Part shown: one piece after another, positions 1 through 64,000 of the stretch
Layout of the letters: every line of letters starts with the position of its first letter
Position numbering within the stretch: position 1 is the stretch's first letter
Assembly: GCA_945862295.1 (NCBI GenBank)
Contig: CAMAXT010000004.1
Location: forward strand, 1 to 64,000
Direction of reading: 5' to 3'
From: Pseudobacteriovorax antillogorgiicola
GTDB lineage: Bacteria; Bdellovibrionota_B; Oligoflexia; Oligoflexales; CAIYRB01
DNA length: 64,000 nucleotides
Position numbers and translations under genes: made by a program
The notes under the pieces: model-generated
Seen by the model: only the letters and a program-made list of their open reading frames with translations
Databases searched by the model: none
Told to the model about the DNA's origin: nothing

Positions 1-135
1 GAGGTTTTTTTGGCCTGCGATCTGAATTGCGTACAAAACCACGAATACGGCAAAGAGGAGCGTCACCATGTCGGCGTAACTCACAAGCCATCGTTCGTGG
101 TTTTCAAATGCAGGACACTTTGCTTTGATACCCAT
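1..135 (-). CDS. motB: Flagellar motor stator protein MotB (N-terminal part, runs off window)
   Basis: Only the first 45 codons are inside the window; the frame is open to base 1. The peptide has the MotB N-terminus: a short cytoplasmic stretch, then WLVSYADMVTLLFAVFVVLY, the single membrane helix with the conserved aspartate (YADM) that carries protons through the stator. MotB pairs with MotA and anchors the stator to peptidoglycan through a C-terminal OmpA-like domain, which lies outside the window. It starts 14 bases after the motA stop, so the two are surely co-transcribed. It is not in the ORF track because its stop is outside the window. Confidence 0.93.
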   Translation of the reverse strand, partial: MGIKAKCPAFENHERWLVSYADMVTLLFAVFVVLYAIQIAGQKNL

Positions 136-149
136 TAAGGTCTGTTACC

Positions 150-908
150 TTATTCTTCGGATTTTTTGCCGTGACAGAATACCGCTAGTTTCTCTTCAAT
201 AACTTTTGGGTTCATACCGGAGAGAATTCCTTCAACCCCAATCGTAACCATCGCTCGTGCGTGACCTTCGATAACGGCTTTGCGTTTGATCTTCTTTCCG
301 ATCGGCAGGAAGAAAATGTTAGCCGATCCTACTCCGTATAGCGTCGCAACGAACGCAATCGCAATACCAGGACCGATCGCGTCAGGATTGTTTAAGTTCT
401 CCATAACGTGAATCAGACCAAGTACCGCACCGAGAATTCCGATCGTTGGTGCAATCGCACCCAAGTCTTCCCAGAAGTGAACGGCTACTTCTTGTTCTTC
501 AAAAACGATATGCGCCTCAGTCTCAAGTGTATCGCGAATAACATTAGGATCCGTTCCATCGACTGCGAGTTTGATCGCCTTCGCCAGTGGTTCAAATTTA
601 ATGCCTTCACGCTTTTTCTCTAATGCAAGGATCGATTCTTTACGAGCAGTTTGCGCAAGATCTAAAATGTCTTTTAAAATTTCGTCCGGATCAGCTGTTG
701 GATTTTTTAGAAATGTTCCTAGTGCTTTGACCGAAGCGATCAGATCACTAAGTGGGTAAGCCACCATAATTGAGCCTAACGTACCACCACCCACGATAAT
801 TGCTGCCGTAAACTGAATAACTGAGCCAATGTGCCCACCTTCCATGATCATTCCGCCGATGATCGCCACAAGCGCAATCACTGGGCCAAGTAAACTCGTT
901 ATATCCAT
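150..908 (-). CDS. motA: Flagellar motor stator protein MotA
   Basis: Membrane subunit of the proton- or sodium-driven flagellar stator, 252 aa. It opens MDITSLLGPVIALVAIIGG and has four hydrophobic segments: two near the N-terminus and two around residues 150-215, where GAIAPTIGILGAVLGLI and IAIAFVATLYGVGSANIFFLP match the family's last two helices. The listed ORF starts 29 codons earlier. The ATG at 908 is preferred because it matches the usual MotA N-terminus and has a GGAG ribosome-binding site about 9 bases upstream. It lies between flbD and motB, a common flagellar gene order. The cytoplasmic loop carries the charged residues that contact FliG. Confidence 0.96.
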   Translation of the reverse strand: MDITSLLGPVIALVAIIGGMIMEGGHIGSVIQFTAAIIVGGGTLGSIMVAYPLSDLIASVKALGTFLKNPTADPDEILKDILDLAQTARKESILALEKKREGIKFEPLAKAIKLAVDGTDPNVIRDTLETEAHIVFEEQEVAVHFWEDLGAIAPTIGILGAVLGLIHVMENLNNPDAIGPGIAIAFVATLYGVGSANIFFLPIGKKIKRKAVIEGHARAMVTIGVEGILSGMNPKVIEEKLAVFCHGKKSEE

Positions 909-1004
909 CCTGGATAACTCCGCTAAAAGTGAAATGTTTACGGCATCAAAAAGGCAAAAAAAAATGGCCTTTAAGTTGAATCGGAACCTAAACAACGGAT
1001 GTTG

Positions 1005-1205
1005 TCAGTTAGATGTTTTTAGAGATGTAAGGACTTTACGTTTATATTCTATCACGCGGGCTTCGACTTCTTCTAGAGACTCGGTCACAATCATGCTGTC
1101 GCCGTTTAAGAAGATCACCACAGTATCAGGTGTGCATTCGAAGAGTTTCACCGTCTCAATATTCACAAGAACTCTAGATTTATCCAGTCTTGTTAGTAGT
1201 ATCAC
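1005..1205 (-). CDS. flbD: Flagellar FlbD family protein
   Basis: Small protein of about 66 aa matching the FlbD family, a conserved small protein found beside motA/motB in many bacteria. Its precise role is unclear. Family features are the LTRL start, the central TPDTVVIFLNGDSMIVTES and the C-terminal VEARVIEYKRKV. The ORF track begins at TTG 1226. I prefer the GTG at 1205 (VILLTRL) because family members start there and a GAGG motif lies 8 bases upstream. It heads the flbD-motA-motB set with a 96-base gap to motA. Confidence 0.85.
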   Translation of the reverse strand: MILLTRLDKSRVLVNIETVKLFECTPDTVVIFLNGDSMIVTESLEEVEARVIEYKRKVLTSLKTSN

Positions 1206-1225
1206 GGCATATACCTCGGGTTTCA

Positions 1226-1253
1226 ACCCGCCGAAGCCTCGGCGTAGGCGGGT
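1226..1253. repeat. REP-like palindrome between flbD and the TauE-like gene
   Basis: ACCCGCC at 1226-1232 pairs with GGCGGGT at 1247-1253. The loop contains a second complementary pair (GCCG/CGGC), so two alternative hairpins can form. The GC-rich content contrasts with the AT-rich flanks. It resembles short dispersed extragenic palindromes, but no second copy was found in this window. Confidence 0.5.
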
Positions 1254-1388
1254 GCTTGTCTAGTAACCATCCTTTGAAAGGGTACGTTCTTAGATTCTAC
1301 AGTGTCAAATTATAAGGTTTTAAAATTATAAGATTGATTTAGTTTTTTCTAGGAAATGGAAATTGAACTTCCATTCAATCTAAAATGA
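1253..1388 (+). repeat. Leader repeat copy A (upstream of the TauE-like gene)
   Basis: About 135 bases that align, with substitutions and small gaps, to 2333-2468 upstream of prfB. Shared blocks include TGCTTGTCTARTAACCATC, CAGWGTCAAATT, TATAAGATT, GGAAATGGAAAT and CAATCTMAAATGAG. In copy B the last block contains the prfB start codon. In copy A the equivalent ATG opens only a 10-codon frame (MEIELPFNLK, then TGA). Copy A may therefore be a duplicated prfB promoter/leader, or both may be copies of an unknown regulatory element. Confidence 0.7.
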
Positions 1389-1410
1389 GGCCATTGGGGC
1401 CGAGGAATAC

Positions 1411-2151
1411 GTGATCATTTTCCAGACATATTTCATACTGATTTACTTCACCTGCTTCGTGACTGCAATTGTCTCGGCTACCTTCGGCTTTCTTGGGGGA
1501 ACGATCCTCCTCGCGGTGCTTGCGCAGTTCATGCGCATGGACGCGGTCATTCCCATTCATGGTTTCATTCAACTGATTTCCAACAGCTCTCGTGCGTGGA
1601 TGTTACGACCACACATCTCATGGCTGATTTGCCGGGAGTCGATCATCGGCACCATCATAGGCGGCATTGTAGGATATTTTTATCTGATCCAGATTCCCGA
1701 AAATGTTTTCAATGTCTGCCTTGGATTTTTTATTCTATTTGTGACTTTTGTTCCAAAGTTTAAAGCTAACATCAAATTCAAGTATAAATGGCTGGCAATC
1801 GGTTTTCTTGTCAGTTCGGTCGGATTATTCATGGGAGCGGTTGGCACTCTAGTGGGTTCTTTGCTATTCGCAGAAAACTTAGAAAGAAAACCGATGGTCG
1901 CGACCCAAGCGATGCTGCAAAGCGTGGTTCACGTCGCCAAGATCATTGTTTTTACTATGCTTGGATTCTCATTGGCTCCTTGGATTTATTTGATAGCGGG
2001 TTGTGTTGTTGCAACCTATGCTGGAACGTATGTCGGCACAAAAGTCTTAGACAAAATTCCGCAAAAATTATTTCGCACGTTGATCACGATCATTCTTGTC
2101 GGACTCTCAATCCGGTTGATTTGGAGCGGCTTCGTTACGTCCACTGTTTGA
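1411..2151 (+). CDS. TauE/SafE-family membrane permease (sulfite exporter-like)
   Basis: A 246-aa polytopic membrane protein with about eight hydrophobic segments in two halves, as in the TauE/SafE (former DUF81) family of putative anion or organosulfonate exporters. Supporting features are the N-terminal FGFLGGTILLAVLA, the mid-protein GLFMGAVGTLVGSLLFA and a C-terminal helix ending at VTSTV. Length is typical. The start is GTG, with GAGG about 6 bases upstream. It stands alone, and its leader is a diverged copy of the prfB leader. The substrate cannot be told from sequence. Confidence 0.75.
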   Translation: MIIFQTYFILIYFTCFVTAIVSATFGFLGGTILLAVLAQFMRMDAVIPIHGFIQLISNSSRAWMLRPHISWLICRESIIGTIIGGIVGYFYLIQIPENVFNVCLGFFILFVTFVPKFKANIKFKYKWLAIGFLVSSVGLFMGAVGTLVGSLLFAENLERKPMVATQAMLQSVVHVAKIIVFTMLGFSLAPWIYLIAGCVVATYAGTYVGTKVLDKIPQKLFRTLITIILVGLSIRLIWSGFVTSTV

Positions 2152-2332
2152 TCTGTTCCCATGGGGTTCAATAAAACTGGAAACTTTTCAGGGTAGATTT
2201 CGGGAGCCTGGATGAGACATCAAACCACGCTTTACGACTCTCGCGTGCTCCCGCGCTGCGAGTAATGAGATGTATTTACAATGGATTTTTAAAATCCACC
2301 GAAGTTTAGTCATATATCCTTAGGGCAGCTTT

Positions 2333-2468
2333 TGCTTGTCTAATAACCATCATATGATTATGGTACGGACTCTGTTTTTACAGAGTCAAATTCTAAAGCT
2401 ATAAGATTACACAATAGATTCGGTTTTTCGGGGGATGGAAATGGATTATCAATCAATCTCAAATGAGA
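2333..2468 (+). repeat. Leader repeat copy B (upstream of and into prfB)
   Basis: Second copy of the 1253-1388 element. It ends inside the first codons of prfB, whose ATG (2441) and ribosome-binding site (GGGGGA) lie within the repeat. Just upstream (2282-2298) is a short perfect palindrome, TGGATTTT-T-AAAATCCA. No gene was seen in 2152-2440. Confidence 0.7.
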
Positions 2469-3548
2469 CGAAGAGAGCTAAAGAAAAATACACCCGCGTA
2501 TGGGGGTTTCTTTGACATCCCTGGCAAAGAGCAACAGCTCGCCAGACTAGCGGACCAAATCGAATCCGATCCAAATTTTTGGAGCAATCCAGAAAAGTCT
2601 GCGCCGATCCTCAAAGAAAAGAAAGTTCTTGAAGTCGCGATCAGCCGAGCAAAAAAACTCACATCTGTTACCGAAGACCTAGACGCAGCGCTAGAATTAG
2701 CTGCTGAAGGTGAAGATGCTTATATTGCAGAAGCAGAAGCACTGCTCATCGGCCTCCAAAATGAGCTGAAGGCTCTTGAAGTGCAAAGTCTCTTAGGCGG
2801 CGAGACCGATCTTAACGACGCCATTCTCACAATCAACGCCGGCGCGGGTGGTACAGAATCTTGCGATTGGTCCTCTATGCTCATGCGTCAATACTTACGC
2901 TACTGTGAGCGCAAAGGTTGGGAATCTGAAATCATCGACATCCTCGACGGCGAAGGTGCGGGTATCAAGAGTGTAACCATCGGTGTAAAGGGTGCCTACG
3001 CTTACGGCTTGCTTAAAGCAGAGTCAGGGGTGCATCGCCTTGTACGGATCAGTCCATTCGACTCAAACGCAAGGCGCCATACGTCGTTCTCATCTGTTTT
3101 CGTCACACCCGTTGTCGATGACAGCATTGTTATCGAGATCAATCCAGCTGATTTAAAAATAGACACCTTCCGCGCGTCTGGATCCGGTGGTCAGCACGTT
3201 AACAAAACCGACTCCGCTGTCCGTATTACACATGCACCCAGCGGTATTATTGTGCAGAGTCAGAACCAAAGATCTCAGCATCAAAACAAAGAAACATCGA
3301 TGAAACTCTTGCGCAGTGCACTTTATGAGAGAGAACTCGAAGAACGCCGCAAGACTGCATCTGCTCTTGAAGCAACCAAGTCTGACAACAGTTGGGGCAG
3401 TCAGATTAGAAGCTACGTCCTTCATCCATACCAGCTTGTTAAGGATCACCGCACCGAAATTGAGACTTCCGACTCCGCCGGTTTTCTAGACGGCAACATC
3501 GAACCCTTCATCAACGAATTCCTTGTTAAAACTAGGTTACCTTCCTGA
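2441..3548 (+). CDS. prfB: Peptide chain release factor 2, expressed by programmed +1 frameshift
   Basis: RF2 releases peptides at UGA and UAA codons. The ORF track gives only the downstream frame from 2463. The real start is ATG 2441 (RBS GGGGGA): 24 codons read MDYQSISNETKRAKEKYTRV WGFL in frame, then CTT TGA C, where a +1 slip enters the long frame at GAC 2514. The product is about 368 aa, close to the family's usual ~365. The main frame has the GGQ loop (RASGSGGQHVNKTDSAVRITH, around residue 250) and the codon-recognition region. Its leader is duplicated upstream of the preceding gene. A hairpin terminator follows. Confidence 0.95.
2501..2516 (+). promoter_or_regulatory. prfB programmed frameshift site
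   Basis: TGG GGG TTT CTT TGA C reproduces the classical RF2 autoregulatory site: a Shine-Dalgarno-like G-run, a 3-base spacer, the slippery CUU, the in-frame UGA stop at 2513-2515 and a following C. Low RF2 favours the +1 slip and hence more RF2. The mechanism is established for the family; its presence here is read directly. Confidence 0.95.
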
Positions 3549-3572
3549 ATTGTTAAATGTACCAAATGAGAC

Positions 3573-3606
3573 CCCCGCGCTACGAAGAATAAATCGCAGC
3601 GCGGGG
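3573..3606 (+). terminator. Hairpin terminator downstream of prfB
   Basis: CCCCGCGCT (3573-3581) pairs perfectly with AGCGCGGGG (3598-3606) across a 16-base loop. A weak T-run (ATTCGATTTTT) follows. It lies 24 bases after the prfB stop. Confidence 0.65.
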
Positions 3607-3684
3607 ATTCGATTTTTGGCCGTTAAATTGGCTGAATCCTGTATAATTAAAGCAGTATTTGGTTCAATCAAAACGGCGTTTGGT

Positions 3685-3720
3685 GTGATCGGACTGATCA
3701 CTACAAAGATACATCTTTGT
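3685..3720. promoter_or_regulatory. Two adjacent inverted repeats upstream of prkA
   Basis: GTGATC-GGACT-GATCAC (3685-3701) is followed after one base by ACAAAGAT-AC-ATCTTTGT (3703-3720). They sit about 130 bases before the prkA start in a gene-free stretch. They could be paired operators or hairpins in the transcript. Nothing else was recognised in 3607-3848. Confidence 0.4.
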
Positions 3721-3848
3721 AACTACCAATTCGTTTCAAGGTAACTATGGGTCTACATAAGGCTCGTATATACTGAGTGTTCACAAATCGTAGTGCACTT
3801 TCGCATCTGAAATTCGCGCAGAACATATTTTTGGAAAAGGAGTTCCCA

Positions 3849-5915
3849 ATGGATGCACAGCGGCTGTTTGATCTGATAAACAGCAAAGAGTTCGGCAAAG
3901 AGTTTGCTGATTTGAACTGGCAAGGTTCTTTCCGCGACTATCTAAATGTCGTTCTGGAAAGACCAGAAGTTGCTCGAACCGCATTTCAGCGTGTTTATGA
4001 CATGATCATGACCTACGGCAGCAAAAACTATATTGAATATAAAAAAGAAATCACACACTACAACTTCTTCGACGACCCTCATGATAACGGCAAAGACGCG
4101 ATCTTCGGTCTCGACGTCCACTTGCAGAAGCTTGTAAACGTGTTCAAAGCTGCTGCCCAACGCTACGGCCCTGAAAAAAGAGTTATTCTTCTACACGGAC
4201 CAGTAGGATCTTCTAAATCAACGATTGCTCGCCTTCTCAAAAAAGGTCTAGAGCGCTACTCGAAAACTCCAGATGGCGCGCTCTACACCTACACATGGAA
4301 TAATCTAGCTGACATCCTTGAGATGGAAGACGTCATGCCGTGCCCTGTGCACGAAGAACCGCTCCACCTTATTCCATTTGAGCAGCGCGAAACCGTTCTT
4401 ACTCAGCTCAATCAAAACCGTGACCGCGGTAAAAGCGTTCACATCGAAGGTGATACCTGTCCGGCCTGCCGCTTCGTGTACCGGGCACTGATGGAGCATT
4501 ACAAAGGCAGCTGGGATAAAGTTATCTCAAATCACATCCAAGTACGCCGTTTGGTTCTATCTGAACGTGACCGCGTGGGAATTGGCACATACCAACCGAA
4601 AGACGAAAAAAACCAGGACTCAACAGAACTCACTGGTGACATTAATTACCGGAAAATTGCCATCTACGGTTCAGACTCTGACCCGAGAGCGTTCAACTTT
4701 GACGGTGAATTCAACGTCGCAAACCGAGGTATCATCGAATTCATCGAGGTACTTAAACTCGACGTTGCGTTCCTTTACGACCTTTTGACTGCCAGTCAGG
4801 AACACAAGATCAAACCTAAGAAATTTGCTCAGTGTGACATCGACGAGGTCATTATCGGCCACACGAACGAACCAGAATTTAGAAAACTTCTTGGCAACGA
4901 GTTCATGGAAGCACTTCGAGATAGAACGATCAAAATCGACGTGCCATACATCACTAAGCTCAAAGAAGAGATCAAGATCTACGAGAAAGATTTTAACTCG
5001 GTATCAGTACCACACATTCATATCGCACCGCATACCCTAGAGATGGCAGCGATGTGGTCGATCCTGACGCGCCTTGAAGAGCCTAAAAAAGCAAATCTAA
5101 CACTTTTGCAAAAACTAAAACTCTACAACGGCAAGACTTCTCAGCAGTTCACAGAAGACAACATCAAGGAACTCCGCAAAGAAGCTAAGCGTGAAGGAAT
5201 GGACGGGGTCAGCCCTCGTTACATCCAAGATAAAATCTCAAACGCACTCGTTCTTGATAAAGGTGCGGGTTGTATCAACCCGTTCATCGTTCTTAACGAG
5301 CTTGAGTCTGGCCTAAAGGGTCACTCACTGATCAATAACGACGAAGTCCGCAAGCACTACAAAGAGCTGCTCTCTGATGTTAAGCGCGAATACGAAGATA
5401 TGGTTAAGCACGAAGTTCAGCGTGCGATCTCTGCAGATGAGTCGGCGATCGACAAACTCTGCGGTAACTACATCGACAACGTTAAAGCTTATGTTCAGAG
5501 AGAAAAAGTTCGCAATCCGTTCACTGGCGCTGACGAAGAACCAGATGAAAGACTGATGCGTTCAATCGAAGAGAAGATCGACATTCCTGAAAGCAGAAAA
5601 GACGACTTCCGGCGTGAGATCATGAACTACATCGGAGCTCTTGCGCTCGACGGTAAATCTTTCGACTTCAGAACTAACGAGAGACTCCACCGCGCTCTTG
5701 AGCTCAAGATGTTCGAAGACCAAAAAGATACGATCAAACTCACAACGCTTGTTTCAAACGTTGTTGACCGTGAAACGCAAGCTAAGATCGACGTTGTTAA
5801 GAACAGACTGATCAAGAACTACGGTTACTGTGAAATCTGCGCAAGTGACGTCCTTGCATTCGTAGCTAGTATCTTTGCTCGAGGCGATGTGTCTAAGTCT
5901 GACAAAGATAAATAA
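3849..5915 (+). CDS. prkA: PrkA family serine protein kinase
   Basis: 688 aa, slightly longer than typical PrkA (about 640). The N-terminal PrkA AAA domain has a Walker A loop, GPVGSSKST, near residue 117, and a cysteine set (CPVHEEP...CPACRF) around 170-215. The C-terminal third is the PrkA kinase-like region. The family is linked to stress and nutrient-starvation signalling and, in spore formers, sporulation. The listed ORF begins 24 codons upstream; ATG 3849 (MDAQRLF) is chosen for its GGAG ribosome-binding site and family N-terminus. It heads the prkA-yeaH-spoVR set, 41 bases before the next gene. Confidence 0.95.
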
Positions 5916-5956
5916 GCGGGACTTAGCTCAGGTGGTAAGGTTTTAGGGAGTTTCTA

Positions 5957-7066
5957 ATGGCTATGCATATGGAATCGGACTTAAACCGGTTCCGGAAAAT
6001 TGTTCGCGGCAAAGTTAAAAAAGAGTTACGCCGTTTTATTTCCAGTGGTGACCTTATTGGTCGCCAGGGAAAGAAAACCGTCACGATCCCTTTGCCACGA
6101 ATTGATATTCCTCACTTCCAATTTGGTAGTGGTGAGCAAGGTGGCGTCGGCCAGGGTGAAGGTGAAGTCGGTGACTCTGTCGGTCAAGGCGATCCACAGC
6201 CAGGTCAAGGCGAAGCCGGTGAAGGCGAAGGCAAGCATTCTCTTGAAGTCGATGTCACTCTTGAAGAGTTAGCTCAGATTTTAGGCGAGGAACTCCAACT
6301 CCCGAATATCGAGAACAAGGGCAAGAAGAACATCGAAGACAAGCAGTACAAATATACTGGTGTCCTTCGTCAAGGGCCGGAATCACTTAAGCACTTTAAG
6401 CGCACGTACAAAGAAGCTCTCAAGCGCGCTATCTCAACTGGAAGCTATGATCTAGACAATCCGATCATTATTCCAATCAAAGAAGATAAACGCTTTCGTA
6501 GCTACAAAGTCACCAATCTACCCGTAGCCAACGCCGTTATTGTTTACATGATGGACGTTTCGGGTTCGATGGGTGATGAGCAGAAAGAAATCGTAAGGCT
6601 TACGAGCTTCTGGCTCGATACCTGGCTAAGCACGCAATATGAAGGTCTAGAGCGCCGTTACATCATTCACGATGCGACAGCCCGCGAAGTGGACCAGAAC
6701 ACGTTCTACCGGACAAAAGAATCGGGCGGGACACTTATTAGTTCTGCTTACCGCTTGGCTCTTAAACTGATCGAAGATCATTATCCAGCATCTGAATGGA
6801 ACATCTATTTATTTCACTTCTCAGACGGTGACAATTGGTCAGGAAACGACACTGCTGAATGTATGAAACTTCTCGAGACAACCCTACTTCCGGCTTCAAA
6901 CCTGTTTTGCTACGGCCAGGTAGAGTCTCGTTACGGATCAGGTCAGTTTCTTAGAGATCTGCAGAAGCATTTCGGAGAGAATTCGAACAAGATCACGTTA
7001 GCGCAGATCAAAGACCGCGAAGCTATCGTTGACGCGATAAAAGTCTTCCTGGGTAAAGGAAAATAG
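5957..7066 (+). CDS. YeaH/YhbH family (DUF444) VWA-domain protein
   Basis: 369 aa. After a basic N-terminus and a Gly/Gln/Glu-rich low-complexity stretch (residues about 55-95), the C-terminal half is a von Willebrand A fold with the MIDAS motif MMDVSGSMG near residue 198. The YeaH family is almost always encoded between prkA and spoVR/ycgB, as here, and is thought to work with the PrkA kinase. The start ATG has AGGGAG 6 bases upstream. It is followed 4 bases later by spoVR, so the three genes form one operon. Confidence 0.93.
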
Positions 7067-7070
7067 AGAG

Positions 7071-8564
7071 ATGATGAAGGGCTACAACACCCAACTGACC
7101 CCAGAACTGCAGGAGATTGCGGATCGGCTTGGCGCGGTCGCAAAAGATGCTGGTCTTGACATATTCGACACGGTTTTTGAGTTGGTTGACTATAAGCAGC
7201 TAAATGAAATCGCAGCCTACGGCGGATTTCCAACACGCTACCCGCACTGGCGCTGGGGTATGGAGTACGAGCGTCTATCAAAGAGCTACACCTACGGCCT
7301 CTCGATTATTTACGAGATGGTCATCAACAATGACCCTTGCTACGCCTATCTTTTAAGAGCAAACGATCTCGTTTATCAAAAGACAGTGATCGCCCATGTG
7401 TACGGCCACTGCGACTTTTTCAAAAACAATTACTGGTTCTCAAAAACCAACCGAAAAATGCTCAATCAGATGGCCAACCATGCAACCGTGGTACGCAAGT
7501 TAGTCAACGAAGTTGGACAAGACGAGATCGAGACTTTCATCGACACCTGTCTCTCTCTTGAAAACTTAATCGACATCCATTCGCCGTTTAAAACAGCACC
7601 GAAAGCTCGTAGCACCGAAGATGCGATGCGGCCGAATGATCCGCCGAAGCTTCGCTCTAAAAACTACATGGATAAATACGTCAATCCAGCAGAATTCATG
7701 GCGCAACAGCAACAGAAACAAGTTGAGAACGCTCAGAAAACTCAAACGTTCCCCTCCAGTCCCGAGCGCGACATTCTCAAGTTTCTTCTTGATCACGCGC
7801 CTATGGCTAACTGGGAAAAACGCATCTTGAATATGATTCGAGATGAGTCCTATTATTTCGCTCCGCAGGCCCAAACCAAGATCATGAATGAAGGCTGGGC
7901 AACCTACTGGCACAGTAAGATGATGACTCAACTCGCTCCTCTCAGTGGAAGTGAAATCGTCGACTACTGCGACCACTACGCCGGCGTCGTTGCATCTCAG
8001 CCAGGTGGACTCAATCCGTATAAATTAGGGGTAGAACTCCTTAGGCACGTAGAACGCCGCTGGGACAGAGGCCAATTTGGTCTTGAGTACCTGCACTGCG
8101 ACGATCCAAAAGTCCGCGCTGCCTGGGACACTAAAGCAGGTCTTGGAAAACAAAAGCTTTTTGAAATCAGAAAATTCCACAACGACATTACCTTTCTCGA
8201 TGAATTCCTTGACGAAGACTTCTGTCACCAGACCAAGATGTTTATTTACGACTTTGATCGTCGTAACAACGAATATGTCATCTCGAGCAGAGACTTCAAA
8301 GCGATCAAGAAGTCGCTGCTGTCGCAGTTGACGAACTTCGGTCAACCGATCATGAAAGTTATCGATGGTAACTTTAAAAATAGAGGCGAATTGCTGATTT
8401 CCCATCTGCACGAAGGCACCGATCTGAAGCACAACACGGCCTTAGAGACTTTGAAAAATCTATATCGTGTCTGGAAACGTCCAGTGCATGTAGAAACTAT
8501 TATCGAAGACGTGAAGAGAAGAATTTCTTATGATGGGACAAATCATCAAATTGAAAAAATCTGA
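7071..8564 (+). CDS. spoVR: SpoVR/YcgB family protein
   Basis: 497 aa, typical length for the SpoVR family. Recognisable features are the N-terminal GGFPTRYPHWRWGMEYERL and the FKNNYWFSKTN, MNEGWATYWHSKMM and YLHCDDPKVRAAWD blocks. The family is required for proper spore cortex in Bacillus. In Gram-negatives it is co-expressed with prkA and yeaH in stationary phase; its biochemistry is unknown. Two start codons are adjacent (ATGATG). Its last 35 bases overlap the next gene. Confidence 0.95.
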   Translation: MMKGYNTQLTPELQEIADRLGAVAKDAGLDIFDTVFELVDYKQLNEIAAYGGFPTRYPHWRWGMEYERLSKSYTYGLSIIYEMVINNDPCYAYLLRANDLVYQKTVIAHVYGHCDFFKNNYWFSKTNRKMLNQMANHATVVRKLVNEVGQDEIETFIDTCLSLENLIDIHSPFKTAPKARSTEDAMRPNDPPKLRSKNYMDKYVNPAEFMAQQQQKQVENAQKTQTFPSSPERDILKFLLDHAPMANWEKRILNMIRDESYYFAPQAQTKIMNEGWATYWHSKMMTQLAPLSGSEIVDYCDHYAGVVASQPGGLNPYKLGVELLRHVERRWDRGQFGLEYLHCDDPKVRAAWDTKAGLGKQKLFEIRKFHNDITFLDEFLDEDFCHQTKMFIYDFDRRNNEYVISSRDFKAIKKSLLSQLTNFGQPIMKVIDGNFKNRGELLISHLHEGTDLKHNTALETLKNLYRVWKRPVHVETIIEDVKRRISYDGTNHQIEKI

Positions 8565-10329
8565 TCTTTTAAAAAATCAGCTGAGGCTCTGCGCTATGGC
8601 CGTTCTTTTGACTTGGTCAGGGACGGCGACTGCACAGTTAAATAAACTCCCCGTGCTTCAGCAAGTGGGAGTGATCCCTGTTCAGTGGGATAAACAAACC
8701 GAAGTTAACTTCTCTCTTGAGCAGAGCCGGCGCGCCTTCGAGGAAGCTGTCTATGACTCCGCGCGCAATGCCCGCCGGTTTCGCATCCTAAACAACGACC
8801 TTGTCGCTGGTATGTGGAGCGATACGAAAGGCCGCCAAGAGCTCGCTACTCAATTCGAATTACATGCTTATCTTTCTGTTGTCTCTGCAAACCGCGATGA
8901 AACCTTAGACATCACCGCTCGCTTGCTTGACCCAAACTTAAAAACTCTTTTGATGGAAACAGAATCGTTATCTGCAGTGTGGTTTCTCCAAGCCAGCAAG
9001 AAAGACCTCACGGAAAAAGTCGAAGCCTTAGTGTTTAGAGTGTTTAACCGTATTCCGGTCGATGTCTCGGTGACGTCCATCCAAGGCCAGTACGTGACGC
9101 TTTCTGGCGGCAGCGAGCAGGGTATCGCAACAGGTGACTCCGTCGATCTGATCCGTTCACAAATAAATGGCCTGCATCCAGCGAATGGGACCTGGCTTAC
9201 GTTCACCCAGACCCCAGTCGGCAAAGCAAAAATTTTAGATGTTAAAAAGTTCTCTTCAGTCGCTCGCCTAACCGAACAGATTAAAGAACAATCTGTTGAA
9301 GTTGGTGACGGCGCCAAGATTCCAGCCATCGCTACTCGGGTTAAATTTGCCCGTATGGACCGCAAAAACGAAGTCGTCGATGCCGGACCAAGCAGTGGTC
9401 CAATCGTTGTACCACCGCTGTATTCCAGCCAGCCAGCAACTGAGCCTGCTGCTAAACCAGATACTAACGTCACCCCAGGTTTCCCTGAAGAAAAAAAGAC
9501 TGCACCAAAGCCTGAATCCTCAAAGAAGTCAAAAAAGAAGTCGGAACCTGATTCCGAAACTGAAGAAGAGCAAGTCGAAGAAGCAGAGGAACAGGCACCA
9601 CAAGAAGCAGCACCTGCAGAGAAAGACGAAGGTCCTTCACTCTGGAAAAACGTCGCCACTGGTGTCACCAGCCAAAAACCAATCGATCATATCACTATCT
9701 ACTCAGGTCCTCAGTGGTGGAGCATCAAGACGAAACAAGCGAGTTCGTCTGGTAAGTTTCCAACGTGGATCTTAAATAGTTTGGGTGCACAGGTTTCACG
9801 AACGCTCTTGTTCAAAATCAAAACTGACTTTGGCGGTGGCCTTATCTTCGGTGATGCACCGCACGGTAGTTATGTCGGATACACCAGTTTTGGAAGCATG
9901 TATTGGGAAGATGATCTGATTGCCGGTAACGGCTTTATTAAAAAATGGCGCGGCGGTGGATACGCAACATTCTCAGGCGTGAGTGTTTCTAAAGGCCCTT
10001 ACGGTGGAGGCGACTGGGTTAGAGGCGGTGGATTCATCGGCTTTAACGGTTCGATCGCAGCGATGGCCGGAGAAACTTATGATTGGTTTGCTGACTATAC
10101 CATCATGCCACTTAACATCGGACGCCTAGGCTTTAGCGGCAAACGTCAGAGCGTTGAGTCGTCGTTTGGCATGAAGCTATCGTTCGGTGCATTTCAAGGC
10201 CAACAAAGCGGGGTTCTTCTTTACGGTGCCAGTATTGAGCTAGGTAATGAAACCATGACACTTAGTAGCGGCAGCCGACCTCAATACAGCGATTGGGCAA
10301 TCAAGCTCATGGCGCGCTATGCATTATGA
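8530..10329 (+). CDS. Exported protein with FlgT-C-like domain, Glu/Lys/Pro linker and beta-rich C-terminus
   Basis: 599 aa, function unknown. A basic N-terminus and hydrophobic core end at ATAQL, a likely Sec signal peptide (cleavage near residue 35). Residues 36-180 are an undefined domain. Residues 180-285 have the pattern VTLSGGSEQGIATGDSVDLI with a following G-K-x-x-V segment, resembling the FlgT C-terminal domain. Residues 300-380 are a charged Pro/Glu/Lys linker. The C-terminal 220 residues are rich in Gly and aromatics and end in ...MARYAL, compatible with an outer-membrane barrel. The start lies inside spoVR, so it is probably translationally coupled to the prkA operon. Similar domain logic recurs at 31181 and 55023. 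Confidence 0.75.
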   Translation: MMGQIIKLKKSDLLKNQLRLCAMAVLLTWSGTATAQLNKLPVLQQVGVIPVQWDKQTEVNFSLEQSRRAFEEAVYDSARNARRFRILNNDLVAGMWSDTKGRQELATQFELHAYLSVVSANRDETLDITARLLDPNLKTLLMETESLSAVWFLQASKKDLTEKVEALVFRVFNRIPVDVSVTSIQGQYVTLSGGSEQGIATGDSVDLIRSQINGLHPANGTWLTFTQTPVGKAKILDVKKFSSVARLTEQIKEQSVEVGDGAKIPAIATRVKFARMDRKNEVVDAGPSSGPIVVPPLYSSQPATEPAAKPDTNVTPGFPEEKKTAPKPESSKKSKKKSEPDSETEEEQVEEAEEQAPQEAAPAEKDEGPSLWKNVATGVTSQKPIDHITIYSGPQWWSIKTKQASSSGKFPTWILNSLGAQVSRTLLFKIKTDFGGGLIFGDAPHGSYVGYTSFGSMYWEDDLIAGNGFIKKWRGGGYATFSGVSVSKGPYGGGDWVRGGGFIGFNGSIAAMAGETYDWFADYTIMPLNIGRLGFSGKRQSVESSFGMKLSFGAFQGQQSGVLLYGASIELGNETMTLSSGSRPQYSDWAIKLMARYAL

Positions 10330-10354
10330 AGGTGATTATGAAGGTGTCAGTCTT

Positions 10355-10459
10355 ATGAAGGTGTCAGTCACCGTCCGTAACCCTTCGATCACTGGTTGAG
10401 AATGAAGGTGTCGAATGAAGGTGTCAGTCACCGTCCGTAACCCTTCGATCACTGGTTGA
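10355..10459 (+). repeat. Two 45-bp direct repeats carrying REP-like sequence
   Basis: The 45-bp unit at 10355-10399 recurs identically at 10415-10459. Each contains GGTGTCAGTCACCGTCCGTA, whose GGTG/CACC ends can pair, followed by CCCTTCGATCACTGG. Partial units (ATGAAGGTG) lie before each copy. The same core occurs in inverted orientation after the RAYT gene, so these are the REP partners of that transposase. Confidence 0.85.
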
Positions 10460-10543
10460 TGGTGCCATTTTTTCATCAAAAAGACCTTATGACTCCTGAT
10501 GCCAGTCGCTAGCTAGATCTTCTTAGGTCAAAGTTAACGACCT

Positions 10544-11092
10544 ATGGGGCGACATTCACGCGAAATTCTTCCTGGTGGCTATTTCCACTGCATCAATCGC
10601 GGTGTGGGCCGCCGTGAAATTTTTCACGAACAACGGGACTATGAAACTTTTGTTCATTTAATGCGAAGAAGTCAAAAGAAGTACCCGGTCAATATATCTG
10701 CATACAGCATCATGCCCAATCATTGGCATATTGTTTTATCCGCCGAATCTGGAAAACATCTGGCTCGTTTTTTTTCGTCGCTGCTCAACTCACACACCAG
10801 ATGGTATCACGCAAAATATAAATCAATAGGTCACGGCCCGATCTATCAAGGTAGATACAAGTCAATCCCTTTACCAGAAGAGGCTGTGCACTCTGTTTGT
10901 CGTTATGTCGAACGCAATCCGATCGCTGCCCATCTAGTAGCCGACGCAGGTGACTGGCCTTGGAGTAGCCATGGTTTTTGGACTGGAAAACTGAATACCT
11001 ACGGCCCCGTCTTAAGTCGCCCCTTTGTCGAGGATGCTACGCAGTGGGCAAAAGTAGTTGGATCTGATCCAATCAACATTTATAACAATTAG
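10544..11092 (+). CDS. REP-associated tyrosine transposase (RAYT, Y1_Tnp family)
   Basis: 182 aa. The HUH motif is visible in MPNHWHIVL (around residue 65), and the catalytic tyrosine is probably in VCRYVERNP (around 125). The N-terminal GGYFHCINRGVGRREIF is typical of the family. These single-strand nucleases bind and mobilise REP palindromes. Here the gene is flanked upstream by two direct copies and downstream by two inverted copies of the GGTGTCAGTCACC core, as expected. It appears intact. Its 3' end is repeated in diverged form immediately downstream. Confidence 0.92.
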   Translation: MGRHSREILPGGYFHCINRGVGRREIFHEQRDYETFVHLMRRSQKKYPVNISAYSIMPNHWHIVLSAESGKHLARFFSSLLNSHTRWYHAKYKSIGHGPIYQGRYKSIPLPEEAVHSVCRYVERNPIAAHLVADAGDWPWSSHGFWTGKLNTYGPVLSRPFVEDATQWAKVVGSDPINIYNN

Positions 11093-11113
11093 TTACGGAT
11101 GGTGACTGACACC
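11092..11113 (-). repeat. REP-like element, inverted copy 1
   Basis: GTTACGGATGGTGACTGACA.. is the reverse complement of the upstream REP core with one difference. It overlaps the last base of the RAYT stop codon. Confidence 0.85.
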
Positions 11114-11130
11114 TACACCACACCTACACC

Positions 11131-11244
11131 CATAGTTTTTGGACTGGAAAACTGAATACCTACGGCCCCGTCTTGAGTCGCCCCTTCATCGAGGATGCGA
11201 TGCAGTGGGCAAAAGTAGCTGTAGCTGATCCACTTAACGCATAG
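11131..11244 (+). pseudogene. Duplicated 3' end of the RAYT gene
   Basis: Aligns to the last ~40 codons of the RAYT gene (from about 10971). It stays in frame to its own stop: HSFWTGKLNTYGPVLSRPF..., ending DPLNA. Differences from the intact copy include several synonymous changes (TTA/TTG, TTT/TTC, GCT/GCG) as well as replacements near the end. This looks like the tail of a diverged homologue, not a recent slip duplication. There is no start codon or upstream part. Confidence 0.85.
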
Positions 11245-11265
11245 TTACGGACGGTGACTGACACC
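11244..11265 (-). repeat. REP-like element, inverted copy 2
   Basis: GTTACGGACGGTGACTGACA.. follows the duplicated RAYT tail exactly as the first inverted copy follows the gene, so gene tail plus REP was duplicated as a unit. It is the exact reverse complement of the upstream cores. Confidence 0.85.
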
Positions 11266-11273
11266 TATACCGC

Positions 11274-11669
11274 CTATACCGGAAAATGATGTAAACCGGA
11301 TTCTCGCGGCTTCGTCGCTTCCGTCAGCCACTTCTTGAGCAAAACAGTAAAGCCGCTGGGTCCGTGCGATTCAAGAATTTGCTCCAACTCGCCCTTATCA
11401 AGAAAAAGTCCTGAGCATGATCCGCAAACATCGGCTTTCACACCGTAGTGATCACTTTCTTTTAGTTGAGCTCCACACTTCGGGCACATCATCCAATGAC
11501 TTTTTACCCGCTCCAGGGATTCCATTTGTCGGCGCTGCTCGTCCAACCGACGACGGTTGCACTCGATGAGTTCGCTATTTAAATGGAAGAAGTACTCCTC
11601 TTCAACATCGTAGCCCGCTTTCTTAAGGGACTCGTTGACGGGTTTAGTGACGTTTTTATCTGAATGCAT
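11274..11669 (-). CDS. Zinc-ribbon (TFIIB-type zf) protein
   Basis: 131 aa. The central MCPKCGAQL...ADVCGSCSGLFLDKGELEQIL is the TFIIB-like zinc-finger family motif (two CxxC pairs, then GxxLDxGEL). N-terminal residues are charged and helix-prone. The start at 11669 (MHSDKN) is chosen over the ORF-track start 36 bases upstream because AGGAGGAGG lies 7 bases before it. Function is unknown; family members may bind nucleic acid or protein. The stop lies 8 bases from a REP-like element. Confidence 0.75.
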   Translation of the reverse strand: MHSDKNVTKPVNESLKKAGYDVEEEYFFHLNSELIECNRRRLDEQRRQMESLERVKSHWMMCPKCGAQLKESDHYGVKADVCGSCSGLFLDKGELEQILESHGPSGFTVLLKKWLTEATKPRESGLHHFPV

Positions 11670-11916
11670 ATTTGTTCCTCCTCCTAAACCTAATGCAACC
11701 GACATGCCACGATAAAGATTAGAAAAAAAGGGATCTGGGCGTGATTTCCCACCTACTTAACACGAGCACTAGCTGGGGCTACCACAGTGGGTGATGATTT
11801 GACCCATTTAAAAAACCAGGTGATTCTAATGAATTTTTCATAGTTTCACGATTTTCTTGCCGTTTTTATTAAAATTTGTTATCAGGATGCCCTGACTTTG
11901 AACAATCCGAGACCGT

Positions 11917-14580
11917 ATGCAAGAGCCATTCGACTCAATCTCTAGCAATCCTGTTCCAGCGTTAGATCCCCACGCTGTCGTACCGGAAATCCTTGCGCCT
12001 GCAGGCGGACGACAACAGTTTTTCGCGGCACTGAACTCAGGTGCAGACGCTGTCTTTTTAGGACTAGAAAGTTTCAACGCTCGAGCTCGCGCAACCAATT
12101 TCACAGCTGGAGACCTTAAAGAACTCGTACCAGTCGCCCATGCATTCGGCATGAAGGTTCTGGTCACAGTTAACATTCTAATTAAACAGTTAGAACTGCC
12201 GGAACTCTTTCGCACACTTGATGCAATCGAAGCTTCCGGCGCTGACGCTATCATTGTGCAAGACCTCGCCGTAGCTCGTATCGCCAAGAGATATTTCCCA
12301 GCTATCAGACTGCATGCCTCGACACAGATGGCCGTGCATAACGTCACAGGTGTTTTAGAAGCTGCAAAATACGGCTTTAAGCGCGTAGTTTTAGCTCGCG
12401 AATTAACACATCAAGAAGTACGAAGGATCCGCGCTGCTGTCTCAAGGGATGTAATAGAGCTTGAAGCATTCTGTCATGGCAGTCTTTGTTACAGTTACAG
12501 CGGCCTTTGCTTTTTCAGCGGTGCAGAAGATGCACGCAGCGGTAACCGCGGCGAATGCGCCTACACCTGCCGCCAGCCTTACAAAATCCTCAATGAGCCA
12601 GGCCACGGCTTTCTCTTCAGCATGAAAGATCTAGATACCTCAAAGAGTTTAGATCTTTTAATCAAAGCCGGGATTGATACCTTAAAGATCGAAGGGCGGA
12701 AAAAAGATGCCCAATACGTTGCGACGTCTGTAAAGCTTTACCGTCAGAATCTAAACCGCCTATTCGGCAGAGACACTCTAAGACCATCAGCACCGGCTTC
12801 AGCCTTCGAATTTATCCACGACAATAAGCCTGTGGAAACTGACCTTGAGTTCGCGTTTAAGCGCCAACCTACTTCGTTTTTTCTCAAAAGTAGGTACCAG
12901 GAAAACGTTATCGACCTTGATAACCCGACCCATAAAGGCTTGGAAGTCGGGACTATTCTTTCTGTAAACAATAACCAAATTACTTTCCGCACCCAGCACG
13001 CGATTGAGTTATATGACGGCCTTCGGATTGTTGACACCGGCAAGGTCTTTCATTCGAAACCACAGGACGGCATCAACGTCCGTACCGAACTGACGCAATC
13101 AATCGATCGCTACGAAAATAAGCACAGCGAATTTTCAGTTCGCAGTATCTATGTTGGCAGCCGTTCAAAGGTGAATGCAAAAAACGGCGACGTGGTCACC
13201 GTTGGATTGCCAGATAACATCAAAGCACCGAGTCCCGGCTCACAGATATTTAAAGTCCGCTCAGCCGAGCTAAAAGCCCGTGTAGAAAAAATCTCCCAGT
13301 TGCCAGCTGACATGCGCTTAACCACCCACGACCGCATTCATCTTAAGCTCAATCTCAGATCAAAAGACGATTCGGCTATTGAAATCACGGCTGTTTGCTC
13401 AAGTGGTTCATTCGATTTTGAGTTAGGTCCTTTCGCGATCAGCGCCGAAAGACCTAGAAATCAGTCCAAGTTTGGCCCAGAGCTAAATGCAATTCTTTCT
13501 GTTTTTGGCGAAGCTGAACTTACCTGTGAAAGCATAAATGTCAGCGGCGACACCAATTGGTTCGTACCTAAATCTCTACTTAAAAAATTCAAGGCGACTC
13601 TAGGCAAAGAAATAAAAGGCACTATAAATCAGCTTCGTTCAGAACGGATCGAACTCGGCGATCAGGCATTTCTAGGTCAACTTGGCGAAGACGACGAGAT
13701 CTATCCGGATGCAGGCGTCGTCGAATCCTTTACTGTTAAAACCGATCGGGCTGAAACTGCGGTCGCGGCTCTAGAAGAAAACTACCAAGCAGCATGCCTT
13801 AAAGAACTGGTGTTTGAGCCCAAAAGAGCATTCATGGGTGATACCAGTGCCGACTCAATCATCGATGATCTCTTTAGCCGCTGCCAAAAGGCTGGCGTCA
13901 TTCTTCGTATTGCGATCCCAACAGTCGTGCGCGCTTGGGACGAACCTCTCTTAAGTAAATGGGTGCGCTACGCGTTTGAAAAAGGCGTAAAACACTTCGA
14001 AGTTGGTAACATCGGCGGACCAGAGCTCGTTTATAAATGGACTGGTAGCCAAGACGTCGATCTGTCGGGCGACTTTACACTTTACGCTCTAAATTCCGAA
14101 GCACACGCTGCCATTAGTGAACTCGGGGTAAAATCAGCAACGCTTTCCGTAGAAGATGATTTAGAAAATATCGCCGCCCAGGTTGAAACCCTCTCGCCTG
14201 CAGCAGTCGCTGAGACTGCAGTGATCCTCTATAAAGATACGCCGCTATTTATTGCGGAAGCCTGCTCACTTACAGCCCTACATAACGGCTGCCCAAGTGC
14301 CGCCGTTTGTGGATACCGGACACTCGAAATCGAAAACAAAGAGGGTGAGCGGTTCTATGTTGCTCATGAATCTTGTAAGTCGGTGGTTTACGGCAAACGA
14401 GCGTTCGGCGTTACCCACCTGAAAGAGCATTTAAAAAATCTGGGTTTTAGAAACTTCCGTTTGGATTTTTTAACCCGTCCTTACACCAAAACCGAACTCT
14501 CTGCCGTCATTAATGCTGCCCTTTGCGGTAAGACGATAGAGCAAACCCACAGCGCAAACTTTACCCGCACCTTGTTATAG
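11917..14580 (+). CDS. U32 family protein, RlhA/YdcP-like (23S rRNA hydroxylation type)
   Basis: 887 aa, longer than E. coli RlhA (about 650-670). Residues 25-300 form the U32 TIM-barrel domain: PEILAPAGGRQQFFAAL, GADAVFLG, then the cysteine-rich block FCHGSLCYSYSGLCFFS...RGECAYTCRQPY, whose cysteines are Fe-S ligands in this family. KIEGRKKDAQYV follows. The middle resembles the collagenase-like accessory domain, and the C-terminal ~250 residues have a further cysteine set (CSLTALHNGCPSAAVC...CKSVVYG). RlhA supports 5-hydroxycytidine formation in 23S rRNA; the substrate here is inferred. The next gene begins 13 bases after the stop, so the pair is probably an operon. Confidence 0.8.
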   Translation: MQEPFDSISSNPVPALDPHAVVPEILAPAGGRQQFFAALNSGADAVFLGLESFNARARATNFTAGDLKELVPVAHAFGMKVLVTVNILIKQLELPELFRTLDAIEASGADAIIVQDLAVARIAKRYFPAIRLHASTQMAVHNVTGVLEAAKYGFKRVVLARELTHQEVRRIRAAVSRDVIELEAFCHGSLCYSYSGLCFFSGAEDARSGNRGECAYTCRQPYKILNEPGHGFLFSMKDLDTSKSLDLLIKAGIDTLKIEGRKKDAQYVATSVKLYRQNLNRLFGRDTLRPSAPASAFEFIHDNKPVETDLEFAFKRQPTSFFLKSRYQENVIDLDNPTHKGLEVGTILSVNNNQITFRTQHAIELYDGLRIVDTGKVFHSKPQDGINVRTELTQSIDRYENKHSEFSVRSIYVGSRSKVNAKNGDVVTVGLPDNIKAPSPGSQIFKVRSAELKARVEKISQLPADMRLTTHDRIHLKLNLRSKDDSAIEITAVCSSGSFDFELGPFAISAERPRNQSKFGPELNAILSVFGEAELTCESINVSGDTNWFVPKSLLKKFKATLGKEIKGTINQLRSERIELGDQAFLGQLGEDDEIYPDAGVVESFTVKTDRAETAVAALEENYQAACLKELVFEPKRAFMGDTSADSIIDDLFSRCQKAGVILRIAIPTVVRAWDEPLLSKWVRYAFEKGVKHFEVGNIGGPELVYKWTGSQDVDLSGDFTLYALNSEAHAAISELGVKSATLSVEDDLENIAAQVETLSPAAVAETAVILYKDTPLFIAEACSLTALHNGCPSAAVCGYRTLEIENKEGERFYVAHESCKSVVYGKRAFGVTHLKEHLKNLGFRNFRLDFLTRPYTKTELSAVINAALCGKTIEQTHSANFTRTLL

Positions 14581-14593
14581 ACTTGTTGTAACC

Positions 14594-16648
14594 ATGAACA
14601 TTCAACAGTTTGCAGAACAAATCCTCAAGTCCGCGACCCTTGCTGACAAACTCTACTTTCCGGAAGCAGGGCTCAGCTCATTTACTGATATCAAAACCCT
14701 GACAGCAAGTATCCCCGACCTGCCTGGACGCCCTCATGCTCTAGCGATGCGTAGCAATGACGACAAAAAAACAGCCTTCCCTACCGCTGCCGAGCTAAAA
14801 TCGCAGACCGCCCGTGGGATTGTTCTACACTTTTTTGCGAATCATGAATTACTTGCCATGGAACTAATGGCACTCGCACTTCTAAAATTTCCGGATGCTG
14901 ACAGCAAGTTTCGAATGGGAATTGTTCATACAATTCAAGAAGAGCAAAATCACATGCGTCTTTATCAAAAAAGAATGCATGACTACGGTGTCGAGTTTGG
15001 CGCCGTCCCCGTAAGCGGCTACTTCTGGGATTCTATCAGCAATATGCAAAGCCCCATGGACTATGTCACCCGCATGAGCATGACGTTCGAGCAGGCTAAC
15101 TTGGATTTTTCACTGTTCTACAAAAGTCTGTTCGCTGAAATTGGCGATAACGAGACGGCGCAGATTCTTGATCAAGTCTATCGGGAAGAAATCGGTCATC
15201 TTAAATACGGTGTGACCTGGTTCAATCGATGGAAAGATCCTAGCCTCGATGATTGGCAAGCATTCAATAAAAATCTTCCGTTTCCCATGACACCTAGCCG
15301 AGCGAAGGGCATTGGCTTTGACCGACAAGGACGAAAGACCGCGGGATTAAGTGATAAGTTTATCGACGAGCTCTACATCTATCAGTGCTCCAAGGGTAGG
15401 CCACCAGTTGTTTACTTCTTCAATCCCGCATCGGAGATGGAGGCTCTATTTCCAGAACATAACTTTACCGTGCCCTCTGCCGTGCAAGATGTGGCGCATG
15501 ATCTAGCAAGTCTTATGATGTTTTTGACGCAAGGCGACGATGTTGTCGTTACCAAAGAAAGACCTAGCACTGAATTTTTAACGCTCTACCGTGATGCCGG
15601 CTTTCTATTGCCTCAGTTTGCTGACTGGCCTGAGCTTACGAAGAGAACGATCACCCGCTTTGAACCCTGGGGTCAAACAAAATACAGTCAAAAATTGATC
15701 GAGTCTTTCAAGGGTCGCATTATCGAAAACCAACTCACCGTAGCACCAGAACAAATCTATTCCAAACGGTGGGCTGTGGAGACCTTTGGAAGCAGCGGGG
15801 AATTTCCATCAAAGATTGTCACTGAAACAAAAGCAGCTGTAGACGAAACTGCTGCATTCCTAGCTGAAAACGACAGCCCTCTTGTTATCAAAGCTCCCTA
15901 CGGGTCATCAGGTCGTAATATGATCAGAGCTATGCGTCCAGGACTCGAACCAAGACAAATCACTTGGATTGAATCCACTTTAAAGTCGCAAAAGGCATTG
16001 ATCTGCGAACCATGGGTTGAAAAGGTCACCGACTTGTCGGTTCAGCTGCAGGTCTCTGCTAATGGACCAAGGATTCTTGGCATCACCAACTTTCTCACAG
16101 ATAAACGTGGTCAATACATCGGTCATTTCTTAGGAAAGAAATTTCATCATCTTTCGCAAGATTTCCACCGGGAGTTCCATCGGCAGGAATTTCAAAAACA
16201 GTTGGAACTCAAAGCTGAAGAGATCGGTCTGCGGCTCTTCACTGAGGGATACCGCGGTGCTGCGGGCGTCGATGCATTTGTCTACAAAAACGGTGAAGCT
16301 ATGCGTCTACGCAGCTTTGTTGAAGTGAACCCGAGATTCACTATGGGCAGGATCGCATTAGAGCTAGAGAAGATGATTCCTTACAAGACCAAGGCCATTT
16401 GGTTGCATTTAAGTAAGAACACGATCAAGCATTTTGATTGGCAAAATTTTTCGGAGTGCGCTAACGACCTAAATCACCGTTTCCCTTATAAATTTGGAAA
16501 AGCTACGCCAAAGGATCACAGGCCACAGATGAGTGACGGGGTTCTCTTTACCAACGACCCATCCCAGGCAAAATCCTTGGTTTCAGTATTATTTGTCGGT
16601 GAAGCTTGCGACTTCGCACAAAAAGAACTGACGCCTAATTTAATTTAA
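14594..16648 (+). CDS. Ferritin-like DUF455 protein fused to an ATP-grasp-like domain
   Basis: 684 aa. Residues about 60-250 resemble the DUF455 ferritin-like family: helical, with ExxH-type metal motifs EEQNH (near 116) and EEIGH (near 198) plus further glutamates (HELLAMELMA, FEQANLDF). Residues about 370-640 look like an ATP-grasp fold, with PLVIKAPYGSSGRNMIRAM (nucleotide-binding loop), CEPWVEKVTDLSVQL and FVEVNPRFTMGRIA (acidic/Asn metal-binding end). The fusion suggests an oxidase or hydroxylase step coupled to an ATP-dependent ligation, but no substrate can be named. It lies 13 bases behind the U32 gene. Confidence 0.7.
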   Translation: MNIQQFAEQILKSATLADKLYFPEAGLSSFTDIKTLTASIPDLPGRPHALAMRSNDDKKTAFPTAAELKSQTARGIVLHFFANHELLAMELMALALLKFPDADSKFRMGIVHTIQEEQNHMRLYQKRMHDYGVEFGAVPVSGYFWDSISNMQSPMDYVTRMSMTFEQANLDFSLFYKSLFAEIGDNETAQILDQVYREEIGHLKYGVTWFNRWKDPSLDDWQAFNKNLPFPMTPSRAKGIGFDRQGRKTAGLSDKFIDELYIYQCSKGRPPVVYFFNPASEMEALFPEHNFTVPSAVQDVAHDLASLMMFLTQGDDVVVTKERPSTEFLTLYRDAGFLLPQFADWPELTKRTITRFEPWGQTKYSQKLIESFKGRIIENQLTVAPEQIYSKRWAVETFGSSGEFPSKIVTETKAAVDETAAFLAENDSPLVIKAPYGSSGRNMIRAMRPGLEPRQITWIESTLKSQKALICEPWVEKVTDLSVQLQVSANGPRILGITNFLTDKRGQYIGHFLGKKFHHLSQDFHREFHRQEFQKQLELKAEEIGLRLFTEGYRGAAGVDAFVYKNGEAMRLRSFVEVNPRFTMGRIALELEKMIPYKTKAIWLHLSKNTIKHFDWQNFSECANDLNHRFPYKFGKATPKDHRPQMSDGVLFTNDPSQAKSLVSVLFVGEACDFAQKELTPNLI

Positions 16649-16689
16649 GCGCCAGGTCCTGTTTTTAAATTATCTGTGACCTTAGTGGA

Positions 16690-17349
16690 TCAACCGCCAC
16701 TTCTAATGATCGCTGACATCTCACCAGCCGCACCGTCAGAAGACGTAATGAAGTTTAGACCAAGGGCATCCGGACAGAATGCAAACTCAGCACGGTGTTT
16801 GATCTGCTGGTTTTGTAACTTTGCTGTGATACATCCCGGAGAATTGATCGACCCACGTGCCGATGAACCGCTGACCGATCCACCTTGTGAGACTTCAACA
16901 GTCGGGTAAGCGCAGCCACCCCCGCCTTTCAGGCTATTCATAACAACCGCGCAGTACCCTGCGACCAGTTCTGACACGCTACCATTAGTAGGCAAGTCCA
17001 TCGCGCGACTTTCTGGCATGAACATTTCACCGTTACCGATATAGAAGCCTTCTTTACCGTCGGGACCGATCTTTTTTACGATTTCGGCATCGTAGCCAGA
17101 GTTCGGATGATTCGCATATCCGGCATTGAAGCTAAGCTTTCTAGCAATGCGTTCAACATAGGTAGCAACAGTCTGTGGCGCACACATCTTGCCAAGTTCC
17201 AGCAAGGCTGCGTCGTTAGTCATTGTTGTCCCTGAGGTTACACCAAGGGAATACAAACCAGAAAAGTCATTTGATTCTTCAAAGCCAGTATTTGCTTTAC
17301 AAGCAAAAAACATCGAAGCCGCAGCTAGAACCGTGAAAATGTTTTTCAT
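16690..17349 (-). CDS. Small exported lipoprotein, unknown function
   Basis: 219 aa. MKNIFTVLAAASMFFACKAN is a lipoprotein signal with lipobox FFAC. The mature part has several cysteines (MCAP, GYCAVV, GGGCAYP, PGCITAK, AFCPD) that could form disulfides, and a Gly/Ser-rich stretch. The start at 17349 replaces the longer ORF-track start because an AGGAG site lies just upstream and the signal peptide begins there. It starts 1 base after the stop of the gene upstream, so they are co-transcribed. No family is recognised. Confidence 0.75.
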   Translation of the reverse strand: MKNIFTVLAAASMFFACKANTGFEESNDFSGLYSLGVTSGTTMTNDAALLELGKMCAPQTVATYVERIARKLSFNAGYANHPNSGYDAEIVKKIGPDGKEGFYIGNGEMFMPESRAMDLPTNGSVSELVAGYCAVVMNSLKGGGGCAYPTVEVSQGGSVSGSSARGSINSPGCITAKLQNQQIKHRAEFAFCPDALGLNFITSSDGAAGEMSAIIRSGG

Positions 17350-17350
17350 A

Positions 17351-18877
17351 TTATTTAACTCCTGCAGGCGACTGCGCTGCTGCTGTTTCATCTGCTTTTG
17401 ATGCGAACCAGATATCCGCCATGCGACCAACCGAGCCGTCAGTAAATTCAAACGAACTCACTAGGCGCACTTCATTCATCTCAACCATAAAGAATTTGTC
17501 TTGGTTTCCCGACTTAGTGTAAGCCAAACTTAACGATTTGAGACCGGCCGTGCTTAGGTCTTTAAGTTCATTCTTCTCAGACACACCGTTGCGATTAATG
17601 TCAACCCAAAGGCGCAGCTTGCCAAAAATCTCGTCTTTGCTATCGATGCGACCGTCTTGATTTTGATCGTATTGAGCAAGCGCTTGGTAGCCGTTTTGGA
17701 AGTTAGTAAAGTGATTATTCTTGGCGTCCGTTAATGCGTGAGAGTTCTCACCAAAAAGTTCGCTACCAGAATCAATCGCGCCGTTCTGATTCACATCAAG
17801 AACTAAAAGTGCGTCGCTTGTGGTCCAGCCAGTTCTGACTTTCTTGCCATCAGCATTGATGTCAAAGCGAACCGGGGTTTTTTCCTGCCATACGTTGCTT
17901 AGATCGAATTTTTCGTTTTTATTGATATCAAGGACAAGAGGTGAGTTGTAGTCGGCATAGCCACGAGCATTACTTCCGCAAACTGAAGCTTGCAGTGGGT
18001 GAGCGAAACTCAAACCGCCAGCAACGTTTTCACCTTGAAGACCCATGCCGTTCATGTAGCCCGCTTGGTTATCGATTTCGATTTGCGCATTTGCACTAAC
18101 ACTGAAATTAACAGTACGATCATACCAGAATGCTGGGCGCGCCTGATCGCCACCACGATTTACTTTTTGACAAGTTAGGGAGTCACCTGCACCGCCAGCT
18201 CCAACGAGACAGATCGAGAGCGTGCCCTGTTGCTGTCCGCTTAACTGACCGGACTCAACTTGCGGTGAGACATAGGTCAAACTAACGTTCATTTTCACAA
18301 CCGGGTAAGCCATGCTCGCAAGGCTTTCGCCTTTGCATGCAGCATAGACAGTCATCGGTCCAGCAGCGACTACGGCACCAGCAGATGATTTTAGAATCGC
18401 CCAGCTACCTGGCTCAGTTGCATGCGCGCGGTGTTCCATATTAACGAATGGAACTGCTTTGAATCTTAGATTGCCAAGATCCTTGCCAATTGTTGGCGGT
18501 ACAACCGCTGGTGGTGTCTGCGGAACGATCGGTGGTTGCGGCTGAACAACAACTGGGTCTGGTGTCGGTGTTACAACCGGATCGGGCTTAGCCGGAGGCG
18601 GTGTCGTTGTAATAACAACATCATTGTTAGTTTCTGGTTTAACTTCAGGTTTTTCTTCAGGCTTCTGAGTTGGTTTTTCAGCTTCTTCGCCTTCTTTTTC
18701 CTCACAGAGAGATTCACCCTCTTTGGCTGGTTTCTTACCTGGTTTCTTTTCCTCGGTTTGAGTTTTCTTTTCTACTCTCTGACTTCCACCGGAGAAACCC
18801 CCAGAGTTACAGGAAGCGGTCAAAAGTAGAGAACTCGCGGCGCCAGATATCAGCAATAAGCGGACAAGCGTTACCAT
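17351..18877 (-). CDS. Large lipoprotein with EF-hand/dockerin-like calcium-binding repeats
   Basis: 508 aa. The signal peptide ends in lipobox TASC. Residues about 30-135 are a Lys/Glu- then Pro/Val-rich low-complexity linker, likely spanning the periplasm or cell surface. The C-terminal half holds several DxNxDG-type loops: LDINKNEKFDL, FDINADGKKV, LDVNQNGAIDSGSELFG, YDQNQDGRIDSKDEIFG and VDINRNGVSEKNEL. These are typical calcium-binding loops of surface proteins. The role is unknown, perhaps an adhesin or surface scaffold. It is first in a two-gene lipoprotein operon. Confidence 0.75.
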   Translation of the reverse strand: MVTLVRLLLISGAASSLLLTASCNSGGFSGGSQRVEKKTQTEEKKPGKKPAKEGESLCEEKEGEEAEKPTQKPEEKPEVKPETNNDVVITTTPPPAKPDPVVTPTPDPVVVQPQPPIVPQTPPAVVPPTIGKDLGNLRFKAVPFVNMEHRAHATEPGSWAILKSSAGAVVAAGPMTVYAACKGESLASMAYPVVKMNVSLTYVSPQVESGQLSGQQQGTLSICLVGAGGAGDSLTCQKVNRGGDQARPAFWYDRTVNFSVSANAQIEIDNQAGYMNGMGLQGENVAGGLSFAHPLQASVCGSNARGYADYNSPLVLDINKNEKFDLSNVWQEKTPVRFDINADGKKVRTGWTTSDALLVLDVNQNGAIDSGSELFGENSHALTDAKNNHFTNFQNGYQALAQYDQNQDGRIDSKDEIFGKLRLWVDINRNGVSEKNELKDLSTAGLKSLSLAYTKSGNQDKFFMVEMNEVRLVSSFEFTDGSVGRMADIWFASKADETAAAQSPAGVK

Positions 18878-19038
18878 GTGTCATCCTTAGAAAAGAAAGT
18901 CGGACCTGATATGTGTTTTGATCAAGGTCCTTATCGGCTAGATGATGCGTTTAATTGAACTATTTTTCTAATTTACTGTTTTCTATGATGTAAATCCCTG
19001 ATTTTAAAGGGCTAGGTCGGAAAGAGTGCTGCCGATTT

Positions 19039-20250
19039 TTACCCGGCTTTCGCCAGCTTGGGTGTCTTTGGAAAGTAAGCAAATAGGACGGCCTTTTCTG
19101 ATTCCATGGTGTAGCTTTTGACAAGGACACGAAGGAAATCAGTCGCTAACGACTCAAACTTTTCTTCGGCGCCTTCTTCCGCGAGAAGCCCCGCAAGTAA
19201 TGCAGATATTTTAGATAAGTTTTCGAACGAGTGAACAATATGTTCAATACGTTGAGCGATAACGTCTTCAATTGAAAGCTCGCCCATCATATCCATGATG
19301 GATTGGCCGATGGTGTTGCAGATATCGGAGAGATTGTCTGCATTGGACTTGAAAGCAGCAGATTCAACGACTTTTACTTTATCTAGTTCCTGCATCGAGG
19401 TAGCAACGAAACTATCGCCACTCTTTCCCTTTACAAGAGCGGAATTTGCCCTGCTTTTGTTGTAATCCAAAAGCATATTCATTGCCATAACACTATCGGT
19501 CGCCGTTGCTACGCTGTCCGAAACTTGACGTCGAACCTCGTTTAGCTGCATTGCCAGCATTGAAAGGTACCGTGTAATGAAGACTGAAAAACCGCCATTG
19601 CCTTGGTCGGTAAGCTTGATGTCTTTATAGAACTGATTGAACACTTCGACTTCACCCGTCGACGTGAGTCGAGCGTGCGTCCAGGTTTTAAGTTCATGTT
19701 CAAGGTCGTGAACATGCTCAGGCGTCAGGCCTTCTACTTTCATGTTTATGAGCTTACTCAAGCAAACGGTAAATTCACGCAAACCTTCGCCGACGTTGGT
19801 CAGTCTTTGTCCGACAACATCTTCAATAGAAAGCGATCCCATCAGAGCTACCAAAGGATCTATAGTCTGCTTTGCTAAGAAGTAGATCGATTCTTTCTCT
19901 TTGGCAAACTTTCCCCCGAGCCGATTTTTCATGTCATCTTCCGCATCGGTTTCAATTACCATTTTGGCTTGTGCCGCAGCAAAAATATCGTCAATAGACG
20001 ACTGAATGTCATTCATTGCTTTGCTTCGGTCTTTGTCGGGATTTAGATGGGTTGAAAGAAGCTCGGCTTCAGACTCGGCGCTGGCTTTGTCAAGGAGTTG
20101 ATTGACAACAGTTACGGTATCCATAACTGAAATAACTGCCTTCTCCATGTTAACTTTGACGGAGTCCAGTTGCTTGCCCGTCATGCGCGCAAACTTTATG
20201 TAGAATTCCATAACATCGAGTAAGGACGATGATCCTCTTTTATTCTGCAT
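19039..20250 (-). CDS. Double CheZ-like chemotaxis phosphatase
   Basis: 403 aa, mostly helical. Two internally similar halves each carry a DxxxQ active-site-like motif: SIEDVVGQRL (D144/Q148) and SIEDVIAQRI (D329/Q333). In CheZ the equivalent Asp and Gln (D-L-T-G-Q) contact and dephosphorylate CheY-P. The gene follows cheY by 45 bases on the same strand, supporting a CheY-phosphatase role. CheZ is normally a 214-aa homodimer; here two half-sites appear fused in one chain. The C-terminus lacks an obvious CheY-tail helix, so divergence is considerable. Confidence 0.65.
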   Translation of the reverse strand: MQNKRGSSSLLDVMEFYIKFARMTGKQLDSVKVNMEKAVISVMDTVTVVNQLLDKASAESEAELLSTHLNPDKDRSKAMNDIQSSIDDIFAAAQAKMVIETDAEDDMKNRLGGKFAKEKESIYFLAKQTIDPLVALMGSLSIEDVVGQRLTNVGEGLREFTVCLSKLINMKVEGLTPEHVHDLEHELKTWTHARLTSTGEVEVFNQFYKDIKLTDQGNGGFSVFITRYLSMLAMQLNEVRRQVSDSVATATDSVMAMNMLLDYNKSRANSALVKGKSGDSFVATSMQELDKVKVVESAAFKSNADNLSDICNTIGQSIMDMMGELSIEDVIAQRIEHIVHSFENLSKISALLAGLLAEEGAEEKFESLATDFLRVLVKSYTMESEKAVLFAYFPKTPKLAKAG

Positions 20251-20295
20251 GCTCTTCTTTGCTCCAAAAGGGCCTACGGCGACAGTAAAAGAAAC

Positions 20296-20661
20296 TCAAG
20301 TTGTCAATTTTTGCACTACCGCTATCAGTTGCTCTGGCTTGAAAGGCTTGACCAACCAACCTTTTGCGCCAGCGCTTTTTGCACGGGCTAAAAGCTCCGC
20401 TGCACCTTCTGTGGTAAGCATGACGACTGGGACATGGTTGATGGTGCCATCTTTTTGTATCGCTTCTAGCATCTCGAGACCGTTCATATTGGGCATGTTG
20501 ACGTCGCTAACGACCATTGAAATATCTGGATGGGATTTTAAAGCTTCGATTCCTTTTAGTCCGCCTTCGGCTTCAACGACAGTGTGTCCGCCTTTGGTGA
20601 GGGTAAAGGACACCTGCTGGCGAATAGTGCGGCTATCATCAACAATTAATATCTTGGCCAT
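20296..20661 (-). CDS. cheY: CheY-like single-domain response regulator
   Basis: 121 aa receiver domain: the acidic pocket in KILIVDDSRTIRQQ, phospho-acceptor Asp in VVSDVNMPNMNG, Thr in VVMLTTEG and Lys in WLVKPFKPEQL. There is no output domain. The start at 20661 (MAKILIVDD) is preferred over the listed one 33 bases upstream because family members start there and a GGGG-type site precedes it. It sits directly before the CheZ-like gene, forming a phospho-signal/erase pair probably acting on the flagellar motor. Confidence 0.9.
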   Translation of the reverse strand: MAKILIVDDSRTIRQQVSFTLTKGGHTVVEAEGGLKGIEALKSHPDISMVVSDVNMPNMNGLEMLEAIQKDGTINHVPVVMLTTEGAAELLARAKSAGAKGWLVKPFKPEQLIAVVQKLTT

Positions 20662-20931
20662 GGAAAGAACCCCTTTTAAAATTCTCCCCGACAATCGGTA
20701 GGCCTAGCTAAATCTTTAATAAATCTGGTCACCCGAGGCGTAACTAACCGATTGATATAGGAAAGAATTTTTCGTCCCCAGGATAGATCCTCAATGTGGG
20801 CTTCTTAGGGTTAGAGAACGGCACAAAAAAGGCAAAAGGTGCAGTAATGATTGACACCCGCTGCCCCCTGTTCCAATCTAGCGTTGCAGCTGAATATAGC
20901 CAAAAGACGATCCCTATAGCTGGAGAGCATA

Positions 20932-21981
20932 ATGAACGAAGTCGCAAATCCTGTCGGTTTAAGAGGCATCGAATTCCTAGAATTTTCCTCGCCTCAAGGA
21001 AAAGCACTCGACAACCTTTTTACTGAGTTTGGCTTCAGCCGTACCATGAAGCACAAGTCGCGCTCTGTAGATTTGTTTCAACAAAACCAAATCAACTTTC
21101 TCGTCAATGTTGAGAAAGGTTCGTTCTCCGAAGCGTTTCACAAATCACATGGTCCATGCGTATCGGCCATGGGTTGGAAAGTCGCAAACTCGGAAGCTGC
21201 ATTTAAAGAAGCTGTTAAACGCGGGGCGAAACCTGCAACGAAAAAAGACTACTCGCTGGAAAGTGGCAAAGAGATTCCAGCTATTTTCGGTATCGGCGAT
21301 AGTTTGATCTATTTCATCGACGAGTCGAACAGCAAGTCCCTGTATGAAAAAATGGGGTTTCAAAAACACCCTCAACAAAATACGGTCCAGAACAAAGGCT
21401 TTCAGTTTGTTGATCACCTGACAAATAATGTCGAAAAAGGCACAATGGCCCGGTGGGCGGATTTCTATAAAAATGTTTTTGGATTTTATGAGATCAAGTA
21501 CTTTGATATTCGTGGTGCAAAGACCGGTTTGACATCTTACGCTCTGCGCTCACCTTGCAGCACCTTCTGTATCCCAATCAACGAAGGTACTGAAGACAAG
21601 TCGCAGATCAACGAGTATCTACGTGAGTACAAAGGACCCGGTGTTCAACACATCGCGTTCTCAACAGAAGATATCATCAAGTCAGTTGCGTCACTGCAAG
21701 CTGGTCCGATCGAAACTCTCGATATCGACAATGAGTATTATCAAGAAGTATTCAACCGTGTGCCGAACGTTTTAGAAGATCACAAGAAGTTGAAAGATTT
21801 AAATATCTTGATTGATGGCGATGACGAAGGTTACCTGCTGCAGATTTTTACAAAGAATATTATCGGTCCGATTTTTATTGAGATCATTCAGCGGAAGAAC
21901 CACCACGCGTTTGGTGAAGGGAACTTTGGGGCGTTGTTTAGATCGATTGAGAGGGATCAGGAAAGGCGAGGGGTTTTGTAG
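20932..21981 (+). CDS. hpd: 4-Hydroxyphenylpyruvate dioxygenase
   Basis: 349 aa, two vicinal-oxygen-chelate halves. It converts 4-hydroxyphenylpyruvate to homogentisate in tyrosine degradation. The iron ligands are visible as His in FQFVDHLT (about 159), His in GVQHIAFST (about 239) and Glu in FIEIIQRK (about 316). The C-terminal GEGNFGALFRSIE is the family signature that closes the active site. It is single, with no homogentisate dioxygenase nearby. A bidirectional hairpin terminator follows. Confidence 0.95.
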   Translation: MNEVANPVGLRGIEFLEFSSPQGKALDNLFTEFGFSRTMKHKSRSVDLFQQNQINFLVNVEKGSFSEAFHKSHGPCVSAMGWKVANSEAAFKEAVKRGAKPATKKDYSLESGKEIPAIFGIGDSLIYFIDESNSKSLYEKMGFQKHPQQNTVQNKGFQFVDHLTNNVEKGTMARWADFYKNVFGFYEIKYFDIRGAKTGLTSYALRSPCSTFCIPINEGTEDKSQINEYLREYKGPGVQHIAFSTEDIIKSVASLQAGPIETLDIDNEYYQEVFNRVPNVLEDHKKLKDLNILIDGDDEGYLLQIFTKNIIGPIFIEIIQRKNHHAFGEGNFGALFRSIERDQERRGVL

Positions 21982-22017
21982 TTTGTGAGTGGTGAATGGA
22001 ATATTATTTTTTAGGTA

Positions 22018-22048
22018 AAAAAAACCCAGCTTTTGTCTGGGTTTTTTG
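22018..22048. terminator. Bidirectional terminator between hpd and the DUF2156 gene
   Basis: AAACCCAG (22022-22029) pairs with CTGGGTTT (22037-22044). An A-run precedes and a T-run follows, so it can serve both convergent genes. Confidence 0.85.
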
Positions 22049-22077
22049 TTTGTCGAAATAGGTTTGTCGTTTTTGAG

Positions 22078-23058
22078 TTAGGAAGCTTGTTTGTGGCGGA
22101 CGGTGAATTTGGGGAGGAGTTTTATTGGGCGGTAACTCATTTTGGTGAAGCTTAGGTTTGGGATGCCCCAGTCGTCGCCGGCGTTGCATTCGTGGAAACC
22201 TTGCCAGGCGCTGCGGCAGAATTCTGAGAAGAGGAATTGCGGGCAGCCGGGATAATCGGGATCGGTTTTTTCGATAAGGATTGAGGCTTGGGTTGGGGTT
22301 AGTGCTTCGCCGAAGGTGAAACCGATTAGTTTTTGATCGACGTAAACTACCATGCCGGAGAGGCCGAGTTCTTTCCAATGATCGAGAGCTAATTTGACGG
22401 CGTGGAAGTCACGACCGACGAGTTCTGATAAGGCGACGTTGCTTTTGTTACAGGCGTCTTGATCCTGGGTACGGCGGTGGTCGGCCCAGTCTTGCAGTAA
22501 TTTTAAACAATCGTCTTTGAAACGGTCTTCGTAGATGTGAGAGGTATGCTGAGGAAAGTCTCGCATGAATTTGGTCTTGGCGTGTCTTTTCGATTTCAAA
22601 CTACTACCAGTTAGCTCAATCATGGCTTTGGTATCATACACATAGTCTGTGCCTGACGGCACTAACTCGAGAGAATCCTGCAGCTGGTCAAACAACTCTT
22701 TAAACGCATCCGGAACATAATCGATTATTGACATTGTTTTACCGCGACGCGAGTGATTCCAGCTGTCCATGACTTCAAACACAAAGCGAACGACATTGGC
22801 AAAATCATTTCCATTCGCGTCTGGAGATTTCAGTGGCGGAATCAAAAGTGTCATCTCGTCGTTATCGCCGAGAAAAATGCAAAGATACTCTTTAAAAACA
22901 GTCCAGTGCACGTTCGAGGGTTTACCCCACATGAACCAAGATGCGAATGAGTGCTCTGCCAAAGGTTGGCTTATTTGATCTGAGAATTTTTTAAGAAGAA
23001 AACGGTCGCTAAGTTCTAATGGCTTTAAGTTGAAACGGGCGACAAATTCGCGGTCCAT
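22078..23058 (-). CDS. DUF2156 family (LPG synthase C-terminal-like, GNAT fold) protein
   Basis: 326 aa. The N-terminal FNLKPLELSDRFLLKKFSDQ... and the C-terminal GFTFGEALTPTQASILIEKTDPDYPGCPQ match soluble DUF2156 proteins. These relate to the catalytic domain of lysylphosphatidylglycerol synthases and bear tandem acetyltransferase folds. There is no membrane segment, so it is not itself a lipid flippase. The start is probably ATG 23058 (GGAG 11 bases upstream) rather than the GTG at 23070. The substrate is unknown. Confidence 0.75.
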   Translation of the reverse strand: MDREFVARFNLKPLELSDRFLLKKFSDQISQPLAEHSFASWFMWGKPSNVHWTVFKEYLCIFLGDNDEMTLLIPPLKSPDANGNDFANVVRFVFEVMDSWNHSRRGKTMSIIDYVPDAFKELFDQLQDSLELVPSGTDYVYDTKAMIELTGSSLKSKRHAKTKFMRDFPQHTSHIYEDRFKDDCLKLLQDWADHRRTQDQDACNKSNVALSELVGRDFHAVKLALDHWKELGLSGMVVYVDQKLIGFTFGEALTPTQASILIEKTDPDYPGCPQFLFSEFCRSAWQGFHECNAGDDWGIPNLSFTKMSYRPIKLLPKFTVRHKQAS

Positions 23059-23259
23059 ACGCTGAGACACTCCAAATATGTGGATAGAAAAATCATAGAA
23101 GTGGAAGTAGAGGTCGTGCTTCTATTTTACCTTAGGCTATGAAGGATGCATATAGCGTGCCATTAAGGGGTCGACAATCCTACACAAGTAGCTCCCTTTA
23201 GATCTTTGTGATAAACCTATTGGCGTAGGTAGGCAAAAAAAGCCGTGAAGGAGCTAAAA

Positions 23260-23443
23260 ATGAAACTACTCGGGATAGTCGGTAGCTTGCGCAAAGATTC
23301 TGTTAATAAAAAAGCAATGAAGGCCTTTCAGGAAGAATTACCGGCCGGTTCCGAAGTGGAATATGCAGATATTAGTCTGTCTTACTTGTAAAGAAAATGT
23401 AAAGGAAGCGCGCGACGCCTTTGAAGCGCAATGCACCAACTAA
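23260..23443 (+). pseudogene. Remnant of NADPH-dependent FMN reductase
   Basis: A good ribosome-binding site (AAGGAG) precedes MKLLGIVGSLRKDSVNKKAM, the FMN-phosphate-binding start of the flavodoxin-like NADPH-dependent FMN reductase family. The frame stops after 43 codons. Immediately downstream, in another frame, ENVKEARDAFEAQ resembles the next family segment before another stop. The catalytic remainder is missing. This is a 5' gene fragment with an internal deletion. Confidence 0.7.
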
Positions 23444-23452
23444 GGCCAATAG

Positions 23453-24262
23453 TCAAATCAACTTAGACTCACGAAAAATAGACTGAGCAAGTTCGATACG
23501 AGGGTTTTTTACCGAATCGCTAAAGAAAAGTCGGTAAAAATTCCCGCTCTCAAACGTCAATGCATTCGGCAAATCCCAGCTATCAACACTCAACATCATA
23601 CCGTCTGCGATTGTTCTTTTTTCTGCATAGGGAACATGGTAATGCCCGATGATACCGTGATCGTAACTACCAGCGTTTAAAAAACGCTCGAACCCAGATA
23701 AAATCCGCTGATGATCGAGCTTTCTGTATTTGTCCTGAGAGCGCGAAACAGACGCGTGCTTCAAAGCATATCCATCCAACCAACTACCTGGCAGACACTT
23801 AGCGATTGCCCGCGCAAATCCTGATTTAACAAGCCCGCGAAATGCTCGATATGCCTTGTCATCCGTTATGAGATCGCCATGCCCAATCTGAATTTTAATC
23901 CCTGACTTTAATAAAATTGGTCGGCTGTGAGTATTGATAATCTCAATATGATCCCACCCAAGCTCTTCCATATGGAACTCGTGGTTACCCTCGATAAAGA
24001 TTACTTTTACTCCGCGGTTTACCGCGTCTGCCAAAGCTATTCCTAGCGCTTGAAACTTCTTGCGAAAATAAGCGCTATCGCCAAAACAGAAATCAAAAAT
24101 ATCCCCATTCAAGACAAAATATTCGGTAGGTTTACGGAGTTGGGAAATCAAACCTAACAAGATCTTGCTGCGCTGGTCGTCTGGTTGACGCAGGTGGACG
24201 TCAGAGACCACCACAAGCTCAGCTGAGCCTAAACTTCCTGATTGTACTAATGATTGAGCCAT
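23453..24262 (-). CDS. UDP-2,3-diacylglucosamine pyrophosphatase-like metallophosphoesterase (LpxH-like)
   Basis: About 269 aa from the preferred start MAQSLVQSG. It has the full calcineurin-like metal motifs: VVSDVHL, NGDIFDF, EGNHEFH, IGHGD and GHYHVPY. These and the length resemble the LpxH/YbbF family, which removes UMP from UDP-diacylglucosamine in lipid A synthesis. The listed ORF begins at TTG 24364, inside the divergent gene, which is unlikely. It is not in an lpx operon, so another phosphoesterase role cannot be excluded. Confidence 0.75.
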   Translation of the reverse strand: MAQSLVQSGSLGSAELVVVSDVHLRQPDDQRSKILLGLISQLRKPTEYFVLNGDIFDFCFGDSAYFRKKFQALGIALADAVNRGVKVIFIEGNHEFHMEELGWDHIEIINTHSRPILLKSGIKIQIGHGDLITDDKAYRAFRGLVKSGFARAIAKCLPGSWLDGYALKHASVSRSQDKYRKLDHQRILSGFERFLNAGSYDHGIIGHYHVPYAEKRTIADGMMLSVDSWDLPNALTFESGNFYRLFFSDSVKNPRIELAQSIFRESKLI

Positions 24263-24349
24263 AAGCTGCCGATCCCAAGTTGTCTGAGAGCTTAGTTTTA
24301 CTAAAACTACGTTCAAATGAATACCGATGAAATAAGGCAGGTGGCATCC

Positions 24350-24661
24350 ATGAGTCAGACCCAAGATAAAGTCAGCGCCCTCCAGCAGGATGCGTCGCGA
24401 GTGCTCAAAGAAATCAGCGAGCTATCTGTCCGGCTTAGAGAAGTCGGCAAAGAAAAAATCAGCGAGGTCAGTGACGATACTGTCACCATGCTAAAAAAAC
24501 AGCTATCAGCATTGCAAGCTCAAGCGTCTAACCTCAGTGAAGACAGCAAAGAGCTTCTCGCTGGAATCGATAAAAACGTCCGCGCGAATCCTTATTCCTA
24601 CATTATCGGCGCGCTCGGAATCGGACTGCTCCTGGGAAAGTTGTTCCGGTCTCGGCGCTAA
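24350..24661 (+). CDS. ElaB/YqjD/DUF883-like membrane-anchored protein
   Basis: 103 aa. A long amphipathic coiled-coil (residues 5-75) is followed by ANPYSYIIGALGIGLLLGKLFRSRR, the glycine-rich C-terminal tail anchor of the ElaB/YqjD family. In enterics these inner-membrane proteins bind ribosomes in stationary phase. The start at 24350 is supported by AGGTGG 5 bases upstream; the ORF-track start lies 33 bases earlier without such a site. The next gene follows after 11 bases. Confidence 0.8.
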   Translation: MSQTQDKVSALQQDASRVLKEISELSVRLREVGKEKISEVSDDTVTMLKKQLSALQAQASNLSEDSKELLAGIDKNVRANPYSYIIGALGIGLLLGKLFRSRR

Positions 24662-24672
24662 AAACGAATTGG

Positions 24673-24942
24673 ATGGGAGCATTAGCCTTGATTCCAGAAA
24701 TCAAGGAACGCTTCGACGCCGCGACCGTCAATGTAAAGGGAAAAGTAATCAAGGGGCTATTTGCTAAAGACGTTGCGTCGGCATTGGTCACGGGTTCTAT
24801 TTTTCTTATTCTGGCAGGAACAGCTTACGGACTAGCGCAACATGTTGACCCAGCTCTCGCAGCAGTTGCTGTTGGTGGACTCACACTTCTGGTGGTTGCC
24901 GTTCTAACTTTTTTAGCTGCAAATTCCGTTGGTAAGCGCTGA
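24673..24942 (+). CDS. Small two-helix membrane protein (YqjE/holin-X-like)
   Basis: 89 aa with an amphipathic N-terminus and two hydrophobic helices (ALVTGSIFLILAGTAYGLA and LAAVAVGGLTLLVVAVLTFLAA). In enterics yqjD is followed by the two-helix membrane protein YqjE, so position and topology agree, but similarity is too low to be sure. A TTG at 24688 preceded by GGGAG could be an alternative start (IPEIKERF). Confidence 0.6.
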   Translation: MGALALIPEIKERFDAATVNVKGKVIKGLFAKDVASALVTGSIFLILAGTAYGLAQHVDPALAAVAVGGLTLLVVAVLTFLAANSVGKR

Positions 24943-25022
24943 GCTAACGACACAACCACTTGACAATATTAAATATTTTACTCCAAACCTAACGTCTGCC
25001 CATCGTTTCCCGATATACAGTT

Positions 25023-26303
25023 ATGGGAAATCCTCGTAAAAACTTGAAGAAATTACCAGCAGTCGCTGTGATCTGTATTGCTTTCATGCAAGCAAATGCA
25101 TCGTATGCTGACGCGTTGCAGTCTATGGCCAACCAGCGCAGTAGCCTACCAGGAAGTCGAGCTGCGTTGATGGGTGGCGCGTTTACAGCTGTCGCTGACG
25201 ACTCATCCGCAAGCTTTTACAATCCAGCAGGTCTATCCCACATAAAAGAAAATCGTTTAGAACTTTCTGCAACATCATATCGCGCTTCAGAACTCGTCTA
25301 TCACGAAACCGTAAACGAAGATCCTTTTCAAGAACGAAGCGAAATGATTTATCCAAGCTTCGTTGGTGGTACAAGCAAGTTTGGTTGGCTGACACTTGGC
25401 TACTCATTCATGTCGCTCGACGCACGCAATATCTATCAGCAGGATAATTTTCAGAACATCTCGACAGTCGCCGGCGTAACCAATAGCTACAGCCGCACCT
25501 ACCAAGAGTCTTCGACATATATCTGGGCGGGTGGCAGCGCGTCTATCCGACTAAACGATAGCCTGTCGTTTGGCTCATCATTTTTCTACTACCAGCGAAA
25601 TATAAAATTTACAGCGAACGAAATCATCAGCTTAAACGGCGGCGGCATCGTCAACATCAACGATACACTAAACACCGTCAATACGGGTGCTAGCAATGTT
25701 TCGGGTGTGCTTTGGAAAAAGCCTTTATTCGCTCTTGGTTTGTCCGTTAAAACGGCAAGGGCCACGAGTGACAAGTCGACTCTACACATCGACCGTATTG
25801 AATTTTCTGAGGGCGACACCACGCCCAATCACACGTCCACGACCATTTCACATAAGGCTCTCAACGAACTCAATCCTACGACCTACAACGCCGGCATTGC
25901 TTTTAAACCAACGTCTTGGTTTCTTCTGTCGGCAGATGCGCACTTGCACGAAGGCGTCAAAAGTACTTACAAACTAGACGGCGGCCAGGACCTGCATACA
26001 ACTCTTGACTACAGCATAGGGACTGCGATCGGTGGAGAAACACTCACAGTTATGGCGGGCTATTTTACAAACAATTCGATGTTCAAAAGTCCCGATCCAA
26101 GTTTTTCTGGCCAGCCACTTTGGGTCAACTACATTGGCAAATCTTTTGGACTCAGTTGGAACTTCAGTGGCCTTCGTGGCCAGGTCGGCTATGTCTTGCA
26201 AACAGGATCTGGCAAAGCTCAGATTCGGTCAGGTGATCCTGATATTCAGAACGTCGATGGCACAGTCGAAACAGTCGTTGTCGGCGGCACCGTTCCACTC
26301 TGA
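25023..26303 (+). CDS. FadL/OmpP1/TodX family outer-membrane transporter
   Basis: 426 aa. A signal peptide (residues 1-30, ending ASYA) is followed by the family hallmark GSRAALMGGAFTAVADDSSASFYNPAGL, the N-terminal hatch. Beta-strand-rich sequence continues to the C-terminus. FadL proteins take up long-chain fatty acids or other hydrophobic compounds across the outer membrane. The C-terminus lacks the usual terminal Phe/Trp and ends ...VVVGGTVPL. The last ~95 bases are repeated 590 bases downstream. Confidence 0.88.
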   Translation: MGNPRKNLKKLPAVAVICIAFMQANASYADALQSMANQRSSLPGSRAALMGGAFTAVADDSSASFYNPAGLSHIKENRLELSATSYRASELVYHETVNEDPFQERSEMIYPSFVGGTSKFGWLTLGYSFMSLDARNIYQQDNFQNISTVAGVTNSYSRTYQESSTYIWAGGSASIRLNDSLSFGSSFFYYQRNIKFTANEIISLNGGGIVNINDTLNTVNTGASNVSGVLWKKPLFALGLSVKTARATSDKSTLHIDRIEFSEGDTTPNHTSTTISHKALNELNPTTYNAGIAFKPTSWFLLSADAHLHEGVKSTYKLDGGQDLHTTLDYSIGTAIGGETLTVMAGYFTNNSMFKSPDPSFSGQPLWVNYIGKSFGLSWNFSGLRGQVGYVLQTGSGKAQIRSGDPDIQNVDGTVETVVVGGTVPL

Positions 26304-26431
26304 TTTTAGAATCCATTGTAAGTAAGCATATTCTAAAGGTAACAAAGGATAGATCCCATATATCATCCGTATGCTTTAGCGCCATCTTTCCACGAGTTAA
26401 ACAGGAAAATTAAGCCTACGAATTTCTCCAA

Positions 26432-26713
26432 CTAAGTAGGGGGGCATTCAATGAGATTGTATTTTACCTCGATTTCCAGGCTTTCAATGGTAACTTTGTG
26501 GCTATGGCTGACATATGCGGGTAGCGCTGACGAGACCCGAATCGCGGCAGATAACTTTCTCAAACCGAGCATATAGAGCAGTGATTTTATTTTGCCGATT
26601 TTTCCGGACTTGACCTCAATCGGAATGATTTGCGTTGATTTCTGGATGACGAAATCGACTTCGGCATTGCCTTTTTTTCCTTCGCGCAGCCAGTAGTGGC
26701 GTTGAGGTCTCAA
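26432..26713 (-). pseudogene. C-terminal fragment of an AAA_14/DUF4143 ATPase
   Basis: 93 codons. YWLREGKKGNAEVDFVIQ...IIPIEVKSGKIGKIKSL is the nuclease-like C-terminal DUF4143 block (D...ExK) found at the end of AAA_14 ATPases. The ATPase half is missing and the frame opens only at a TTG. It lies inside the segment bracketed by the two copies of the FadL-gene 3' end. A full-length family member is at 45099-46265. Confidence 0.8.
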
Positions 26714-26805
26714 GGGGGATTCATCTGGGTTCAGCAGCTATAATTACATGCAAGTGATAGTGACATTCGAAATATTTGCGCTGCCGACATTGCCACTGAC
26801 AACGT

Positions 26806-26901
26806 CAGATTCGGTCAGGTGATCCGGATAACCAGAACGTCGATGGCACAGTCGAAACCGTCGTTGTTGGCGGCACCGTTCCACTCTGATTTTAGAATCC
26901 A
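26806..26901 (+). pseudogene. Duplicated 3' end of the FadL gene
   Basis: Aligns with 26220-26315 (last ~28 codons plus 12 bases after the stop). The reading frame is conserved to TGA (IRSGDPDNQNVDGTVETVVV...). Differences are CCT/CCG, ACA/ACC and GTC/GTT (synonymous) and one replacement (ATT/AAC). There is no start or upstream part. The enclosed 26316-26805 segment holds the DUF4143 fragment and nothing else recognisable. Confidence 0.85.
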
Positions 26902-27054
26902 ATAAAAACAGTGGGTTGCCAATAAAATTCTGTTAATTTTTGACAAAGCTGCTCGCATTTTGAATCATGTTGCAAATTAGCGATGTTTCTGGTCTTTTAT
27001 GGTCGCCGCAAAAAAGGCAGAATTCATAAAAATGAACCGACTTGGAGGTCATTC

Positions 27055-27297
27055 ATGTCAGTTTCCGTTGAGGAAAAAGTCAAACAAATCGTTGTCAATC
27101 AACTTGGCGTTGAAGAGAGCGCTGTTGTTGGCAAAGCTAAATTCATCGAAGATCTCGGTGCGGATTCGCTTGATATCGTAGAGCTCGTGATGGCGATGGA
27201 AGAAGCATTTAATGTTGATATCCCAGACGAAGAAGCTGAAAACATCAGGACTGTGGATGATGCAATCTCCTTCATCAAAAGAACTGAAGACGCCTGA
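27055..27297 (+). CDS. acpP: Acyl carrier protein
   Basis: 80 aa, acidic, four-helix. The phosphopantetheine attachment serine is in [13 protein letters not shown] (about residue 37). It carries growing chains in fatty acid synthesis. The start at 27055 (MSVSVEEKV) has GGAGG 6 bases upstream; the listed ORF adds 24 unrelated residues. No fab genes adjoin. Genes that follow are rpiB and glyA. Confidence 0.96.
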
Positions 27298-27326
27298 GGT
27301 TTACAATCCTTAGATGTTCCAAACCG

Positions 27327-27395
27327 GAAGCTGTTACTTTAGCCGAAAAATGGTAGCGTTGACCCCAACGCGACTGCGGTCGAAGAAACAGCTTC
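27327..27395 (+). ncRNA. Candidate structured RNA in the rpiB leader
   Basis: GAAGCTGTT (27327-27335) pairs perfectly with AACAGCTTC (27387-27395). Inside are GCGTTG-ACCC-CAACGC (27356-27371), GAC-TGCG-GTC (27372-27381) and a weak GCC/GGT arm (27342-27354), giving a four-way-junction-like fold. It lies in the acpP-rpiB gap, 25 bases before the rpiB start. It has no T-run, so it is not a simple terminator. I recognise no known riboswitch class in it. Confidence 0.5.
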
Positions 27396-27419
27396 TGTTC
27401 ATTCATAAGGAAAGAAAAA

Positions 27420-27884
27420 ATGGCCGCTAAAATTGGTATCGCTTCTGACCACGCAGGAAAGGAGCTTAAACAACTCGTCGCCGATTTCGTTCGCCTTAAA
27501 AACTTCGAAGTGATTGACTACGGTGTATCTATGGAAAGCGACAAATCAGTCGACTATCCAGACTACGCAGCTATTCTCGCTACTGATATTTCGACGGGAA
27601 AAATCGAACAAGGAATTCTTATCTGCGGTACAGGTATTGGCATGTCCATCACTGCTAATAAATTTCCAGGTGTAAGAGCAGCTATCGTTACTGACGAATT
27701 CACTGCCCGCATGTGCCGCGCTCACAATGACGCTAACGTTATCTGTCTCGGATCAAGGGTCTTAAACCCACACCGCGCAACAGAATTTGTAAATATCTGG
27801 TTAGACACAAAGTTCGAAGGCAACCGACACAAAACTCGCCTCGACAAAATTCGCGATATTGAAAGAAAGCTCTGCAATAAATAA
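27420..27884 (+). CDS. rpiB: Ribose 5-phosphate isomerase B
   Basis: 154 aa. It interconverts ribose 5-phosphate and ribulose 5-phosphate in the pentose phosphate pathway. Family motifs are [32 protein letters not shown] (catalytic Cys and anion hole), [18 protein letters not shown] and the C-terminal [12 protein letters not shown]. The RBS is AAGGAAAG. glyA follows 13 bases later, an association seen in many bacteria. The leader may contain a folded RNA. Confidence 0.95.
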
Positions 27885-27897
27885 CAAGGAGCAGCCT

Positions 27898-29163
27898 GTG
27901 CAAAAACCGTGGGACACCCTTTCAAGCTACGACCCAGAAGTTTACCGCCTCATCGAAAATGAACTCCACCGGCAGCAAGAAGGCCTGGAACTCATCGCCT
28001 CCGAAAATTTCGCCTCAAGCCAAGTGATTGCTGCCATGGGCAACATCATGACCAACAAGTACGCAGAGGGCCTTCCCGGTAAGCGCTATTACGGTGGTTG
28101 TGAGGTCGTTGATGTTCTGGAATTACTGGCCATTGAGCGCGTTAAAAAAGTTTTCGGTGCGAAGTTTGCCAACGTTCAGCCGCATTCCGGTGCTCAGGCG
28201 AATGCCGCTGTGTTTCTCGCGCTCGTTAAACCAGGCGACAAAATCTTGGGACTCGATCTTTCGCACGGTGGTCACTTAACACACGGCTCAAAAGTCAATT
28301 TTTCGGGATTGATCTACGAATCTCATTTTTACAGATTAAATCCAGAAAACGATCTCATCGATATGGACGCGGTTCGTAAGGCTGCGCTTGAAGTGAAGCC
28401 AAAACTTATCATTGCTGGCGCTAGTGCGTACCCACGCGCAATCGACTTTGAAGGGTTCAGAAAGATTGCCGACGAAGTCGGCGCCTACTTGATGGTCGAC
28501 ATGGCGCATATCGCTGGCCTCGTAGCGGCGAATCTTCATCAGAATCCAGTTCCTCATGCGCACGTTGTGACTTCAACCACCCATAAAACTCTTCGGGGCC
28601 CAAGAGGCGGTATCATTCTTTGGAATGACGAAACCCTCGGCAAAGAGATCAATAAAGCTGTTTTCCCGGGCACCCAAGGTGGACCGCTGGAACATATCAT
28701 TGCAGCTAAAGCTGTCTGCTTTAAAGAAGCTCTTGATCCAAGTTTCAAAAACTATCAGCTCGAAGTCGTTCGCAATGCGGAACACCTTGCTGCAAAACTC
28801 GTTGCAAGTGGCTTTCGTCTTGTTTCAGGTGGAACAGATAATCACCTCATGCTGCTAAATTTCTCTGATACAGAAGTCAGCGGTAAAGAGATGGAAGAAG
28901 CATTAGGTAAAGTCGCGATCACCGTGAACAAGAACACCGTACCAAACGAAAAACGCAGTCCATTTGTAACAAGCGGTGTCCGCATCGGCACTCCTGCAAT
29001 CACTAGTCGCGGCCTAAGACGCCCGGAGATGGATGAACTTGCTGGTTTGATCAAGGCGACATTCGACAATATCAAAGACGACAAGAAGCTCAGTTCCATC
29101 AAAGACAAAGTCGTTGGACTTGCAAATAAATTTCCTCTCTACCCAGAGTGGAAAAGAACGTAA
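27898..29163 (+). CDS. glyA: Serine hydroxymethyltransferase
   Basis: 421 aa from a GTG start with AAGGAG 6 bases upstream; the ORF-track start at 27859 lies inside rpiB. It is a PLP enzyme converting serine and tetrahydrofolate to glycine and 5,10-methylene-THF. Motifs: [38 protein letters not shown] and the PLP lysine in [14 protein letters not shown]. Genes on both sides (rpiB, nrdR, ribE) run the same way with short gaps, so it is in an operon. Confidence 0.96.
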
Positions 29164-29175
29164 GCGGAGCCCAAA

Positions 29176-29628
29176 TTGAAGTGTCCGAAGTGTGGATATG
29201 AAGATACTAAAGTGCTGGAAAGCCGTTTAAGCAATGAAGGGCGTGCAGTCCGTCGTCGGCGAAACTGCATCCAGTGTAACCACCGCTTCACTACCTATGA
29301 AAAAGAAGAACTCTTCGCATTCTCTGTCGTTAAAAAAGACGGCCGGATCGAACCCTTCATCAAAGAAAAATCATTCCGCGCCATCCAGACTGCTTGTCAA
29401 AAGCGTCCGATCAACTACGACCAAATGGACGCCATCATCCACAGAGTCGAGAGAACAATCCAAGAAGAAAGCGAACGAAACGTCCCGAGCACCAGAATCG
29501 GCGACCTTATTATGCAAGAGCTTTATAACATTGATAAAGTCGCCTATGTGCGTTTCGCATCCGTATACAAAGACTTTAAAGACCCAAGCGAGTTCACAAA
29601 AGAAATCAGTAGCCTGGAAAAAAAGTAA
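29176..29628 (+). CDS. nrdR: Transcriptional repressor NrdR
   Basis: 150 aa from a TTG start (MKCPKCGYEDTKV). The N-terminal zinc ribbon has CPKC...CIQC, followed by an ATP-cone. NrdR binds (d)ATP and represses ribonucleotide reductase genes at NrdR boxes. Length is typical, and the glyA-nrdR-rib gene order is common. The stop overlaps the ribE start by one base (TAATG). Confidence 0.96.
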   Translation: MKCPKCGYEDTKVLESRLSNEGRAVRRRRNCIQCNHRFTTYEKEELFAFSVVKKDGRIEPFIKEKSFRAIQTACQKRPINYDQMDAIIHRVERTIQEESERNVPSTRIGDLIMQELYNIDKVAYVRFASVYKDFKDPSEFTKEISSLEKK

Positions 29629-30257
29629 TGTTCACTGGCATCATCGAACGAACCGGCAAAGTTGTTTCTGTTTCCACCCACCGCGCAGGCGGTGCAAGTG
29701 GCATGAATGCAATCACCCAAGTCATTATTGATCCGGAAAAAGGCTTTGAAACAAAGCTCGGCGACAGCGTCTCCGTTAACGGCTGCTGCCTCACTGTTAC
29801 TTCTAATAAGATGAATCTTCTGAGTTTTGATGTCAGCCGTGAAACCCTTGAGAAAACCAATCTCGCAGACCTTAAGGAAGGCCAAGACATCAATCTTGAG
29901 CGCGCCATGGCTTTAGGCGCACGCCTTGGTGGTCATATGGCTTCCGGTCACATCGATTGCTGCGGCACAATCGAACGCATGGAAAAAAATCCGGACGGCT
30001 GGATTGTCGAAGTATCGATTCCACGAACATTCGGTCGCTACTTAATTAGTAAAGGTTCGATCTGTATCGACGGCGTCAGTCTCACTATCAATACGTTAAA
30101 AGACATCGCCGATCGCAGCGTTGTTGGATTGACATTGATTCCGACGACGATCAGTCTTACTTGCTTCCGTCATGCTATCAAGGGCGCTGAGGTAAATATC
30201 GAGGTGGATTTGATTGGGAAGTACATTGAGAGGCTCACTGCTCCCAGATCGGTGTAG
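29628..30257 (+). CDS. ribE: Riboflavin synthase alpha subunit
   Basis: 209 aa with two tandem lumazine-binding domains. Each begins with the typical pattern: MFTGIIERTGKV at the N-terminus and MASGHIDCCGTI near residue 105; internal motifs are SVNGCCLTV and CIDGVSLTIN. It makes riboflavin from two 6,7-dimethyl-8-ribityllumazine molecules. ribB and ribH lie 2.2 kb downstream, separated by minus-strand genes. The 3' end overlaps the convergent methyltransferase remnant. Confidence 0.95.
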   Translation: MFTGIIERTGKVVSVSTHRAGGASGMNAITQVIIDPEKGFETKLGDSVSVNGCCLTVTSNKMNLLSFDVSRETLEKTNLADLKEGQDINLERAMALGARLGGHMASGHIDCCGTIERMEKNPDGWIVEVSIPRTFGRYLISKGSICIDGVSLTINTLKDIADRSVVGLTLIPTTISLTCFRHAIKGAEVNIEVDLIGKYIERLTAPRSV

Positions 30258-31080
30258 TTCCAAGTACCACTACTGTCAGGTATTGAAATTGAATATTTTT
30301 GTCACCGGAGGAAGCGGTTTCTAAGTCCCGCGGACTAAGTCCTTTTTCTTTAGCGACATTTTGTCGCAAACTAGAAAGTGTGGTTGGATCAGCATCGACT
30401 TCATAGTGGGTAAGAATGCGGCAAATATTTGCCAGGGAAACTTCGTTCAACGTTAAGACGCCGCCGCGCAGTCGCCACCAAGCACGGCGTATATTTCCAC
30501 GCACGGTCCGGGTCGACAGGACTGCATTTTTCGATGCTTGTTTTCGATGGCTGTGAATACCTGCAAGGTAATTCTCCAGTCTATTTTCTTCGAGGCGAGT
30601 CAGTAGTCCGCTTAAATAATCAAGACCTTTGCGTAACGCTGACAATGCCTCCCGTTGTTCTGGTGACGCACGTTCGGTATGGTACACATTCCCGAGACCA
30701 AATACCCCAGGAATGAAAATTAGATTCCAACCTGGATGTCCTTTATGCGCATCATCCACAGCCGTTAGTACTCCGTTCCTCGGACCTCCTTCAATCGTTG
30801 CAACGGCTGCATCGCTAACACGAAATCCCCAGTCGCATATATCTTTTCGTCCTGGAACGACGCCACCGGAATATGTATGGGAGTGAACCGCATGCAATGG
30901 GATCACCGAAGGATTGTAATAAAAGTCCCGACGAGCACATGGCCATCCTAGGTCATGCAGAAAAATAAGTGGTGTTGTATCATCACAGCGTTTGAAAATG
31001 AGATTCAATTCGTTGAATACGGTTTCATAGTTGTGGTCACCGTCGATGAAATAGGCGTCAGCAGCTGGTGCTGTTGTCAA
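30235..31080 (-). pseudogene. 5'-truncated class I SAM methyltransferase
   Basis: 281 codons. The N-terminal DAYFIDGDHNYETVFNELN is the acidic-loop region that normally lies in the middle of methyltransferase_24-type proteins. The SAM-binding GxGxG half is absent. The frame can be followed about 16 codons further upstream (to 31128) before stop codons, still with family-like sequence but no start. It could still yield a protein from the TTG at 31080, which has no convincing ribosome-binding site. The C-terminal part (FHARS-type helices) is unassigned. Confidence 0.5.
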
Positions 31081-31180
31081 TGCTTTACAAGAGGTTTTTT
31101 CGATCAGTCGATGGAAGCTTGCACCATCTTATCAACCGCCATGACAGAGACACCTTTCATATCGTTTTTATGGGCTTTGT

Positions 31181-32272
31181 CTAAAAGCCTAAGCCGAACG
31201 AAAGAAGAATGTCGACACCGACAGCAGATTTCTTGTGGCCAAGCGCGTCAGCGAGTTCCGCTTTCTGCTTGCTGGAATCACCACTTGGCGCAGTCCCTGC
31301 GAACTCAGTTGATTGCACGGCACCAAATTTCGAAACCGGAACTATTAGTCCCAATGTCGTATTGATGCGGCTGAATTGACCAACTTTAAATGAAGCACCG
31401 ACCTCCGCCTTCAGCGATATGGTATTGAGCAGCGAAAAATGCTTTACAACGAGCGCTTCGTCTTCCGTGCCGTTTTTTGTATAGAAGCGGTAACGCAGGT
31501 AGGACATGTCCCACTGCAAACCTTCAGAAAGAATCAGCTGGGTATTTCCAGATCCGTATACCCAGCGAACTAGAAGTGGGGCACCGAATCCAACGACACT
31601 GTATTTATGTATTGCGACTAAATCAGGAGAGCTTGCACTAATCTCAGCATCGACAGAAATCGGCGTAAAACTGCGGGCGATAAAACCTGTCGCGTAACCA
31701 AATGATGCCGAAAACTGCACCTGTGTCCCAAGATAAGCCTGTGTGAAATTTGTTTTCACTGGTTCACCTTTGACCCACTGCGGACTCTCTAGCGATCCGT
31801 CTTCATCTGTGTAAAGCACTTGATTAAATGTATGCGGAAGTAACGGACTTAACACCAATCCCATTTCGATAAAGGACGTCTTATTGTCTTCGAAGTCCTC
31901 ATCGAGCTGCTCCTCGTCTTCGGCAAAACGGGCGACCATGCCGGAATTGATCTTAGGCATTCTTTTTTTCGATGGTTTGAAAGCTGCACTAGTCTTATTA
32001 ACGATGCGTATGCGAAAGCAGCCGATCTTGACGCGCGTCTGATCTAAAATACAAACGCGGTCGCCTTTATTAATGCCGTGTGCTTCTCCAGCATTGATGA
32101 ACACGAGGCGCTTAGCTTTATCGATGAAAGCGACAGAGAAATAGCGCGAGTTCGGCACTTCAACTTGGGGTTCTGAGTCGTAGACGACGTTAGGCGGCGC
32201 TTCTTGCGCAGAAGCTCTTCCCAGTGAGATCACCAGAATTAGCAGCAAAATTTTTACCAGTACAATTGGCAT
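31181..32272 (-). CDS. Exported beta-rich protein with FlgT-C-like domain
   Basis: 363 aa. The signal peptide ends GRASAQ. Residues 45-115 contain RLVFINAGEAHGINKGDRVCIL followed by RIRIVNKTSAAFK, the same 'GINKGD' domain pattern as in the 8530 and 55023 genes. After an acidic linker the C-terminal 230 residues alternate polar and hydrophobic residues and end SFGLGF, with a terminal aromatic as in outer-membrane barrels. Function is unknown. It is single, between ribE and ribB. Confidence 0.7.
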   Translation of the reverse strand: MPIVLVKILLLILVISLGRASAQEAPPNVVYDSEPQVEVPNSRYFSVAFIDKAKRLVFINAGEAHGINKGDRVCILDQTRVKIGCFRIRIVNKTSAAFKPSKKRMPKINSGMVARFAEDEEQLDEDFEDNKTSFIEMGLVLSPLLPHTFNQVLYTDEDGSLESPQWVKGEPVKTNFTQAYLGTQVQFSASFGYATGFIARSFTPISVDAEISASSPDLVAIHKYSVVGFGAPLLVRWVYGSGNTQLILSEGLQWDMSYLRYRFYTKNGTEDEALVVKHFSLLNTISLKAEVGASFKVGQFSRINTTLGLIVPVSKFGAVQSTEFAGTAPSGDSSKQKAELADALGHKKSAVGVDILLSFGLGF

Positions 32273-32462
32273 CTAGCTCATTTGGGCTTAGGTTTGGATC
32301 TTACCTCAGATTTATCGGCCTTTGCTGCCAAACGTTAACCGGGAAAAAGTTACCTATTACCGGCCATTACCGGCCCCTCTGACCACCTTTGGCTGACCTG
32401 AGTCCCCAGGCCTATTAACCCGCTGTTTTCATTTGATTTGATCTTAAAATCCTGTTATCAGT

Positions 32463-32488
32463 GCGCTGGCTGAAGACATCACCAGCGC
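32463..32488 (+). promoter_or_regulatory. Hairpin in the ribB leader
   Basis: GCGCTGG (32463-32469) pairs perfectly with CCAGCGC (32482-32488), ending 21 bases before the ribB start, just ahead of the GGAG ribosome-binding site. The upstream leader (32273-32462) lacks the conserved FMN-riboswitch pattern, so rib control by that element is not supported. Confidence 0.4.
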
Positions 32489-32509
32489 CGAAGACCGCGG
32501 AGAAGCTCT

Positions 32510-33661
32510 ATGACAACTCAGGAAGTGACAATCAACCGTGTGGTTAAAGCTATTGAAGCCATTAAAAATGGCGGCATGGTTATCATGGTCGACGACGAGG
32601 ACCGAGAAAACGAAGGCGACTTAGTCTTCGCAGCAAATCATGTTTGTCCTGAGAAAATCAATTTCATGACCAAGGAAGCCAGAGGGCTTATCTGCCTTAG
32701 TCTTGATCATACAATCATCGACCGTCTTAAACTTCCGATGATGGAAGATTCAACAAAACTCACAAGCGCAAAAACGACAGCTTTCACTGTCAGTATCGAA
32801 GCACGCGAAGGTGTCACAACTGGCATCTCGGCAGCTGACCGTGCGCATACCATTCGCGTCGCAGTCGATCCAAAAACGACTCCAGACGATATCGTGGTTC
32901 CTGGGCATATATTCCCACTAAAAGCACGAAGCGGCGGCGTCTTGCAGCGTGCTGGTCATACCGAAGGATCGATTGATCTAGTCAGCATGGCTGGATTTTC
33001 TCCATCTGCTGTCATTTGCGAAATCATGAATGACGACGGAACAATGGCACGCATGCCAGACCTCGAAGCATTTTCAAAAAAGCACAGCATCCCGATCGTA
33101 ACAATCGCGGACCTGGTAAACTTCCGCTTATTCCGCGAATCCCATATCGATGTATTGGGCAGCCACATGGTCGAAACCGGGCACGGAACGTTCAAAGGAC
33201 TTTTATTCAAAAGTAAGATCGATGATCTTATTCACTTTGCTTTGATCAACGAAGGTGATTTCGAAAACGAAGTTGTCGACGTCCGCGTGCATCGGCAGCG
33301 AACTCTCGTTGACGTTTTCAGCCATCCAGAAACTGGTGGCCGTTTCCGTGTTGAGCATGGTCTAAAAATGTTGAAAGAAAGCAAAGCTGGCGTTTTTCTA
33401 TATTTGATGGTCCCAGGCGGCCAGCAAGATCATATGGACGAATTCGATAGCCTAGTGAGTCTTTCTTCAGAACAAAAGAAAAAGAGCGCTTCGGCGAACT
33501 GGGCGGAAAAAGACCAACGCATGCTAGGCGTAGGAGCACAGATCCTCCGTCATCTAGGTGTCCGCAAAATGCGCGTTCACATGTCAAATCCTTCCCCTCT
33601 CAAAGGACTACACGGGTTTGAGTTGGAAGTGGTTGACACCATCGAAATGAAACCAGTTTGA
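32510..33661 (+). CDS. ribB: 3,4-Dihydroxy-2-butanone 4-phosphate synthase with degenerate GTP cyclohydrolase II domain
   Basis: 383 aa in RibBA layout. Residues 1-205 are a complete DHBP synthase, with [20 protein letters not shown], the [11 protein letters not shown] motif and [11 protein letters not shown]. The C-terminal half keeps the RibA length and some fold segments. It lacks the zinc site CxxGD...CDC (no cysteines there) and the usual QEGRGIG-type stretch, reading [11 protein letters not shown] and [13 protein letters not shown] instead. It therefore makes DHBP but is unlikely to be a GTP cyclohydrolase II; a separate RibA should exist elsewhere. It forms an operon with ribH and nusB. 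Confidence 0.9.
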
Positions 33662-33687
33662 TTTCTACTTTTTAGAACGAGGGTAAC

Positions 33688-34134
33688 GTGAAAAAGATTC
33701 TGATCGTCGCTAGCAAATTCAACGACTACATCACAAAGTCGATGCACTCAGGTGCCATTGAAACACTAAAAGAAGACGGCATTGCTGATGCGAGCATCGA
33801 AACCATCTGGGTTCCTGGTTGCTTTGAATTGCCAACTGTCGCGACAAAAGCCGCTAAGTCTGGCGCATGGTCAGCGATCATATGCCTCGGCGTCGTCATT
33901 CGCGGCGAAACGCCACACTTTGATTATGTCGCAGGCCAAGCAGCCGCGGGCATCATGAAAGCAGGCACAGACACCGGTGTTCCGGTGATTTTTGGTGTTC
34001 TTACGACTGATACAGTCGATCAAGCCCTCAACAGAGCGGGTATCAAGTACGGTAATAAGGGTGTTGATGCTGCGAAGACAGCGACTGCCATGATCAAGTG
34101 CATGTCTCGCCTAGAGGAGCTTTCCCGTAAGTGA
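33688..34134 (+). CDS. ribH: 6,7-Dimethyl-8-ribityllumazine synthase
   Basis: 148 aa from a GTG start. It condenses DHBP with the pyrimidine intermediate in riboflavin synthesis. Family motifs: [37 protein letters not shown] and [17 protein letters not shown]. ribB precedes by 26 bases. The end overlaps nusB by 4 bases (GTGA), the usual rib-nusB coupling. Confidence 0.96.
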
Positions 34135-34547
34135 GTCAAAAAAACCAAAAAACGCTCGCTCGTGAGTTCGCTATCCAGTTTCTCTACCAAAGTGAAAGCG
34201 ACAAGATCTTTCACTTTTCAGACAGTCACTTTGGAGACTTTGCGAAGCACTTTCAGATTTCTTCAGACATTCAATCAACGGTTCGTGATATGTGCCGCTC
34301 TACACTCGACCGCATCTCAGAGATTGATACTTTGATTGTATCGTTCTCGGCGAATTGGAAAATTGACCGTATGGCAAGCATAGACCGCAATGTCCTCCGA
34401 CTTGCTATCAGTGAATTGATGGATAAGTCTGCGCCGCCGAAAGTCGTGTTGAACGAAGCCATTGAATTGGCAAAAAAGTATGGCACCAATGATTCTGGAA
34501 AATTCGTAAACGGTATATTGGACCGCATTGTAAAATCGTTTAAATAG
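34131..34547 (+). CDS. nusB: Transcription antitermination factor NusB
   Basis: 138 aa, all-helical, from GTG. Matches include [12 protein letters not shown] at the N-terminus, [18 protein letters not shown] and [14 protein letters not shown]...FVNGILDRI. NusB works with NusE on boxA during rRNA transcription. It is the last gene of the rib operon; a strong terminator follows. Confidence 0.96.
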
Positions 34548-34576
34548 TCGGTTTTTAAAATTAGGTCATTCTTCTA

Positions 34577-34604
34577 AAAAGCGTCCAAAACGGACGCTTT
34601 TTTT
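34577..34604 (+). terminator. Intrinsic terminator after nusB
   Basis: AAAGCGTCC pairs with GGACGCTTT across a short AAAAC loop and runs into a T-tract. A textbook rho-independent terminator. Confidence 0.93.
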
Positions 34605-34701
34605 TATTTTAAACATCACGCCAGGTTGGAGGTTTTAAAATCAAAGAAAGGTCTGGTATGATATTATGTATTACCAATAAATACTTACATACGGAACCAC
34701 C

Positions 34702-35319
34702 ATGTCTGACATGAATGACCATATTGACGAGCCAGGAATCGATCCAAATCCAGTCTCAACCGTCGTGGCGGGGCAGAAGGTTCTTCCTGATTTTCACGAA
34801 TCGCAGCTTTCTCGTTTCAACCTTTACCTCACTGAGTACCCGGGGACTGGCTGTAATTTTTGGTTGGGTCTCGCAAGTAAGGGTGAGCGCACACCACAGA
34901 ATGTTTTAGGCGCAGCGACAGTCGTTAAAATGCTTGATGACGCGGCTGTCGACGGCGTGATTGATGAAGCACCCATCATGCTCAGCGATACGACACAAAC
35001 TCCAGCTCAGTACCTGTATCTGATGCCCGTACCAGAGACTGAGTTTCGCGACCGCTCGCTATGGATTCACACCATTCTTGAAACCATTAAGAATTGGAAT
35101 CCTGAAACAATCGGTATCTACCTGCACCCTGCGGTCATCAATTCTGATGCAGCTAAAGATTTGCTCGGAGCGACTTTGACAGCGCTTATTGAATCGACAC
35201 GCATCAAAAACTATTACCTCCTTGTCGGATCTCACGGCGTGAATAGCCTGATTAACACCGCTCTCAAAGTTAAAAGCGAACTCGAAACTGCAGACCGTGA
35301 AGTTGTAGTTTTTCACTGA
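34702..35319 (+). CDS. Conserved-looking cytosolic protein, unknown
   Basis: 205 aa with no signal, membrane segment or recognised motif. The C-terminal half (IYLHPAVINSDAAKDLLGATL, YYLLVGSHGVNSL) has alternating helix/strand character compatible with a Rossmann-like or alpha/beta fold. The start ATG follows an AACCACC stretch with a weak ribosome-binding site. It lies 12 bases before the dienoyl-CoA reductase gene and probably shares its transcript. I do not recognise a family. Confidence 0.7.
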   Translation: MSDMNDHIDEPGIDPNPVSTVVAGQKVLPDFHESQLSRFNLYLTEYPGTGCNFWLGLASKGERTPQNVLGAATVVKMLDDAAVDGVIDEAPIMLSDTTQTPAQYLYLMPVPETEFRDRSLWIHTILETIKNWNPETIGIYLHPAVINSDAAKDLLGATLTALIESTRIKNYYLLVGSHGVNSLINTALKVKSELETADREVVVFH

Positions 35320-35331
35320 TTTGGATTTTCT

Positions 35332-36156
35332 ATGAGTGCATCGATCTTCAACAAAGAGTTTTTAAAGTCTAAAACAGCCCTTATTACTGGCGGTGGAAGC
35401 GGCATCTGTAAAGGCATCGCTGAATCTTTCGCGACGCACGGTTGCCAGGTTGTAATAATGGGTAGGCGCGCAGACGTCCTTGCCGAAACCTGCAAAGGTA
35501 TTATCGCCGCAGGTGGGAAAGCCATCTCGGTCGCCGGTGACGTCAGACTTATTGAAGACTGCGAACGCGCCGTCGCTACAGCTACCAGAGAATTCGGCGG
35601 CGTCGATATTCTTCTAAACGGTGCTGCTGGCAATTTTCTTTGTCCAACCGAACACCTAAGTAGCAATGGGTTCAAAACCGTTATCGATATAGATCTACTC
35701 GGAACTTTCAACATGTCGAAGGCCAGTTTTGAAGCGCTGAAGAAAAGCTCCGACGCCGTCATCCTTAACATCTCAGCGACGCTCCATTACCAGGGAACAA
35801 TTATGCAGTCGCACGTTATGGCTGCAAAAGCCGGTGTTGATGCATTAGCAAGAAACCTCGCCTGTGAATGGGGCGAATACGGCATTCGAGTGGTAACAAT
35901 TGCTCCCGGTCCCATAGGTGATACCGAAGGCATGCGCCGCCTTGCACCTTTAGGAGCCGACAAAAAAATGGCGTCTGAGATTCCTCTCAAACGCCTCGGT
36001 AGCATTGCAGATATCAGCAATGCAGCACTTTTTTTGGTCTCGCCTGCCGCATCCTACATTACCGGCGAAATTCTGGTAGTAGACGGTGGACAGTGGCTAT
36101 CAAAGCCTGCATTTGTTCCGAGAGAGACCTGGGAAAAGCTCAACACTAAACGCTGA
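35332..36156 (+). CDS. SDR family 2,4-dienoyl-CoA reductase-like enzyme
   Basis: 274 aa Rossmann enzyme. The NADP loop is TALITGGGSGICKGIA, followed by NGAAGNFLCP and ISATLHYQGT...SHVMAAKAGVDALARNLACEWG. The absence of the usual SDR YxxxK tyrosine, with serine/lysine (AAKAGVDAL) instead, is typical of peroxisomal-type 2,4-dienoyl-CoA reductases used in unsaturated fatty acid beta-oxidation. The substrate is inferred from the family. Confidence 0.85.
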   Translation: MSASIFNKEFLKSKTALITGGGSGICKGIAESFATHGCQVVIMGRRADVLAETCKGIIAAGGKAISVAGDVRLIEDCERAVATATREFGGVDILLNGAAGNFLCPTEHLSSNGFKTVIDIDLLGTFNMSKASFEALKKSSDAVILNISATLHYQGTIMQSHVMAAKAGVDALARNLACEWGEYGIRVVTIAPGPIGDTEGMRRLAPLGADKKMASEIPLKRLGSIADISNAALFLVSPAASYITGEILVVDGGQWLSKPAFVPRETWEKLNTKR

Positions 36157-36159
36157 AAC

Positions 36160-37449
36160 TCACCGCACTTTATTGCAAAGCTCAGCAACTGCTGTGACAG
36201 CTTCTTCAATTTCTACTTCATTGTTTAACAGTCCAGGCGTTAAGCGAGCGTATGTGACGTCATACGGTGTTGTACTGCCAATGATTCTCTTGGCACGCAG
36301 CCCTGCAATTACATCTTTAGGTGCCATCCCAGGAATTTCAAAACATGTGATGCCTGAGGATAATTCTGCACTAAGCGGTGTTAGAAGTTTCACGCCGCTC
36401 AAAGATGATAGACCGGTTTTGAGCTGGGTATTCAATGAATGAATGCGGTTTTGAATTCTTTCTTTACCGATCGCCAGGTGAAATTTAAACGCTTCCGGTA
36501 GAGCCCAACGCAGTTCGAAACTTTGAAAGCCGCCTGGTGTCATCAAGCTGCCTTGCGTCGGATAAAACTGCATATTAAAAGACGGTATCAGTGGAGTGAC
36601 CCACTTCCAGCTCTCTTTTCTGCCCCAAATGAAACCCGTGCCGCGAGGTCCAAAAAGCCACTTATGGCAACCGGCGACGAAAAAATCACACCCTAATTGC
36701 TCTATTGAAAGAGCTTCGATGCCGAATCCATGAACGCCGTCGACACAAAAAAGTATGCGGGTTTCTTCCGTTCGGGCGCTGTTGATTTTCGCAACGGCTT
36801 CGCCAATATCTTTAACAGGAATTTTGACTCCGGTACCCGAATGCACCCAAGTTAAAGCTAGAACGCGCGTCTTTTCAGTAACTGCTGACATGATGTTTCG
36901 CACTATATCGGACGAGCTAACGGCAGAACTATCGCTGTATAGTTCAATTTGCCGGATCACCGCACCAGAGGTGTCGGCTTTTGTTTTAAGGGATGTCTTA
37001 CTCGAGTAGTGCTCATGTGTAGATGTTAGTATCTCTTGTCCTGGCAACAACTTCAGGCCGTTGTAAAGTAGGCCAAGACCCATAGTCGTGCTATCGGTCA
37101 AAGAGATTTGCTCAGGCAATGTTTCTAAGTATTGGCCCGCGGATTCGTAGCATGCGCGTTCTTTTGCTGCAAACTGCGACGCGAAGAATTCGACCGGGTT
37201 TCGGTCTAAACCGTTACGAAAAGCCTCTATCGCATTTCGAACGGGGGTCGGGTTGCTTGCTAAAAGTAAGCCAGTCATATGGACCACGCTTGGATCGAGA
37301 AGAAATTCATTCCGCACAGACTGCCAATCAGAAAGATCCAGCTGTGCTGCCACAGATTTTTTGCTGAGACCAAAAGACTGACCGCTAAAACCAATAGAGC
37401 CGGCGGCGAGACTGGAGTTTCTGATAAAGTTACGTCGATCGATTTGCAT
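36160..37449 (-). CDS. Tat-exported class V aminotransferase-fold PLP enzyme
   Basis: 429 aa. The N-terminus MQIDRRNFIRNSSLAAGSIGFSG is a twin-arginine-type signal. The rest is a fold-type I PLP enzyme of the class V/isopenicillin-N-epimerase group: LTDSTTMGLGLL, CVDGVHGFG (Asp contacting the pyridine) and the PLP lysine in VAGCHKWLFGPRGTGF. Export of a folded, cofactor-loaded enzyme fits the Tat route. Whether it is a desulfurase, epimerase or lyase cannot be told. It converges on the reductase gene with 3 bases between them. Confidence 0.8.
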   Translation of the reverse strand: MQIDRRNFIRNSSLAAGSIGFSGQSFGLSKKSVAAQLDLSDWQSVRNEFLLDPSVVHMTGLLLASNPTPVRNAIEAFRNGLDRNPVEFFASQFAAKERACYESAGQYLETLPEQISLTDSTTMGLGLLYNGLKLLPGQEILTSTHEHYSSKTSLKTKADTSGAVIRQIELYSDSSAVSSSDIVRNIMSAVTEKTRVLALTWVHSGTGVKIPVKDIGEAVAKINSARTEETRILFCVDGVHGFGIEALSIEQLGCDFFVAGCHKWLFGPRGTGFIWGRKESWKWVTPLIPSFNMQFYPTQGSLMTPGGFQSFELRWALPEAFKFHLAIGKERIQNRIHSLNTQLKTGLSSLSGVKLLTPLSAELSSGITCFEIPGMAPKDVIAGLRAKRIIGSTTPYDVTYARLTPGLLNNEVEIEEAVTAVAELCNKVR

Positions 37450-37630
37450 AGGTGACCCAAAATAGTTTTGTTAGCAAAAGGACTATTTACCCAGCGGTTT
37501 AACAAAAACCGCCAAAGATAACAAAGTCTATCTCGCGTAGTAAAAGCACTAACCTTAAGCAATCATTCTCATTACGTCCCATCGGGTTCTTGCTTGCAAA
37601 CAATACCATCTGCGCTATGATACGACGGTT

Positions 37631-38683
37631 ATGTGTCGGTATTTCCAAAGAAAACTACGCTCGATCAACATATTGTCCACAACCGGTATATTGCCAATTA
37701 AAAATATCCAAATGCTCTTTCGCCGTCTGCGTTGGGTCACACATCCTATTACAATTTTTGTATCGCTCCAGATCGTCTGGTTAGCCATTACCCTTATCTG
37801 GGTTATCTGGTTTGTTGGTGCGCGCCAAGAATTAACAGACTTAGCAATCCGAATCGGCAAGGACTTCATCGACAGTTCAACGCTCCTAGCAACCCTCATC
37901 GTCGGTTGCATCCTTCTAGGAGTGCTGCTGGTCGGAACCATTCTGCTCTTTATCTTTGGTCAAAGGCAGAGTTCTCAGGCACGCCAACAAAGGACCTTTG
38001 TTTCTAGCGTTACCCATGAACTAAAGTCACCACTGGCAAGTCTGCAACTTGCATTTGAAACTATGTCAGCCCGTACTCTTGACCCGAGCATCCAAGCTCG
38101 CCTTCATGACATGATTCTTTCTGATATCGAGCGCCTAAAGAGGCTGGTAGATAAAATTCTCCTCACCGGTCGGTTAGACCAAGGTATTCAAATTTATGAT
38201 GAAGATCAGCAGTCTGTACCTTTGAAAGAATTTTTAAGGTCAACGCTTTCGACACTAACCTACTTAGATTTGAACTTACCCAATCGCGTCTCGGTCATCT
38301 GCAGGGACAACCTTTCTGTCCAACTGTCGCGCTCCGCCCTGGTCTTAATTTGTACAAATCTCCTTGAAAACGCCGTGAAGTATTCTCCGAAAGATACTGA
38401 AATTACTTGTGAAGCTGACTACATCAACGGCAATTTCACGTTGTCAGTAAAAGACCGCGGCATGGGACTAAGCGGTGTCGACCGCCGGCGCATCTTTAAA
38501 ATGTTCCAAAGAGGTGAACGTGCTGTTCAAAAAGCTATTCCCGGCACCGGCCTCGGGCTCTATATTGTAAGAACAGCAGTGCGCGTTTTAGGTGGAAAAA
38601 TCTGGGCTGAAAGCCCCGGACCGGGGCTTGGTACGACGTTTTTTATAACCGTACCTTTAGATGAAAACAAAATTAAGCGCTGA
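37631..38683 (+). CDS. Sensor histidine kinase
   Basis: 350 aa (about 323 if translation starts at ATG 37712, MLFRRLRW). Two membrane helices (around residues 40-65 and 85-110) flank a very short periplasmic part. Then come the H-box VSSVTHELKSPLASLQ, N-box NLLENAVKYS, and G-boxes DRGMGL and GTGLGLYIV. With almost no sensor domain it probably senses membrane state or a partner. A response regulator follows 8 bases later. Confidence 0.9.
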   Translation: MCRYFQRKLRSINILSTTGILPIKNIQMLFRRLRWVTHPITIFVSLQIVWLAITLIWVIWFVGARQELTDLAIRIGKDFIDSSTLLATLIVGCILLGVLLVGTILLFIFGQRQSSQARQQRTFVSSVTHELKSPLASLQLAFETMSARTLDPSIQARLHDMILSDIERLKRLVDKILLTGRLDQGIQIYDEDQQSVPLKEFLRSTLSTLTYLDLNLPNRVSVICRDNLSVQLSRSALVLICTNLLENAVKYSPKDTEITCEADYINGNFTLSVKDRGMGLSGVDRRRIFKMFQRGERAVQKAIPGTGLGLYIVRTAVRVLGGKIWAESPGPGLGTTFFITVPLDENKIKR

Positions 38684-38691
38684 ATGGAGCT

Positions 38692-39426
38692 GTGGTGTCT
38701 GACGCAAAGAAGAAAATTCTACTGGTCGAAGATGAACCTCATCTTGCCTTTAATTTGCAACTCAATCTGCAATCAGAAAATTACGATGTCTTCTTAGCAA
38801 TTGACGGTAAAATCGCGCTTGAACAATTCAAATCAGAAAGTCCGTTCGACTTAATTATTCTCGATGCTATGCTTCCAGAAGTCGACGGATTTAATGTTGC
38901 AAAAGCTATCAGACAAAGCGACGACCAAACGCACATTCTAATGTTGACCGCTCTTGGACGTGAAGAAGACCGCGTCAAAGGTTTTGAAGCCGGCATCGAC
39001 GACTACATCACCAAACCATTTCACCTACAAGAACTCCTGCTGCGCGTCAAAAGAATGATTCGCCGGTCGACGTACTTTAGCGTACCGGCCGAACCTACCT
39101 TGGACAAAGAAACGAAAAAAGTTCCCTTCATTGAACATGGTCCGTTCAAATTAAATATCGAAGCATTGCACTTCACCTCACCGACTGGCTCTCACTCGTT
39201 AACGGCAATGGAAGCTGATATTTTGCGAGAATTTCTCTCAAATCCTGACCGCGTGCTCTCCAGGGAGCATCTTTTAGACACCGTTTGGGGTATGAAGGGT
39301 GACATTGAAACGCGCACGGTCGATAACTTTATAGTCCGATTGCGTCGCTACATCGAACCGAATCCATCGAAACCCCAATACCTGATCAGCGTGCGTGGCC
39401 GCGGATATCGATTAATCGTTGAATAA
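38692..39426 (+). CDS. OmpR-family response regulator
   Basis: About 244 aa. Receiver domain: LLVEDEPHLAF, phospho-Asp in LIILDAMLPEVDG, MLTAL, and Lys in DDYITKPFHLQEL. The C-terminal winged-helix output domain ends ISVRGRGYRLIVE. Two GTG codons are adjacent; the second (38695) has better spacing from GGAG. It is paired with the upstream kinase. Targets are unknown. Confidence 0.93.
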   Translation: MVSDAKKKILLVEDEPHLAFNLQLNLQSENYDVFLAIDGKIALEQFKSESPFDLIILDAMLPEVDGFNVAKAIRQSDDQTHILMLTALGREEDRVKGFEAGIDDYITKPFHLQELLLRVKRMIRRSTYFSVPAEPTLDKETKKVPFIEHGPFKLNIEALHFTSPTGSHSLTAMEADILREFLSNPDRVLSREHLLDTVWGMKGDIETRTVDNFIVRLRRYIEPNPSKPQYLISVRGRGYRLIVE

Positions 39427-39455
39427 GTATGTAGACAGAAAATGTAGAGGGTCTG

Positions 39456-40394
39456 ATGTTCATCGATTTCGAAAAATGGCATGGCACGAAAAACGATTTT
39501 GTAATCGTCCGTCTCTCATCTGCCGATAGCGAGACAGTGCTAAGTAGCATCAAGCGCCTCGCCAAAGGAATCTGCGACCGGCACACTGGTATTGGTGCAG
39601 ACGGCATTCTCGTTCTTCATTCAGAACAACGCGGCGAACTCACACCGCACGGCTTGACGATCATCAACAGCGATGGATCCCTGGCGAAGAACTGCGGCAA
39701 CGGGCTTAGGTGCGCTGCCTTGAGCATTCTGCGAGCGCACCTTGAAAAAGGCGATCCGAACGACATTCCTGAGGCTGTAGAACTCACGGTCGAAGGTGTC
39801 GCACTTACCTGCCGCTATCTCAACAATGAAACTTTAAATTCGCTTGTCGCTGTCGAAATGCCCGATGCTAAGGTTGGAAAACACGTCCCTTGGGGCGCGA
39901 GTGTCATTCTTGCTACGAAAAAACATCTAAAGTCCATTGGACTCAAACCCACACAGTACGAAATAGAAGTCAGCGATCTTGGCAATCCGCACGTAGTCAT
40001 CACAACCGATGATGCCAGTCGCGACCTCATGCTTAAGATCGGTCCGCCACTGCAAAAGCTCTCAGGTTTAGACGGTATCAATGTCCATGTGATCAAAGCA
40101 GCGACTCTCAGCGACAAAGACCGTTCACTCGCAAAGAGCCAACTCGGTCACGCGGTATCAGAACTCTTCACTATGTATGTTTGGGAACGCGGTGCTGGAG
40201 AAACAATGGCTTGCGGAACAGGTGCTTGTGCCGTCGGGCTGACTGCGCTCGCTTCAGGTCTTGTGGACCGCAGCGACTGGATTGCAGTCGATATGCCCGG
40301 GGGAAGAGTTTACGTGAACCAAAAGTCGGAAGCTGATGCTGTGACTTTGGCAGGACCGGCCAAGTTTGTTTTTTCTGGCAAACTTGAAATCTAA
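39456..40394 (+). CDS. dapF: Diaminopimelate epimerase
   Basis: 312 aa, slightly longer than usual. It converts LL- to meso-diaminopimelate for lysine and peptidoglycan. Both catalytic cysteines are present: NCGNGLRCAAL and MACGTGACAVGL. The N-terminal KWHGTKNDFVIV matches the family. The last ~300 bases and the following ~40 bases occur again, decayed, at 46439-46799, beyond a 6-kb accessory segment. The copy attached here is intact, so the gene should be functional. Confidence 0.95.
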   Translation: MFIDFEKWHGTKNDFVIVRLSSADSETVLSSIKRLAKGICDRHTGIGADGILVLHSEQRGELTPHGLTIINSDGSLAKNCGNGLRCAALSILRAHLEKGDPNDIPEAVELTVEGVALTCRYLNNETLNSLVAVEMPDAKVGKHVPWGASVILATKKHLKSIGLKPTQYEIEVSDLGNPHVVITTDDASRDLMLKIGPPLQKLSGLDGINVHVIKAATLSDKDRSLAKSQLGHAVSELFTMYVWERGAGETMACGTGACAVGLTALASGLVDRSDWIAVDMPGGRVYVNQKSEADAVTLAGPAKFVFSGKLEI

Positions 40395-40443
40395 ATTAGT
40401 TTGAGCAACGTTTTGCCGTAACAACAGTCTTTCGCTCTTCGGT

Positions 40444-40680
40444 ATGAAGGGCAATGAGTTGCTCGTGGATTTAGATTACAAAGAAGATAGCTCAGCAGAT
40501 CTTGATATGAATGTGGTTATGACTCAGAGTGGGAAGATCTTGGAAACCCAGGGTACGGCTGAGAAAGCTGCGTTTTCAAAAAGTGACGTTATGCGCATTA
40601 TGGACGCTGCGGAAGAAGATTTGATGCCTGTGTTTGATCTTCAGCATTCAGCGGCAGATGGTCATATTGTTGAGTCGTGA
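40444..40680 (+). pseudogene. rph: 3' fragment of ribonuclease PH
   Basis: 78 codons. LLVDLDYKEDSSADLDMNVVMT...ETQGTAEKAAFS is the conserved C-terminal region of RNase PH, a 3'-5' phosphorolytic tRNA-processing enzyme. The first ~160 residues are missing. It starts directly at the end of the dapF-homologous segment, so it is probably the first piece of transferred DNA in the island. Confidence 0.85.
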
Positions 40681-40744
40681 GATTTGGTAGATGGCTATAG
40701 TTTGGAGAATATGGGGATAGACCCATATGCTCGACGGCAACTCA

Positions 40745-41143
40745 TTATTGATTGGTCGACCAAGAATTCGTTTCGGGGTCGAAAACACCTACATCAATTG
40801 GGTATTCCTCCTCGAACTGCTTACCTGTTGACCCCCCAAAAACAAGCATTTTAGTTCCAGTCCAGACCGTGCGCTAATCACTTCGCATTTCCGGAGCATT
40901 TTCCAAAGACATATCGCTCCACAAACGAAGAGCTATATCATATATATTTCCATTCCCTGGTAGAGAGTTCCCAGTATCATCATTCGCTTGCTCCCGCCAA
41001 TATATGAGTTTTCCTCCAGCCAAAACCGCGGGACTGTAACGAATATTTGGCGCGGCAAGATCTTGCCAGATATTAGTTAGTGGATCGTAGGCATATCCAA
41101 GTCTAAACCCGGATGTTGATAAGACCCGAATTAAATAAACCAC
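40745..41143 (-). pseudogene. Broken kelch-repeat protein gene
   Basis: The frame encodes two kelch units, YDPLTNIWQDL...RYSPAVLAGGKLIYW and WTGTKMLVFGGSTG...VFDPETNSWS. They are separated by an in-frame TAG after PEMRSD, where kelch proteins usually read RS.HTAVW. There is no start or signal peptide. The ORF track shows only the part before the TAG. Kelch beta-propellers are often surface or periplasmic proteins. Confidence 0.7.
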
Positions 41144-41366
41144 GTCCTGATTAATCCTTTAAAGTATTTCCCGCAGCTACCGAATATGCTTTTGGTACTT
41201 CTTAAATATTTTAACTAACCGTCCTTATTAAGAGGAAGTCATGCTGGTACGAGTAATCCGCAGGACGAGCCAACTTAGTCAGTGTATTCAGGGCTTATCG
41301 CGGGCTTCATGGCGTTCGCGCACTGAAAATGTTCCAGGCAGTTATACCTATTTTCGGAGGTTTTCT

Positions 41367-43712
41367 TTGCGTCTTGGCAAACAAATATTGCCCCTGGCCC
41401 TTTACTCCGTCCTGACGATCTCGTGCTCCAGCGGATTTCTGCCGGTCGGAGTTGGCGGTGCCACCGAAACCAAGACCGTTGAACCAGACGAAAGTGGAAG
41501 CGACAAGGAAGGGGGCGGGGAGACGGTCGAGACAGTCGAGACAGTCGAGCCGGTCTCCATGCCTACAGCCGATATCGTCGCTGGAAGCTACAGCTTAGCG
41601 CAGACAGTCACACTGAGTTCGGCGACAGAAGGAGCCGTCGTATACTACACGACCGGCAACGGCTCGCAGGCCGCCCCCACATGCGCCAGCACTACCGGCA
41701 CGATTTCAATCATGGCGACCACCACCGTCAAAGCCATCGCGTGCAAAACGGGCTACACCGATTCCGCGGTCGCGACATTTGCCTACATCATCAACGGCGC
41801 GGCAGCGACCCCCACAGCTGATATCGCGGCCGGAGGCTACGGCCCAGCGCAAACAGTCACACTGAATTCGGCGACAAGCGGCGCCGTCGTCCATTACAAC
41901 ACTGGGGACGGCTCTCAGGCGGACCCTACCTGCGCCAGCTCTACCGGCTCGGTGTCGGTCACGGCGACCACCACCGTCAAAGCTATTGCGTGCGAAAAGA
42001 GCCACCTCAATTCGGCGGTCGCGACAATTGCCTACATCATCAACGGTCCCACCGCGGCTCCGACAGATGTTGTCGCGGCATCAACCTGCGGCGCAGTGGA
42101 CACAGTGACATTGAGTTCGGCCACCGACGGCGCGGTCGTGCATTACACCTCGGGTGACGGTACTCAGGCCGCCCCCACCTGCGCCAGTTCCACTGGCACT
42201 CTTTCACTCACCGCTACCACAACCGTCAAAGCCATCTCCTGCAAAACAGACTACTCCGATTCCGCAGTCGCGACATTCTCCTACACCGTCGATGTGCAGG
42301 ACGGCTTATTCTGCGGCGGCGCAGGATCGACCGAAGTCCCCTACAAAATCTGTAGTCTTGCTACCTTGGCGAATGTGGCCAACCACCTTGATGCTTCATT
42401 CATCGTGACCAGGGACATTGACGCCTCGACGATGGCGAGTGGCCTCGGATGGGCACCCATCGGCTCAAACGCAACGCCTTTCACGGGCGCGCTCGACGGC
42501 CAGGATCACAGGATCTGCGGCCTGACGATCAATCGGCCGACAACGGACTATATCGGGCTTTTTGGGGCCGCGTCCGCGACGTCCGTGCTGCAGGACCTCA
42601 GCCTTCAGGATGTGGCCATCGTGGGCCAGAATTACACGGGGGGCCTTGTGGGAAAAGACCTCGGGGAGATTCATAATGTTTCCGTTAAAGGCAGTGTGCA
42701 GGGAACGTCCAACGTCGGCGGCATGGTCGGCTATCTCACGGGCGCCGTGGCGTCCATTGTCGACAGCAACGCCAATACCATCGCAGTATCGGGCACCGCG
42801 TATCTGGGAGGCCTGGCTGGCCAGTCCGATGGCAGCGCGAGCATTACCAGGTCATGGAGTTCGGGAACGGTCACGGGCGACCCCGTCGTGGGCTGGAAAG
42901 TTGGGGGGCTTGTCGGGCGGCTCAGCAAAGGCACGATCTCACATTCCTACTCCTCCGCGAACGTCAGCGCGAATAATCAGGTCGGGGGGCTCGTTGGCAT
43001 GTTTTACCAATGGGGCGCCGGCCTCTGCACGATCGAGTATTCTCATGCGTCCGGAAGCGTCACGGCTGTTAGTGCAGCGATCGGGGCGACCGATGGTTTT
43101 GGAGTGGGTGCGGGCGGACTTGCGGGCGTTGGGGGCGATTGCCTCCTGATTCAGAAAAGCTACGCGACGGGCAATGTGACCAGCGAGCACACAGGAACCG
43201 AAGACAAGGTCGGCGGATTAGTCGGGGCGGCTTATTGGAAGACACAAACCATCGATGACAGTTACGCCACCGGCAACGTCAGTAGCGCCGGGGGGCAAGC
43301 TGGCGGAATTCTGGGGTACTCCAACGGATTCAATATCAACCGTTCCTACGCAACTGGAGGCGTCACCGCCCCCATGGCCGCCAATGCGGGCGGACTGGTC
43401 GCCAGCGGCTCTGCCGCTCTGTACAACAGCTTTGCCACGGGAGTGGTCTCCGGCACGGCCACAACCATTCATGGAGGGCTCGTCGGCGTAAAATCGTCCA
43501 CGCTCACCAACTCATACTGGCTCAAGCCCGACGGCAGTCCGTTTACGTGCGTCGGGAATAGTGTGGGCGACACCGGATGCACCGAGGAATCCGTCATAAG
43601 CTTCTTCTCCACGCACGACGGAGCTTTGTTCTCGACGTGGAATTTTACCGCCGGTACCGGCGTCTGGGAATGGCCTGCTGAGTCCGGGGCGCTGCCGCGG
43701 CTGCGGGAGTGA
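41367..43712 (+). CDS. Surface lipoprotein with three chitobiase-C-type repeats and GLUG repeats
   Basis: 781 aa from TTG 41367, chosen because GGAGG lies 6 bases upstream and a lipoprotein signal (MRLGKQILPLALYSVLTISC) begins there; the listed ORF adds 42 unrelated residues. Three ~80-aa repeats (each xPTADI..., VTLSSAT.GAVVHY, TTTVKAIACK, ATF.YIING) resemble the chitobiase/hexosaminidase C-terminal domain. They are followed by about ten GLUG motifs (GGLVG...), a repeat of surface adhesins. The gene is clearly richer in G+C than its neighbours, indicating recent transfer. It lies in the dapF island; a surface-binding role is inferred. Confidence 0.8.
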   Translation: MRLGKQILPLALYSVLTISCSSGFLPVGVGGATETKTVEPDESGSDKEGGGETVETVETVEPVSMPTADIVAGSYSLAQTVTLSSATEGAVVYYTTGNGSQAAPTCASTTGTISIMATTTVKAIACKTGYTDSAVATFAYIINGAAATPTADIAAGGYGPAQTVTLNSATSGAVVHYNTGDGSQADPTCASSTGSVSVTATTTVKAIACEKSHLNSAVATIAYIINGPTAAPTDVVAASTCGAVDTVTLSSATDGAVVHYTSGDGTQAAPTCASSTGTLSLTATTTVKAISCKTDYSDSAVATFSYTVDVQDGLFCGGAGSTEVPYKICSLATLANVANHLDASFIVTRDIDASTMASGLGWAPIGSNATPFTGALDGQDHRICGLTINRPTTDYIGLFGAASATSVLQDLSLQDVAIVGQNYTGGLVGKDLGEIHNVSVKGSVQGTSNVGGMVGYLTGAVASIVDSNANTIAVSGTAYLGGLAGQSDGSASITRSWSSGTVTGDPVVGWKVGGLVGRLSKGTISHSYSSANVSANNQVGGLVGMFYQWGAGLCTIEYSHASGSVTAVSAAIGATDGFGVGAGGLAGVGGDCLLIQKSYATGNVTSEHTGTEDKVGGLVGAAYWKTQTIDDSYATGNVSSAGGQAGGILGYSNGFNINRSYATGGVTAPMAANAGGLVASGSAALYNSFATGVVSGTATTIHGGLVGVKSSTLTNSYWLKPDGSPFTCVGNSVGDTGCTEESVISFFSTHDGALFSTWNFTAGTGVWEWPAESGALPRLRE
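41555..42300 (+). repeat. Three ~245-bp in-frame tandem repeats
   Basis: Units begin near 41555, 41801 and 42046, each encoding one chitobiase-C-like domain. DNA similarity is strong in blocks such as ACCACCGTCAAAGC. Such repeats can change number by recombination. Confidence 0.8.
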
Positions 43713-44112
43713 CCGAGCGAAGATCAAAATGAGAAAATCGGAGTGACTTTCAGCGATGGAAGTCCTGTGCTGGCGCAAAATGCCAACCACCATCACTAGG
43801 ACTGAATTTGTTAACGAATCTGTACGTTCCGCCGATTGGCTGGGGAGGATGTCCCAGCCGGCTTCCGGTCTGGCAGATTAATTCATAAATGCCCCAATAT
43901 TCCAGCGCGCTGTCCGTCTTTGAACGTAAGCGCACCATTTAGACCGTTCTTGACGCTGCAATAGTTGCCTGATCCTGTGTTCAGTAATCTCCAATGGAAT
44001 TTTTCAAATTAATATGCAGTTCACCGCAGAAATCTGCGGTGCAGATTTCTGCAGCTTTAGTGTTTTTTAAACAGAGGTTGAATACTGCTGCATTAAGGAA
44101 AACACTATAAAA
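43713..44112 (+). other. Gene-free stretch after the GLUG lipoprotein
   Basis: No supported gene. A 62-codon minus-strand frame (43750-43938) has no recognisable family and no good start. The GC content falls back towards the genome level across the stretch. At 44024-44052 there is a compound palindrome (listed separately). Confidence 0.5.
44024..44052. repeat. Compound palindrome
   Basis: GCAGAAATCTGC (44026-44037) is followed, after GGT, by its exact reverse complement GCAGATTTCTGC (44041-44052). The first arm also forms its own hairpin (CCGCAGA-AA-TCTGCGG). It lies 60 bases from the IS4 remnant and may be a trace of a mobile element end. Confidence 0.55.
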
Positions 44113-44682
44113 TCAGTATAAAACACGTCCGTCCTTAGTAGGGATTTTTGATTTTTCTCGTTCAATTCCTTCCGTCATTGCAGTCGAAAACTCTATATCT
44201 TCAAGCAATGAGATAAGCTGTAGTGCCTTCCAACGGTTCCTCGTCATACATAGAGTTGGAAAGACTGACTGAGCGGCATTGGTTTTTTTAGCTCTCGGCT
44301 CGAATCTGTGTGGCTGCTTTTTTAACCTAAAAGCGCTTAACAGCGCGATAAAAGGTTTTGTTATTCCGTTGCCTGCAACATTCGCATTTCTTCCGTTATT
44401 TTTTATATAGAATTGCAGAATGCCTTTAAAACTCAGGTTCCTTGGTGAGACGCCTGAATTTTGCGCCACCTTACCCATCAATCTTCGCGTCAGATTGAAA
44501 GCTAGTAAATTTATCCATGCCTCTTTCTCGATCATTTCCGGACTTTTGCATGCCAGGAAATTGAGATTAAGTTCCAGCTGAGGTTCGCAGATATTTGAAA
44601 CACTGTAACATTGAATATGATCCACCACCCCGAGGTCCGCCCAAGCAGGTTCAGGACTCATTTGAGTTCGACCAAGCCCCAT
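44113..44682 (-). pseudogene. IS4-family transposase remnant
   Basis: The segment LACKSPEMIEKEAWINLLAFNLTRRLMGKVA...GVSPRNLSFKGILQF is the C-terminal region of IS4-type DDE transposases, after the catalytic glutamate. The upstream catalytic core is missing, and the sequence before LELNLNF does not match the family. No clear terminal inverted repeats were seen. Confidence 0.75.
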
Positions 44683-45098
44683 TGCTGGATGATTATGAAG
44701 CTGTGATTTATAACGACTGATCTTTCGGTTCGGGAAACTGCGCGCAAAATCAACTCAATCAACTGAAATCGCATAATCTAAAAAGATCCCCAGCAGAAAT
44801 ATGGCCCGCTTCATCCAAAGATGATCGACAACTGATTGTAAAATGGGCACAGAGGGGGTGTTGATAGTTGGGGAAAAGGCTTTGATTCACCTACTATTCG
44901 ATCTGCTCAGACGGCGAGAGCATCATCTTTCCATTGAAAGAAAATTCACTCATTGAGGAAACCAGACAAGCGGAACGCTTTTCTTTCTCAGCCGACGAAC
45001 GCGTTATCACAGAAATTTTAAATCCGTTTGATAACGAAACTCACCTACTATTCAGCATGTTCGGAGCACCATGTCCTTTTGTGCCAACTTCGAAGCTG
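44683..45098 (+). other. Gene-free stretch between the IS4 remnant and the ATPase
   Basis: No gene is supported. A 13-bp direct repeat, TCACCTACTATTC, occurs at 44887 and 45041. CGTTATCA (45002-45009) pairs with TGATAACG (45029-45036), a perfect 8-bp stem that could be a weak terminator or element end. A short open stretch between them is unassigned. Confidence 0.45.
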
Positions 45099-46265
45099 CT
45101 ATAAATCAATAATTTCTCTGATCCCCTTCCTCCAATGTTGACTTTTGATACCGTCAAAATTTTTTTCTGTTTCATCATTAGAGATAATGATTCGCAAAGG
45201 ATCTTTGAAATCAGTTTCAAAATGTTTTAAGTGACGCCCATCATGACTATCGATCTGATTTTTTGATTTAATCTCCACCAGCACAGTCGGCCTACCGGGA
45301 CGATCGACAATCAAATCAATTTCTACGCCGTCCTTGGTTAATAAGTAGCTATATCTAAAATCCTTGCGAGCGTAAGATGCCTGCCGCATGATTTCAACAA
45401 TGACAAAATGCTCAAACGCTTCTCCGTAAGCTGCGGTTTGCGGTTTAAGCGGAACATCGAGAGTTCGATCTAGAGCGCGCTTAACTCCCAAATCAAAAAG
45501 AAAAAACTTAGGAGCCTGCCTCTGTTGTTTGCGTAGTGACCGACTAAATCCCGGTAATCTAATGCCAATCAATGTGTCTTCCAAAATCTCAAAGTAGGAT
45601 TGCACCGTATTGGGATCGACGCCGATATCTTTTGCGATACTCGTATAATTGAGAATCTTTCCGTTCATTTGCCCTGCAACTTCCAAAAATCTTCTGAACG
45701 GCGGCAAATTTTTTACCCATTGTTCTGCCTGAATTTCGGTAGTGATATAGTTAAGTGCATATGCGCGTAGGAACGCGTGTTGGACCTCCACAGACTCAGA
45801 AGTGCGGACCTCCGGTAGGGACCCCGTCTCTAGTACGGCTTGTAGATCAAACGCAGATGCAAGTTCAATATGAGTTAGCGGAAACATATACTCGTTCAAC
45901 GCTCGACCCGCTAAGAGATTAACTCCCTTTTGTTTAAGTCGGCGAGCACTTGATCCACTCAAAATAAATTTGAGCTGGTGTTCCACAATTAGCATCTGTA
46001 CGACGTCCAATAACTTTGGGCATTTTTGCACTTCGTCGATCACTATCCACTCAAGGGACGCATGGTGAGGAATAATTTCCCTTGCGAGTAAATCCGGGTT
46101 TTTCGCATATTTGTCTTCAGCCGCAGGGCTAAGTAGGTCGACAAAAAGGGAGGCTTTACCCCGCAAAAAATTACGAATGAAGGTGCTCTTCCCGACTCCA
46201 CGAGCCCCGAACAAGAAAAAACTCTTAGATTCTAATGGCTTAATTGTCCTGATGAACTCGGTCAT
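45099..46265 (-). CDS. AAA_14/DUF4143 family ATP-binding protein
   Basis: 388 aa, full length. Walker A FFLFGARGVGKSTF (residue ~20), Walker B WIVIDEVQK (~75) and sensor FILSGSSARRLK are followed by a winged-helix-like segment (YTSIAKDIGVDPNTVQSYFEIL). The C-terminal DUF4143 nuclease-like block is DGVEIDLIVDRPGRPTVLVEIKS. These proteins are widespread accessory genes of unclear function, often in many copies. It is the only apparently intact enzyme gene in the dapF island. A fragment of a relative lies behind the FadL gene. Confidence 0.9.
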   Translation of the reverse strand: MTEFIRTIKPLESKSFFLFGARGVGKSTFIRNFLRGKASLFVDLLSPAAEDKYAKNPDLLAREIIPHHASLEWIVIDEVQKCPKLLDVVQMLIVEHQLKFILSGSSARRLKQKGVNLLAGRALNEYMFPLTHIELASAFDLQAVLETGSLPEVRTSESVEVQHAFLRAYALNYITTEIQAEQWVKNLPPFRRFLEVAGQMNGKILNYTSIAKDIGVDPNTVQSYFEILEDTLIGIRLPGFSRSLRKQQRQAPKFFLFDLGVKRALDRTLDVPLKPQTAAYGEAFEHFVIVEIMRQASYARKDFRYSYLLTKDGVEIDLIVDRPGRPTVLVEIKSKNQIDSHDGRHLKHFETDFKDPLRIIISNDETEKNFDGIKSQHWRKGIREIIDL

Positions 46266-46438
46266 GATTTACCCGATAAATAATGAGCCATGTCATAGTT
46301 TACATCAAAGCTCACAATCCTCCAATAGTTCGAAAATTTTAGACGCAAGGTGGCCCTCTTGCTCGTCCGACATCGCAAAAAAAAGCGCAAAGGACGAAAC
46401 GAAAGTCCTCCGAAATTAAATGACGGAGATGACTCTAG

Positions 46439-46737
46439 AAAGCAGCGACCCTCAGCGACAAAGACCGTTCACTCGCAAAGAGCCAACTCGGTCATGCTGT
46501 ATCAGAACTCTTCACGATGTTTGTTTGGGAACGCGGCGCTGGAGTAACCATGGCTTGGGAACCGGTGCTTGTGCCGTCGGGTTGACTGCGCTCGCTTCAG
46601 GTCTTGTGGACCGCAGCGACTAGATCGCAGTCGCTATGCCCGGGGGAAGAGTTTACGTGAACCAAAAGTCAGAAGCAGATGCTGTAACTTTGGCAGGACC
46701 GGCCAAGTTTGTTTTTTCTGGCAAACTTGAAATCTAA
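46439..46737 (+). pseudogene. Decayed second copy of the dapF 3' end
   Basis: Aligns to 40095-40394 over ~300 bases, and homology continues past the stop to about 46799. Many differences are synonymous (for example GCG/GCT, ACA/ACC, TCG/TCA, GTG/GTA). The copy is dead: a C is missing in the TGCGGA catalytic-cysteine codon region (frameshift), TGG became TAG, and GAA became GTA. It marks the right edge of the island. The sequence beyond it runs into the next chromosomal gene. Confidence 0.93.
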
Positions 46738-46800
46738 ATTAGTTCAGACTTAGGTCAAAAGAACAACGTTTTGCTGTAACAACTGTCTTCCGCTCTAGCG

Positions 46801-47262
46801 TCAGCAGGTTGCGGTTCTGAACTTCCTCGTCCTTAGTGACGTGAACTTACCGTTCTCAAGTCTGAAAGTGTTGTGTTCAACGCCGTAGTAGACTTCTTTT
46901 TTATCTGCACCAATCTTACGACCAGCCAGAAGTTCTGTTTCGAGGATGACCGTTTGATCATCATTCCAATCAAGCTGCTTGGTATAACTGTGCGTGAAGT
47001 TTTCATCGCGATCAGTCGACGTATGGTCGCCGCCGATGGTGTAGAAATAAATGCCGCCGTTGATGGATATCTTCTTGCAGCTTGTTTGAACGATATGCAG
47101 ATCGCGCGCTACAGAAAAGGTAGTTGGCTTACCATTGCCAACAGTGACCGTAACGTCACAGCTTCCAAGCCAGCGGCCTGTGAAATCGGCGCAGTCAGTA
47201 AACTTCGCTTGTGCTTGTCCTGCGAACAAAGAAATAAAAGCAGCAATGATGAAATGGTTCAT
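46801..47262 (-). CDS. Small exported protein, unknown
   Basis: 153 aa. MNHFIIAAFISLFAGQAQA is a Sec signal peptide. The mature part is beta-rich with four cysteines (FTDCADF, GSCDV, TSCKK, terminal ATC) that may form two disulfides. It starts FTGRWLGSC, reminiscent of lipocalin-like small beta-barrels, but no family is firmly recognised. Its 3' end touches the region homologous to the dapF downstream DNA, so it was probably dapF's original neighbour. Confidence 0.7.
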   Translation of the reverse strand: MNHFIIAAFISLFAGQAQAKFTDCADFTGRWLGSCDVTVTVGNGKPTTFSVARDLHIVQTSCKKISINGGIYFYTIGGDHTSTDRDENFTHSYTKQLDWNDDQTVILETELLAGRKIGADKKEVYYGVEHNTFRLENGKFTSLRTRKFRTATC

Positions 47263-47446
47263 GAATTACCCTTGTACTAATTTTGAAATTATAAAATCAT
47301 TGCTTCAGAGCTAACTCTCAAAAGTTTGATTGTCAATTAGCGAGATGTTAAGGTTTGACGAAGCCTAACCACTCATAAATACTGGATTTTATTCTAACAA
47401 ACATACAAGAAATCAAGCGCTTAGAAGGACGACCGATAAACGGTTC

Positions 47447-48169
47447 ATGGATAAAAACGAAGTCTTACAAAAAATAATTCCTATCCTGCAAACAATGCGG
47501 GCTTATCACCGGCATTCAGTTGTTGGGATGGACAATGTCCCTACTGATGGTCGCACGCTTGTCGTTGTAAACCACAGCCTTGCGACCTACGACATCCTAC
47601 TTCTAATGACAGCAATTTATGCAGAGACCGGACGTTTGCCGCGGCCGCTGATTGACCGTCTATTTTTCAAAGTCCCGTATGCTGGAGAATTCGCACAGTT
47701 TCTTGGCTCAAAACAAGGAAGCCAAGAAAATGCAGAAGAACTTTTAAATCAAGATGAGATTATTACGGTGGCGCCTGGCGGGATGCGTGAAGCTCTTAGA
47801 CCATCCACTGAACGCTATCAGCTTAGGTGGGATCGACGCATAGGTTTTTGTAAATTAGCGATGCGGACACAGGCACCGATCGTGCTCGCCGCCTGCCCTA
47901 AGGCCGATGATCTCTACGATGTTTATCCAAATCCGGTCACTAAGTGGTTTTACGACAATCACAAAGTCCCAGTTTTTTTAGCTCGGGGTCTTGGCCTTTC
48001 GCCAATTCCGCGTCCGATCAAACTCACGCACTTCGTCAGCGAACCTATGATTCCTCCTCCGTTGCCAAGCGATCCGGAGGAGGTGACCAAGGTGGCAGTC
48101 GACTTTCACAAGAAGGTCGTTGCCCGAATGGAAGCTCTCATTGCCGATGGTGTTAGGTACCGCAAGTAG
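47447..48169 (+). CDS. PlsC-like lysophospholipid/glycerol acyltransferase
   Basis: 240 aa. The family HxxxxD motif is VNHSLATYD (about residue 43), and the second block is VAPGGMREALRPS (about 105), as in the diacylglycerol acyltransferase-like LPLAT group. There is no signal peptide, and hydrophobic patches are modest, suggesting a peripheral membrane enzyme. The acyl acceptor is unknown. It converges on the pirin gene with about 10 bases between. Confidence 0.85.
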   Translation: MDKNEVLQKIIPILQTMRAYHRHSVVGMDNVPTDGRTLVVVNHSLATYDILLLMTAIYAETGRLPRPLIDRLFFKVPYAGEFAQFLGSKQGSQENAEELLNQDEIITVAPGGMREALRPSTERYQLRWDRRIGFCKLAMRTQAPIVLAACPKADDLYDVYPNPVTKWFYDNHKVPVFLARGLGLSPIPRPIKLTHFVSEPMIPPPLPSDPEEVTKVAVDFHKKVVARMEALIADGVRYRK

Positions 48170-48179
48170 CATTTCTTGG

Positions 48180-48896
48180 TTAAAGCGGCACTTCCAAAAT
48201 CAAAACCTTCGCTTTGCTCTCAGCTTTAATTTCAATGTCTTTAACACTAGGGGCAAATCCCACCGCATCTCTCCTGTCAACTTCGGTTTCACCAAAGGTT
48301 CCTTTGCCGTCGATCAAGAACATATAGGTGATGTTGTTACCGATATTCTTCTTGTAAGAGACGCTGCCACCAGCATCGAGATTGAGAAGATTGATATAAG
48401 CATCTTGGTTGATAACAATCCCTTTCCCTTCTTCCGGCGACACCAAGGTCGTAAACATTGGCTTCTCCCAATCAAACTGACTTTGCGCATAACGCGGCTT
48501 CGTGTTGTCAGATTTAGGAATGACCCAGATCTGCAGCAGATTTAGCGCATCTGCTGTCGACGAGTTATATTCTGAGTGCTGGATTCCAGACCCAGCTGAC
48601 ATCACTTGGATCTCACCAGCCGAAATGGTTCCGGTGTTTCCTTCGCTGTCTCTGTGCGTTAGTGACCCAGAAATCGGCACAGTGATAATTTCCATGTTAC
48701 GGTGCGGGTGAGTCGGAAACCCTTTGCCCGCAGCGATCGAGTCATCGTTTATAACTCGTAGTGCGCCAAATCCCATTTTCTCTGGGTTGTAGTAGCTGCC
48801 AAAACTGAAGCTATGACATGCTTTCAACCAACCATGATCGGCGATACCACGCTCAGAAGCCCGATGAACAACTGCTGCTTTTGCCAATGAACTCAT
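48180..48896 (-). CDS. Pirin family protein (YhaK/YhhW-like quercetinase fold)
   Basis: 238 aa bicupin. The N-terminal cupin has the metal motif HPHRNMEIIT plus a later SGIQHSEYN, and GALRVINDDSIAAGKGFP matches the YhhW/pirin family. Some members have quercetin 2,3-dioxygenase activity; the physiological role is unclear. It follows the DoxX gene by 35 bases, and the pair is divergent from a LysR regulator, so it is probably controlled by it. Confidence 0.9.
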   Translation of the reverse strand: MSSLAKAAVVHRASERGIADHGWLKACHSFSFGSYYNPEKMGFGALRVINDDSIAAGKGFPTHPHRNMEIITVPISGSLTHRDSEGNTGTISAGEIQVMSAGSGIQHSEYNSSTADALNLLQIWVIPKSDNTKPRYAQSQFDWEKPMFTTLVSPEEGKGIVINQDAYINLLNLDAGGSVSYKKNIGNNITYMFLIDGKGTFGETEVDRRDAVGFAPSVKDIEIKAESKAKVLILEVPL

Positions 48897-48931
48897 AAAA
48901 CCTCCTCGGTTTCAAAATGCTACCCAATCAG

Positions 48932-49327
48932 TTATTTGACGAGTAGCTGTGAAAATCCTTTCCATTCAACAGCAACCAGATAGACAGCAAGTGCTGTGAT
49001 TAAAATTCCAATTGGTAGACCTGAAGGATCAAGAGCAATGTGTACACCAACGATGTTTACAATAATTGGAATTAGGAGCACCAAAGCTAAGCGCTTATAG
49101 ACGCCAATCAATAGGAGCACGCCACCAACCACTTCCAGCACCTTCACAAGTGGCATCAGGTATCCAAGCTTAAAGAGGCCACCCATTGCTTCGCCAAACT
49201 CGGGAGCCGGAGGCGGCATGGGAATAAACCCACTACCAGTTAAAATCATCATCAAGCCGTTAAGGCCGAATATAGTGAAGATTAGTCCAAGTAAAAGTCT
49301 GGCGATCAGAGGAAGCTTAGCTTTCAT
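48932..49327 (-). CDS. DoxX family membrane protein
   Basis: 131 aa with four hydrophobic helices. The family pattern is visible: RLLLGLIFTIFGLNGLM and KVLEVVGGVLLLIGVYKRLALVLL. DoxX proteins are often linked with oxidative or thiol stress. It leads the doxX-pirin pair and is divergent from the LysR gene. The ATG start has a nearby GAGG-like site. Confidence 0.88.
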   Translation of the reverse strand: MKAKLPLIARLLLGLIFTIFGLNGLMMILTGSGFIPMPPPAPEFGEAMGGLFKLGYLMPLVKVLEVVGGVLLLIGVYKRLALVLLIPIIVNIVGVHIALDPSGLPIGILITALAVYLVAVEWKGFSQLLVK

Positions 49328-49416
49328 AATTTAGTCCTCGTTTGTTGGTCTTGGTTGTTGGTCTTTTTTGTGCAGCTGCACCGCAACCGCTTCTAGTATC
49401 TATTTACGGTCAAATA

Positions 49417-49445
49417 ATGATAAATATACAATATTGTTTTATCAT
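49417..49445. promoter_or_regulatory. Candidate LysR operator in the doxX/lysR intergenic region
   Basis: ATGATAAA (49417-49424) and TTTATCAT (49438-49445) form a dyad in an AT-rich region. A third TGATAAAT half-site lies at 49451. LysR regulators bind such interrupted dyads and control the divergent gene, so this probably regulates doxX-pirin. Confidence 0.55.
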
Positions 49446-49482
49446 CATCTTGATAAATAAATATTATGATTACTGGGGTTCC

Positions 49483-50385
49483 ATGACGCTCGATCAGCTG
49501 AAAGTCTTCGTAACTATAGCCGAATTTGGTGGATTCCAGGCAGCCGCAAAGCAGCTCAAAGTCAGCCAACCGGCGTTAAGCGTCGCCATCAAAAAACTCG
49601 AAGCCGAGTACGGATTCGACCTATTCGACCGCGAATCCTACCGCGCGAAATTAACACCAATCGGAGCGGCGCTTTTGCAGCGGGCGAAATATTTATTAGA
49701 TCAAATCGACGAGTTTTCCGACTACGCGAAGATTCTCGCACAAGGAGAAGAGAGTGAACTGTCTGTTGCGATCGTTGAGTCCGCACCATTCGGCATCATC
49801 ATCGAAGTACTCAGCCACTTTTTTTCCGAATACAGCAACACCAAGCTGAAGATCAATTGCGAGGGTGTTCGCGGTGCGCAGGAGCGTCTCTATCAAGATC
49901 AGGCGGATATAGCGTTAACCGCTGGTGGCGATCTGGATCCAAATGAAATTGAAACAATCGAGGTAGGACAGGTCATCTTGGTTCCCGTCGTTGCGAAGAA
50001 GCATCCGGCAGCAAAGTTTGAACGGCAGGCAACAGAGCGGCAAATGCAGGAGTTCGTGCAAGTCATCATTCGCGACACCTCGACATCTTTTAAGGCCAAA
50101 GATTTTGGCGTCGTAAAAGGTGCCACTTCCAGTTGTACCGTCAATGATCAAGATAAGAAAAAAGCTATCATCATTGCCGGCCTCGGATGGGGACGTCTGC
50201 CGCACTTTATGATCCAAAACGAGCTAAATGACGGGCTGTTGGTTAGTCTAGAAAGTACAGAGATCAGATCGGTGAACCTACCACTAGTTGCAGCACGCAA
50301 GTGCAAAAAACATGGACCAGTTGCGGAAAAGCTTTGGACTTTTCTCAGTAAGCTCGTCGAGGGCAATAAACTCATCAACCCATAA
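49483..50385 (+). CDS. LysR-family transcriptional regulator
   Basis: 300 aa. The N-terminal helix-turn-helix is MTLDQLKVFVTIAEFGGFQAAAKQLKVSQPALS, followed by a linker helix and a periplasmic-binding-protein-like effector domain. The start at 49483 replaces the listed one 141 bases upstream, since LysR proteins begin at this motif and the upstream sequence contains the operator dyad. It is divergent from doxX-pirin. The effector is unknown. Confidence 0.93.
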   Translation: MTLDQLKVFVTIAEFGGFQAAAKQLKVSQPALSVAIKKLEAEYGFDLFDRESYRAKLTPIGAALLQRAKYLLDQIDEFSDYAKILAQGEESELSVAIVESAPFGIIIEVLSHFFSEYSNTKLKINCEGVRGAQERLYQDQADIALTAGGDLDPNEIETIEVGQVILVPVVAKKHPAAKFERQATERQMQEFVQVIIRDTSTSFKAKDFGVVKGATSSCTVNDQDKKKAIIIAGLGWGRLPHFMIQNELNDGLLVSLESTEIRSVNLPLVAARKCKKHGPVAEKLWTFLSKLVEGNKLINP

Positions 50386-50387
50386 AT

Positions 50388-51194
50388 TTACCTGAGAGCG
50401 GCGAGGAGTTTGGACCAATCGTGCGATGGTTGTCCAACGGCGATGAAAGGTGGATTCTCGAGTTTTGTCGGATCGTAGATAAGAATCTTGCCATTAGGAC
50501 CAAACATGTCCCCGCCAGAGGCGCGAAGAATTGCGTGTGCTGCCGCAGTGTCCCAGATACTAGTAGGAGTTTTTCTGAAACTAAAGTCGCTAAGGCCAGA
50601 CGCTATCTCGGTGTACTTGAGAGAGCTGCCGACATTTTTGATGTCTAAGTTCTCGAAGAGCTGCCGGCATACTTTTTCCTCATCAGATTTATGACTAGAG
50701 CTGATTAAGCAGACCGGATTTTTTTTCTGAAACGCTCTGGTTTTAAGCGCTTGAGTTTTCCCACCGCCATCAGCACAAAACGCAGCGATAGTAAGACCTC
50801 CAGCAAAAACTCGTCCTGTTTCCGGCACTACAATGACACCAAAAACGGGTATCATATTTTCTATCAAAGCAATATTGACTGTGTATTCAGAAGAACCCTT
50901 GATGAACTCACGCGTTCCGTCTAACGGATCGATTAACCAGTAGAGGCTATTCTTTCCAGCGACCTCGATCACCCGCTCTTCCGACATGGCTGGAATATCT
51001 GGCGTTAGTTTATGCAAACCAGCGATTATCGAGTCGCTAGCTGCAAGATCGGCCGCCGTTACCGGCGACTGGTCGCTCTTCTTTTCGATCTGAATATTTG
51101 CGCTCTTTTTGACCGCAATAATACGACGCCCCGCATCTTTGGCTATCTCAACCACCTCAGCGGATCTCGTCGAAAGAAAATCTAGTTGGGTCAT
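50388..51194 (-). CDS. cysQ: 3'(2'),5'-bisphosphate nucleotidase CysQ
   Basis: 268 aa of the inositol monophosphatase fold. Metal-site motifs are EERVIEVA, WLIDPLDGTREFIKGSSEYTVNIALIE and the C-terminal SIWDTAAAHAILRASGG. CysQ hydrolyses PAP from sulfate assimilation and acyl-carrier metabolism. Its start overlaps the stop of the PilZ gene (ATGA), so it is the last gene of the long minus-strand cluster. Confidence 0.93.
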   Translation of the reverse strand: MTQLDFLSTRSAEVVEIAKDAGRRIIAVKKSANIQIEKKSDQSPVTAADLAASDSIIAGLHKLTPDIPAMSEERVIEVAGKNSLYWLIDPLDGTREFIKGSSEYTVNIALIENMIPVFGVIVVPETGRVFAGGLTIAAFCADGGGKTQALKTRAFQKKNPVCLISSSHKSDEEKVCRQLFENLDIKNVGSSLKYTEIASGLSDFSFRKTPTSIWDTAAAHAILRASGGDMFGPNGKILIYDPTKLENPPFIAVGQPSHDWSKLLAALR

Positions 51195-52069
51195 TTTACT
51201 TGCTTGAGTTTCAAGGACAGGACCGCTTTGGTTACCTGTTCATTCACCAATGAGGATAGATAGGCCGTCAGCCGTAGTAGCTGCTTTTCAGACACGTGCT
51301 CAAAGCTAATGCCGGCCATGTTGCCACCAATATGAACGCGACGCACCCTTGCCGAAAGTTTCAAATAGTCCCCTTCAGCAGCGTTGAGAAAACTGCCTGC
51401 CGGGATTGAAATCTTAATCTGCTCTTCGTTGGCGAATAATCGGGTTTCGATGGTTTCGAGCATTGCACCGTGAATACTTAGATCGGTTAGCCGGCCTTTA
51501 TAGAATTTATCATCATTCAAGGCAAAATAGCTCACCGGCAAATCGACCCGGTAGCGGCGGCTGCGCCTTCGACTCTGCTGAGCTAGACCGGCTTTGATTT
51601 TACTGAAAAGCACCGGTGTTTCATTGCGTTCAAGAACTAAATAATCGTCCGACTCATGAAAGGGCAAAAGAATCTTATTGTACTCTGCAATCAAAGCGGA
51701 TGGCTGACGTGTTAAAAACAAGATCGACGAGGGGACGGCAGATTTTTTTCGTTTCAAGCCGCTGATCATTTCCAAACCGGTTTCAAGATCGGTGAACTGA
51801 TCATCAAAGATCACCATAACAACCTGGCGGCCGAAGGCTTTTTTAAGCTCTTCAACATTGCGGGCATGAGAAAGTGCTACATTTTTAAAATTGACCCGCA
51901 CAAAGTGCTCGATGCTATTCCGGTAATCCGAGGCCGTATTTTGCGTCAGCGCCGTAACGATATAACTACGACGCTTCTTGCGCGGAGCGGCAAGAAAATC
52001 GGCAACCCGCTTCTGTTCGCGTAATCGCTCGTCGGTTAAGGTTGGATCATGTCCGTCATTTGATGACAT
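51191..52069 (-). CDS. PilZ-domain protein with N-terminal receiver-like domain
   Basis: 292 aa. Residues about 35-155 look like a receiver-type alpha/beta domain (VVMVIFDDQFTDLETG, SSILFLTRQPSA) without a clear full acidic pocket. The C-terminal PilZ domain has RRRSRRYRVDLPVSY and LTDLSIHGAML, matching the RxxxR and (D/N)xSxxG motifs that bind cyclic di-GMP. It may link c-di-GMP to the envelope genes upstream. It overlaps the end of the solute-binding protein gene by 14 bases. Confidence 0.85.
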   Translation of the reverse strand: MSSNDGHDPTLTDERLREQKRVADFLAAPRKKRRSYIVTALTQNTASDYRNSIEHFVRVNFKNVALSHARNVEELKKAFGRQVVMVIFDDQFTDLETGLEMISGLKRKKSAVPSSILFLTRQPSALIAEYNKILLPFHESDDYLVLERNETPVLFSKIKAGLAQQSRRRSRRYRVDLPVSYFALNDDKFYKGRLTDLSIHGAMLETIETRLFANEEQIKISIPAGSFLNAAEGDYLKLSARVRRVHIGGNMAGISFEHVSEKQLLRLTAYLSSLVNEQVTKAVLSLKLKQVK

Positions 52070-53657
52070 TCTTATTCTCCAGCTGCCAAGAGACTATGTG
52101 TTTGAAAAACGAGAACGGCTCAACCCTTACACCTGAAACTCTGGTGTTGTGGGCAGCGTGATGCATTAACGTCCAAAGATAGGTGTAAGGCGCATCATCT
52201 GCCAAGATCGCGTGAAGTTTATGATAGATTGCGCGGCGTTTATCCGGATCATTCGTTGCATCAGCTTCAGTCAAGAGGCTGTCTACTTCACTATTCTTAT
52301 ACATAACAAAGTTGTTACCCCAAGGACGGGCACTAGAGCTGTGGAAAAGACTAGTGATGTTGCTAGCGTCATCAAAGCTCCACGAAGCGATTGTGATATC
52401 GTAGTCATGCTCTTCGAGTACCTTCTTCTTCCAAACTAGCCAGTCCATAAATTGTAGATCAAGCTTAACGCCAACAGCTTCAAGGTACCCCTGGTAAGCC
52501 AGTACGATACGCTTGATCATTTCACTTTCACCAGAAAGTGGAACCGCAAAGGAAAGAACAATCTCTTTACCAGCCGGCGTTTCCAAGATGCCATCGCCGT
52601 TTTTATCGACTAGACCAGTCTCTTTCAGCATTTTCTTCGCGCGCTCAACGTCAAAAGTTAGAGTCTTAACGTCTAAGTTATAGGCCCATGACGTTGGCGG
52701 GAACGGACCTGAGATCAAACGCCCTTTGCTTTGGAAGAATGCTTCCATCATCTCTTGACGATTGATAGCGTGACTTAAGGCTACACGCACTCTCTTATCT
52801 TTCAAAATACCGCGATCGGTATTTAGGCCGAAGAAGGAGAACGACAGTGCATCATAAGGTATGACGCTCAGTTTCGCGTCACCTAGGACCTCTCCGAGAT
52901 CTCTTGGACTGACATAGGTGATCATATCGAGGGAGTTATACATCAAAGACTGGGCCATGATTGATTGGTCAGCAAAAGATTTCATAACGATACGTTCGAT
53001 CGCAGGCGCGCCTTTGAAGTATTTTTTGTTCGCGCTCAGCAGTACCTCTCCCTGATTGTTCGCTTTAACGAAGGTATAGGGGCCAGTGCCGATTGGCGCT
53101 TTAGCAAAATCACTGTCTCTCTTCAAGCTGGGTGCTGCACCAAGTAAGTGATGGGGAATAATCTTGAAAAGTGTCGCCTTGAGTGGATCAACCATTGCTC
53201 TGGTGAAGAAGATCCGAACGGAAGTGTCAGAGACCTTCTCGGCATTTTTGATAGCTGAAAAGCGCTCTCTATTTGGAATGTCGCTCTGGTTCGACAACAG
53301 CAAGCGAATGGTGGTGACAACGTCTTCCGGTTTAACCGGCTCAGATTTTCCTGTTGCGTCTGGATGCCAAGCCGCTGAAGTCTGTAGTTCAAAGAGCACG
53401 GCAGTGCCGCCGTCTTCAACCTTCCAAGATTTCGCAAGCGAAGGCTTATACTCGCCGCCAGCTCCAACTTCAACCAACGAGTCAAACAATAAGTCGCCTA
53501 GGCGTTGACCAGGCGCTTCATGCACAGTGTAAGCGTCATAAGAATCCAACCTGGTTGTTTCCCCGTAGACGATCTGACTATTGTCGACTGCGAAAACCGC
53601 TGGTGTGAAAAGACCGACAGCGATAGCAACCGATAGTTTGAGTGAATTAGAAAACAT
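52056..53657 (-). CDS. Peptide/nickel-type (family 5) extracellular solute-binding protein
   Basis: 534 aa from the preferred start MFSNSLKL (GGGGA 5 bases upstream; two more ATGs lie 6 and 12 bases earlier). The signal peptide ends AVFA. The body matches SBP_bac_5: SLVEVGAGGEYKPSLAKSW, AWHPD, GTGPYTFV and VRVALSHAINRQEMM. Such proteins bind oligopeptides or other solutes for ABC import. No permease or ATPase genes are next to it, so it either pairs with a distant transporter or has another role in the envelope cluster. It follows the propeller lipoprotein gene by 15 bases. Confidence 0.88.
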   Translation of the reverse strand: MFSNSLKLSVAIAVGLFTPAVFAVDNSQIVYGETTRLDSYDAYTVHEAPGQRLGDLLFDSLVEVGAGGEYKPSLAKSWKVEDGGTAVLFELQTSAAWHPDATGKSEPVKPEDVVTTIRLLLSNQSDIPNRERFSAIKNAEKVSDTSVRIFFTRAMVDPLKATLFKIIPHHLLGAAPSLKRDSDFAKAPIGTGPYTFVKANNQGEVLLSANKKYFKGAPAIERIVMKSFADQSIMAQSLMYNSLDMITYVSPRDLGEVLGDAKLSVIPYDALSFSFFGLNTDRGILKDKRVRVALSHAINRQEMMEAFFQSKGRLISGPFPPTSWAYNLDVKTLTFDVERAKKMLKETGLVDKNGDGILETPAGKEIVLSFAVPLSGESEMIKRIVLAYQGYLEAVGVKLDLQFMDWLVWKKKVLEEHDYDITIASWSFDDASNITSLFHSSSARPWGNNFVMYKNSEVDSLLTEADATNDPDKRRAIYHKLHAILADDAPYTYLWTLMHHAAHNTRVSGVRVEPFSFFKHIVSWQLENKNVIK

Positions 53658-53672
53658 GGTCATCCCCATAAT

Positions 53673-55013
53673 CTATAGCTTTTGATAGTGAATTTTTGTT
53701 CGTAATCGATTTGGTTCCTGAAGTTGCGTGCCCTGATTCGTTAGCGCAACAAATACGCGGTCCCAAACACCAACCTGAGCCCGAAAGCTCAGAATTCCTA
53801 ATTTAGAAAGAAGAATATCCCTATTCATGCGCGTATTCGTTTTGAAAAAGTAGTCACGACCGGAAAAAAGATCATAAGCATAAATTGGATTTTCTACCGA
53901 CGGATCTCTTTTTACGTAGAAAATTTTGCGGCTATCTGGCGACCATGCAGGTCCAGTATTGAGATCGATCACGACATCTTTAGCTACGACCATATTTTGC
54001 AGTTCGGAGTCATTATAGGTCTTACCCTTCACATAAGGAACGACCATGATGTTCCATTTTTTAACTCCACCGATCTCCTCGCCAGCGTCCGAATAGAATG
54101 CAACATAGCGACCATCAGGAGAGACCGTGGGACGAAGATCATCCCTAGTCCAAGAAGTCAGCTGCTGGGGTGTTTCCCAGGCCCCATTACGTTTTTCGCG
54201 GTTAACAAGAAAAAGATCGTGATTAAGAGCATCACCACTGGAATAGACCAGGCGGTTTCCGTTTGGAAACCATTCAGGAAAGATATCGACACCGTTTGAG
54301 CTTGAGAGACGGTCTACCTTCTTCGTTTTTAAATCAACAAGGTAAATATCTCCGTTTCCAGAGCGAGCACTCACGAAGGAGATTTCATTAGAAACAGGAC
54401 TCCAAACCGCGTAGCCGTCTTTTGTTGGCGAACTAGCAACTGACTTTTCCTGCGCCCCCACTGCGCCGACGTAAATATTGTATTCACCAATACCACCATT
54501 TGACATGAATGCGTAGCGAGTGCTGTCTCTTGACCATCTTAGACCCGCGTTGTAGCTTTGCGCGCTCTTTACGACCATGCCGTCAAGGAAGTTATTAGGA
54601 CCCTTCGGGATAACTTTTAGTTCGCGAGCAAAGTTGCCAGCCAAGTCCTTCAGCATAATTTTACGGAAACCGTCTTCTAGTAGCTCAAACCCGAGATAAA
54701 CACCGTCCGCAGACCAACTAAGATTTGCTTCGTTCGTTTTGACTTGCCCGTCATTAAGCGGCCGTACTTCAATCATCACGACATCCGATCGCGCCTGACT
54801 AAGAGACGGGTTGTCGGTTTCAAACCGACTTACGCCCGGAAAGAACTTACGAATAAAATCTGGAAAGTAACTTTGATCTTTCGCATAGAATTCTGTAAGC
54901 GGCACACCGTAATCTTTATCATCAGGTGTTTTGCTTAAAATATTTAAATGGCAGCCGGCTGTTGAAACCAACAAGCTAGCTGCAATCAAAGGTTTTATGA
55001 AAGATAAACTCAT
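53673..55013 (-). CDS. TolB-like beta-propeller lipoprotein
   Basis: 446 aa. The signal with lipobox STAGC gives a lipoprotein. The body contains at least five WD40-like PD40 units: NLSWSADGVYLGF, GLRWSRDSTRYAFMSN, YAVWSPVSNEISFVS, FPEWFPNGNRLVYSSG, RPTVSPDGRYVAFYSD and GPAWSPDSRKIFYV. This is the TolB-type propeller arrangement, used for protein-protein contact in the periplasm. It is 10 bases downstream of the PEGA lipoprotein gene. It is not TolB proper: the TolB N-terminal domain is missing and no tol/pal genes are nearby. Confidence 0.85.
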   Translation of the reverse strand: MSLSFIKPLIAASLLVSTAGCHLNILSKTPDDKDYGVPLTEFYAKDQSYFPDFIRKFFPGVSRFETDNPSLSQARSDVVMIEVRPLNDGQVKTNEANLSWSADGVYLGFELLEDGFRKIMLKDLAGNFARELKVIPKGPNNFLDGMVVKSAQSYNAGLRWSRDSTRYAFMSNGGIGEYNIYVGAVGAQEKSVASSPTKDGYAVWSPVSNEISFVSARSGNGDIYLVDLKTKKVDRLSSSNGVDIFPEWFPNGNRLVYSSGDALNHDLFLVNREKRNGAWETPQQLTSWTRDDLRPTVSPDGRYVAFYSDAGEEIGGVKKWNIMVVPYVKGKTYNDSELQNMVVAKDVVIDLNTGPAWSPDSRKIFYVKRDPSVENPIYAYDLFSGRDYFFKTNTRMNRDILLSKLGILSFRAQVGVWDRVFVALTNQGTQLQEPNRLRTKIHYQKL

Positions 55014-55022
55014 TACGACGAC

Positions 55023-58000
55023 CTACTGTTTAACCGCGTTTTTCCCACTATTGTAAGAAGCAAGCGCTTGTCGGTAGTAAACTTGAGCGTTGTCAACAAA
55101 AGCCTTGTCGGCATTTTGGACCGGTACCGAACGCGCGCTGCCATCGATGTAACTCTTCCAAGTCTTTAAAGCGTCAGAGAGCAGTGTTGGATCTTTGGTT
55201 TCACTCCAAAGTTTGTGCTTAGCAAGTGCTTTATAGTAGTCAACATTATGGACGGCTTTGTTGTATTGAGCCGAAGGTACGTGCCGCAGATGTGGGGCAA
55301 TGTTATCAAAGATGACGATTGCTTTCCTATAATGTGCCTGAGCAGCCGCCGGATCTTCATTGACCAATCGTTCTGCCGTTTGAAAGACCGCTATCCCCTC
55401 ATTGATATGAGAGCCGATAAAGCGCTTGTCTGAAAAATTCTTCACATTCTCAGAAGCTGTGATTTTTCCGAATGCTTCTGCAGCGCGAGCCGGCATGTTC
55501 AAATTAGTTAGAAAGATCTGGCCAAGTTCGTGCTGCGCAGAAAGATAATCGCTATGCTCAGAAGGAACAGCCGCAAAAGCAGTCGCTGCTTCTTGCAGTT
55601 TGCCAGATTCTTTTAGCGCCATAGCATTGCTAAGGACATTTCGTTCGAGGGTGATCACCCTTGCGCCTGTAAGATCCAGGGTTCCTTCGTCTAGTTCAAG
55701 AACCTGCGAGTAAATTTTATATCCGGCTGGACCCTCAACTTGAAGTTTCACAAAGCCGACACTTGCAGCAACTGGCGTACTGATCGGTGTTGTTCCTACC
55801 ACCGCGCCGTCCAGTAACACCTTTGCCCCTTGCGGCGTGGAATCAACACGCAGATAAGCCGACTGTGATTTCAAAGCGACGTCGTGCCTTACACCTGCGC
55901 GCATACCGACATGATTAGTAAAAGGCGCGAAACCTTGCTTAATAACCTTGAGAGTACCGGTACCCGTGACTTCAGCGTATAGGCGTCCGTCAGCACCAGT
56001 TGCCCCGATCCAAGTATCATTAAAGTAAACGTTGGCTCCGGAAATCTCAGTTTCCTTACCAGACTTGGTGGAAGACACGCGCAGCTGAGCTGCGTTTACC
56101 GTCGTTGGTCTGCGAACACGCATTGAGACGATATCACCGCGCTCGATCACTGCCCGCGGTTCGAGTTGCTGCACTGTTGCGCGCGCTTCAGCGTCGACAA
56201 CTTCTTTAACAACAAGAGTTGCAATCCTGCCGAAAGCTTTCGAACGGCCATGTTTTTCTACCTGCATGCCGAATACATCCAAGATGTCGCCGGCTTTTAC
56301 GCCTCTACCACTTGCAAATCCTAGGTTCACACTCACAGCTGTGCCATTTTTACTGAGGACTGCGCCTTCAAACGGGAACGCTCTGATAACTTTTTTTGCG
56401 ATATCGGCAACAGCACGGTTGATCGATGCGCTATCACCAGCATCATCTAGGATCTCCTTGGCGGCTGCTACTGTCACACCTTTAGAGTCAACCATACTTA
56501 GTTCTAGAATAATTTTGTCTTCAAACACGACTGTCGGTACCAGGAGAACATCTACTAGCTTCTTAGCTTCAAGGTCGGCCCAGCCTTTCCCTAAGATATC
56601 CGCACTTCCGGCACCGAAGGTTTTTAAATGACTTTCAAACAATGCCTGTGGGTATTCGAGAAAAGCAGAAGTTGAAAAGAGTGCTTGGCTTGTGGCGTGT
56701 CTAATTTTTTGATCCAAGTCGCCATTAACTAAGCCGACTTTAACTGCGTCAGCACTGCCAGCAATCTTGGGCGTTAGAACGACCACTTTAGCTGGTGGTG
56801 GAATCTCTGGTGCGAAAAATTTAACTAGAGTCATGGCGTCAGATGCAACGAAATCTGTTTCAAAGACTTCTGGCAAATGCCCTTTAGCCTTGATACTGAC
56901 GCCGACTAGGTCTTCTTTTTTGCCTTCATATAGATAACTATATTTTCCAAATGCATCCGTCTTACCAACGCTCTTACCGTTGATGAATACTTCTGCATCT
57001 TTGATACCGTTTTTATAGTTGTAGTTTTTTTCTAGCGCGTAAATGTCGAGGGTATGACCCTTCTCGATTTGAATCTGAATGCGGCCTTTGTGAACAAACG
57101 TCACCGACTTAGTTATTGTTTTAAACCCAGGTTTCGCGGCAACAAGAGTCACACCTTCCACTGAGGTGCCAATAAAGCGGATAACGCAGCGTCCACGATC
57201 ATTTGTTTTGCACGCATCCTTCAAATCAGTGCCACCGGGAAGACCGTAAGAGACAGCGGCGTCTTTGATAGGAGTCTTGCCTAAGAATACATGCACTGTG
57301 AACAGACTTTCACCGACGTGTTTTAAAGCATTCGCTGGTTCAATCTTTATCGGTGGAGACATGGCAGCAGTAGGAATTCCAACTGGCTCGATAGGAACAG
57401 AAACTGTTTGCGCATTAACAGCTTCTTGATCGTCAAAGTTTGTTTCGACCATGTCATTTTCTGCTGGGTCTTTTTCAGCTGCTGCCATCTCAGCTTCAGA
57501 AATGGCCGCCTCTTCGCTCGCGCCTAAATCTTCTTCTTGAATCGAATTGAATGGGTCTGGAGCTACGACAGCTGGATCTTTTGCTGCTTCTGCCAAAGCT
57601 GGTTCCGCTGGAGGTGGGCCTTCAGCTGCGACTTCACCCTTTGGAACAACAGCCGGATCGCTTTGTGCTTCCACTGCAGTTTCTGTTGTCGTTTCTGCTG
57701 CAGGAGCCGTTGCCACTTCTGGTGCTTTTTCCCCAGATGCTGGTTTCGGTACAAAGTAGAGAACAGCTGACAATGCTAGCTCTTGCGGTGCGCTATCAGC
57801 CAGAGTGAAGCTTTCGTAATAGGGAGCGAAGTAGTATGCATCGCTTTCTTTTTTAACCTCAATTTTCTTTTTAACGCCGACCGGTACATTTACTTTGGTT
57901 TCAAACACACCCTGCAGGTTCGTTTCACCAAGAACTTTTCCGTCCATTGAAATAACCGCACCCTGGACCGGGTCGCCTTGATTTGTTTTTACAGTTGCCT

Positions 58001-58082
58001 GCAAAGCAACAGTCGCTTCTTTACCTGTACATCCAGACAGGAGTGCCAAAGTTAAAAAAAGAACCGCGATCTTTGCTTTCAT
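55023..58082 (-). CDS. Large PEGA-domain lipoprotein with carboxypeptidase-regulatory-like and helical repeat regions
   Basis: 1019 aa from ATG 58082 (MKAKIAVLFLTLALLSGC, lipobox LSGC). Segments in order: an Ig-like or regulatory beta-domain (ATVKTNQGDPVQGAVISMDGK), a long Ala/Glu/Pro-rich linker (residues 130-250), two further beta-domains (KTPIKDAAVSYGLPGG and EVFINGKSVGKTDAFGKYSY), and a central alpha/beta domain. Next comes a GVKAGDILDVFG segment like FlgT-C, then a PEGA domain (AYLRVDSTPQGAKVLLDGAVVGTTP). The C-terminal ~280 residues are helical and TPR-like. It looks like a peptidoglycan- or envelope-spanning scaffold. Confidence 0.8.
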   Translation of the reverse strand: MKAKIAVLFLTLALLSGCTGKEATVALQATVKTNQGDPVQGAVISMDGKVLGETNLQGVFETKVNVPVGVKKKIEVKKESDAYYFAPYYESFTLADSAPQELALSAVLYFVPKPASGEKAPEVATAPAAETTTETAVEAQSDPAVVPKGEVAAEGPPPAEPALAEAAKDPAVVAPDPFNSIQEEDLGASEEAAISEAEMAAAEKDPAENDMVETNFDDQEAVNAQTVSVPIEPVGIPTAAMSPPIKIEPANALKHVGESLFTVHVFLGKTPIKDAAVSYGLPGGTDLKDACKTNDRGRCVIRFIGTSVEGVTLVAAKPGFKTITKSVTFVHKGRIQIQIEKGHTLDIYALEKNYNYKNGIKDAEVFINGKSVGKTDAFGKYSYLYEGKKEDLVGVSIKAKGHLPEVFETDFVASDAMTLVKFFAPEIPPPAKVVVLTPKIAGSADAVKVGLVNGDLDQKIRHATSQALFSTSAFLEYPQALFESHLKTFGAGSADILGKGWADLEAKKLVDVLLVPTVVFEDKIILELSMVDSKGVTVAAAKEILDDAGDSASINRAVADIAKKVIRAFPFEGAVLSKNGTAVSVNLGFASGRGVKAGDILDVFGMQVEKHGRSKAFGRIATLVVKEVVDAEARATVQQLEPRAVIERGDIVSMRVRRPTTVNAAQLRVSSTKSGKETEISGANVYFNDTWIGATGADGRLYAEVTGTGTLKVIKQGFAPFTNHVGMRAGVRHDVALKSQSAYLRVDSTPQGAKVLLDGAVVGTTPISTPVAASVGFVKLQVEGPAGYKIYSQVLELDEGTLDLTGARVITLERNVLSNAMALKESGKLQEAATAFAAVPSEHSDYLSAQHELGQIFLTNLNMPARAAEAFGKITASENVKNFSDKRFIGSHINEGIAVFQTAERLVNEDPAAAQAHYRKAIVIFDNIAPHLRHVPSAQYNKAVHNVDYYKALAKHKLWSETKDPTLLSDALKTWKSYIDGSARSVPVQNADKAFVDNAQVYYRQALASYNSGKNAVKQ

Positions 58083-58125
58083 TAATGTCCCCAATGAGTG
58101 AATCTTGAAATCAAGCTGCTATTTG

Positions 58126-58545
58126 TTACAAACTAGGTGGCGTCAGTGTCGCTCCGCCAGATCCAACACCGACATCAGCATCCATATTGGTGCCAATCAT
58201 ACTTGCGTTTGGCTTACCGACAGGTATGAGCTGCAAAGTTACAGATTTTTGATCGACTAAAGCAATTTTTTGCGAACTAACTGCGTACCCTGGGACTACG
58301 GCTTCAACAAGGTATTCACCCTCGTCCGCATCAAGAGTCACAGAAAATGTTCCATCAGGATTCACGTCACCAATGAAAACAGACATCGCTTCGGGATCTT
58401 CTGCAGACGCTAGATCTAGACGAGTCACGTTGACCTTCGCATCCTTCGAAACTGCCAAAGTTCCTTCGGTCGCGACCATTTGACCATTTAGACCAGGGAC
58501 GCAAGAATTCAAACTAAGAAGCATTGCTAGAACGACAACTCTCAT
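58126..58545 (-). CDS. Small lipoprotein, unknown
   Basis: 139 aa. MRVVVLAMLLSLNSC is a short lipoprotein signal (lipobox LNSC). The mature part is a single beta-sandwich-like domain (FSVTLDADEGEYLVEAVVPGY) resembling carboxypeptidase-regulatory domains, as in the large lipoprotein next to it. The start overlaps the SH3 gene stop by 4 bases (ATGA), so translation is coupled. No specific family is recognised. Confidence 0.75.
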   Translation of the reverse strand: MRVVVLAMLLSLNSCVPGLNGQMVATEGTLAVSKDAKVNVTRLDLASAEDPEAMSVFIGDVNPDGTFSVTLDADEGEYLVEAVVPGYAVSSQKIALVDQKSVTLQLIPVGKPNASMIGTNMDADVGVGSGGATLTPPSL

Positions 58546-59165
58546 TGCATATCCTTTCCTCTAATCCAGACCATGGCGTTTTTTTCCGCCATCCAGATCA
58601 ATGTTTTATCTTCAGTAACTTGTAGCGCTTTAAACATTTTACCCTTCGGAATCGCGACCTCTAAGTCGCCTTCTTGGCCCTTAAATGCCAGTGCGCGATC
58701 GACTGGTTTAACTGCGAGAACGGTCGGGAATTTTGCAAAATTAACCGTCATCGCTTGTTTATTGAGTCTAGGCGTTGAAATCGTATGTGCGTGTAACCAA
58801 CCCGGTTCCCAATTGCTAATCGTGATGACTTTTGCCCAAACACCGTGTTGTTCAAATACAATTACCTTGTCACCTTCTTCTAAAATGCGGTCGAACAGTG
58901 CAAATGTGACACCGGGACCTTCGCGCATCTCTGCTCTTGGTCTGGTGACTTTGCTGACTCTAAGTGTTCCGACTGGCGCAACTGCTAGGCCAACATTTGA
59001 ATCCGCTGCCTTTGTACTCATCCCACCGGTGCCGTTACCAAGGATAAATGGAACTGGCTTCTTTACCTTTTTTGTTGCAGTCGCAGGAGCTTCTTCTTGC
59101 GCCGGAGGTTCGGTCGTAGCGCAGGAATTTAGTAGAATCAAAATGCTAAGTGCCAAAAATTTCAT
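58542..59165 (-). CDS. Lipoprotein with bacterial SH3-like domain
   Basis: 207 aa. The signal ends LLNSC. After a Lys/Pro-rich linker, residues about 65-130 (LRVSKVTRPRAEMREGPGVTFALFDRILEEGDKVIVFEQHGVWAKV) form a bacterial SH3 domain with the REGPG turn; such domains often bind peptidoglycan or peptides. The C-terminal ~70 residues are unassigned. It is the second gene of the envelope cluster, starting 11 bases after the membrane protein gene. Confidence 0.8.
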   Translation of the reverse strand: MKFLALSILILLNSCATTEPPAQEEAPATATKKVKKPVPFILGNGTGGMSTKAADSNVGLAVAPVGTLRVSKVTRPRAEMREGPGVTFALFDRILEEGDKVIVFEQHGVWAKVITISNWEPGWLHAHTISTPRLNKQAMTVNFAKFPTVLAVKPVDRALAFKGQEGDLEVAIPKGKMFKALQVTEDKTLIWMAEKNAMVWIRGKDMQ

Positions 59166-59176
59166 GTCATTTCCCG

Positions 59177-60097
59177 TTAGGACTTTTTAGCAGGTCCTGT
59201 CTTTTTAATTTGCTGCGAGGAACTTCCCACTTTAATACCGAGTGGAACATCATAGATCATCTTGTTTTCGCCGGGTTTGTCAGAGATGCCAATTTTCACC
59301 CCAACAACAGTTCCAGTGAAACCCTTCATTAAATCGAAGCTAAATTCGTTGCGTTTAAAGCGGCGGATCGCAAAGTATGAAGCGCGGCGATGATCGCTGA
59401 TCTCACCCTTTGAATTTGCGCTGATAGAAACCGGAGCTTTGAGAATATGGACATCACCGGTCTCGGCTTTGAATTCAGCGGTTGCCCAGATATAGCCTTC
59501 GGATTTCTCTGAACCATTTTTGTTAGTGAGATCGAACGTCAGATTAAGACGATCTTGTGTGGTTTTCACAACAGGGTTGCTAACTGTGACTTCGACATTT
59601 TTTCCGCTAGTGTCTGATTTATTTTCCTCAACTTGCGGGGTGCTGACTGGGGCAGAGGCGACCTGTTGCTTCTGCTCTTGCTTTGCTACGTCAACCTGTT
59701 TGACATCATTTACCGCTTGTTTAGAGCCATTTTCGGCAACGACGGTTGGTTTTTGATTAGAAGATGGACTGGTGTTACTGGTCAAAGTTTTTGACGTTTG
59801 CAATTTTCCGGACGGGTAAGCGCGCTCATAGACACCGTCGTACAAACTTTCGAAATCAAAAACAGTCTGCATGGTCTGTTTTAGATTTCCAACCAGCTCA
59901 GCGCGGTCGTTCACCAACAATGAAATGATTGCCGTACTAGCAACGGACCAACCAACAAGCGCCAATGCACAAAATAATAGCAGGTGCACTCGACTCATGG
60001 GAATCTTGAGAGTGCGGGTTCGAGAAGACTCAACAAAATAAACAATGTTGAGAAACTGTTTACGCGGTTTCGTCTTATCAGTGTTGTCAGCTGACAT
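59177..60097 (-). CDS. Single-pass membrane protein with periplasmic beta domain, unknown
   Basis: 306 aa. A basic cytoplasmic N-terminus (about 35 residues) is followed by one transmembrane helix (VHLLLFCALALVGWSVASTAI). A Gln/Ser/Val-rich disordered stretch (residues 100-170) and a beta-sandwich-like C-terminal domain (VKTTQDRLNLTFDLTN...) come next. The layout resembles periplasm-spanning linkers such as TonB-like or secretion proteins, but no family is recognised. It is the first gene of the envelope cluster; the 260-base gap upstream (60098-60359) holds its promoter and that of the divergent LPS genes, and no gene. Confidence 0.7.
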   Translation of the reverse strand: MSADNTDKTKPRKQFLNIVYFVESSRTRTLKIPMSRVHLLLFCALALVGWSVASTAIISLLVNDRAELVGNLKQTMQTVFDFESLYDGVYERAYPSGKLQTSKTLTSNTSPSSNQKPTVVAENGSKQAVNDVKQVDVAKQEQKQQVASAPVSTPQVEENKSDTSGKNVEVTVSNPVVKTTQDRLNLTFDLTNKNGSEKSEGYIWATAEFKAETGDVHILKAPVSISANSKGEISDHRRASYFAIRRFKRNEFSFDLMKGFTGTVVGVKIGISDKPGENKMIYDVPLGIKVGSSSQQIKKTGPAKKS

Positions 60098-60359
60098 GGA
60101 CGCACCTCCAGTTGGAGAGGTATTTATAATGAAATTAGCTGTTATATGGTCAGCTTATGCCCTGGACCCCGCAAAGGCAACCAACTTATTTAATAAGGAG
60201 TATGATCCTCCACGATGAAGAAATTTTGGCCCCGAGTTCTACGGGCACGGTATACTACTGATATGTTAAATAATTTGAGAAATTTTGCAGTCTTTCCCAA
60301 TCTTGTGACGCGGTGTACACTAGTCCCGTTATAGAGAATCCACTATTTTTGGGCTTGCG

Positions 60360-61568
60360 ATGCTGACGCCTTCATCACATACACCACCAATGAAGATAAC
60401 CATCTACAGGACGAGCAGTCTTGGAGATATGGTCCTTGCGACATCGTGTCTCGATCTATTGGACCAACTACCCATTCCTGCAGAGATCACTTGGGTCGGT
60501 CGCGGTCCAGCACTCGATATGATTCAAGCGAGTTGGCCGAAAGTAAAAACAATCAGCATCGCCAGGTCGGCGAAGTTTTCTGACCTACAAAAAGTAGCGG
60601 CTCAACTTTCTAACCAACACCTGATCATCGACTTGCAGTGTAATCTCCGCTCCCAGTGGCTTTGCTTGAATCTTAAAAATTCATACAACGTGCCTTCATT
60701 CTCAGCTGACAAATCCCAATTCGCTCGGTCAAAACTTTTAGTTGAAGCTAGGGTCCGAGGAAGACGCCGGCCACTTCCCGAAAAGTCACTGCACGCACCA
60801 AGACTTCAGCATGAAACGATGTGCGACGCCTTAAAAAAAGGCCTCAGAGCACATCTGCCAATTGAAATGCTTGACGGCCTAGATCTCGTGAACGCTGTCC
60901 CCAGACTTAACGTTCCAGATTCATTCGATAGTCCGTGGCGGAAAGAACTCAAGTTCGGCGCCTGGATTGCTATCGCCCCAGGCGCAGCTCATCCAACAAA
61001 ACAAACACCGTTAGACTTAATCAAAGATATCCTCGAAGGATTAGCTATCGATCTGACTTCGAAAGAACTGGCAAGTCGGTTACCATTCGGACTGGTCTTT
61101 TTGGGCGATGAAAACGACCGACTATCCGCCCGAACGATTCTAAATACGTTAAACTGGCCAGGTCCTGTTTTAAATCTTTGCGGCATGCTTTCTCTTTGGG
61201 AAACAGGGATCGCTCTCAGTGAGGCTTCGTGTTTGCTATCAAATGATTCTTCACTCGGACATATTGCCGAGGCAGTCGGTACACCATCGAATATTCTTTT
61301 TGGACCAACCATTGAATCGTTTGGATTCCCACCGCGGATGCGGCGTAGCAAAGCCTTTTCATCTTTGACCGGTTGCAGGCCGTGTTCAAAGCATGGAAAA
61401 GTCGCTTGTAGGTATGACGACAAATTATGTTTTCACTCTATCCCCGTGACGTCTGTCATTCACCATATGAGTGCGACGCTAGCCAGTTCAGACGCCAGAC
61501 ACCTTGGCCGTGACTTAGCGAAACCAACCGAGCATTCATCGTCAACAGATCCCAAGGTACACTCCTAA
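60360..61568 (+). CDS. Glycosyltransferase family 9 protein (heptosyltransferase-like)
   Basis: 402 aa (about 392 if it starts at ATG 60390, MKITIYRTSSLGD). The GT9 features are the N-terminal SSLGDMVLATSCLDLL, the sugar-nucleotide region AIAPGAAHPTKQTP and SNDSSLGHIAEAVGTPSNILFGPT. GT9 enzymes add heptose to the inner LPS core. The stop overlaps the waaA start by one base, consistent with a lipid A-core operon. Confidence 0.9.
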   Translation: MLTPSSHTPPMKITIYRTSSLGDMVLATSCLDLLDQLPIPAEITWVGRGPALDMIQASWPKVKTISIARSAKFSDLQKVAAQLSNQHLIIDLQCNLRSQWLCLNLKNSYNVPSFSADKSQFARSKLLVEARVRGRRRPLPEKSLHAPRLQHETMCDALKKGLRAHLPIEMLDGLDLVNAVPRLNVPDSFDSPWRKELKFGAWIAIAPGAAHPTKQTPLDLIKDILEGLAIDLTSKELASRLPFGLVFLGDENDRLSARTILNTLNWPGPVLNLCGMLSLWETGIALSEASCLLSNDSSLGHIAEAVGTPSNILFGPTIESFGFPPRMRRSKAFSSLTGCRPCSKHGKVACRYDDKLCFHSIPVTSVIHHMSATLASSDARHLGRDLAKPTEHSSSTDPKVHS

Positions 61569-62878
61569 TGGCGGAGACGACTCTTAAAAAAACTTTTAAT
61601 TCCGCTGTTCTCCTCATCTATTCCTTTGCGATTACGGTCGTTGGAAAATTCGCACGGGTGCTTGCACTTTTTTCTCCCAAACTCAAAGCTCAGTTAGCAG
61701 GTCGGCCGTCGGTTTCCGATCTCGCTGCTGTTCTCCAAAGAAAGAGAAAAAACTATAAAGATGCAGTGCTGTTCTTTTGCAGTTCTGCCGGCGAGTACGA
61801 GCAAGCGCGACCGTTAATCGACCGCCTCGTGAAAGACAAAGTCTTCGTCCATACCTTGTTTTTTTCAAAATCCGGGTACGATTACGCCACCGCTCGCAAA
61901 GATGATGTCAGCTTTTCGCTATCTCCTGCAACAGACTCAGTCTGGGATTGGGGTTGGCTACTAGCTGCATTGCGTCCGACATTAACTGCTGTTGTTCGCC
62001 ACGAGCTGTGGCCTGGATTTATATGGTCAGCAAAAAACTACGGCGGCCTAGTCCTTATTGACGCGAGCCGCAGTATTGGTGAGACAAATTCTAAACCGAA
62101 AAAATTTGTTCGCTCTGCGCTACTTAATATGTTCGATAAAATCTATGCAGTCTCTAAGACCGACGCTGACTTCTTCATCCAAAATTATAATTTGGACCAA
62201 AAGAACGTGATGATCAGCGGTGACACTAAATTTGACCGCGTATTAGAGCGCTCACTATCAGCAGTAAATTCGAGTTCCAAATTAAGCACGCTTCTTCCAA
62301 AGGTGGATCAGCGCCTGGTACTTGGCAGTGCTCACCCAGCCGATCTAGAAACCCTACTTGGCGCGGTGTCGCTCGACAAAAATCTGCTGCAAGGTTGGCA
62401 AGTGGTTATTGTGCCGCACCACATCGACGCAGAAAACATCAAACACTTTCAGAGTAGACTCAAAGATGCTGGCCTAGATTCAAAAACATATACGACAATA
62501 GACGATGGTCGATCGATGGCTGCGAATCAAATCTTGATTCTAGATACGATGGGAATGCTGGCTGAGGCATATAGCTTTGGTACCGCAGCTTTTATCGGTG
62601 GTGCCAGCCACCACCAGGTACACAATGTTTTAGAGCCAGCAGTGCACGGGCTGAACCTTGCTTGGGGACCGAGATACGAATCCAGCCAAGAAGCAGTGCA
62701 ATTTGTTAACGACGGAATTGCTAAAGTTGTAAAAACGCCAGTCGACTTTAAGACCTGGCTAAACGGTATAAGCGCTATGAAATCGAGCAACGACAATGGG
62801 ACAGCAAACGCTGTAGGATCATTGACAGGTGCTTCTGATTTGATATTTACAGATTGGAAAAAAATTCTGAATGGCTGA
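61568..62878 (+). CDS. waaA: 3-Deoxy-D-manno-octulosonic acid (Kdo) transferase
   Basis: 436 aa. A membrane-anchor helix lies near the N-terminus (LLIYSFAITVVGKFARVLALF). Family blocks are CSSAGEYEQARPLIDRL, HELWPGFIWSAKNYGGLVLIDAS, GDTKFDRVLER, VPHHID and TAAFIGGASHHQVHNVLEPAVHG. WaaA transfers Kdo to lipid A precursors. It overlaps the rng start by 8 bases. Confidence 0.93.
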   Translation: MAETTLKKTFNSAVLLIYSFAITVVGKFARVLALFSPKLKAQLAGRPSVSDLAAVLQRKRKNYKDAVLFFCSSAGEYEQARPLIDRLVKDKVFVHTLFFSKSGYDYATARKDDVSFSLSPATDSVWDWGWLLAALRPTLTAVVRHELWPGFIWSAKNYGGLVLIDASRSIGETNSKPKKFVRSALLNMFDKIYAVSKTDADFFIQNYNLDQKNVMISGDTKFDRVLERSLSAVNSSSKLSTLLPKVDQRLVLGSAHPADLETLLGAVSLDKNLLQGWQVVIVPHHIDAENIKHFQSRLKDAGLDSKTYTTIDDGRSMAANQILILDTMGMLAEAYSFGTAAFIGGASHHQVHNVLEPAVHGLNLAWGPRYESSQEAVQFVNDGIAKVVKTPVDFKTWLNGISAMKSSNDNGTANAVGSLTGASDLIFTDWKKILNG

Positions 62879-64000
62879 CAAGCAACTCATCATAAATACC
62901 AATCGATCGGAAACAAGAATTGCCTTGTTGGAAGGGGGGCGCGTCGCGGAACTCTTTATCGAAAGAAACCGTGATCGCGGCATCGTCGGCAACATCTACC
63001 TTGGGACGATCATGCGCGTCCTACCGGGAATGCAGGCCGCATTTGTAAATATTGGTGCCGAGCGTACAGCATTTCTCTACGGTGGCGACATATTTGATTC
63101 AGAGACAATGGCAGAACGTCTCTCTGACGAAGAAGTTCAAAACATGTCACCAGAAGAGATTCGGGAACGGAATCAACGCCAAAGAAAACCGATCGAAAAA
63201 CTTATCCGCGAGGGACAGCAGATCATTGTCCAGGTCGCAAAAGAACCACTCGGAACCAAGGGCGCTAGGGTTACAACTTATCTTTCTATCCCTGGGCGCT
63301 ACCTAGTTCTGATGCCCGAGTTCGCTCATACCGGTGTGTCTAGACGCATTGCAGATGAAGCCGAACGCCTTCGCCTTCTCGATCTAGTAAAACAAATTAA
63401 GCCCGACGAAGTCGGAGTCATCATCAGAACAGCCGCAGAAAACATCAATGCCGGTCTCCTGCAAAAAGATCTAAAATATCTTTTGAAAGTCTGGCGCAAT
63501 GTTGATGTTAACAAGAAACGCGCGTCTTCACCTTCGTTGATATACCAGGATCTCAATTTGATCCTGAAGACGACTAGGGATATCTATTCAGAAGAGATCG
63601 AAAAGATCATCATCGACGATCCCGAATCTTACGAGGAACTCAAAAGATTTCTGAATGCGACAATTCCTGGTGCCGCAAAAAAACTTGAGCTCTACAGTGA
63701 TAAAACACCGATCCTCGATGTCTACGGCGTTGAGATGGATATTGCCAAAGCACTAGCCTCACGCATTGAGCTGCCCTCTGGGGGCTACCTAATCATCGAT
63801 CAAACCGAAGCTCTGACGTCTTTCGATATCAACACCGGTAAGTATGTCGGGCAAGCTAGTGCCCATGACACCATACTCAAAACAAATCTTGAGGCCGTGA
63901 GGAAAGTCGTCGATCAGCTGCGGGTACGCAATATCGGCGGCATCATTGTCATCGACTTCATTGACATGGAACGACTCGAAGATCGTGAGCGCGTCTATAA
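62871..64000 (+). CDS. rng: Ribonuclease G (N-terminal part, runs off window)
   Basis: About 376 codons are present in an open frame that continues past the window, which is why the ORF track misses it. The N-terminal S1-type domain is visible (RGIVGNIYLGTIMRVLPGMQAAFVNIG...), then the RNase E/G core KLIREGQQIIVQVAKEPLGTKGARVTT and the catalytic DNase I-like region IDQTEALTSFDINTGKYVG...LRVRNIGGIIVIDFIDM, with the two metal-binding aspartates. It matures 5' ends of rRNA and other RNAs. RNase G rather than E is inferred from the compact start; the C-terminal end would decide. Confidence 0.9.
   Translation, partial: MADKQLIINTNRSETRIALLEGGRVAELFIERNRDRGIVGNIYLGTIMRVLPGMQAAFVNIGAERTAFLYGGDIFDSETMAERLSDEEVQNMSPEEIRERNQRQRKPIEKLIREGQQIIVQVAKEPLGTKGARVTTYLSIPGRYLVLMPEFAHTGVSRRIADEAERLRLLDLVKQIKPDEVGVIIRTAAENINAGLLQKDLKYLLKVWRNVDVNKKRASSPSLIYQDLNLILKTTRDIYSEEIEKIIIDDPESYEELKRFLNATIPGAAKKLELYSDKTPILDVYGVEMDIAKALASRIELPSGGYLIIDQTEALTSFDINTGKYVGQASAHDTILKTNLEAVRKVVDQLRVRNIGGIIVIDFIDMERLEDRERVY

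Follow-up and report, generated by a model that had tools for sequence, protein, structure and literature searches.

Duplicated gene 3' ends around accessory DNA in Pseudobacteriovorax antillogorgiicola: probable scars of one-sided gene import

Why should an intact gene be followed, in some cases several kilobases downstream, by a second and diverged copy of its own 3' end? The question is raised by a stretch of 64,000 nucleotides, here called the window, which corresponds to positions 1-64000 of contig C4 of Pseudobacteriovorax antillogorgiicola (GCA_945862295.1 CAMAXT010000004.1). The genome assembly comprises 3.05 Mb in 157 contigs and is 77.7% complete, and the nearest named relatives of the window are Oligoflexales MAGs. 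A sequence-only reading had suggested that three genes of the window (RAYT, the FadL gene and dapF) each possess a second downstream 3' end, produced by one repeated process in this lineage. Upon comparison of the window with itself using blastn, all three pairs were recovered (E 1e-37 to 1e-137), and, apart from repeats in one repeat-rich gene, no direct repeat was stronger; their occurrence is not due to chance. A search of the window against Rfam gave no match at the gathering threshold. The features of interest, with ORFs called by a simple longest-ORF rule, are the following.

1253-2467, plus strand: a 137-bp noncoding repeat (1253-1389 and 2333-2467, 73%) upstream of prfB, the sole head-side candidate in the window (self-blastn)
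10544-11092, plus strand: RAYT (Y1 transposase; Pfam Y1_Tnp), with tail copy 1 at 10969-11119 including the REP-like 3' flank
11130-11271, plus strand: RAYT tail copy 2 with REP-like flank, near-tandem and without cargo (self-blastn)
25023-26303, plus strand: gene of a FadL/UPF0164-type outer membrane protein, with tail copy 1 at 26209-26315 (ORF, self-blastn, Pfam)
26432-26713, minus strand: cargo remnant between the FadL tails, the C-terminus of a 5'-truncated DUF4143 ATPase gene (genome family search; Pfam 28.2 bits, barely above the gathering score)
26796-26901, plus strand: FadL tail copy 2 (self-blastn alignment)
39456-40394, plus strand: intact dapF, with tail copy 1 at 40095-40438 (ORF and self-blastn)
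40439-46438, no strand: 6.0 kb insert between the dapF tails, missing at the dapF/acyltransferase junction of six same-family genomes
41241-43712, plus strand: cargo, large secreted or lipoprotein-like protein with CHB_HEX/Fn3-assoc repeats and GLUG motifs (Pfam)
45099-46265, minus strand: cargo, AAA_14 + DUF4143 ATPase with intact Walker A and PD-(D/E)XK-like EIDLIV...VEIK (Pfam, motif)
46439-46796, plus strand: dapF tail copy 2, a 5'-truncated pseudogene with a -1 frameshift and a TAG (alignment)
47447-48169, plus strand: acyltransferase gene, the ancestral downstream neighbour of dapF

The two tails are 90% identical in dapF (E 2e-137), 92.5% in FadL (E 1e-37) and 84% in RAYT (E 5e-42). In agreement with the sequence-only reading, the second copy is 5'-truncated in all three pairs, and accessory DNA lies inside two of them (6.0 kb in dapF and 0.5 kb in FadL), the RAYT tails being only ~10 bp apart. 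Two further statements of that reading held in part. The second copies were said to keep reading frame and stop context; the original stop region is indeed found at their end, but the frame is lost in dapF copy 2, which carries a 1-nt deletion (TGCGGAAC -> TGGGAAC) and a TGG -> TAG change. The differences between copies were said to be mostly synonymous, which is correct for dapF (1/4/11 differences at codon positions 1/2/3; 12 synonymous, 4 nonsynonymous) and weakly so for FadL (0/2/5; 4 synonymous, 3 nonsynonymous), but not for RAYT (5/4/4; 3 synonymous, 10 nonsynonymous and a 9-nt deletion). The RAYT pair is probably a separate, local event. The element at 10544-11271 resembles RAYT/REP elements in being a Y1-transposase gene with REP-like flanks, and its tail duplication, free of cargo and of synonymous bias, belongs to a different class from the remaining tail pairs and does not support the inclusion of RAYT in a common process. 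No second full RAYT copy that could be the source of the tail was found in the genome.

Gene tails across the genome and empty sites in relatives

From our analysis of 1,197,248 bases (39% of the genome), a sample enriched on purpose for DUF4143 loci, all of which are included, 11 tail-type pairs were obtained, eight of them outside the window. Only direct repeats less than 20 kb apart were considered; repeats within the same ORF, paralogous ORFs and one pair of tRNA-Ser repeats on C1, which are paralogous tRNA genes, were removed, and the list of eleven was curated by hand. Inserts of 0.5-8.5 kb are present in 10 of the 11. Six pairs enclose a DUF4143 gene or a remnant of one, namely those of dapF, FadL, aspS (C17), an aminotransferase (C104), a recQ-like HRDC end (C118) and a DNA methylase (C15); the other five are RAYT, a lipoprotein and a 402-aa secreted protein (both C2), an M14 peptidase (C7) and a 3' flank on C23. 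The names aminotransferase, recQ-like and DNA methylase were read off the translations, and aspS was also confirmed by homologues.

A genome-wide comparison of gene ends had been suggested together with the original observation, and in the 39% sample it gave a clear 3' enrichment. When the end, start and middle of each of 956 ORFs were searched for free matches, 14 genes matched with their 3' end and none with their 5' end, and the one gene with a match in its middle was the aminotransferase again. Among the 14 are convergent neighbours met from the opposite side, together with the C28 tandem 3' flank repeat; the recQ-like ORF, which is shorter than the length limit, is not among them. The noncoding repeat upstream of prfB flanks a permease-like gene. 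The same scan in 400 kb (329 ORFs) of a sister genus gave 0 tail matches and 1 head match. With 11 pairs per 956 ORFs against 0 per 329 (Fisher p = 0.08), a difference between the lineages is suggestive only, so we do not claim this lineage as special, and the earlier proposal of a process particular to it was not supported.

Comparisons of gene order show that the cargo is inserted. Homologues of dapF were found in 35 of the 38 genomes searched, and six same-family genomes share the gene order sensor kinase, response regulator, dapF and acyltransferase, the last two adjoining; in the present genome, the last two are separated by the 6.0 kb cargo together with the second tail and one small gene. 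Likewise, aspS and topA are directly adjoining convergent neighbours in 6/6 same-family genomes, and here the two aspS tails are separated by 2.3 kb with a DUF4143 gene. At both loci the native neighbour (the acyltransferase and topA, respectively) is kept past the second copy, and gene order is intact on both sides. The border of the aspS repeat falls within a terminator-like hairpin after the stop, of which the right arm and T run stay by topA, which is indicative that the downstream surroundings of the second tail are the native ones. Such structures could conceivably be imitated, in a fragmented and incomplete assembly, by strain mixtures or amplification chimeras. However, the window contains no Ns, the junctions between cargo and tail 2 hold no long shared word that would mislead an assembler, the second dapF tail is pseudogenised, and the loci are many and independent. 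A 5'-truncated aspS fragment is also present in a relative (G005). We regard an assembly artefact as very improbable.

Divergence between the two tails

The differences between the tails are informative about where the two copies diverged. Pooled over five pairs (dapF, FadL, methylase, C2 402-aa and M14), the differences at codon positions 1/2/3 are 6/8/41, so that 41 of 55 fall at the third position. This distribution departs from 1:1:1 (p = 5e-10) and also from a stricter null that lets one copy evolve neutrally and keeps the other under constraint (p = 2e-4). When the RAYT and recQ pairs, which have no synonymous bias, are added, all seven measurable pairs together still depart from the stricter null (p = 0.02). 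As the bias of the five pairs exceeds both nulls, their tails appear to have diverged mostly while both were functional, in different genomes; judged by codon position, the divergence is that expected of two functional alleles and not of a duplicate decaying in place.

This pattern weighs against an explanation that needs no foreign tail at all, in which a staggered or repaired break at a gene end took up cargo and doubled the target, after which the second copy drifted. Duplication in place would suit the aspS repeat (64 bp with one mismatch and sharp ends), the near-tandem RAYT tails with their unbiased differences, and the decayed copy 2 of dapF. It does not predict the third-position excess, and the duplicated targets, of about 40-500 bp, have no common size; we therefore consider it unlikely as a general explanation. 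The aspS tails have 0 coding differences, and for this pair duplication in place fits equally well. In the C2 lipoprotein pair, 79 coding bases are identical and all 10 differences lie in the 55 bases past the stop, as expected for a crossover that switches near the stop. This is the only pair that looks like a mosaic switch between donor and recipient. A donor sequence was not found for any pair, and donor and recipient tails are thus indistinguishable.

One-sided import and the DUF4143 passengers

Taking these observations together, we propose, with a probability of roughly 60%, that the cargo-bearing tail duplications are scars of xenologous insertions, each the product of a homologous crossover at one end and an illegitimate join at the other. 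On a donor fragment from a related bacterium, accessory genes would have lain next to the 3' part of a gene common to donor and recipient. A single homologous recombination would have occurred inside the 3' part of the recipient gene, and the other end of the fragment would have been joined illegitimately. This may have happened in one of two ways: after trimming, the fragment closed into a circle that entered through one crossover, or its non-homologous end was attached within the recipient gene at a point upstream of the crossover. In either case the gene would remain whole with one tail, followed by the cargo, and the 5'-truncated second tail at the far end would be free to decay. We infer the relatedness of the donor, the illegitimate nature of the join and the circle or one-sided step. 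A ComEC-type competence protein was found in the genome, and Ku was not found. The earlier suggestion of recurrent uptake of relatives' DNA through one-sided homology has been strengthened by the eight additional pairs, the 3' bias, the third-position divergence, the empty sites and the foreign cargo.

A precedent exists in the laboratory. In E. coli under selection for one-sided events, the homologous end was duplicated in 56 of 60 recombinants, with duplications of 109-950 bp in the 14 that were sequenced, and the explanation given was a single crossover involving a circular molecule of reduced length (PMC3240628). These insertion-duplications, described in 2011 from conjugation, resemble the pairs reported here in the gene-end duplicates around inserted DNA and in the combination of one homologous crossover with one illegitimate joint; in our pairs, too, a direct gene-end repeat lies on both sides of the insert and the first copy belongs to an intact gene. 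The laboratory event was a selected plasmid event, whereas the present pairs are natural and recurrent and involve diverged alleles and chromosomal accessory cargo. Classical one-sided (HFIR) events likewise have one homologous anchor, one non-homologous end and a gain of about 1 kb or more of foreign DNA, but a similar length of recipient DNA is usually deleted (PMC3240628), a loss not seen at dapF and aspS, where the recipient tail and neighbours are kept. The tail scars are most likely a natural and little noticed counterpart of the single-crossover insertion-duplications seen in the laboratory. For T6SS arrays of Vibrio cholerae, a related displacement model has been put forward (PMC5361080). 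In these effector-immunity arrays, as in the C-terminal displacement of Rhs/CDI, a module is anchored in an upstream gene and the old 3' module becomes a downstream orphan; the genes concerned are effectors with variable ends, whereas here they are mostly ordinary genes with a nearly unchanged tail and unrelated cargo.

Besides the missing donor sequence, the unbiased RAYT and recQ pairs, the aspS tails and the fragmented assembly, three points count against the import reading. Laboratory bacteria undergo one-sided events only very rarely (PMC3240628). One-sided recombination alone does not predict a 3' bias; the bias would arise because insertion at the 3' end spares the gene and its promoter and because of the tendency of DUF4143 genes to lie facing 3' ends. 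Moreover, DUF4143 genes occur in 6 of the 11 pairs, which is above the expectation for a neutral passenger (p = 4e-4). The recurrence of DUF4143 ATPases in the cargo, including the remnant in the FadL pair, had gone unnoticed in the sequence-only reading.

The sample contains all 10 DUF4143 matches of the genome, 6 of which are enclosed between two copies of a gene tail, an excess both relative to the length of DNA enclosed by pairs (P = 6e-8) and within the DUF4143-bearing stretches only (the 4e-4 given above). The remaining four loci are without a flanking tail repeat (C63, C56 and C37) or at a contig end (C8). In 6/6 pairs the DUF4143 gene is opposite in strand to the target gene, and 20 of 31 DUF4143 genes are turned towards a neighbour's 3' end, compared with 615 of 1798 background genes (34%; p = 0.0009). 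A motif scan of the genome caught seven full-length copies, in all of which Walker A and D...ExK are intact. One genome of the order contains as many as 63 matches to DUF4143, and these proteins cross the borders of bacterial families: the ATPase of the dapF insert is 72% identical to a protein of another family in the order and at most ~50% identical to those of its own family, which is indicative of horizontal movement. Within 1.5 kb of its closest relatives in G014, G021 and G007, no tail repeat was found. Our literature search on DUF4143/PF13635 found nothing relevant.

These features raise an alternative in which mobility resides in the DUF4143 AAA_14 protein itself, an ATPase with a PD-(D/E)XK-like domain. 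It would cut near gene 3' ends in a homing-like manner and be copied in along with a target tail that had already diverged and resists cutting. The association with tails, the orientation, the intact motifs (the D...ExK being a putative nuclease motif, as expected of a homing element) and the abundance of the family would all be in its favour. On the other hand, four insert-bearing tail pairs contain no DUF4143 gene, the order of the cargo is variable with other genes inside, a common target motif is absent, and the filling of the same site in different genomes, which is typical of homing, was not seen, the dapF and aspS sites being empty in six relatives and the targets varied. Among 20 DUF4143 stretches of the sister genus, few are flanked by a clean repeat, the clearest example being upstream of a gene; we therefore rejected the sister-genus loci as general proof of the tail pattern. 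Local repeats were too abundant for a head/tail count in the G009 stretches and in the DUF4143 stretches of some other families. We consider this alternative unlikely. Slightly less likely still is a reading in which DUF4143/AAA_14 genes are autonomous selfish elements aimed at gene 3' ends and travelling with a diverged target tail, a homing-like mobility free of integrase, transposase and inverted repeats. DUF4143 ATPases are taken here as frequent passengers.

Conventional mobile elements account poorly for the inserts. No common end sequence, target motif, terminal repeats or inverted repeats were found among the ten inserts. The terminal inverted repeats and short target duplication of fixed length that characterise transposons are missing, as the inserts have no inverted ends and the duplications vary in length between 46 and 344 bp, and no recombinase or transposase domain was found by Pfam in the cargo proteins tested. 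Integrase-type genomic islands that enter gene 3' ends are an established case of the arrangement tail 1, cargo and displaced tail 2, with synonymous differences between the tails. Islands restoring the tail in the fashion of tyrosine recombinases would hence produce the same architecture, an alternative tail restoring the gene and the old tail lying past the cargo. The present pairs differ in the lack of a recombinase domain among the cargo proteins tested, in their small cargo and in their many target genes: the ten target sites are unrelated and share no core, and the repeat borders, counted from the stop, are scattered between about -495 and +31. We hold such islands to be a highly improbable source of these pairs.

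If the import reading is right, gene-tail scars would be a record of one-sided gene import, which preserves the site, the cargo size and, through divergence, the distance of the donor. In this manner accessory genes could spread among uncultured bacteria with no need of integrases or transposons, and the 5'-truncated gene ends found downstream of intact genes would be accounted for. The tail pairs would also offer a lead on how the abundant and almost unstudied DUF4143 ATPases move.

Repeats around RAYT and prfB

Among the short repeats in the window, one lies at RAYT, a Y1 transposase gene followed by a diverged second tail, and another just upstream of prfB.
10359-10441: REP-like element (23 bp), two copies, upstream of RAYT
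11244-11266: the same element, inverted, in the second RAYT tail
1253-2467: noncoding repeat (137 bp, 73%), with a permease-like gene between its copies
Apart from its second tail, RAYT is single-copy.

Further inserts in the source genome

C15 (L033) 11295-11827 and 17997-18508: coiled-coil ORF, two copies
C23 (L087) 16756-18012: two-gene unit with copies of a neighbour's 3' flank on both sides
The C15 insert, lying between DNA methylase tails, may itself be layered, because the coiled-coil ORF is doubled around an ATPase and an SEC-C/SNF2 helicase. The C23 unit, for which Pfam returned no match, is possibly toxin-antitoxin-like.

Gene-end repeats and cargo in relatives

G005:C190:483-971 (L212): 5'-truncated aspS fragment with in-frame TAG
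G004:C39 (L104) 6994-7113 and 10658-10778: 121-bp repeat (98%), start of a kinase-like gene
G024:C14 (L132) 6619-12753: noncoding repeat (90-130 bp), five copies
In the sister genus, the G005 fragment is located away from the intact aspS, with which it shares 76% DNA identity. The G004 repeat, whose copies enclose a DUF4143 ATPase and other cargo, is a head-side counterpart, in the sister genus, of the tail pairs (intact genes with a second, truncated 3' end). DUF4143 is hugely expanded in the order Oligoflexales, with 63, 57 and 48 matches in the genomes G004, G029 and G007, respectively. In G024, the repeat spaces accessory genes (a toxin-antitoxin-like pair, another accessory gene, a DUF4143 ATPase and a further ORF), an arrangement resembling a cassette array.

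Follow-up and report, generated by a model that had tools for sequence, protein, structure and literature searches.

Adjacent genes for an RlhA-like U32 protein and an uncharacterised DUF455/ATP-grasp fusion in a member of the Oligoflexia

The RlhA-like U32 protein

The diiron and ATP-grasp chemistries considered below occur together in the biosynthesis of beta-ethynylserine, where they belong to separate proteins, BesC (diiron) and BesA (ATP-grasp), and the [4Fe-4S] cluster of U32 proteins is known from UbiU and UbiV. The closest described relative of the U32 protein considered here is RlhA of Escherichia coli (YdcP; 653 aa), the 23S rRNA ho5C2501 synthase, which has a DUF3656 domain. RlhA and TrhP depend on prephenate, and E161/C169/C176 of RlhA and E162/C170/C177 of TrhP are reported to be essential (PMC6599085). 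The window analysed here, 64,000 nucleotides at the start of a contig of Pseudobacteriovorax antillogorgiicola, contains on its + strand a gene for a U32-family protein of 887 aa (11917..14580; PF01136, E 5e-62), followed after 13 bases on the same strand by a gene for a protein of 684 aa (14594..16648; PF04305, E 4.7e-47) in which a ferritin-like DUF455 domain is fused to a pre-ATP-grasp/ATP-grasp module; both open reading frames and the gap between them are as an earlier note on this DNA had placed them. The two products are probably independent enzymes whose genes became juxtaposed in one lineage, namely an RlhA-type RNA hydroxylase and a self-contained bifunctional diiron/ATP-grasp fusion. 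Literature searches found no paper on a ferritin-like/ATP-grasp fusion or on LdmS.

The U32 domain and the middle region are shared with RlhA, which aligns to the U32 family profile over 490 columns with 29% identity (hhalign, E 1.5e-53); TrhP aligns over 260 columns. The N-terminal U32 signature (residues 183-219; 12463..12573, + strand) includes E183, C186, C191, C198, C214 and C218, of which E183/C191/C198 are the alignment counterparts of the essential glutamate and two cysteines of RlhA and TrhP. All six residues are invariant in 12 U32 relatives, as are C783, C792, C798 and C820 (14263..14376, + strand), which lie in a C-terminal extension of approximately 290 aa that RlhA does not have. 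The earlier note's description of an RlhA-like U32 protein with two cysteine clusters is thereby upheld. The protein is called RlhA-like rather than RlhA because it has no Pfam match to DUF3656 (PF12392), at E 0.01 for the whole protein and even at E 1 for residues 529-887, although the corresponding region still aligns to RlhA in hhalign; it is called no more than RlhA-like because its scores are below the NCBIfam equivalog cut-offs of TrhP (176 versus 534 bits), UbiU (140 versus 440 bits) and UbiV (43 versus 275 bits).

The C-terminus, with its own four cysteines, looks like a divergent second U32-like domain, a reading modestly suggested by an hhalign comparison of the N-terminal and C-terminal halves (E 3e-4, but a probability of 38%). 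Four Verrucomicrobiota genomes encode long U32 proteins of 855-939 aa (G058 C104, G100 C119, G109 C121, G234 C1) that PF01136 matches twice, the second time C-terminally, and the long U32 proteins may therefore consist of tandem U32 domains, comparable within one chain to the UbiU-UbiV pair. A search of PDB sequences with the U32 protein gave no match, and the structural matches of an AlphaFold model built from 12 sequences (pLDDT 76.6) were mostly generic TIM-barrel and elongation-factor structures, with one short match to the U32 C-terminal domain 4he6.

The U32 protein is predicted to be a [4Fe-4S] RNA hydroxylase that would most likely act on C5 of a pyrimidine in rRNA, using prephenate instead of O2. 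In a related family, f8, the gene of a UPF0020/RlmKL-like methyltransferase directly adjoins the long U32 gene or overlaps with it (L068:8500-12845; L069:8669-12888; L071:3541-7868), which suggests an RNA-modification operon in that family; such a neighbour is in keeping with an RNA role for the long U32 proteins.

The two halves of the fusion protein

The DUF455 half of the fusion scores 161.1 bits against a Pfam gathering cut-off of 34.3. In the AlphaFold2 model its core (14804..15232, + strand) consists of four long helices (residues 71-98, 104-130, 154-182 and 186-213), on which alignment places a ferritin-like ligand pattern of E85, E117xxH120, E166 and E199xxH202, so that the four-helix bundle carries the E, ExxH, E, ExxH ligands of a predicted diiron-type metal site. 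The pattern is invariant in 97 of 97 aligned fusions, of which 76 were fetched by peptide patterns and 21 (set A1) by whole-protein search. Conservation of E85 and E166 in the pattern-fetched loci is partly by construction, because both residues lie inside the fetching patterns; they are likewise invariant in the 21 sequences of set A1. Further invariant residues surround the ligands (N83, H84, E90, Q118, W145, Q167, N169 and D171). The ferritin-like identity proposed in the earlier note thus holds in its family match, helices and ligands, and the motifs that it quoted for the two halves are present (EEQNH at 116-120, EEIGH at 198-202, EVNPRF at 577-582).

The only relatives of known structure detected by sequence are aldehyde-deformylating oxygenases (4kvs, 5k53), ferritin-like diiron enzymes that match weakly in the E199xxH202 helix; at E 0.07-0.5 the similarity may serve as a lead, not as proof of homology. 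The DUF455 half would bind two metal ions, probably iron, and would oxidise a small substrate with O2 by hydroxylation, desaturation or decarboxylation. Stand-alone DUF455 proteins (COG2833; annotated as ferritin-like domain-containing proteins in Sinorhizobium and Azospirillum) resemble this half but are about 275-285 aa long, have no ATP-grasp half and have other neighbours. The Sinorhizobium gene adjoins a peroxiredoxin gene, which might suggest a peroxide-related role, and neither a functional study nor an assayed member of DUF455 was found in the literature searched; both points would suit a DUF455 half that stores metal, acts as a peroxidase or presents a substrate in the manner of rubrerythrin, leaving the protein in effect only an ATP-grasp ligase. 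This alternative is unlikely, as the full ligand set and the many invariant residues around it suit a substrate-specific catalytic pocket, and the weak similarity to aldehyde-deformylating oxygenase also speaks for an oxygenase.

A Pfam scan of the C-terminal half found nothing above cut-off, the best match being ATP-grasp_3 at E 0.015-0.04. An AlphaFold2 model of the fusion was built from 21 relatives (mean pLDDT 90.8, pTM 0.87), and against the PDB Foldseek matched it to 8ynd, an ATP-grasp peptide ligase of Streptomyces (E 2e-12), to 7r8q, SAOUHSC_02373 of Staphylococcus aureus (E 1e-11), and to 3wvq/3wvr (E 4e-11). PurK, PurT and further ATP-grasp enzymes came next, and all of the best 50 matches have the ATP-grasp fold. 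We take 3wvq/3wvr to be PGM1 of pheganomycin biosynthesis, and SAOUHSC_02373 is presumably the protein behind the NCBIfam LdmS model. The fold shared with these peptide ligases covers residues ~270-684 of the fusion (E 1e-10 to 1e-12) with a TM score, normalised by target, of about 0.6 and an identity of 13-16%; the fusion differs from them in being joined to DUF455. A profile search gave weak support (7r8p, E 0.0007), and of 34 fusion members, 8 match PF18604 (PreAtp-grasp), at best with E 6e-6, and 10 match NCBIfam LdmS, at best with E 8.5e-5. The fusion of the window is nevertheless not assigned as LdmS (L-aspartate--L-methionine ligase), since it scores 15 bits against an equivalog cut-off of 475, hundreds of bits below.

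Conservation, Foldseek and these profile matches all support a pre-ATP-grasp and ATP-grasp ligase half at 15386..16645 (+ strand). The residues expected to bind ATP and Mg (K391, K433, G440, E472, D480, D560, E577, N579 and R581) are each present in 96-97 of the 97 fusions, and the predicted ATP-grasp fold thus comes with the putative nucleotide-binding lysines (K391/K433) and the putative Mg-binding E577-x-N579. The structure prediction that the earlier note had proposed as a check, and with it the reading of the C-terminal half as ATP-grasp, came out in that note's favour. Because the predicted structure, the Foldseek matches and the invariant catalytic residues agree, the second gene is considered a true fusion: a genuine two-domain enzyme, widespread and uncharacterised, whose folds are known. 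Both of its active sites are intact and co-conserved in one chain, with no fixed partner gene. Stand-alone ATP-grasp proteins of Bacteroidota (hypothetical proteins of Parabacteroides and Prevotella) match residues 273-591 of the fusion with 23-25% identity (E to 5e-20); they lack a DUF455 half, and the annotation shows no ferritin-like gene near them. Among the few stand-alone cases inspected, the genes for DUF455 and for ATP-grasp proteins do not adjoin, and a Rosetta-stone link between them was not retained.

Distribution of the U32 gene and the fusion gene

The survey of the phylum covered 58 genomes, of which 40 encode the fusion (a count that omits one weak partial match) and 21 encode the long U32 protein. 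Both genes occur in 19 genomes, of which only that of the window has them side by side. No U32 protein of any kind (PF01136) was found in 18 of the 40 fusion-bearing genomes, 16 of which are at least 90% complete and two of which are single contigs, or in two more fusion-bearing genomes labelled Latescibacterota and Gemmatimonadota. The loci collected from relatives (20 with the fusion and 12 with the U32 gene) never have the two together outside the window. In a further set of 80 fusion loci from Verrucomicrobiota, Latescibacterota, Gemmatimonadota, SAR324 and Oligoflexia, 76 of them with a full fusion open reading frame, no U32 gene lies within 6 kb of the fusion as far as the contigs reach; these loci were fetched by alignment-based peptide patterns, a single-sequence scan of genome contigs having given none.

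These counts bear on the proposal of the earlier note that the U32 protein and the fusion jointly perform one two-step modification, in which an RNA or a metabolite would be hydroxylated and then ligated at the expense of ATP. The close spacing on one strand is in its favour and tells against independence, since the two genes could be co-transcribed here, and genome-level co-occurrence within the phylum exceeds that expected of independent genes (Fisher p 0.009). The association weakens to p 0.10 when genomes are collapsed to families, for which reason shared ancestry may be the simplest explanation of the excess. Against a joint pathway are its frequency of adjacency (one of the 19 co-bearing genomes and none of the 80 loci) and the many fusion-bearing genomes without U32, single-contig ones included, and it is judged very improbable. 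The neighbourhood survey suggested in the earlier note found fusions to be generally without U32 partners, which is one of the two results that the note itself had named as refuting its proposal. With neither conserved linkage nor obligate co-occurrence, an operon or pathway of the two genes is rejected because U32 is often absent or distant where the fusion occurs, and the pairing can be dropped.

The reading as independent enzymes also accords with the gene order around the U32 gene. The row upstream of it (3777..8564, + strand), recognised by Pfam and by synteny with locus L066 of G004, a genome of the same family as the window, consists of genes for PrkA (YeaG-like), DUF444 (YeaH-like) and SpoVR (YcgB-like). 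In G004 the U32 gene keeps its DUF444-SpoVR neighbours, and a different contig carries the fusion gene. A tree built from 87 fusions places the protein of the window with those of its own family (SH-aLRT 84), and on this basis it does not appear to be an obvious recent import; the fusions of Verrucomicrobiota, of SAR324 and of Latescibacterota/Gemmatimonadota each make up a group of their own. Within the lineage of the window, the fusion gene seems to have been relocated to a position beside the U32 locus. The interval from the SpoVR set to the U32 gene holds a Y1/IS200-like transposase gene (PF01797; window 10544-11092) and, divergent from the U32 gene, a gene for a small zinc-ribbon protein (Zn_ribbon_TFIIB, PF13453; window 11274-11705). 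The IS200-type transposase gene precedes the U32 gene by 0.8 kb and may or may not have a bearing on gene rearrangement. Five loci of the tree (L104, L108, L115, L143 and L149) come from metagenome-assembled genomes with doubtful names, such as Klebsiella pneumoniae and Akkermansia muciniphila; their fusions fall among those of Verrucomicrobiota.

Predicted product and neighbours of the fusion

The ATP-grasp half, by its likeness to peptide ligases of the PGM1/LdmS type, would activate a carboxylate as an acyl-phosphate and join it to an amine in an amide or peptide bond. The product would probably be an oxidised amino-acid conjugate or a dipeptide. It is conceivable, at somewhat less than even odds, that the fusion makes a widespread metabolite not yet described, for which one and the same chain oxidises an amino acid or peptide at its diiron centre and links it to another building block. 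Oligoflexia, SAR324, Verrucomicrobiota, Latescibacterota and Gemmatimonadota would then make this metabolite with no dedicated gene cluster. The family offers a clean target, with two strictly conserved active sites on one chain in several phyla; as the fusion has no fixed partner gene, one purified protein could reveal the role of DUF455 in vitro.

The neighbours of the fusion vary by lineage and include trpS, PNP, DCC1-like, S41 protease, adenine deaminase and MnmA genes, of which trpS, PNP, adenine deaminase and MnmA were named by reading the sequences rather than by family search. The trpS gene is beside the fusion in Oligoflexaceae, PNP in another family, and the DCC1-like and S41 protease genes in the family of the window. 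The ATP-grasp half might instead modify a protein or an RNA, in the manner of an amidoligase or RimK, a possibility to which the position of trpS or mnmA beside the fusion in some lineages lends some weight, as do the housekeeping character of the neighbours and the lack of any recognised precursor-peptide gene or biosynthetic cluster at the loci. It is nonetheless doubtful, since the best structural matches (8ynd, 7r8q, 3wvq) are small-molecule amino-acid or peptide ligases and the neighbours change with the lineage, and a small amino acid or peptide is the preferred candidate substrate.

No conserved alternative partner for the fusion was found, the recurring neighbours being limited to particular lineages. 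Aminopeptidase genes adjoin the fusion in several groups, which may be due to chance: an M17 leucyl aminopeptidase gene is present in SAR324 and in Oligoflexaceae, two groups distant from each other, upstream of the fusion at L088 and L116 and downstream at L058, L060 and L063, and an M24 aminopeptidase P gene is present beside it in two Verrucomicrobiota (L108, L118).
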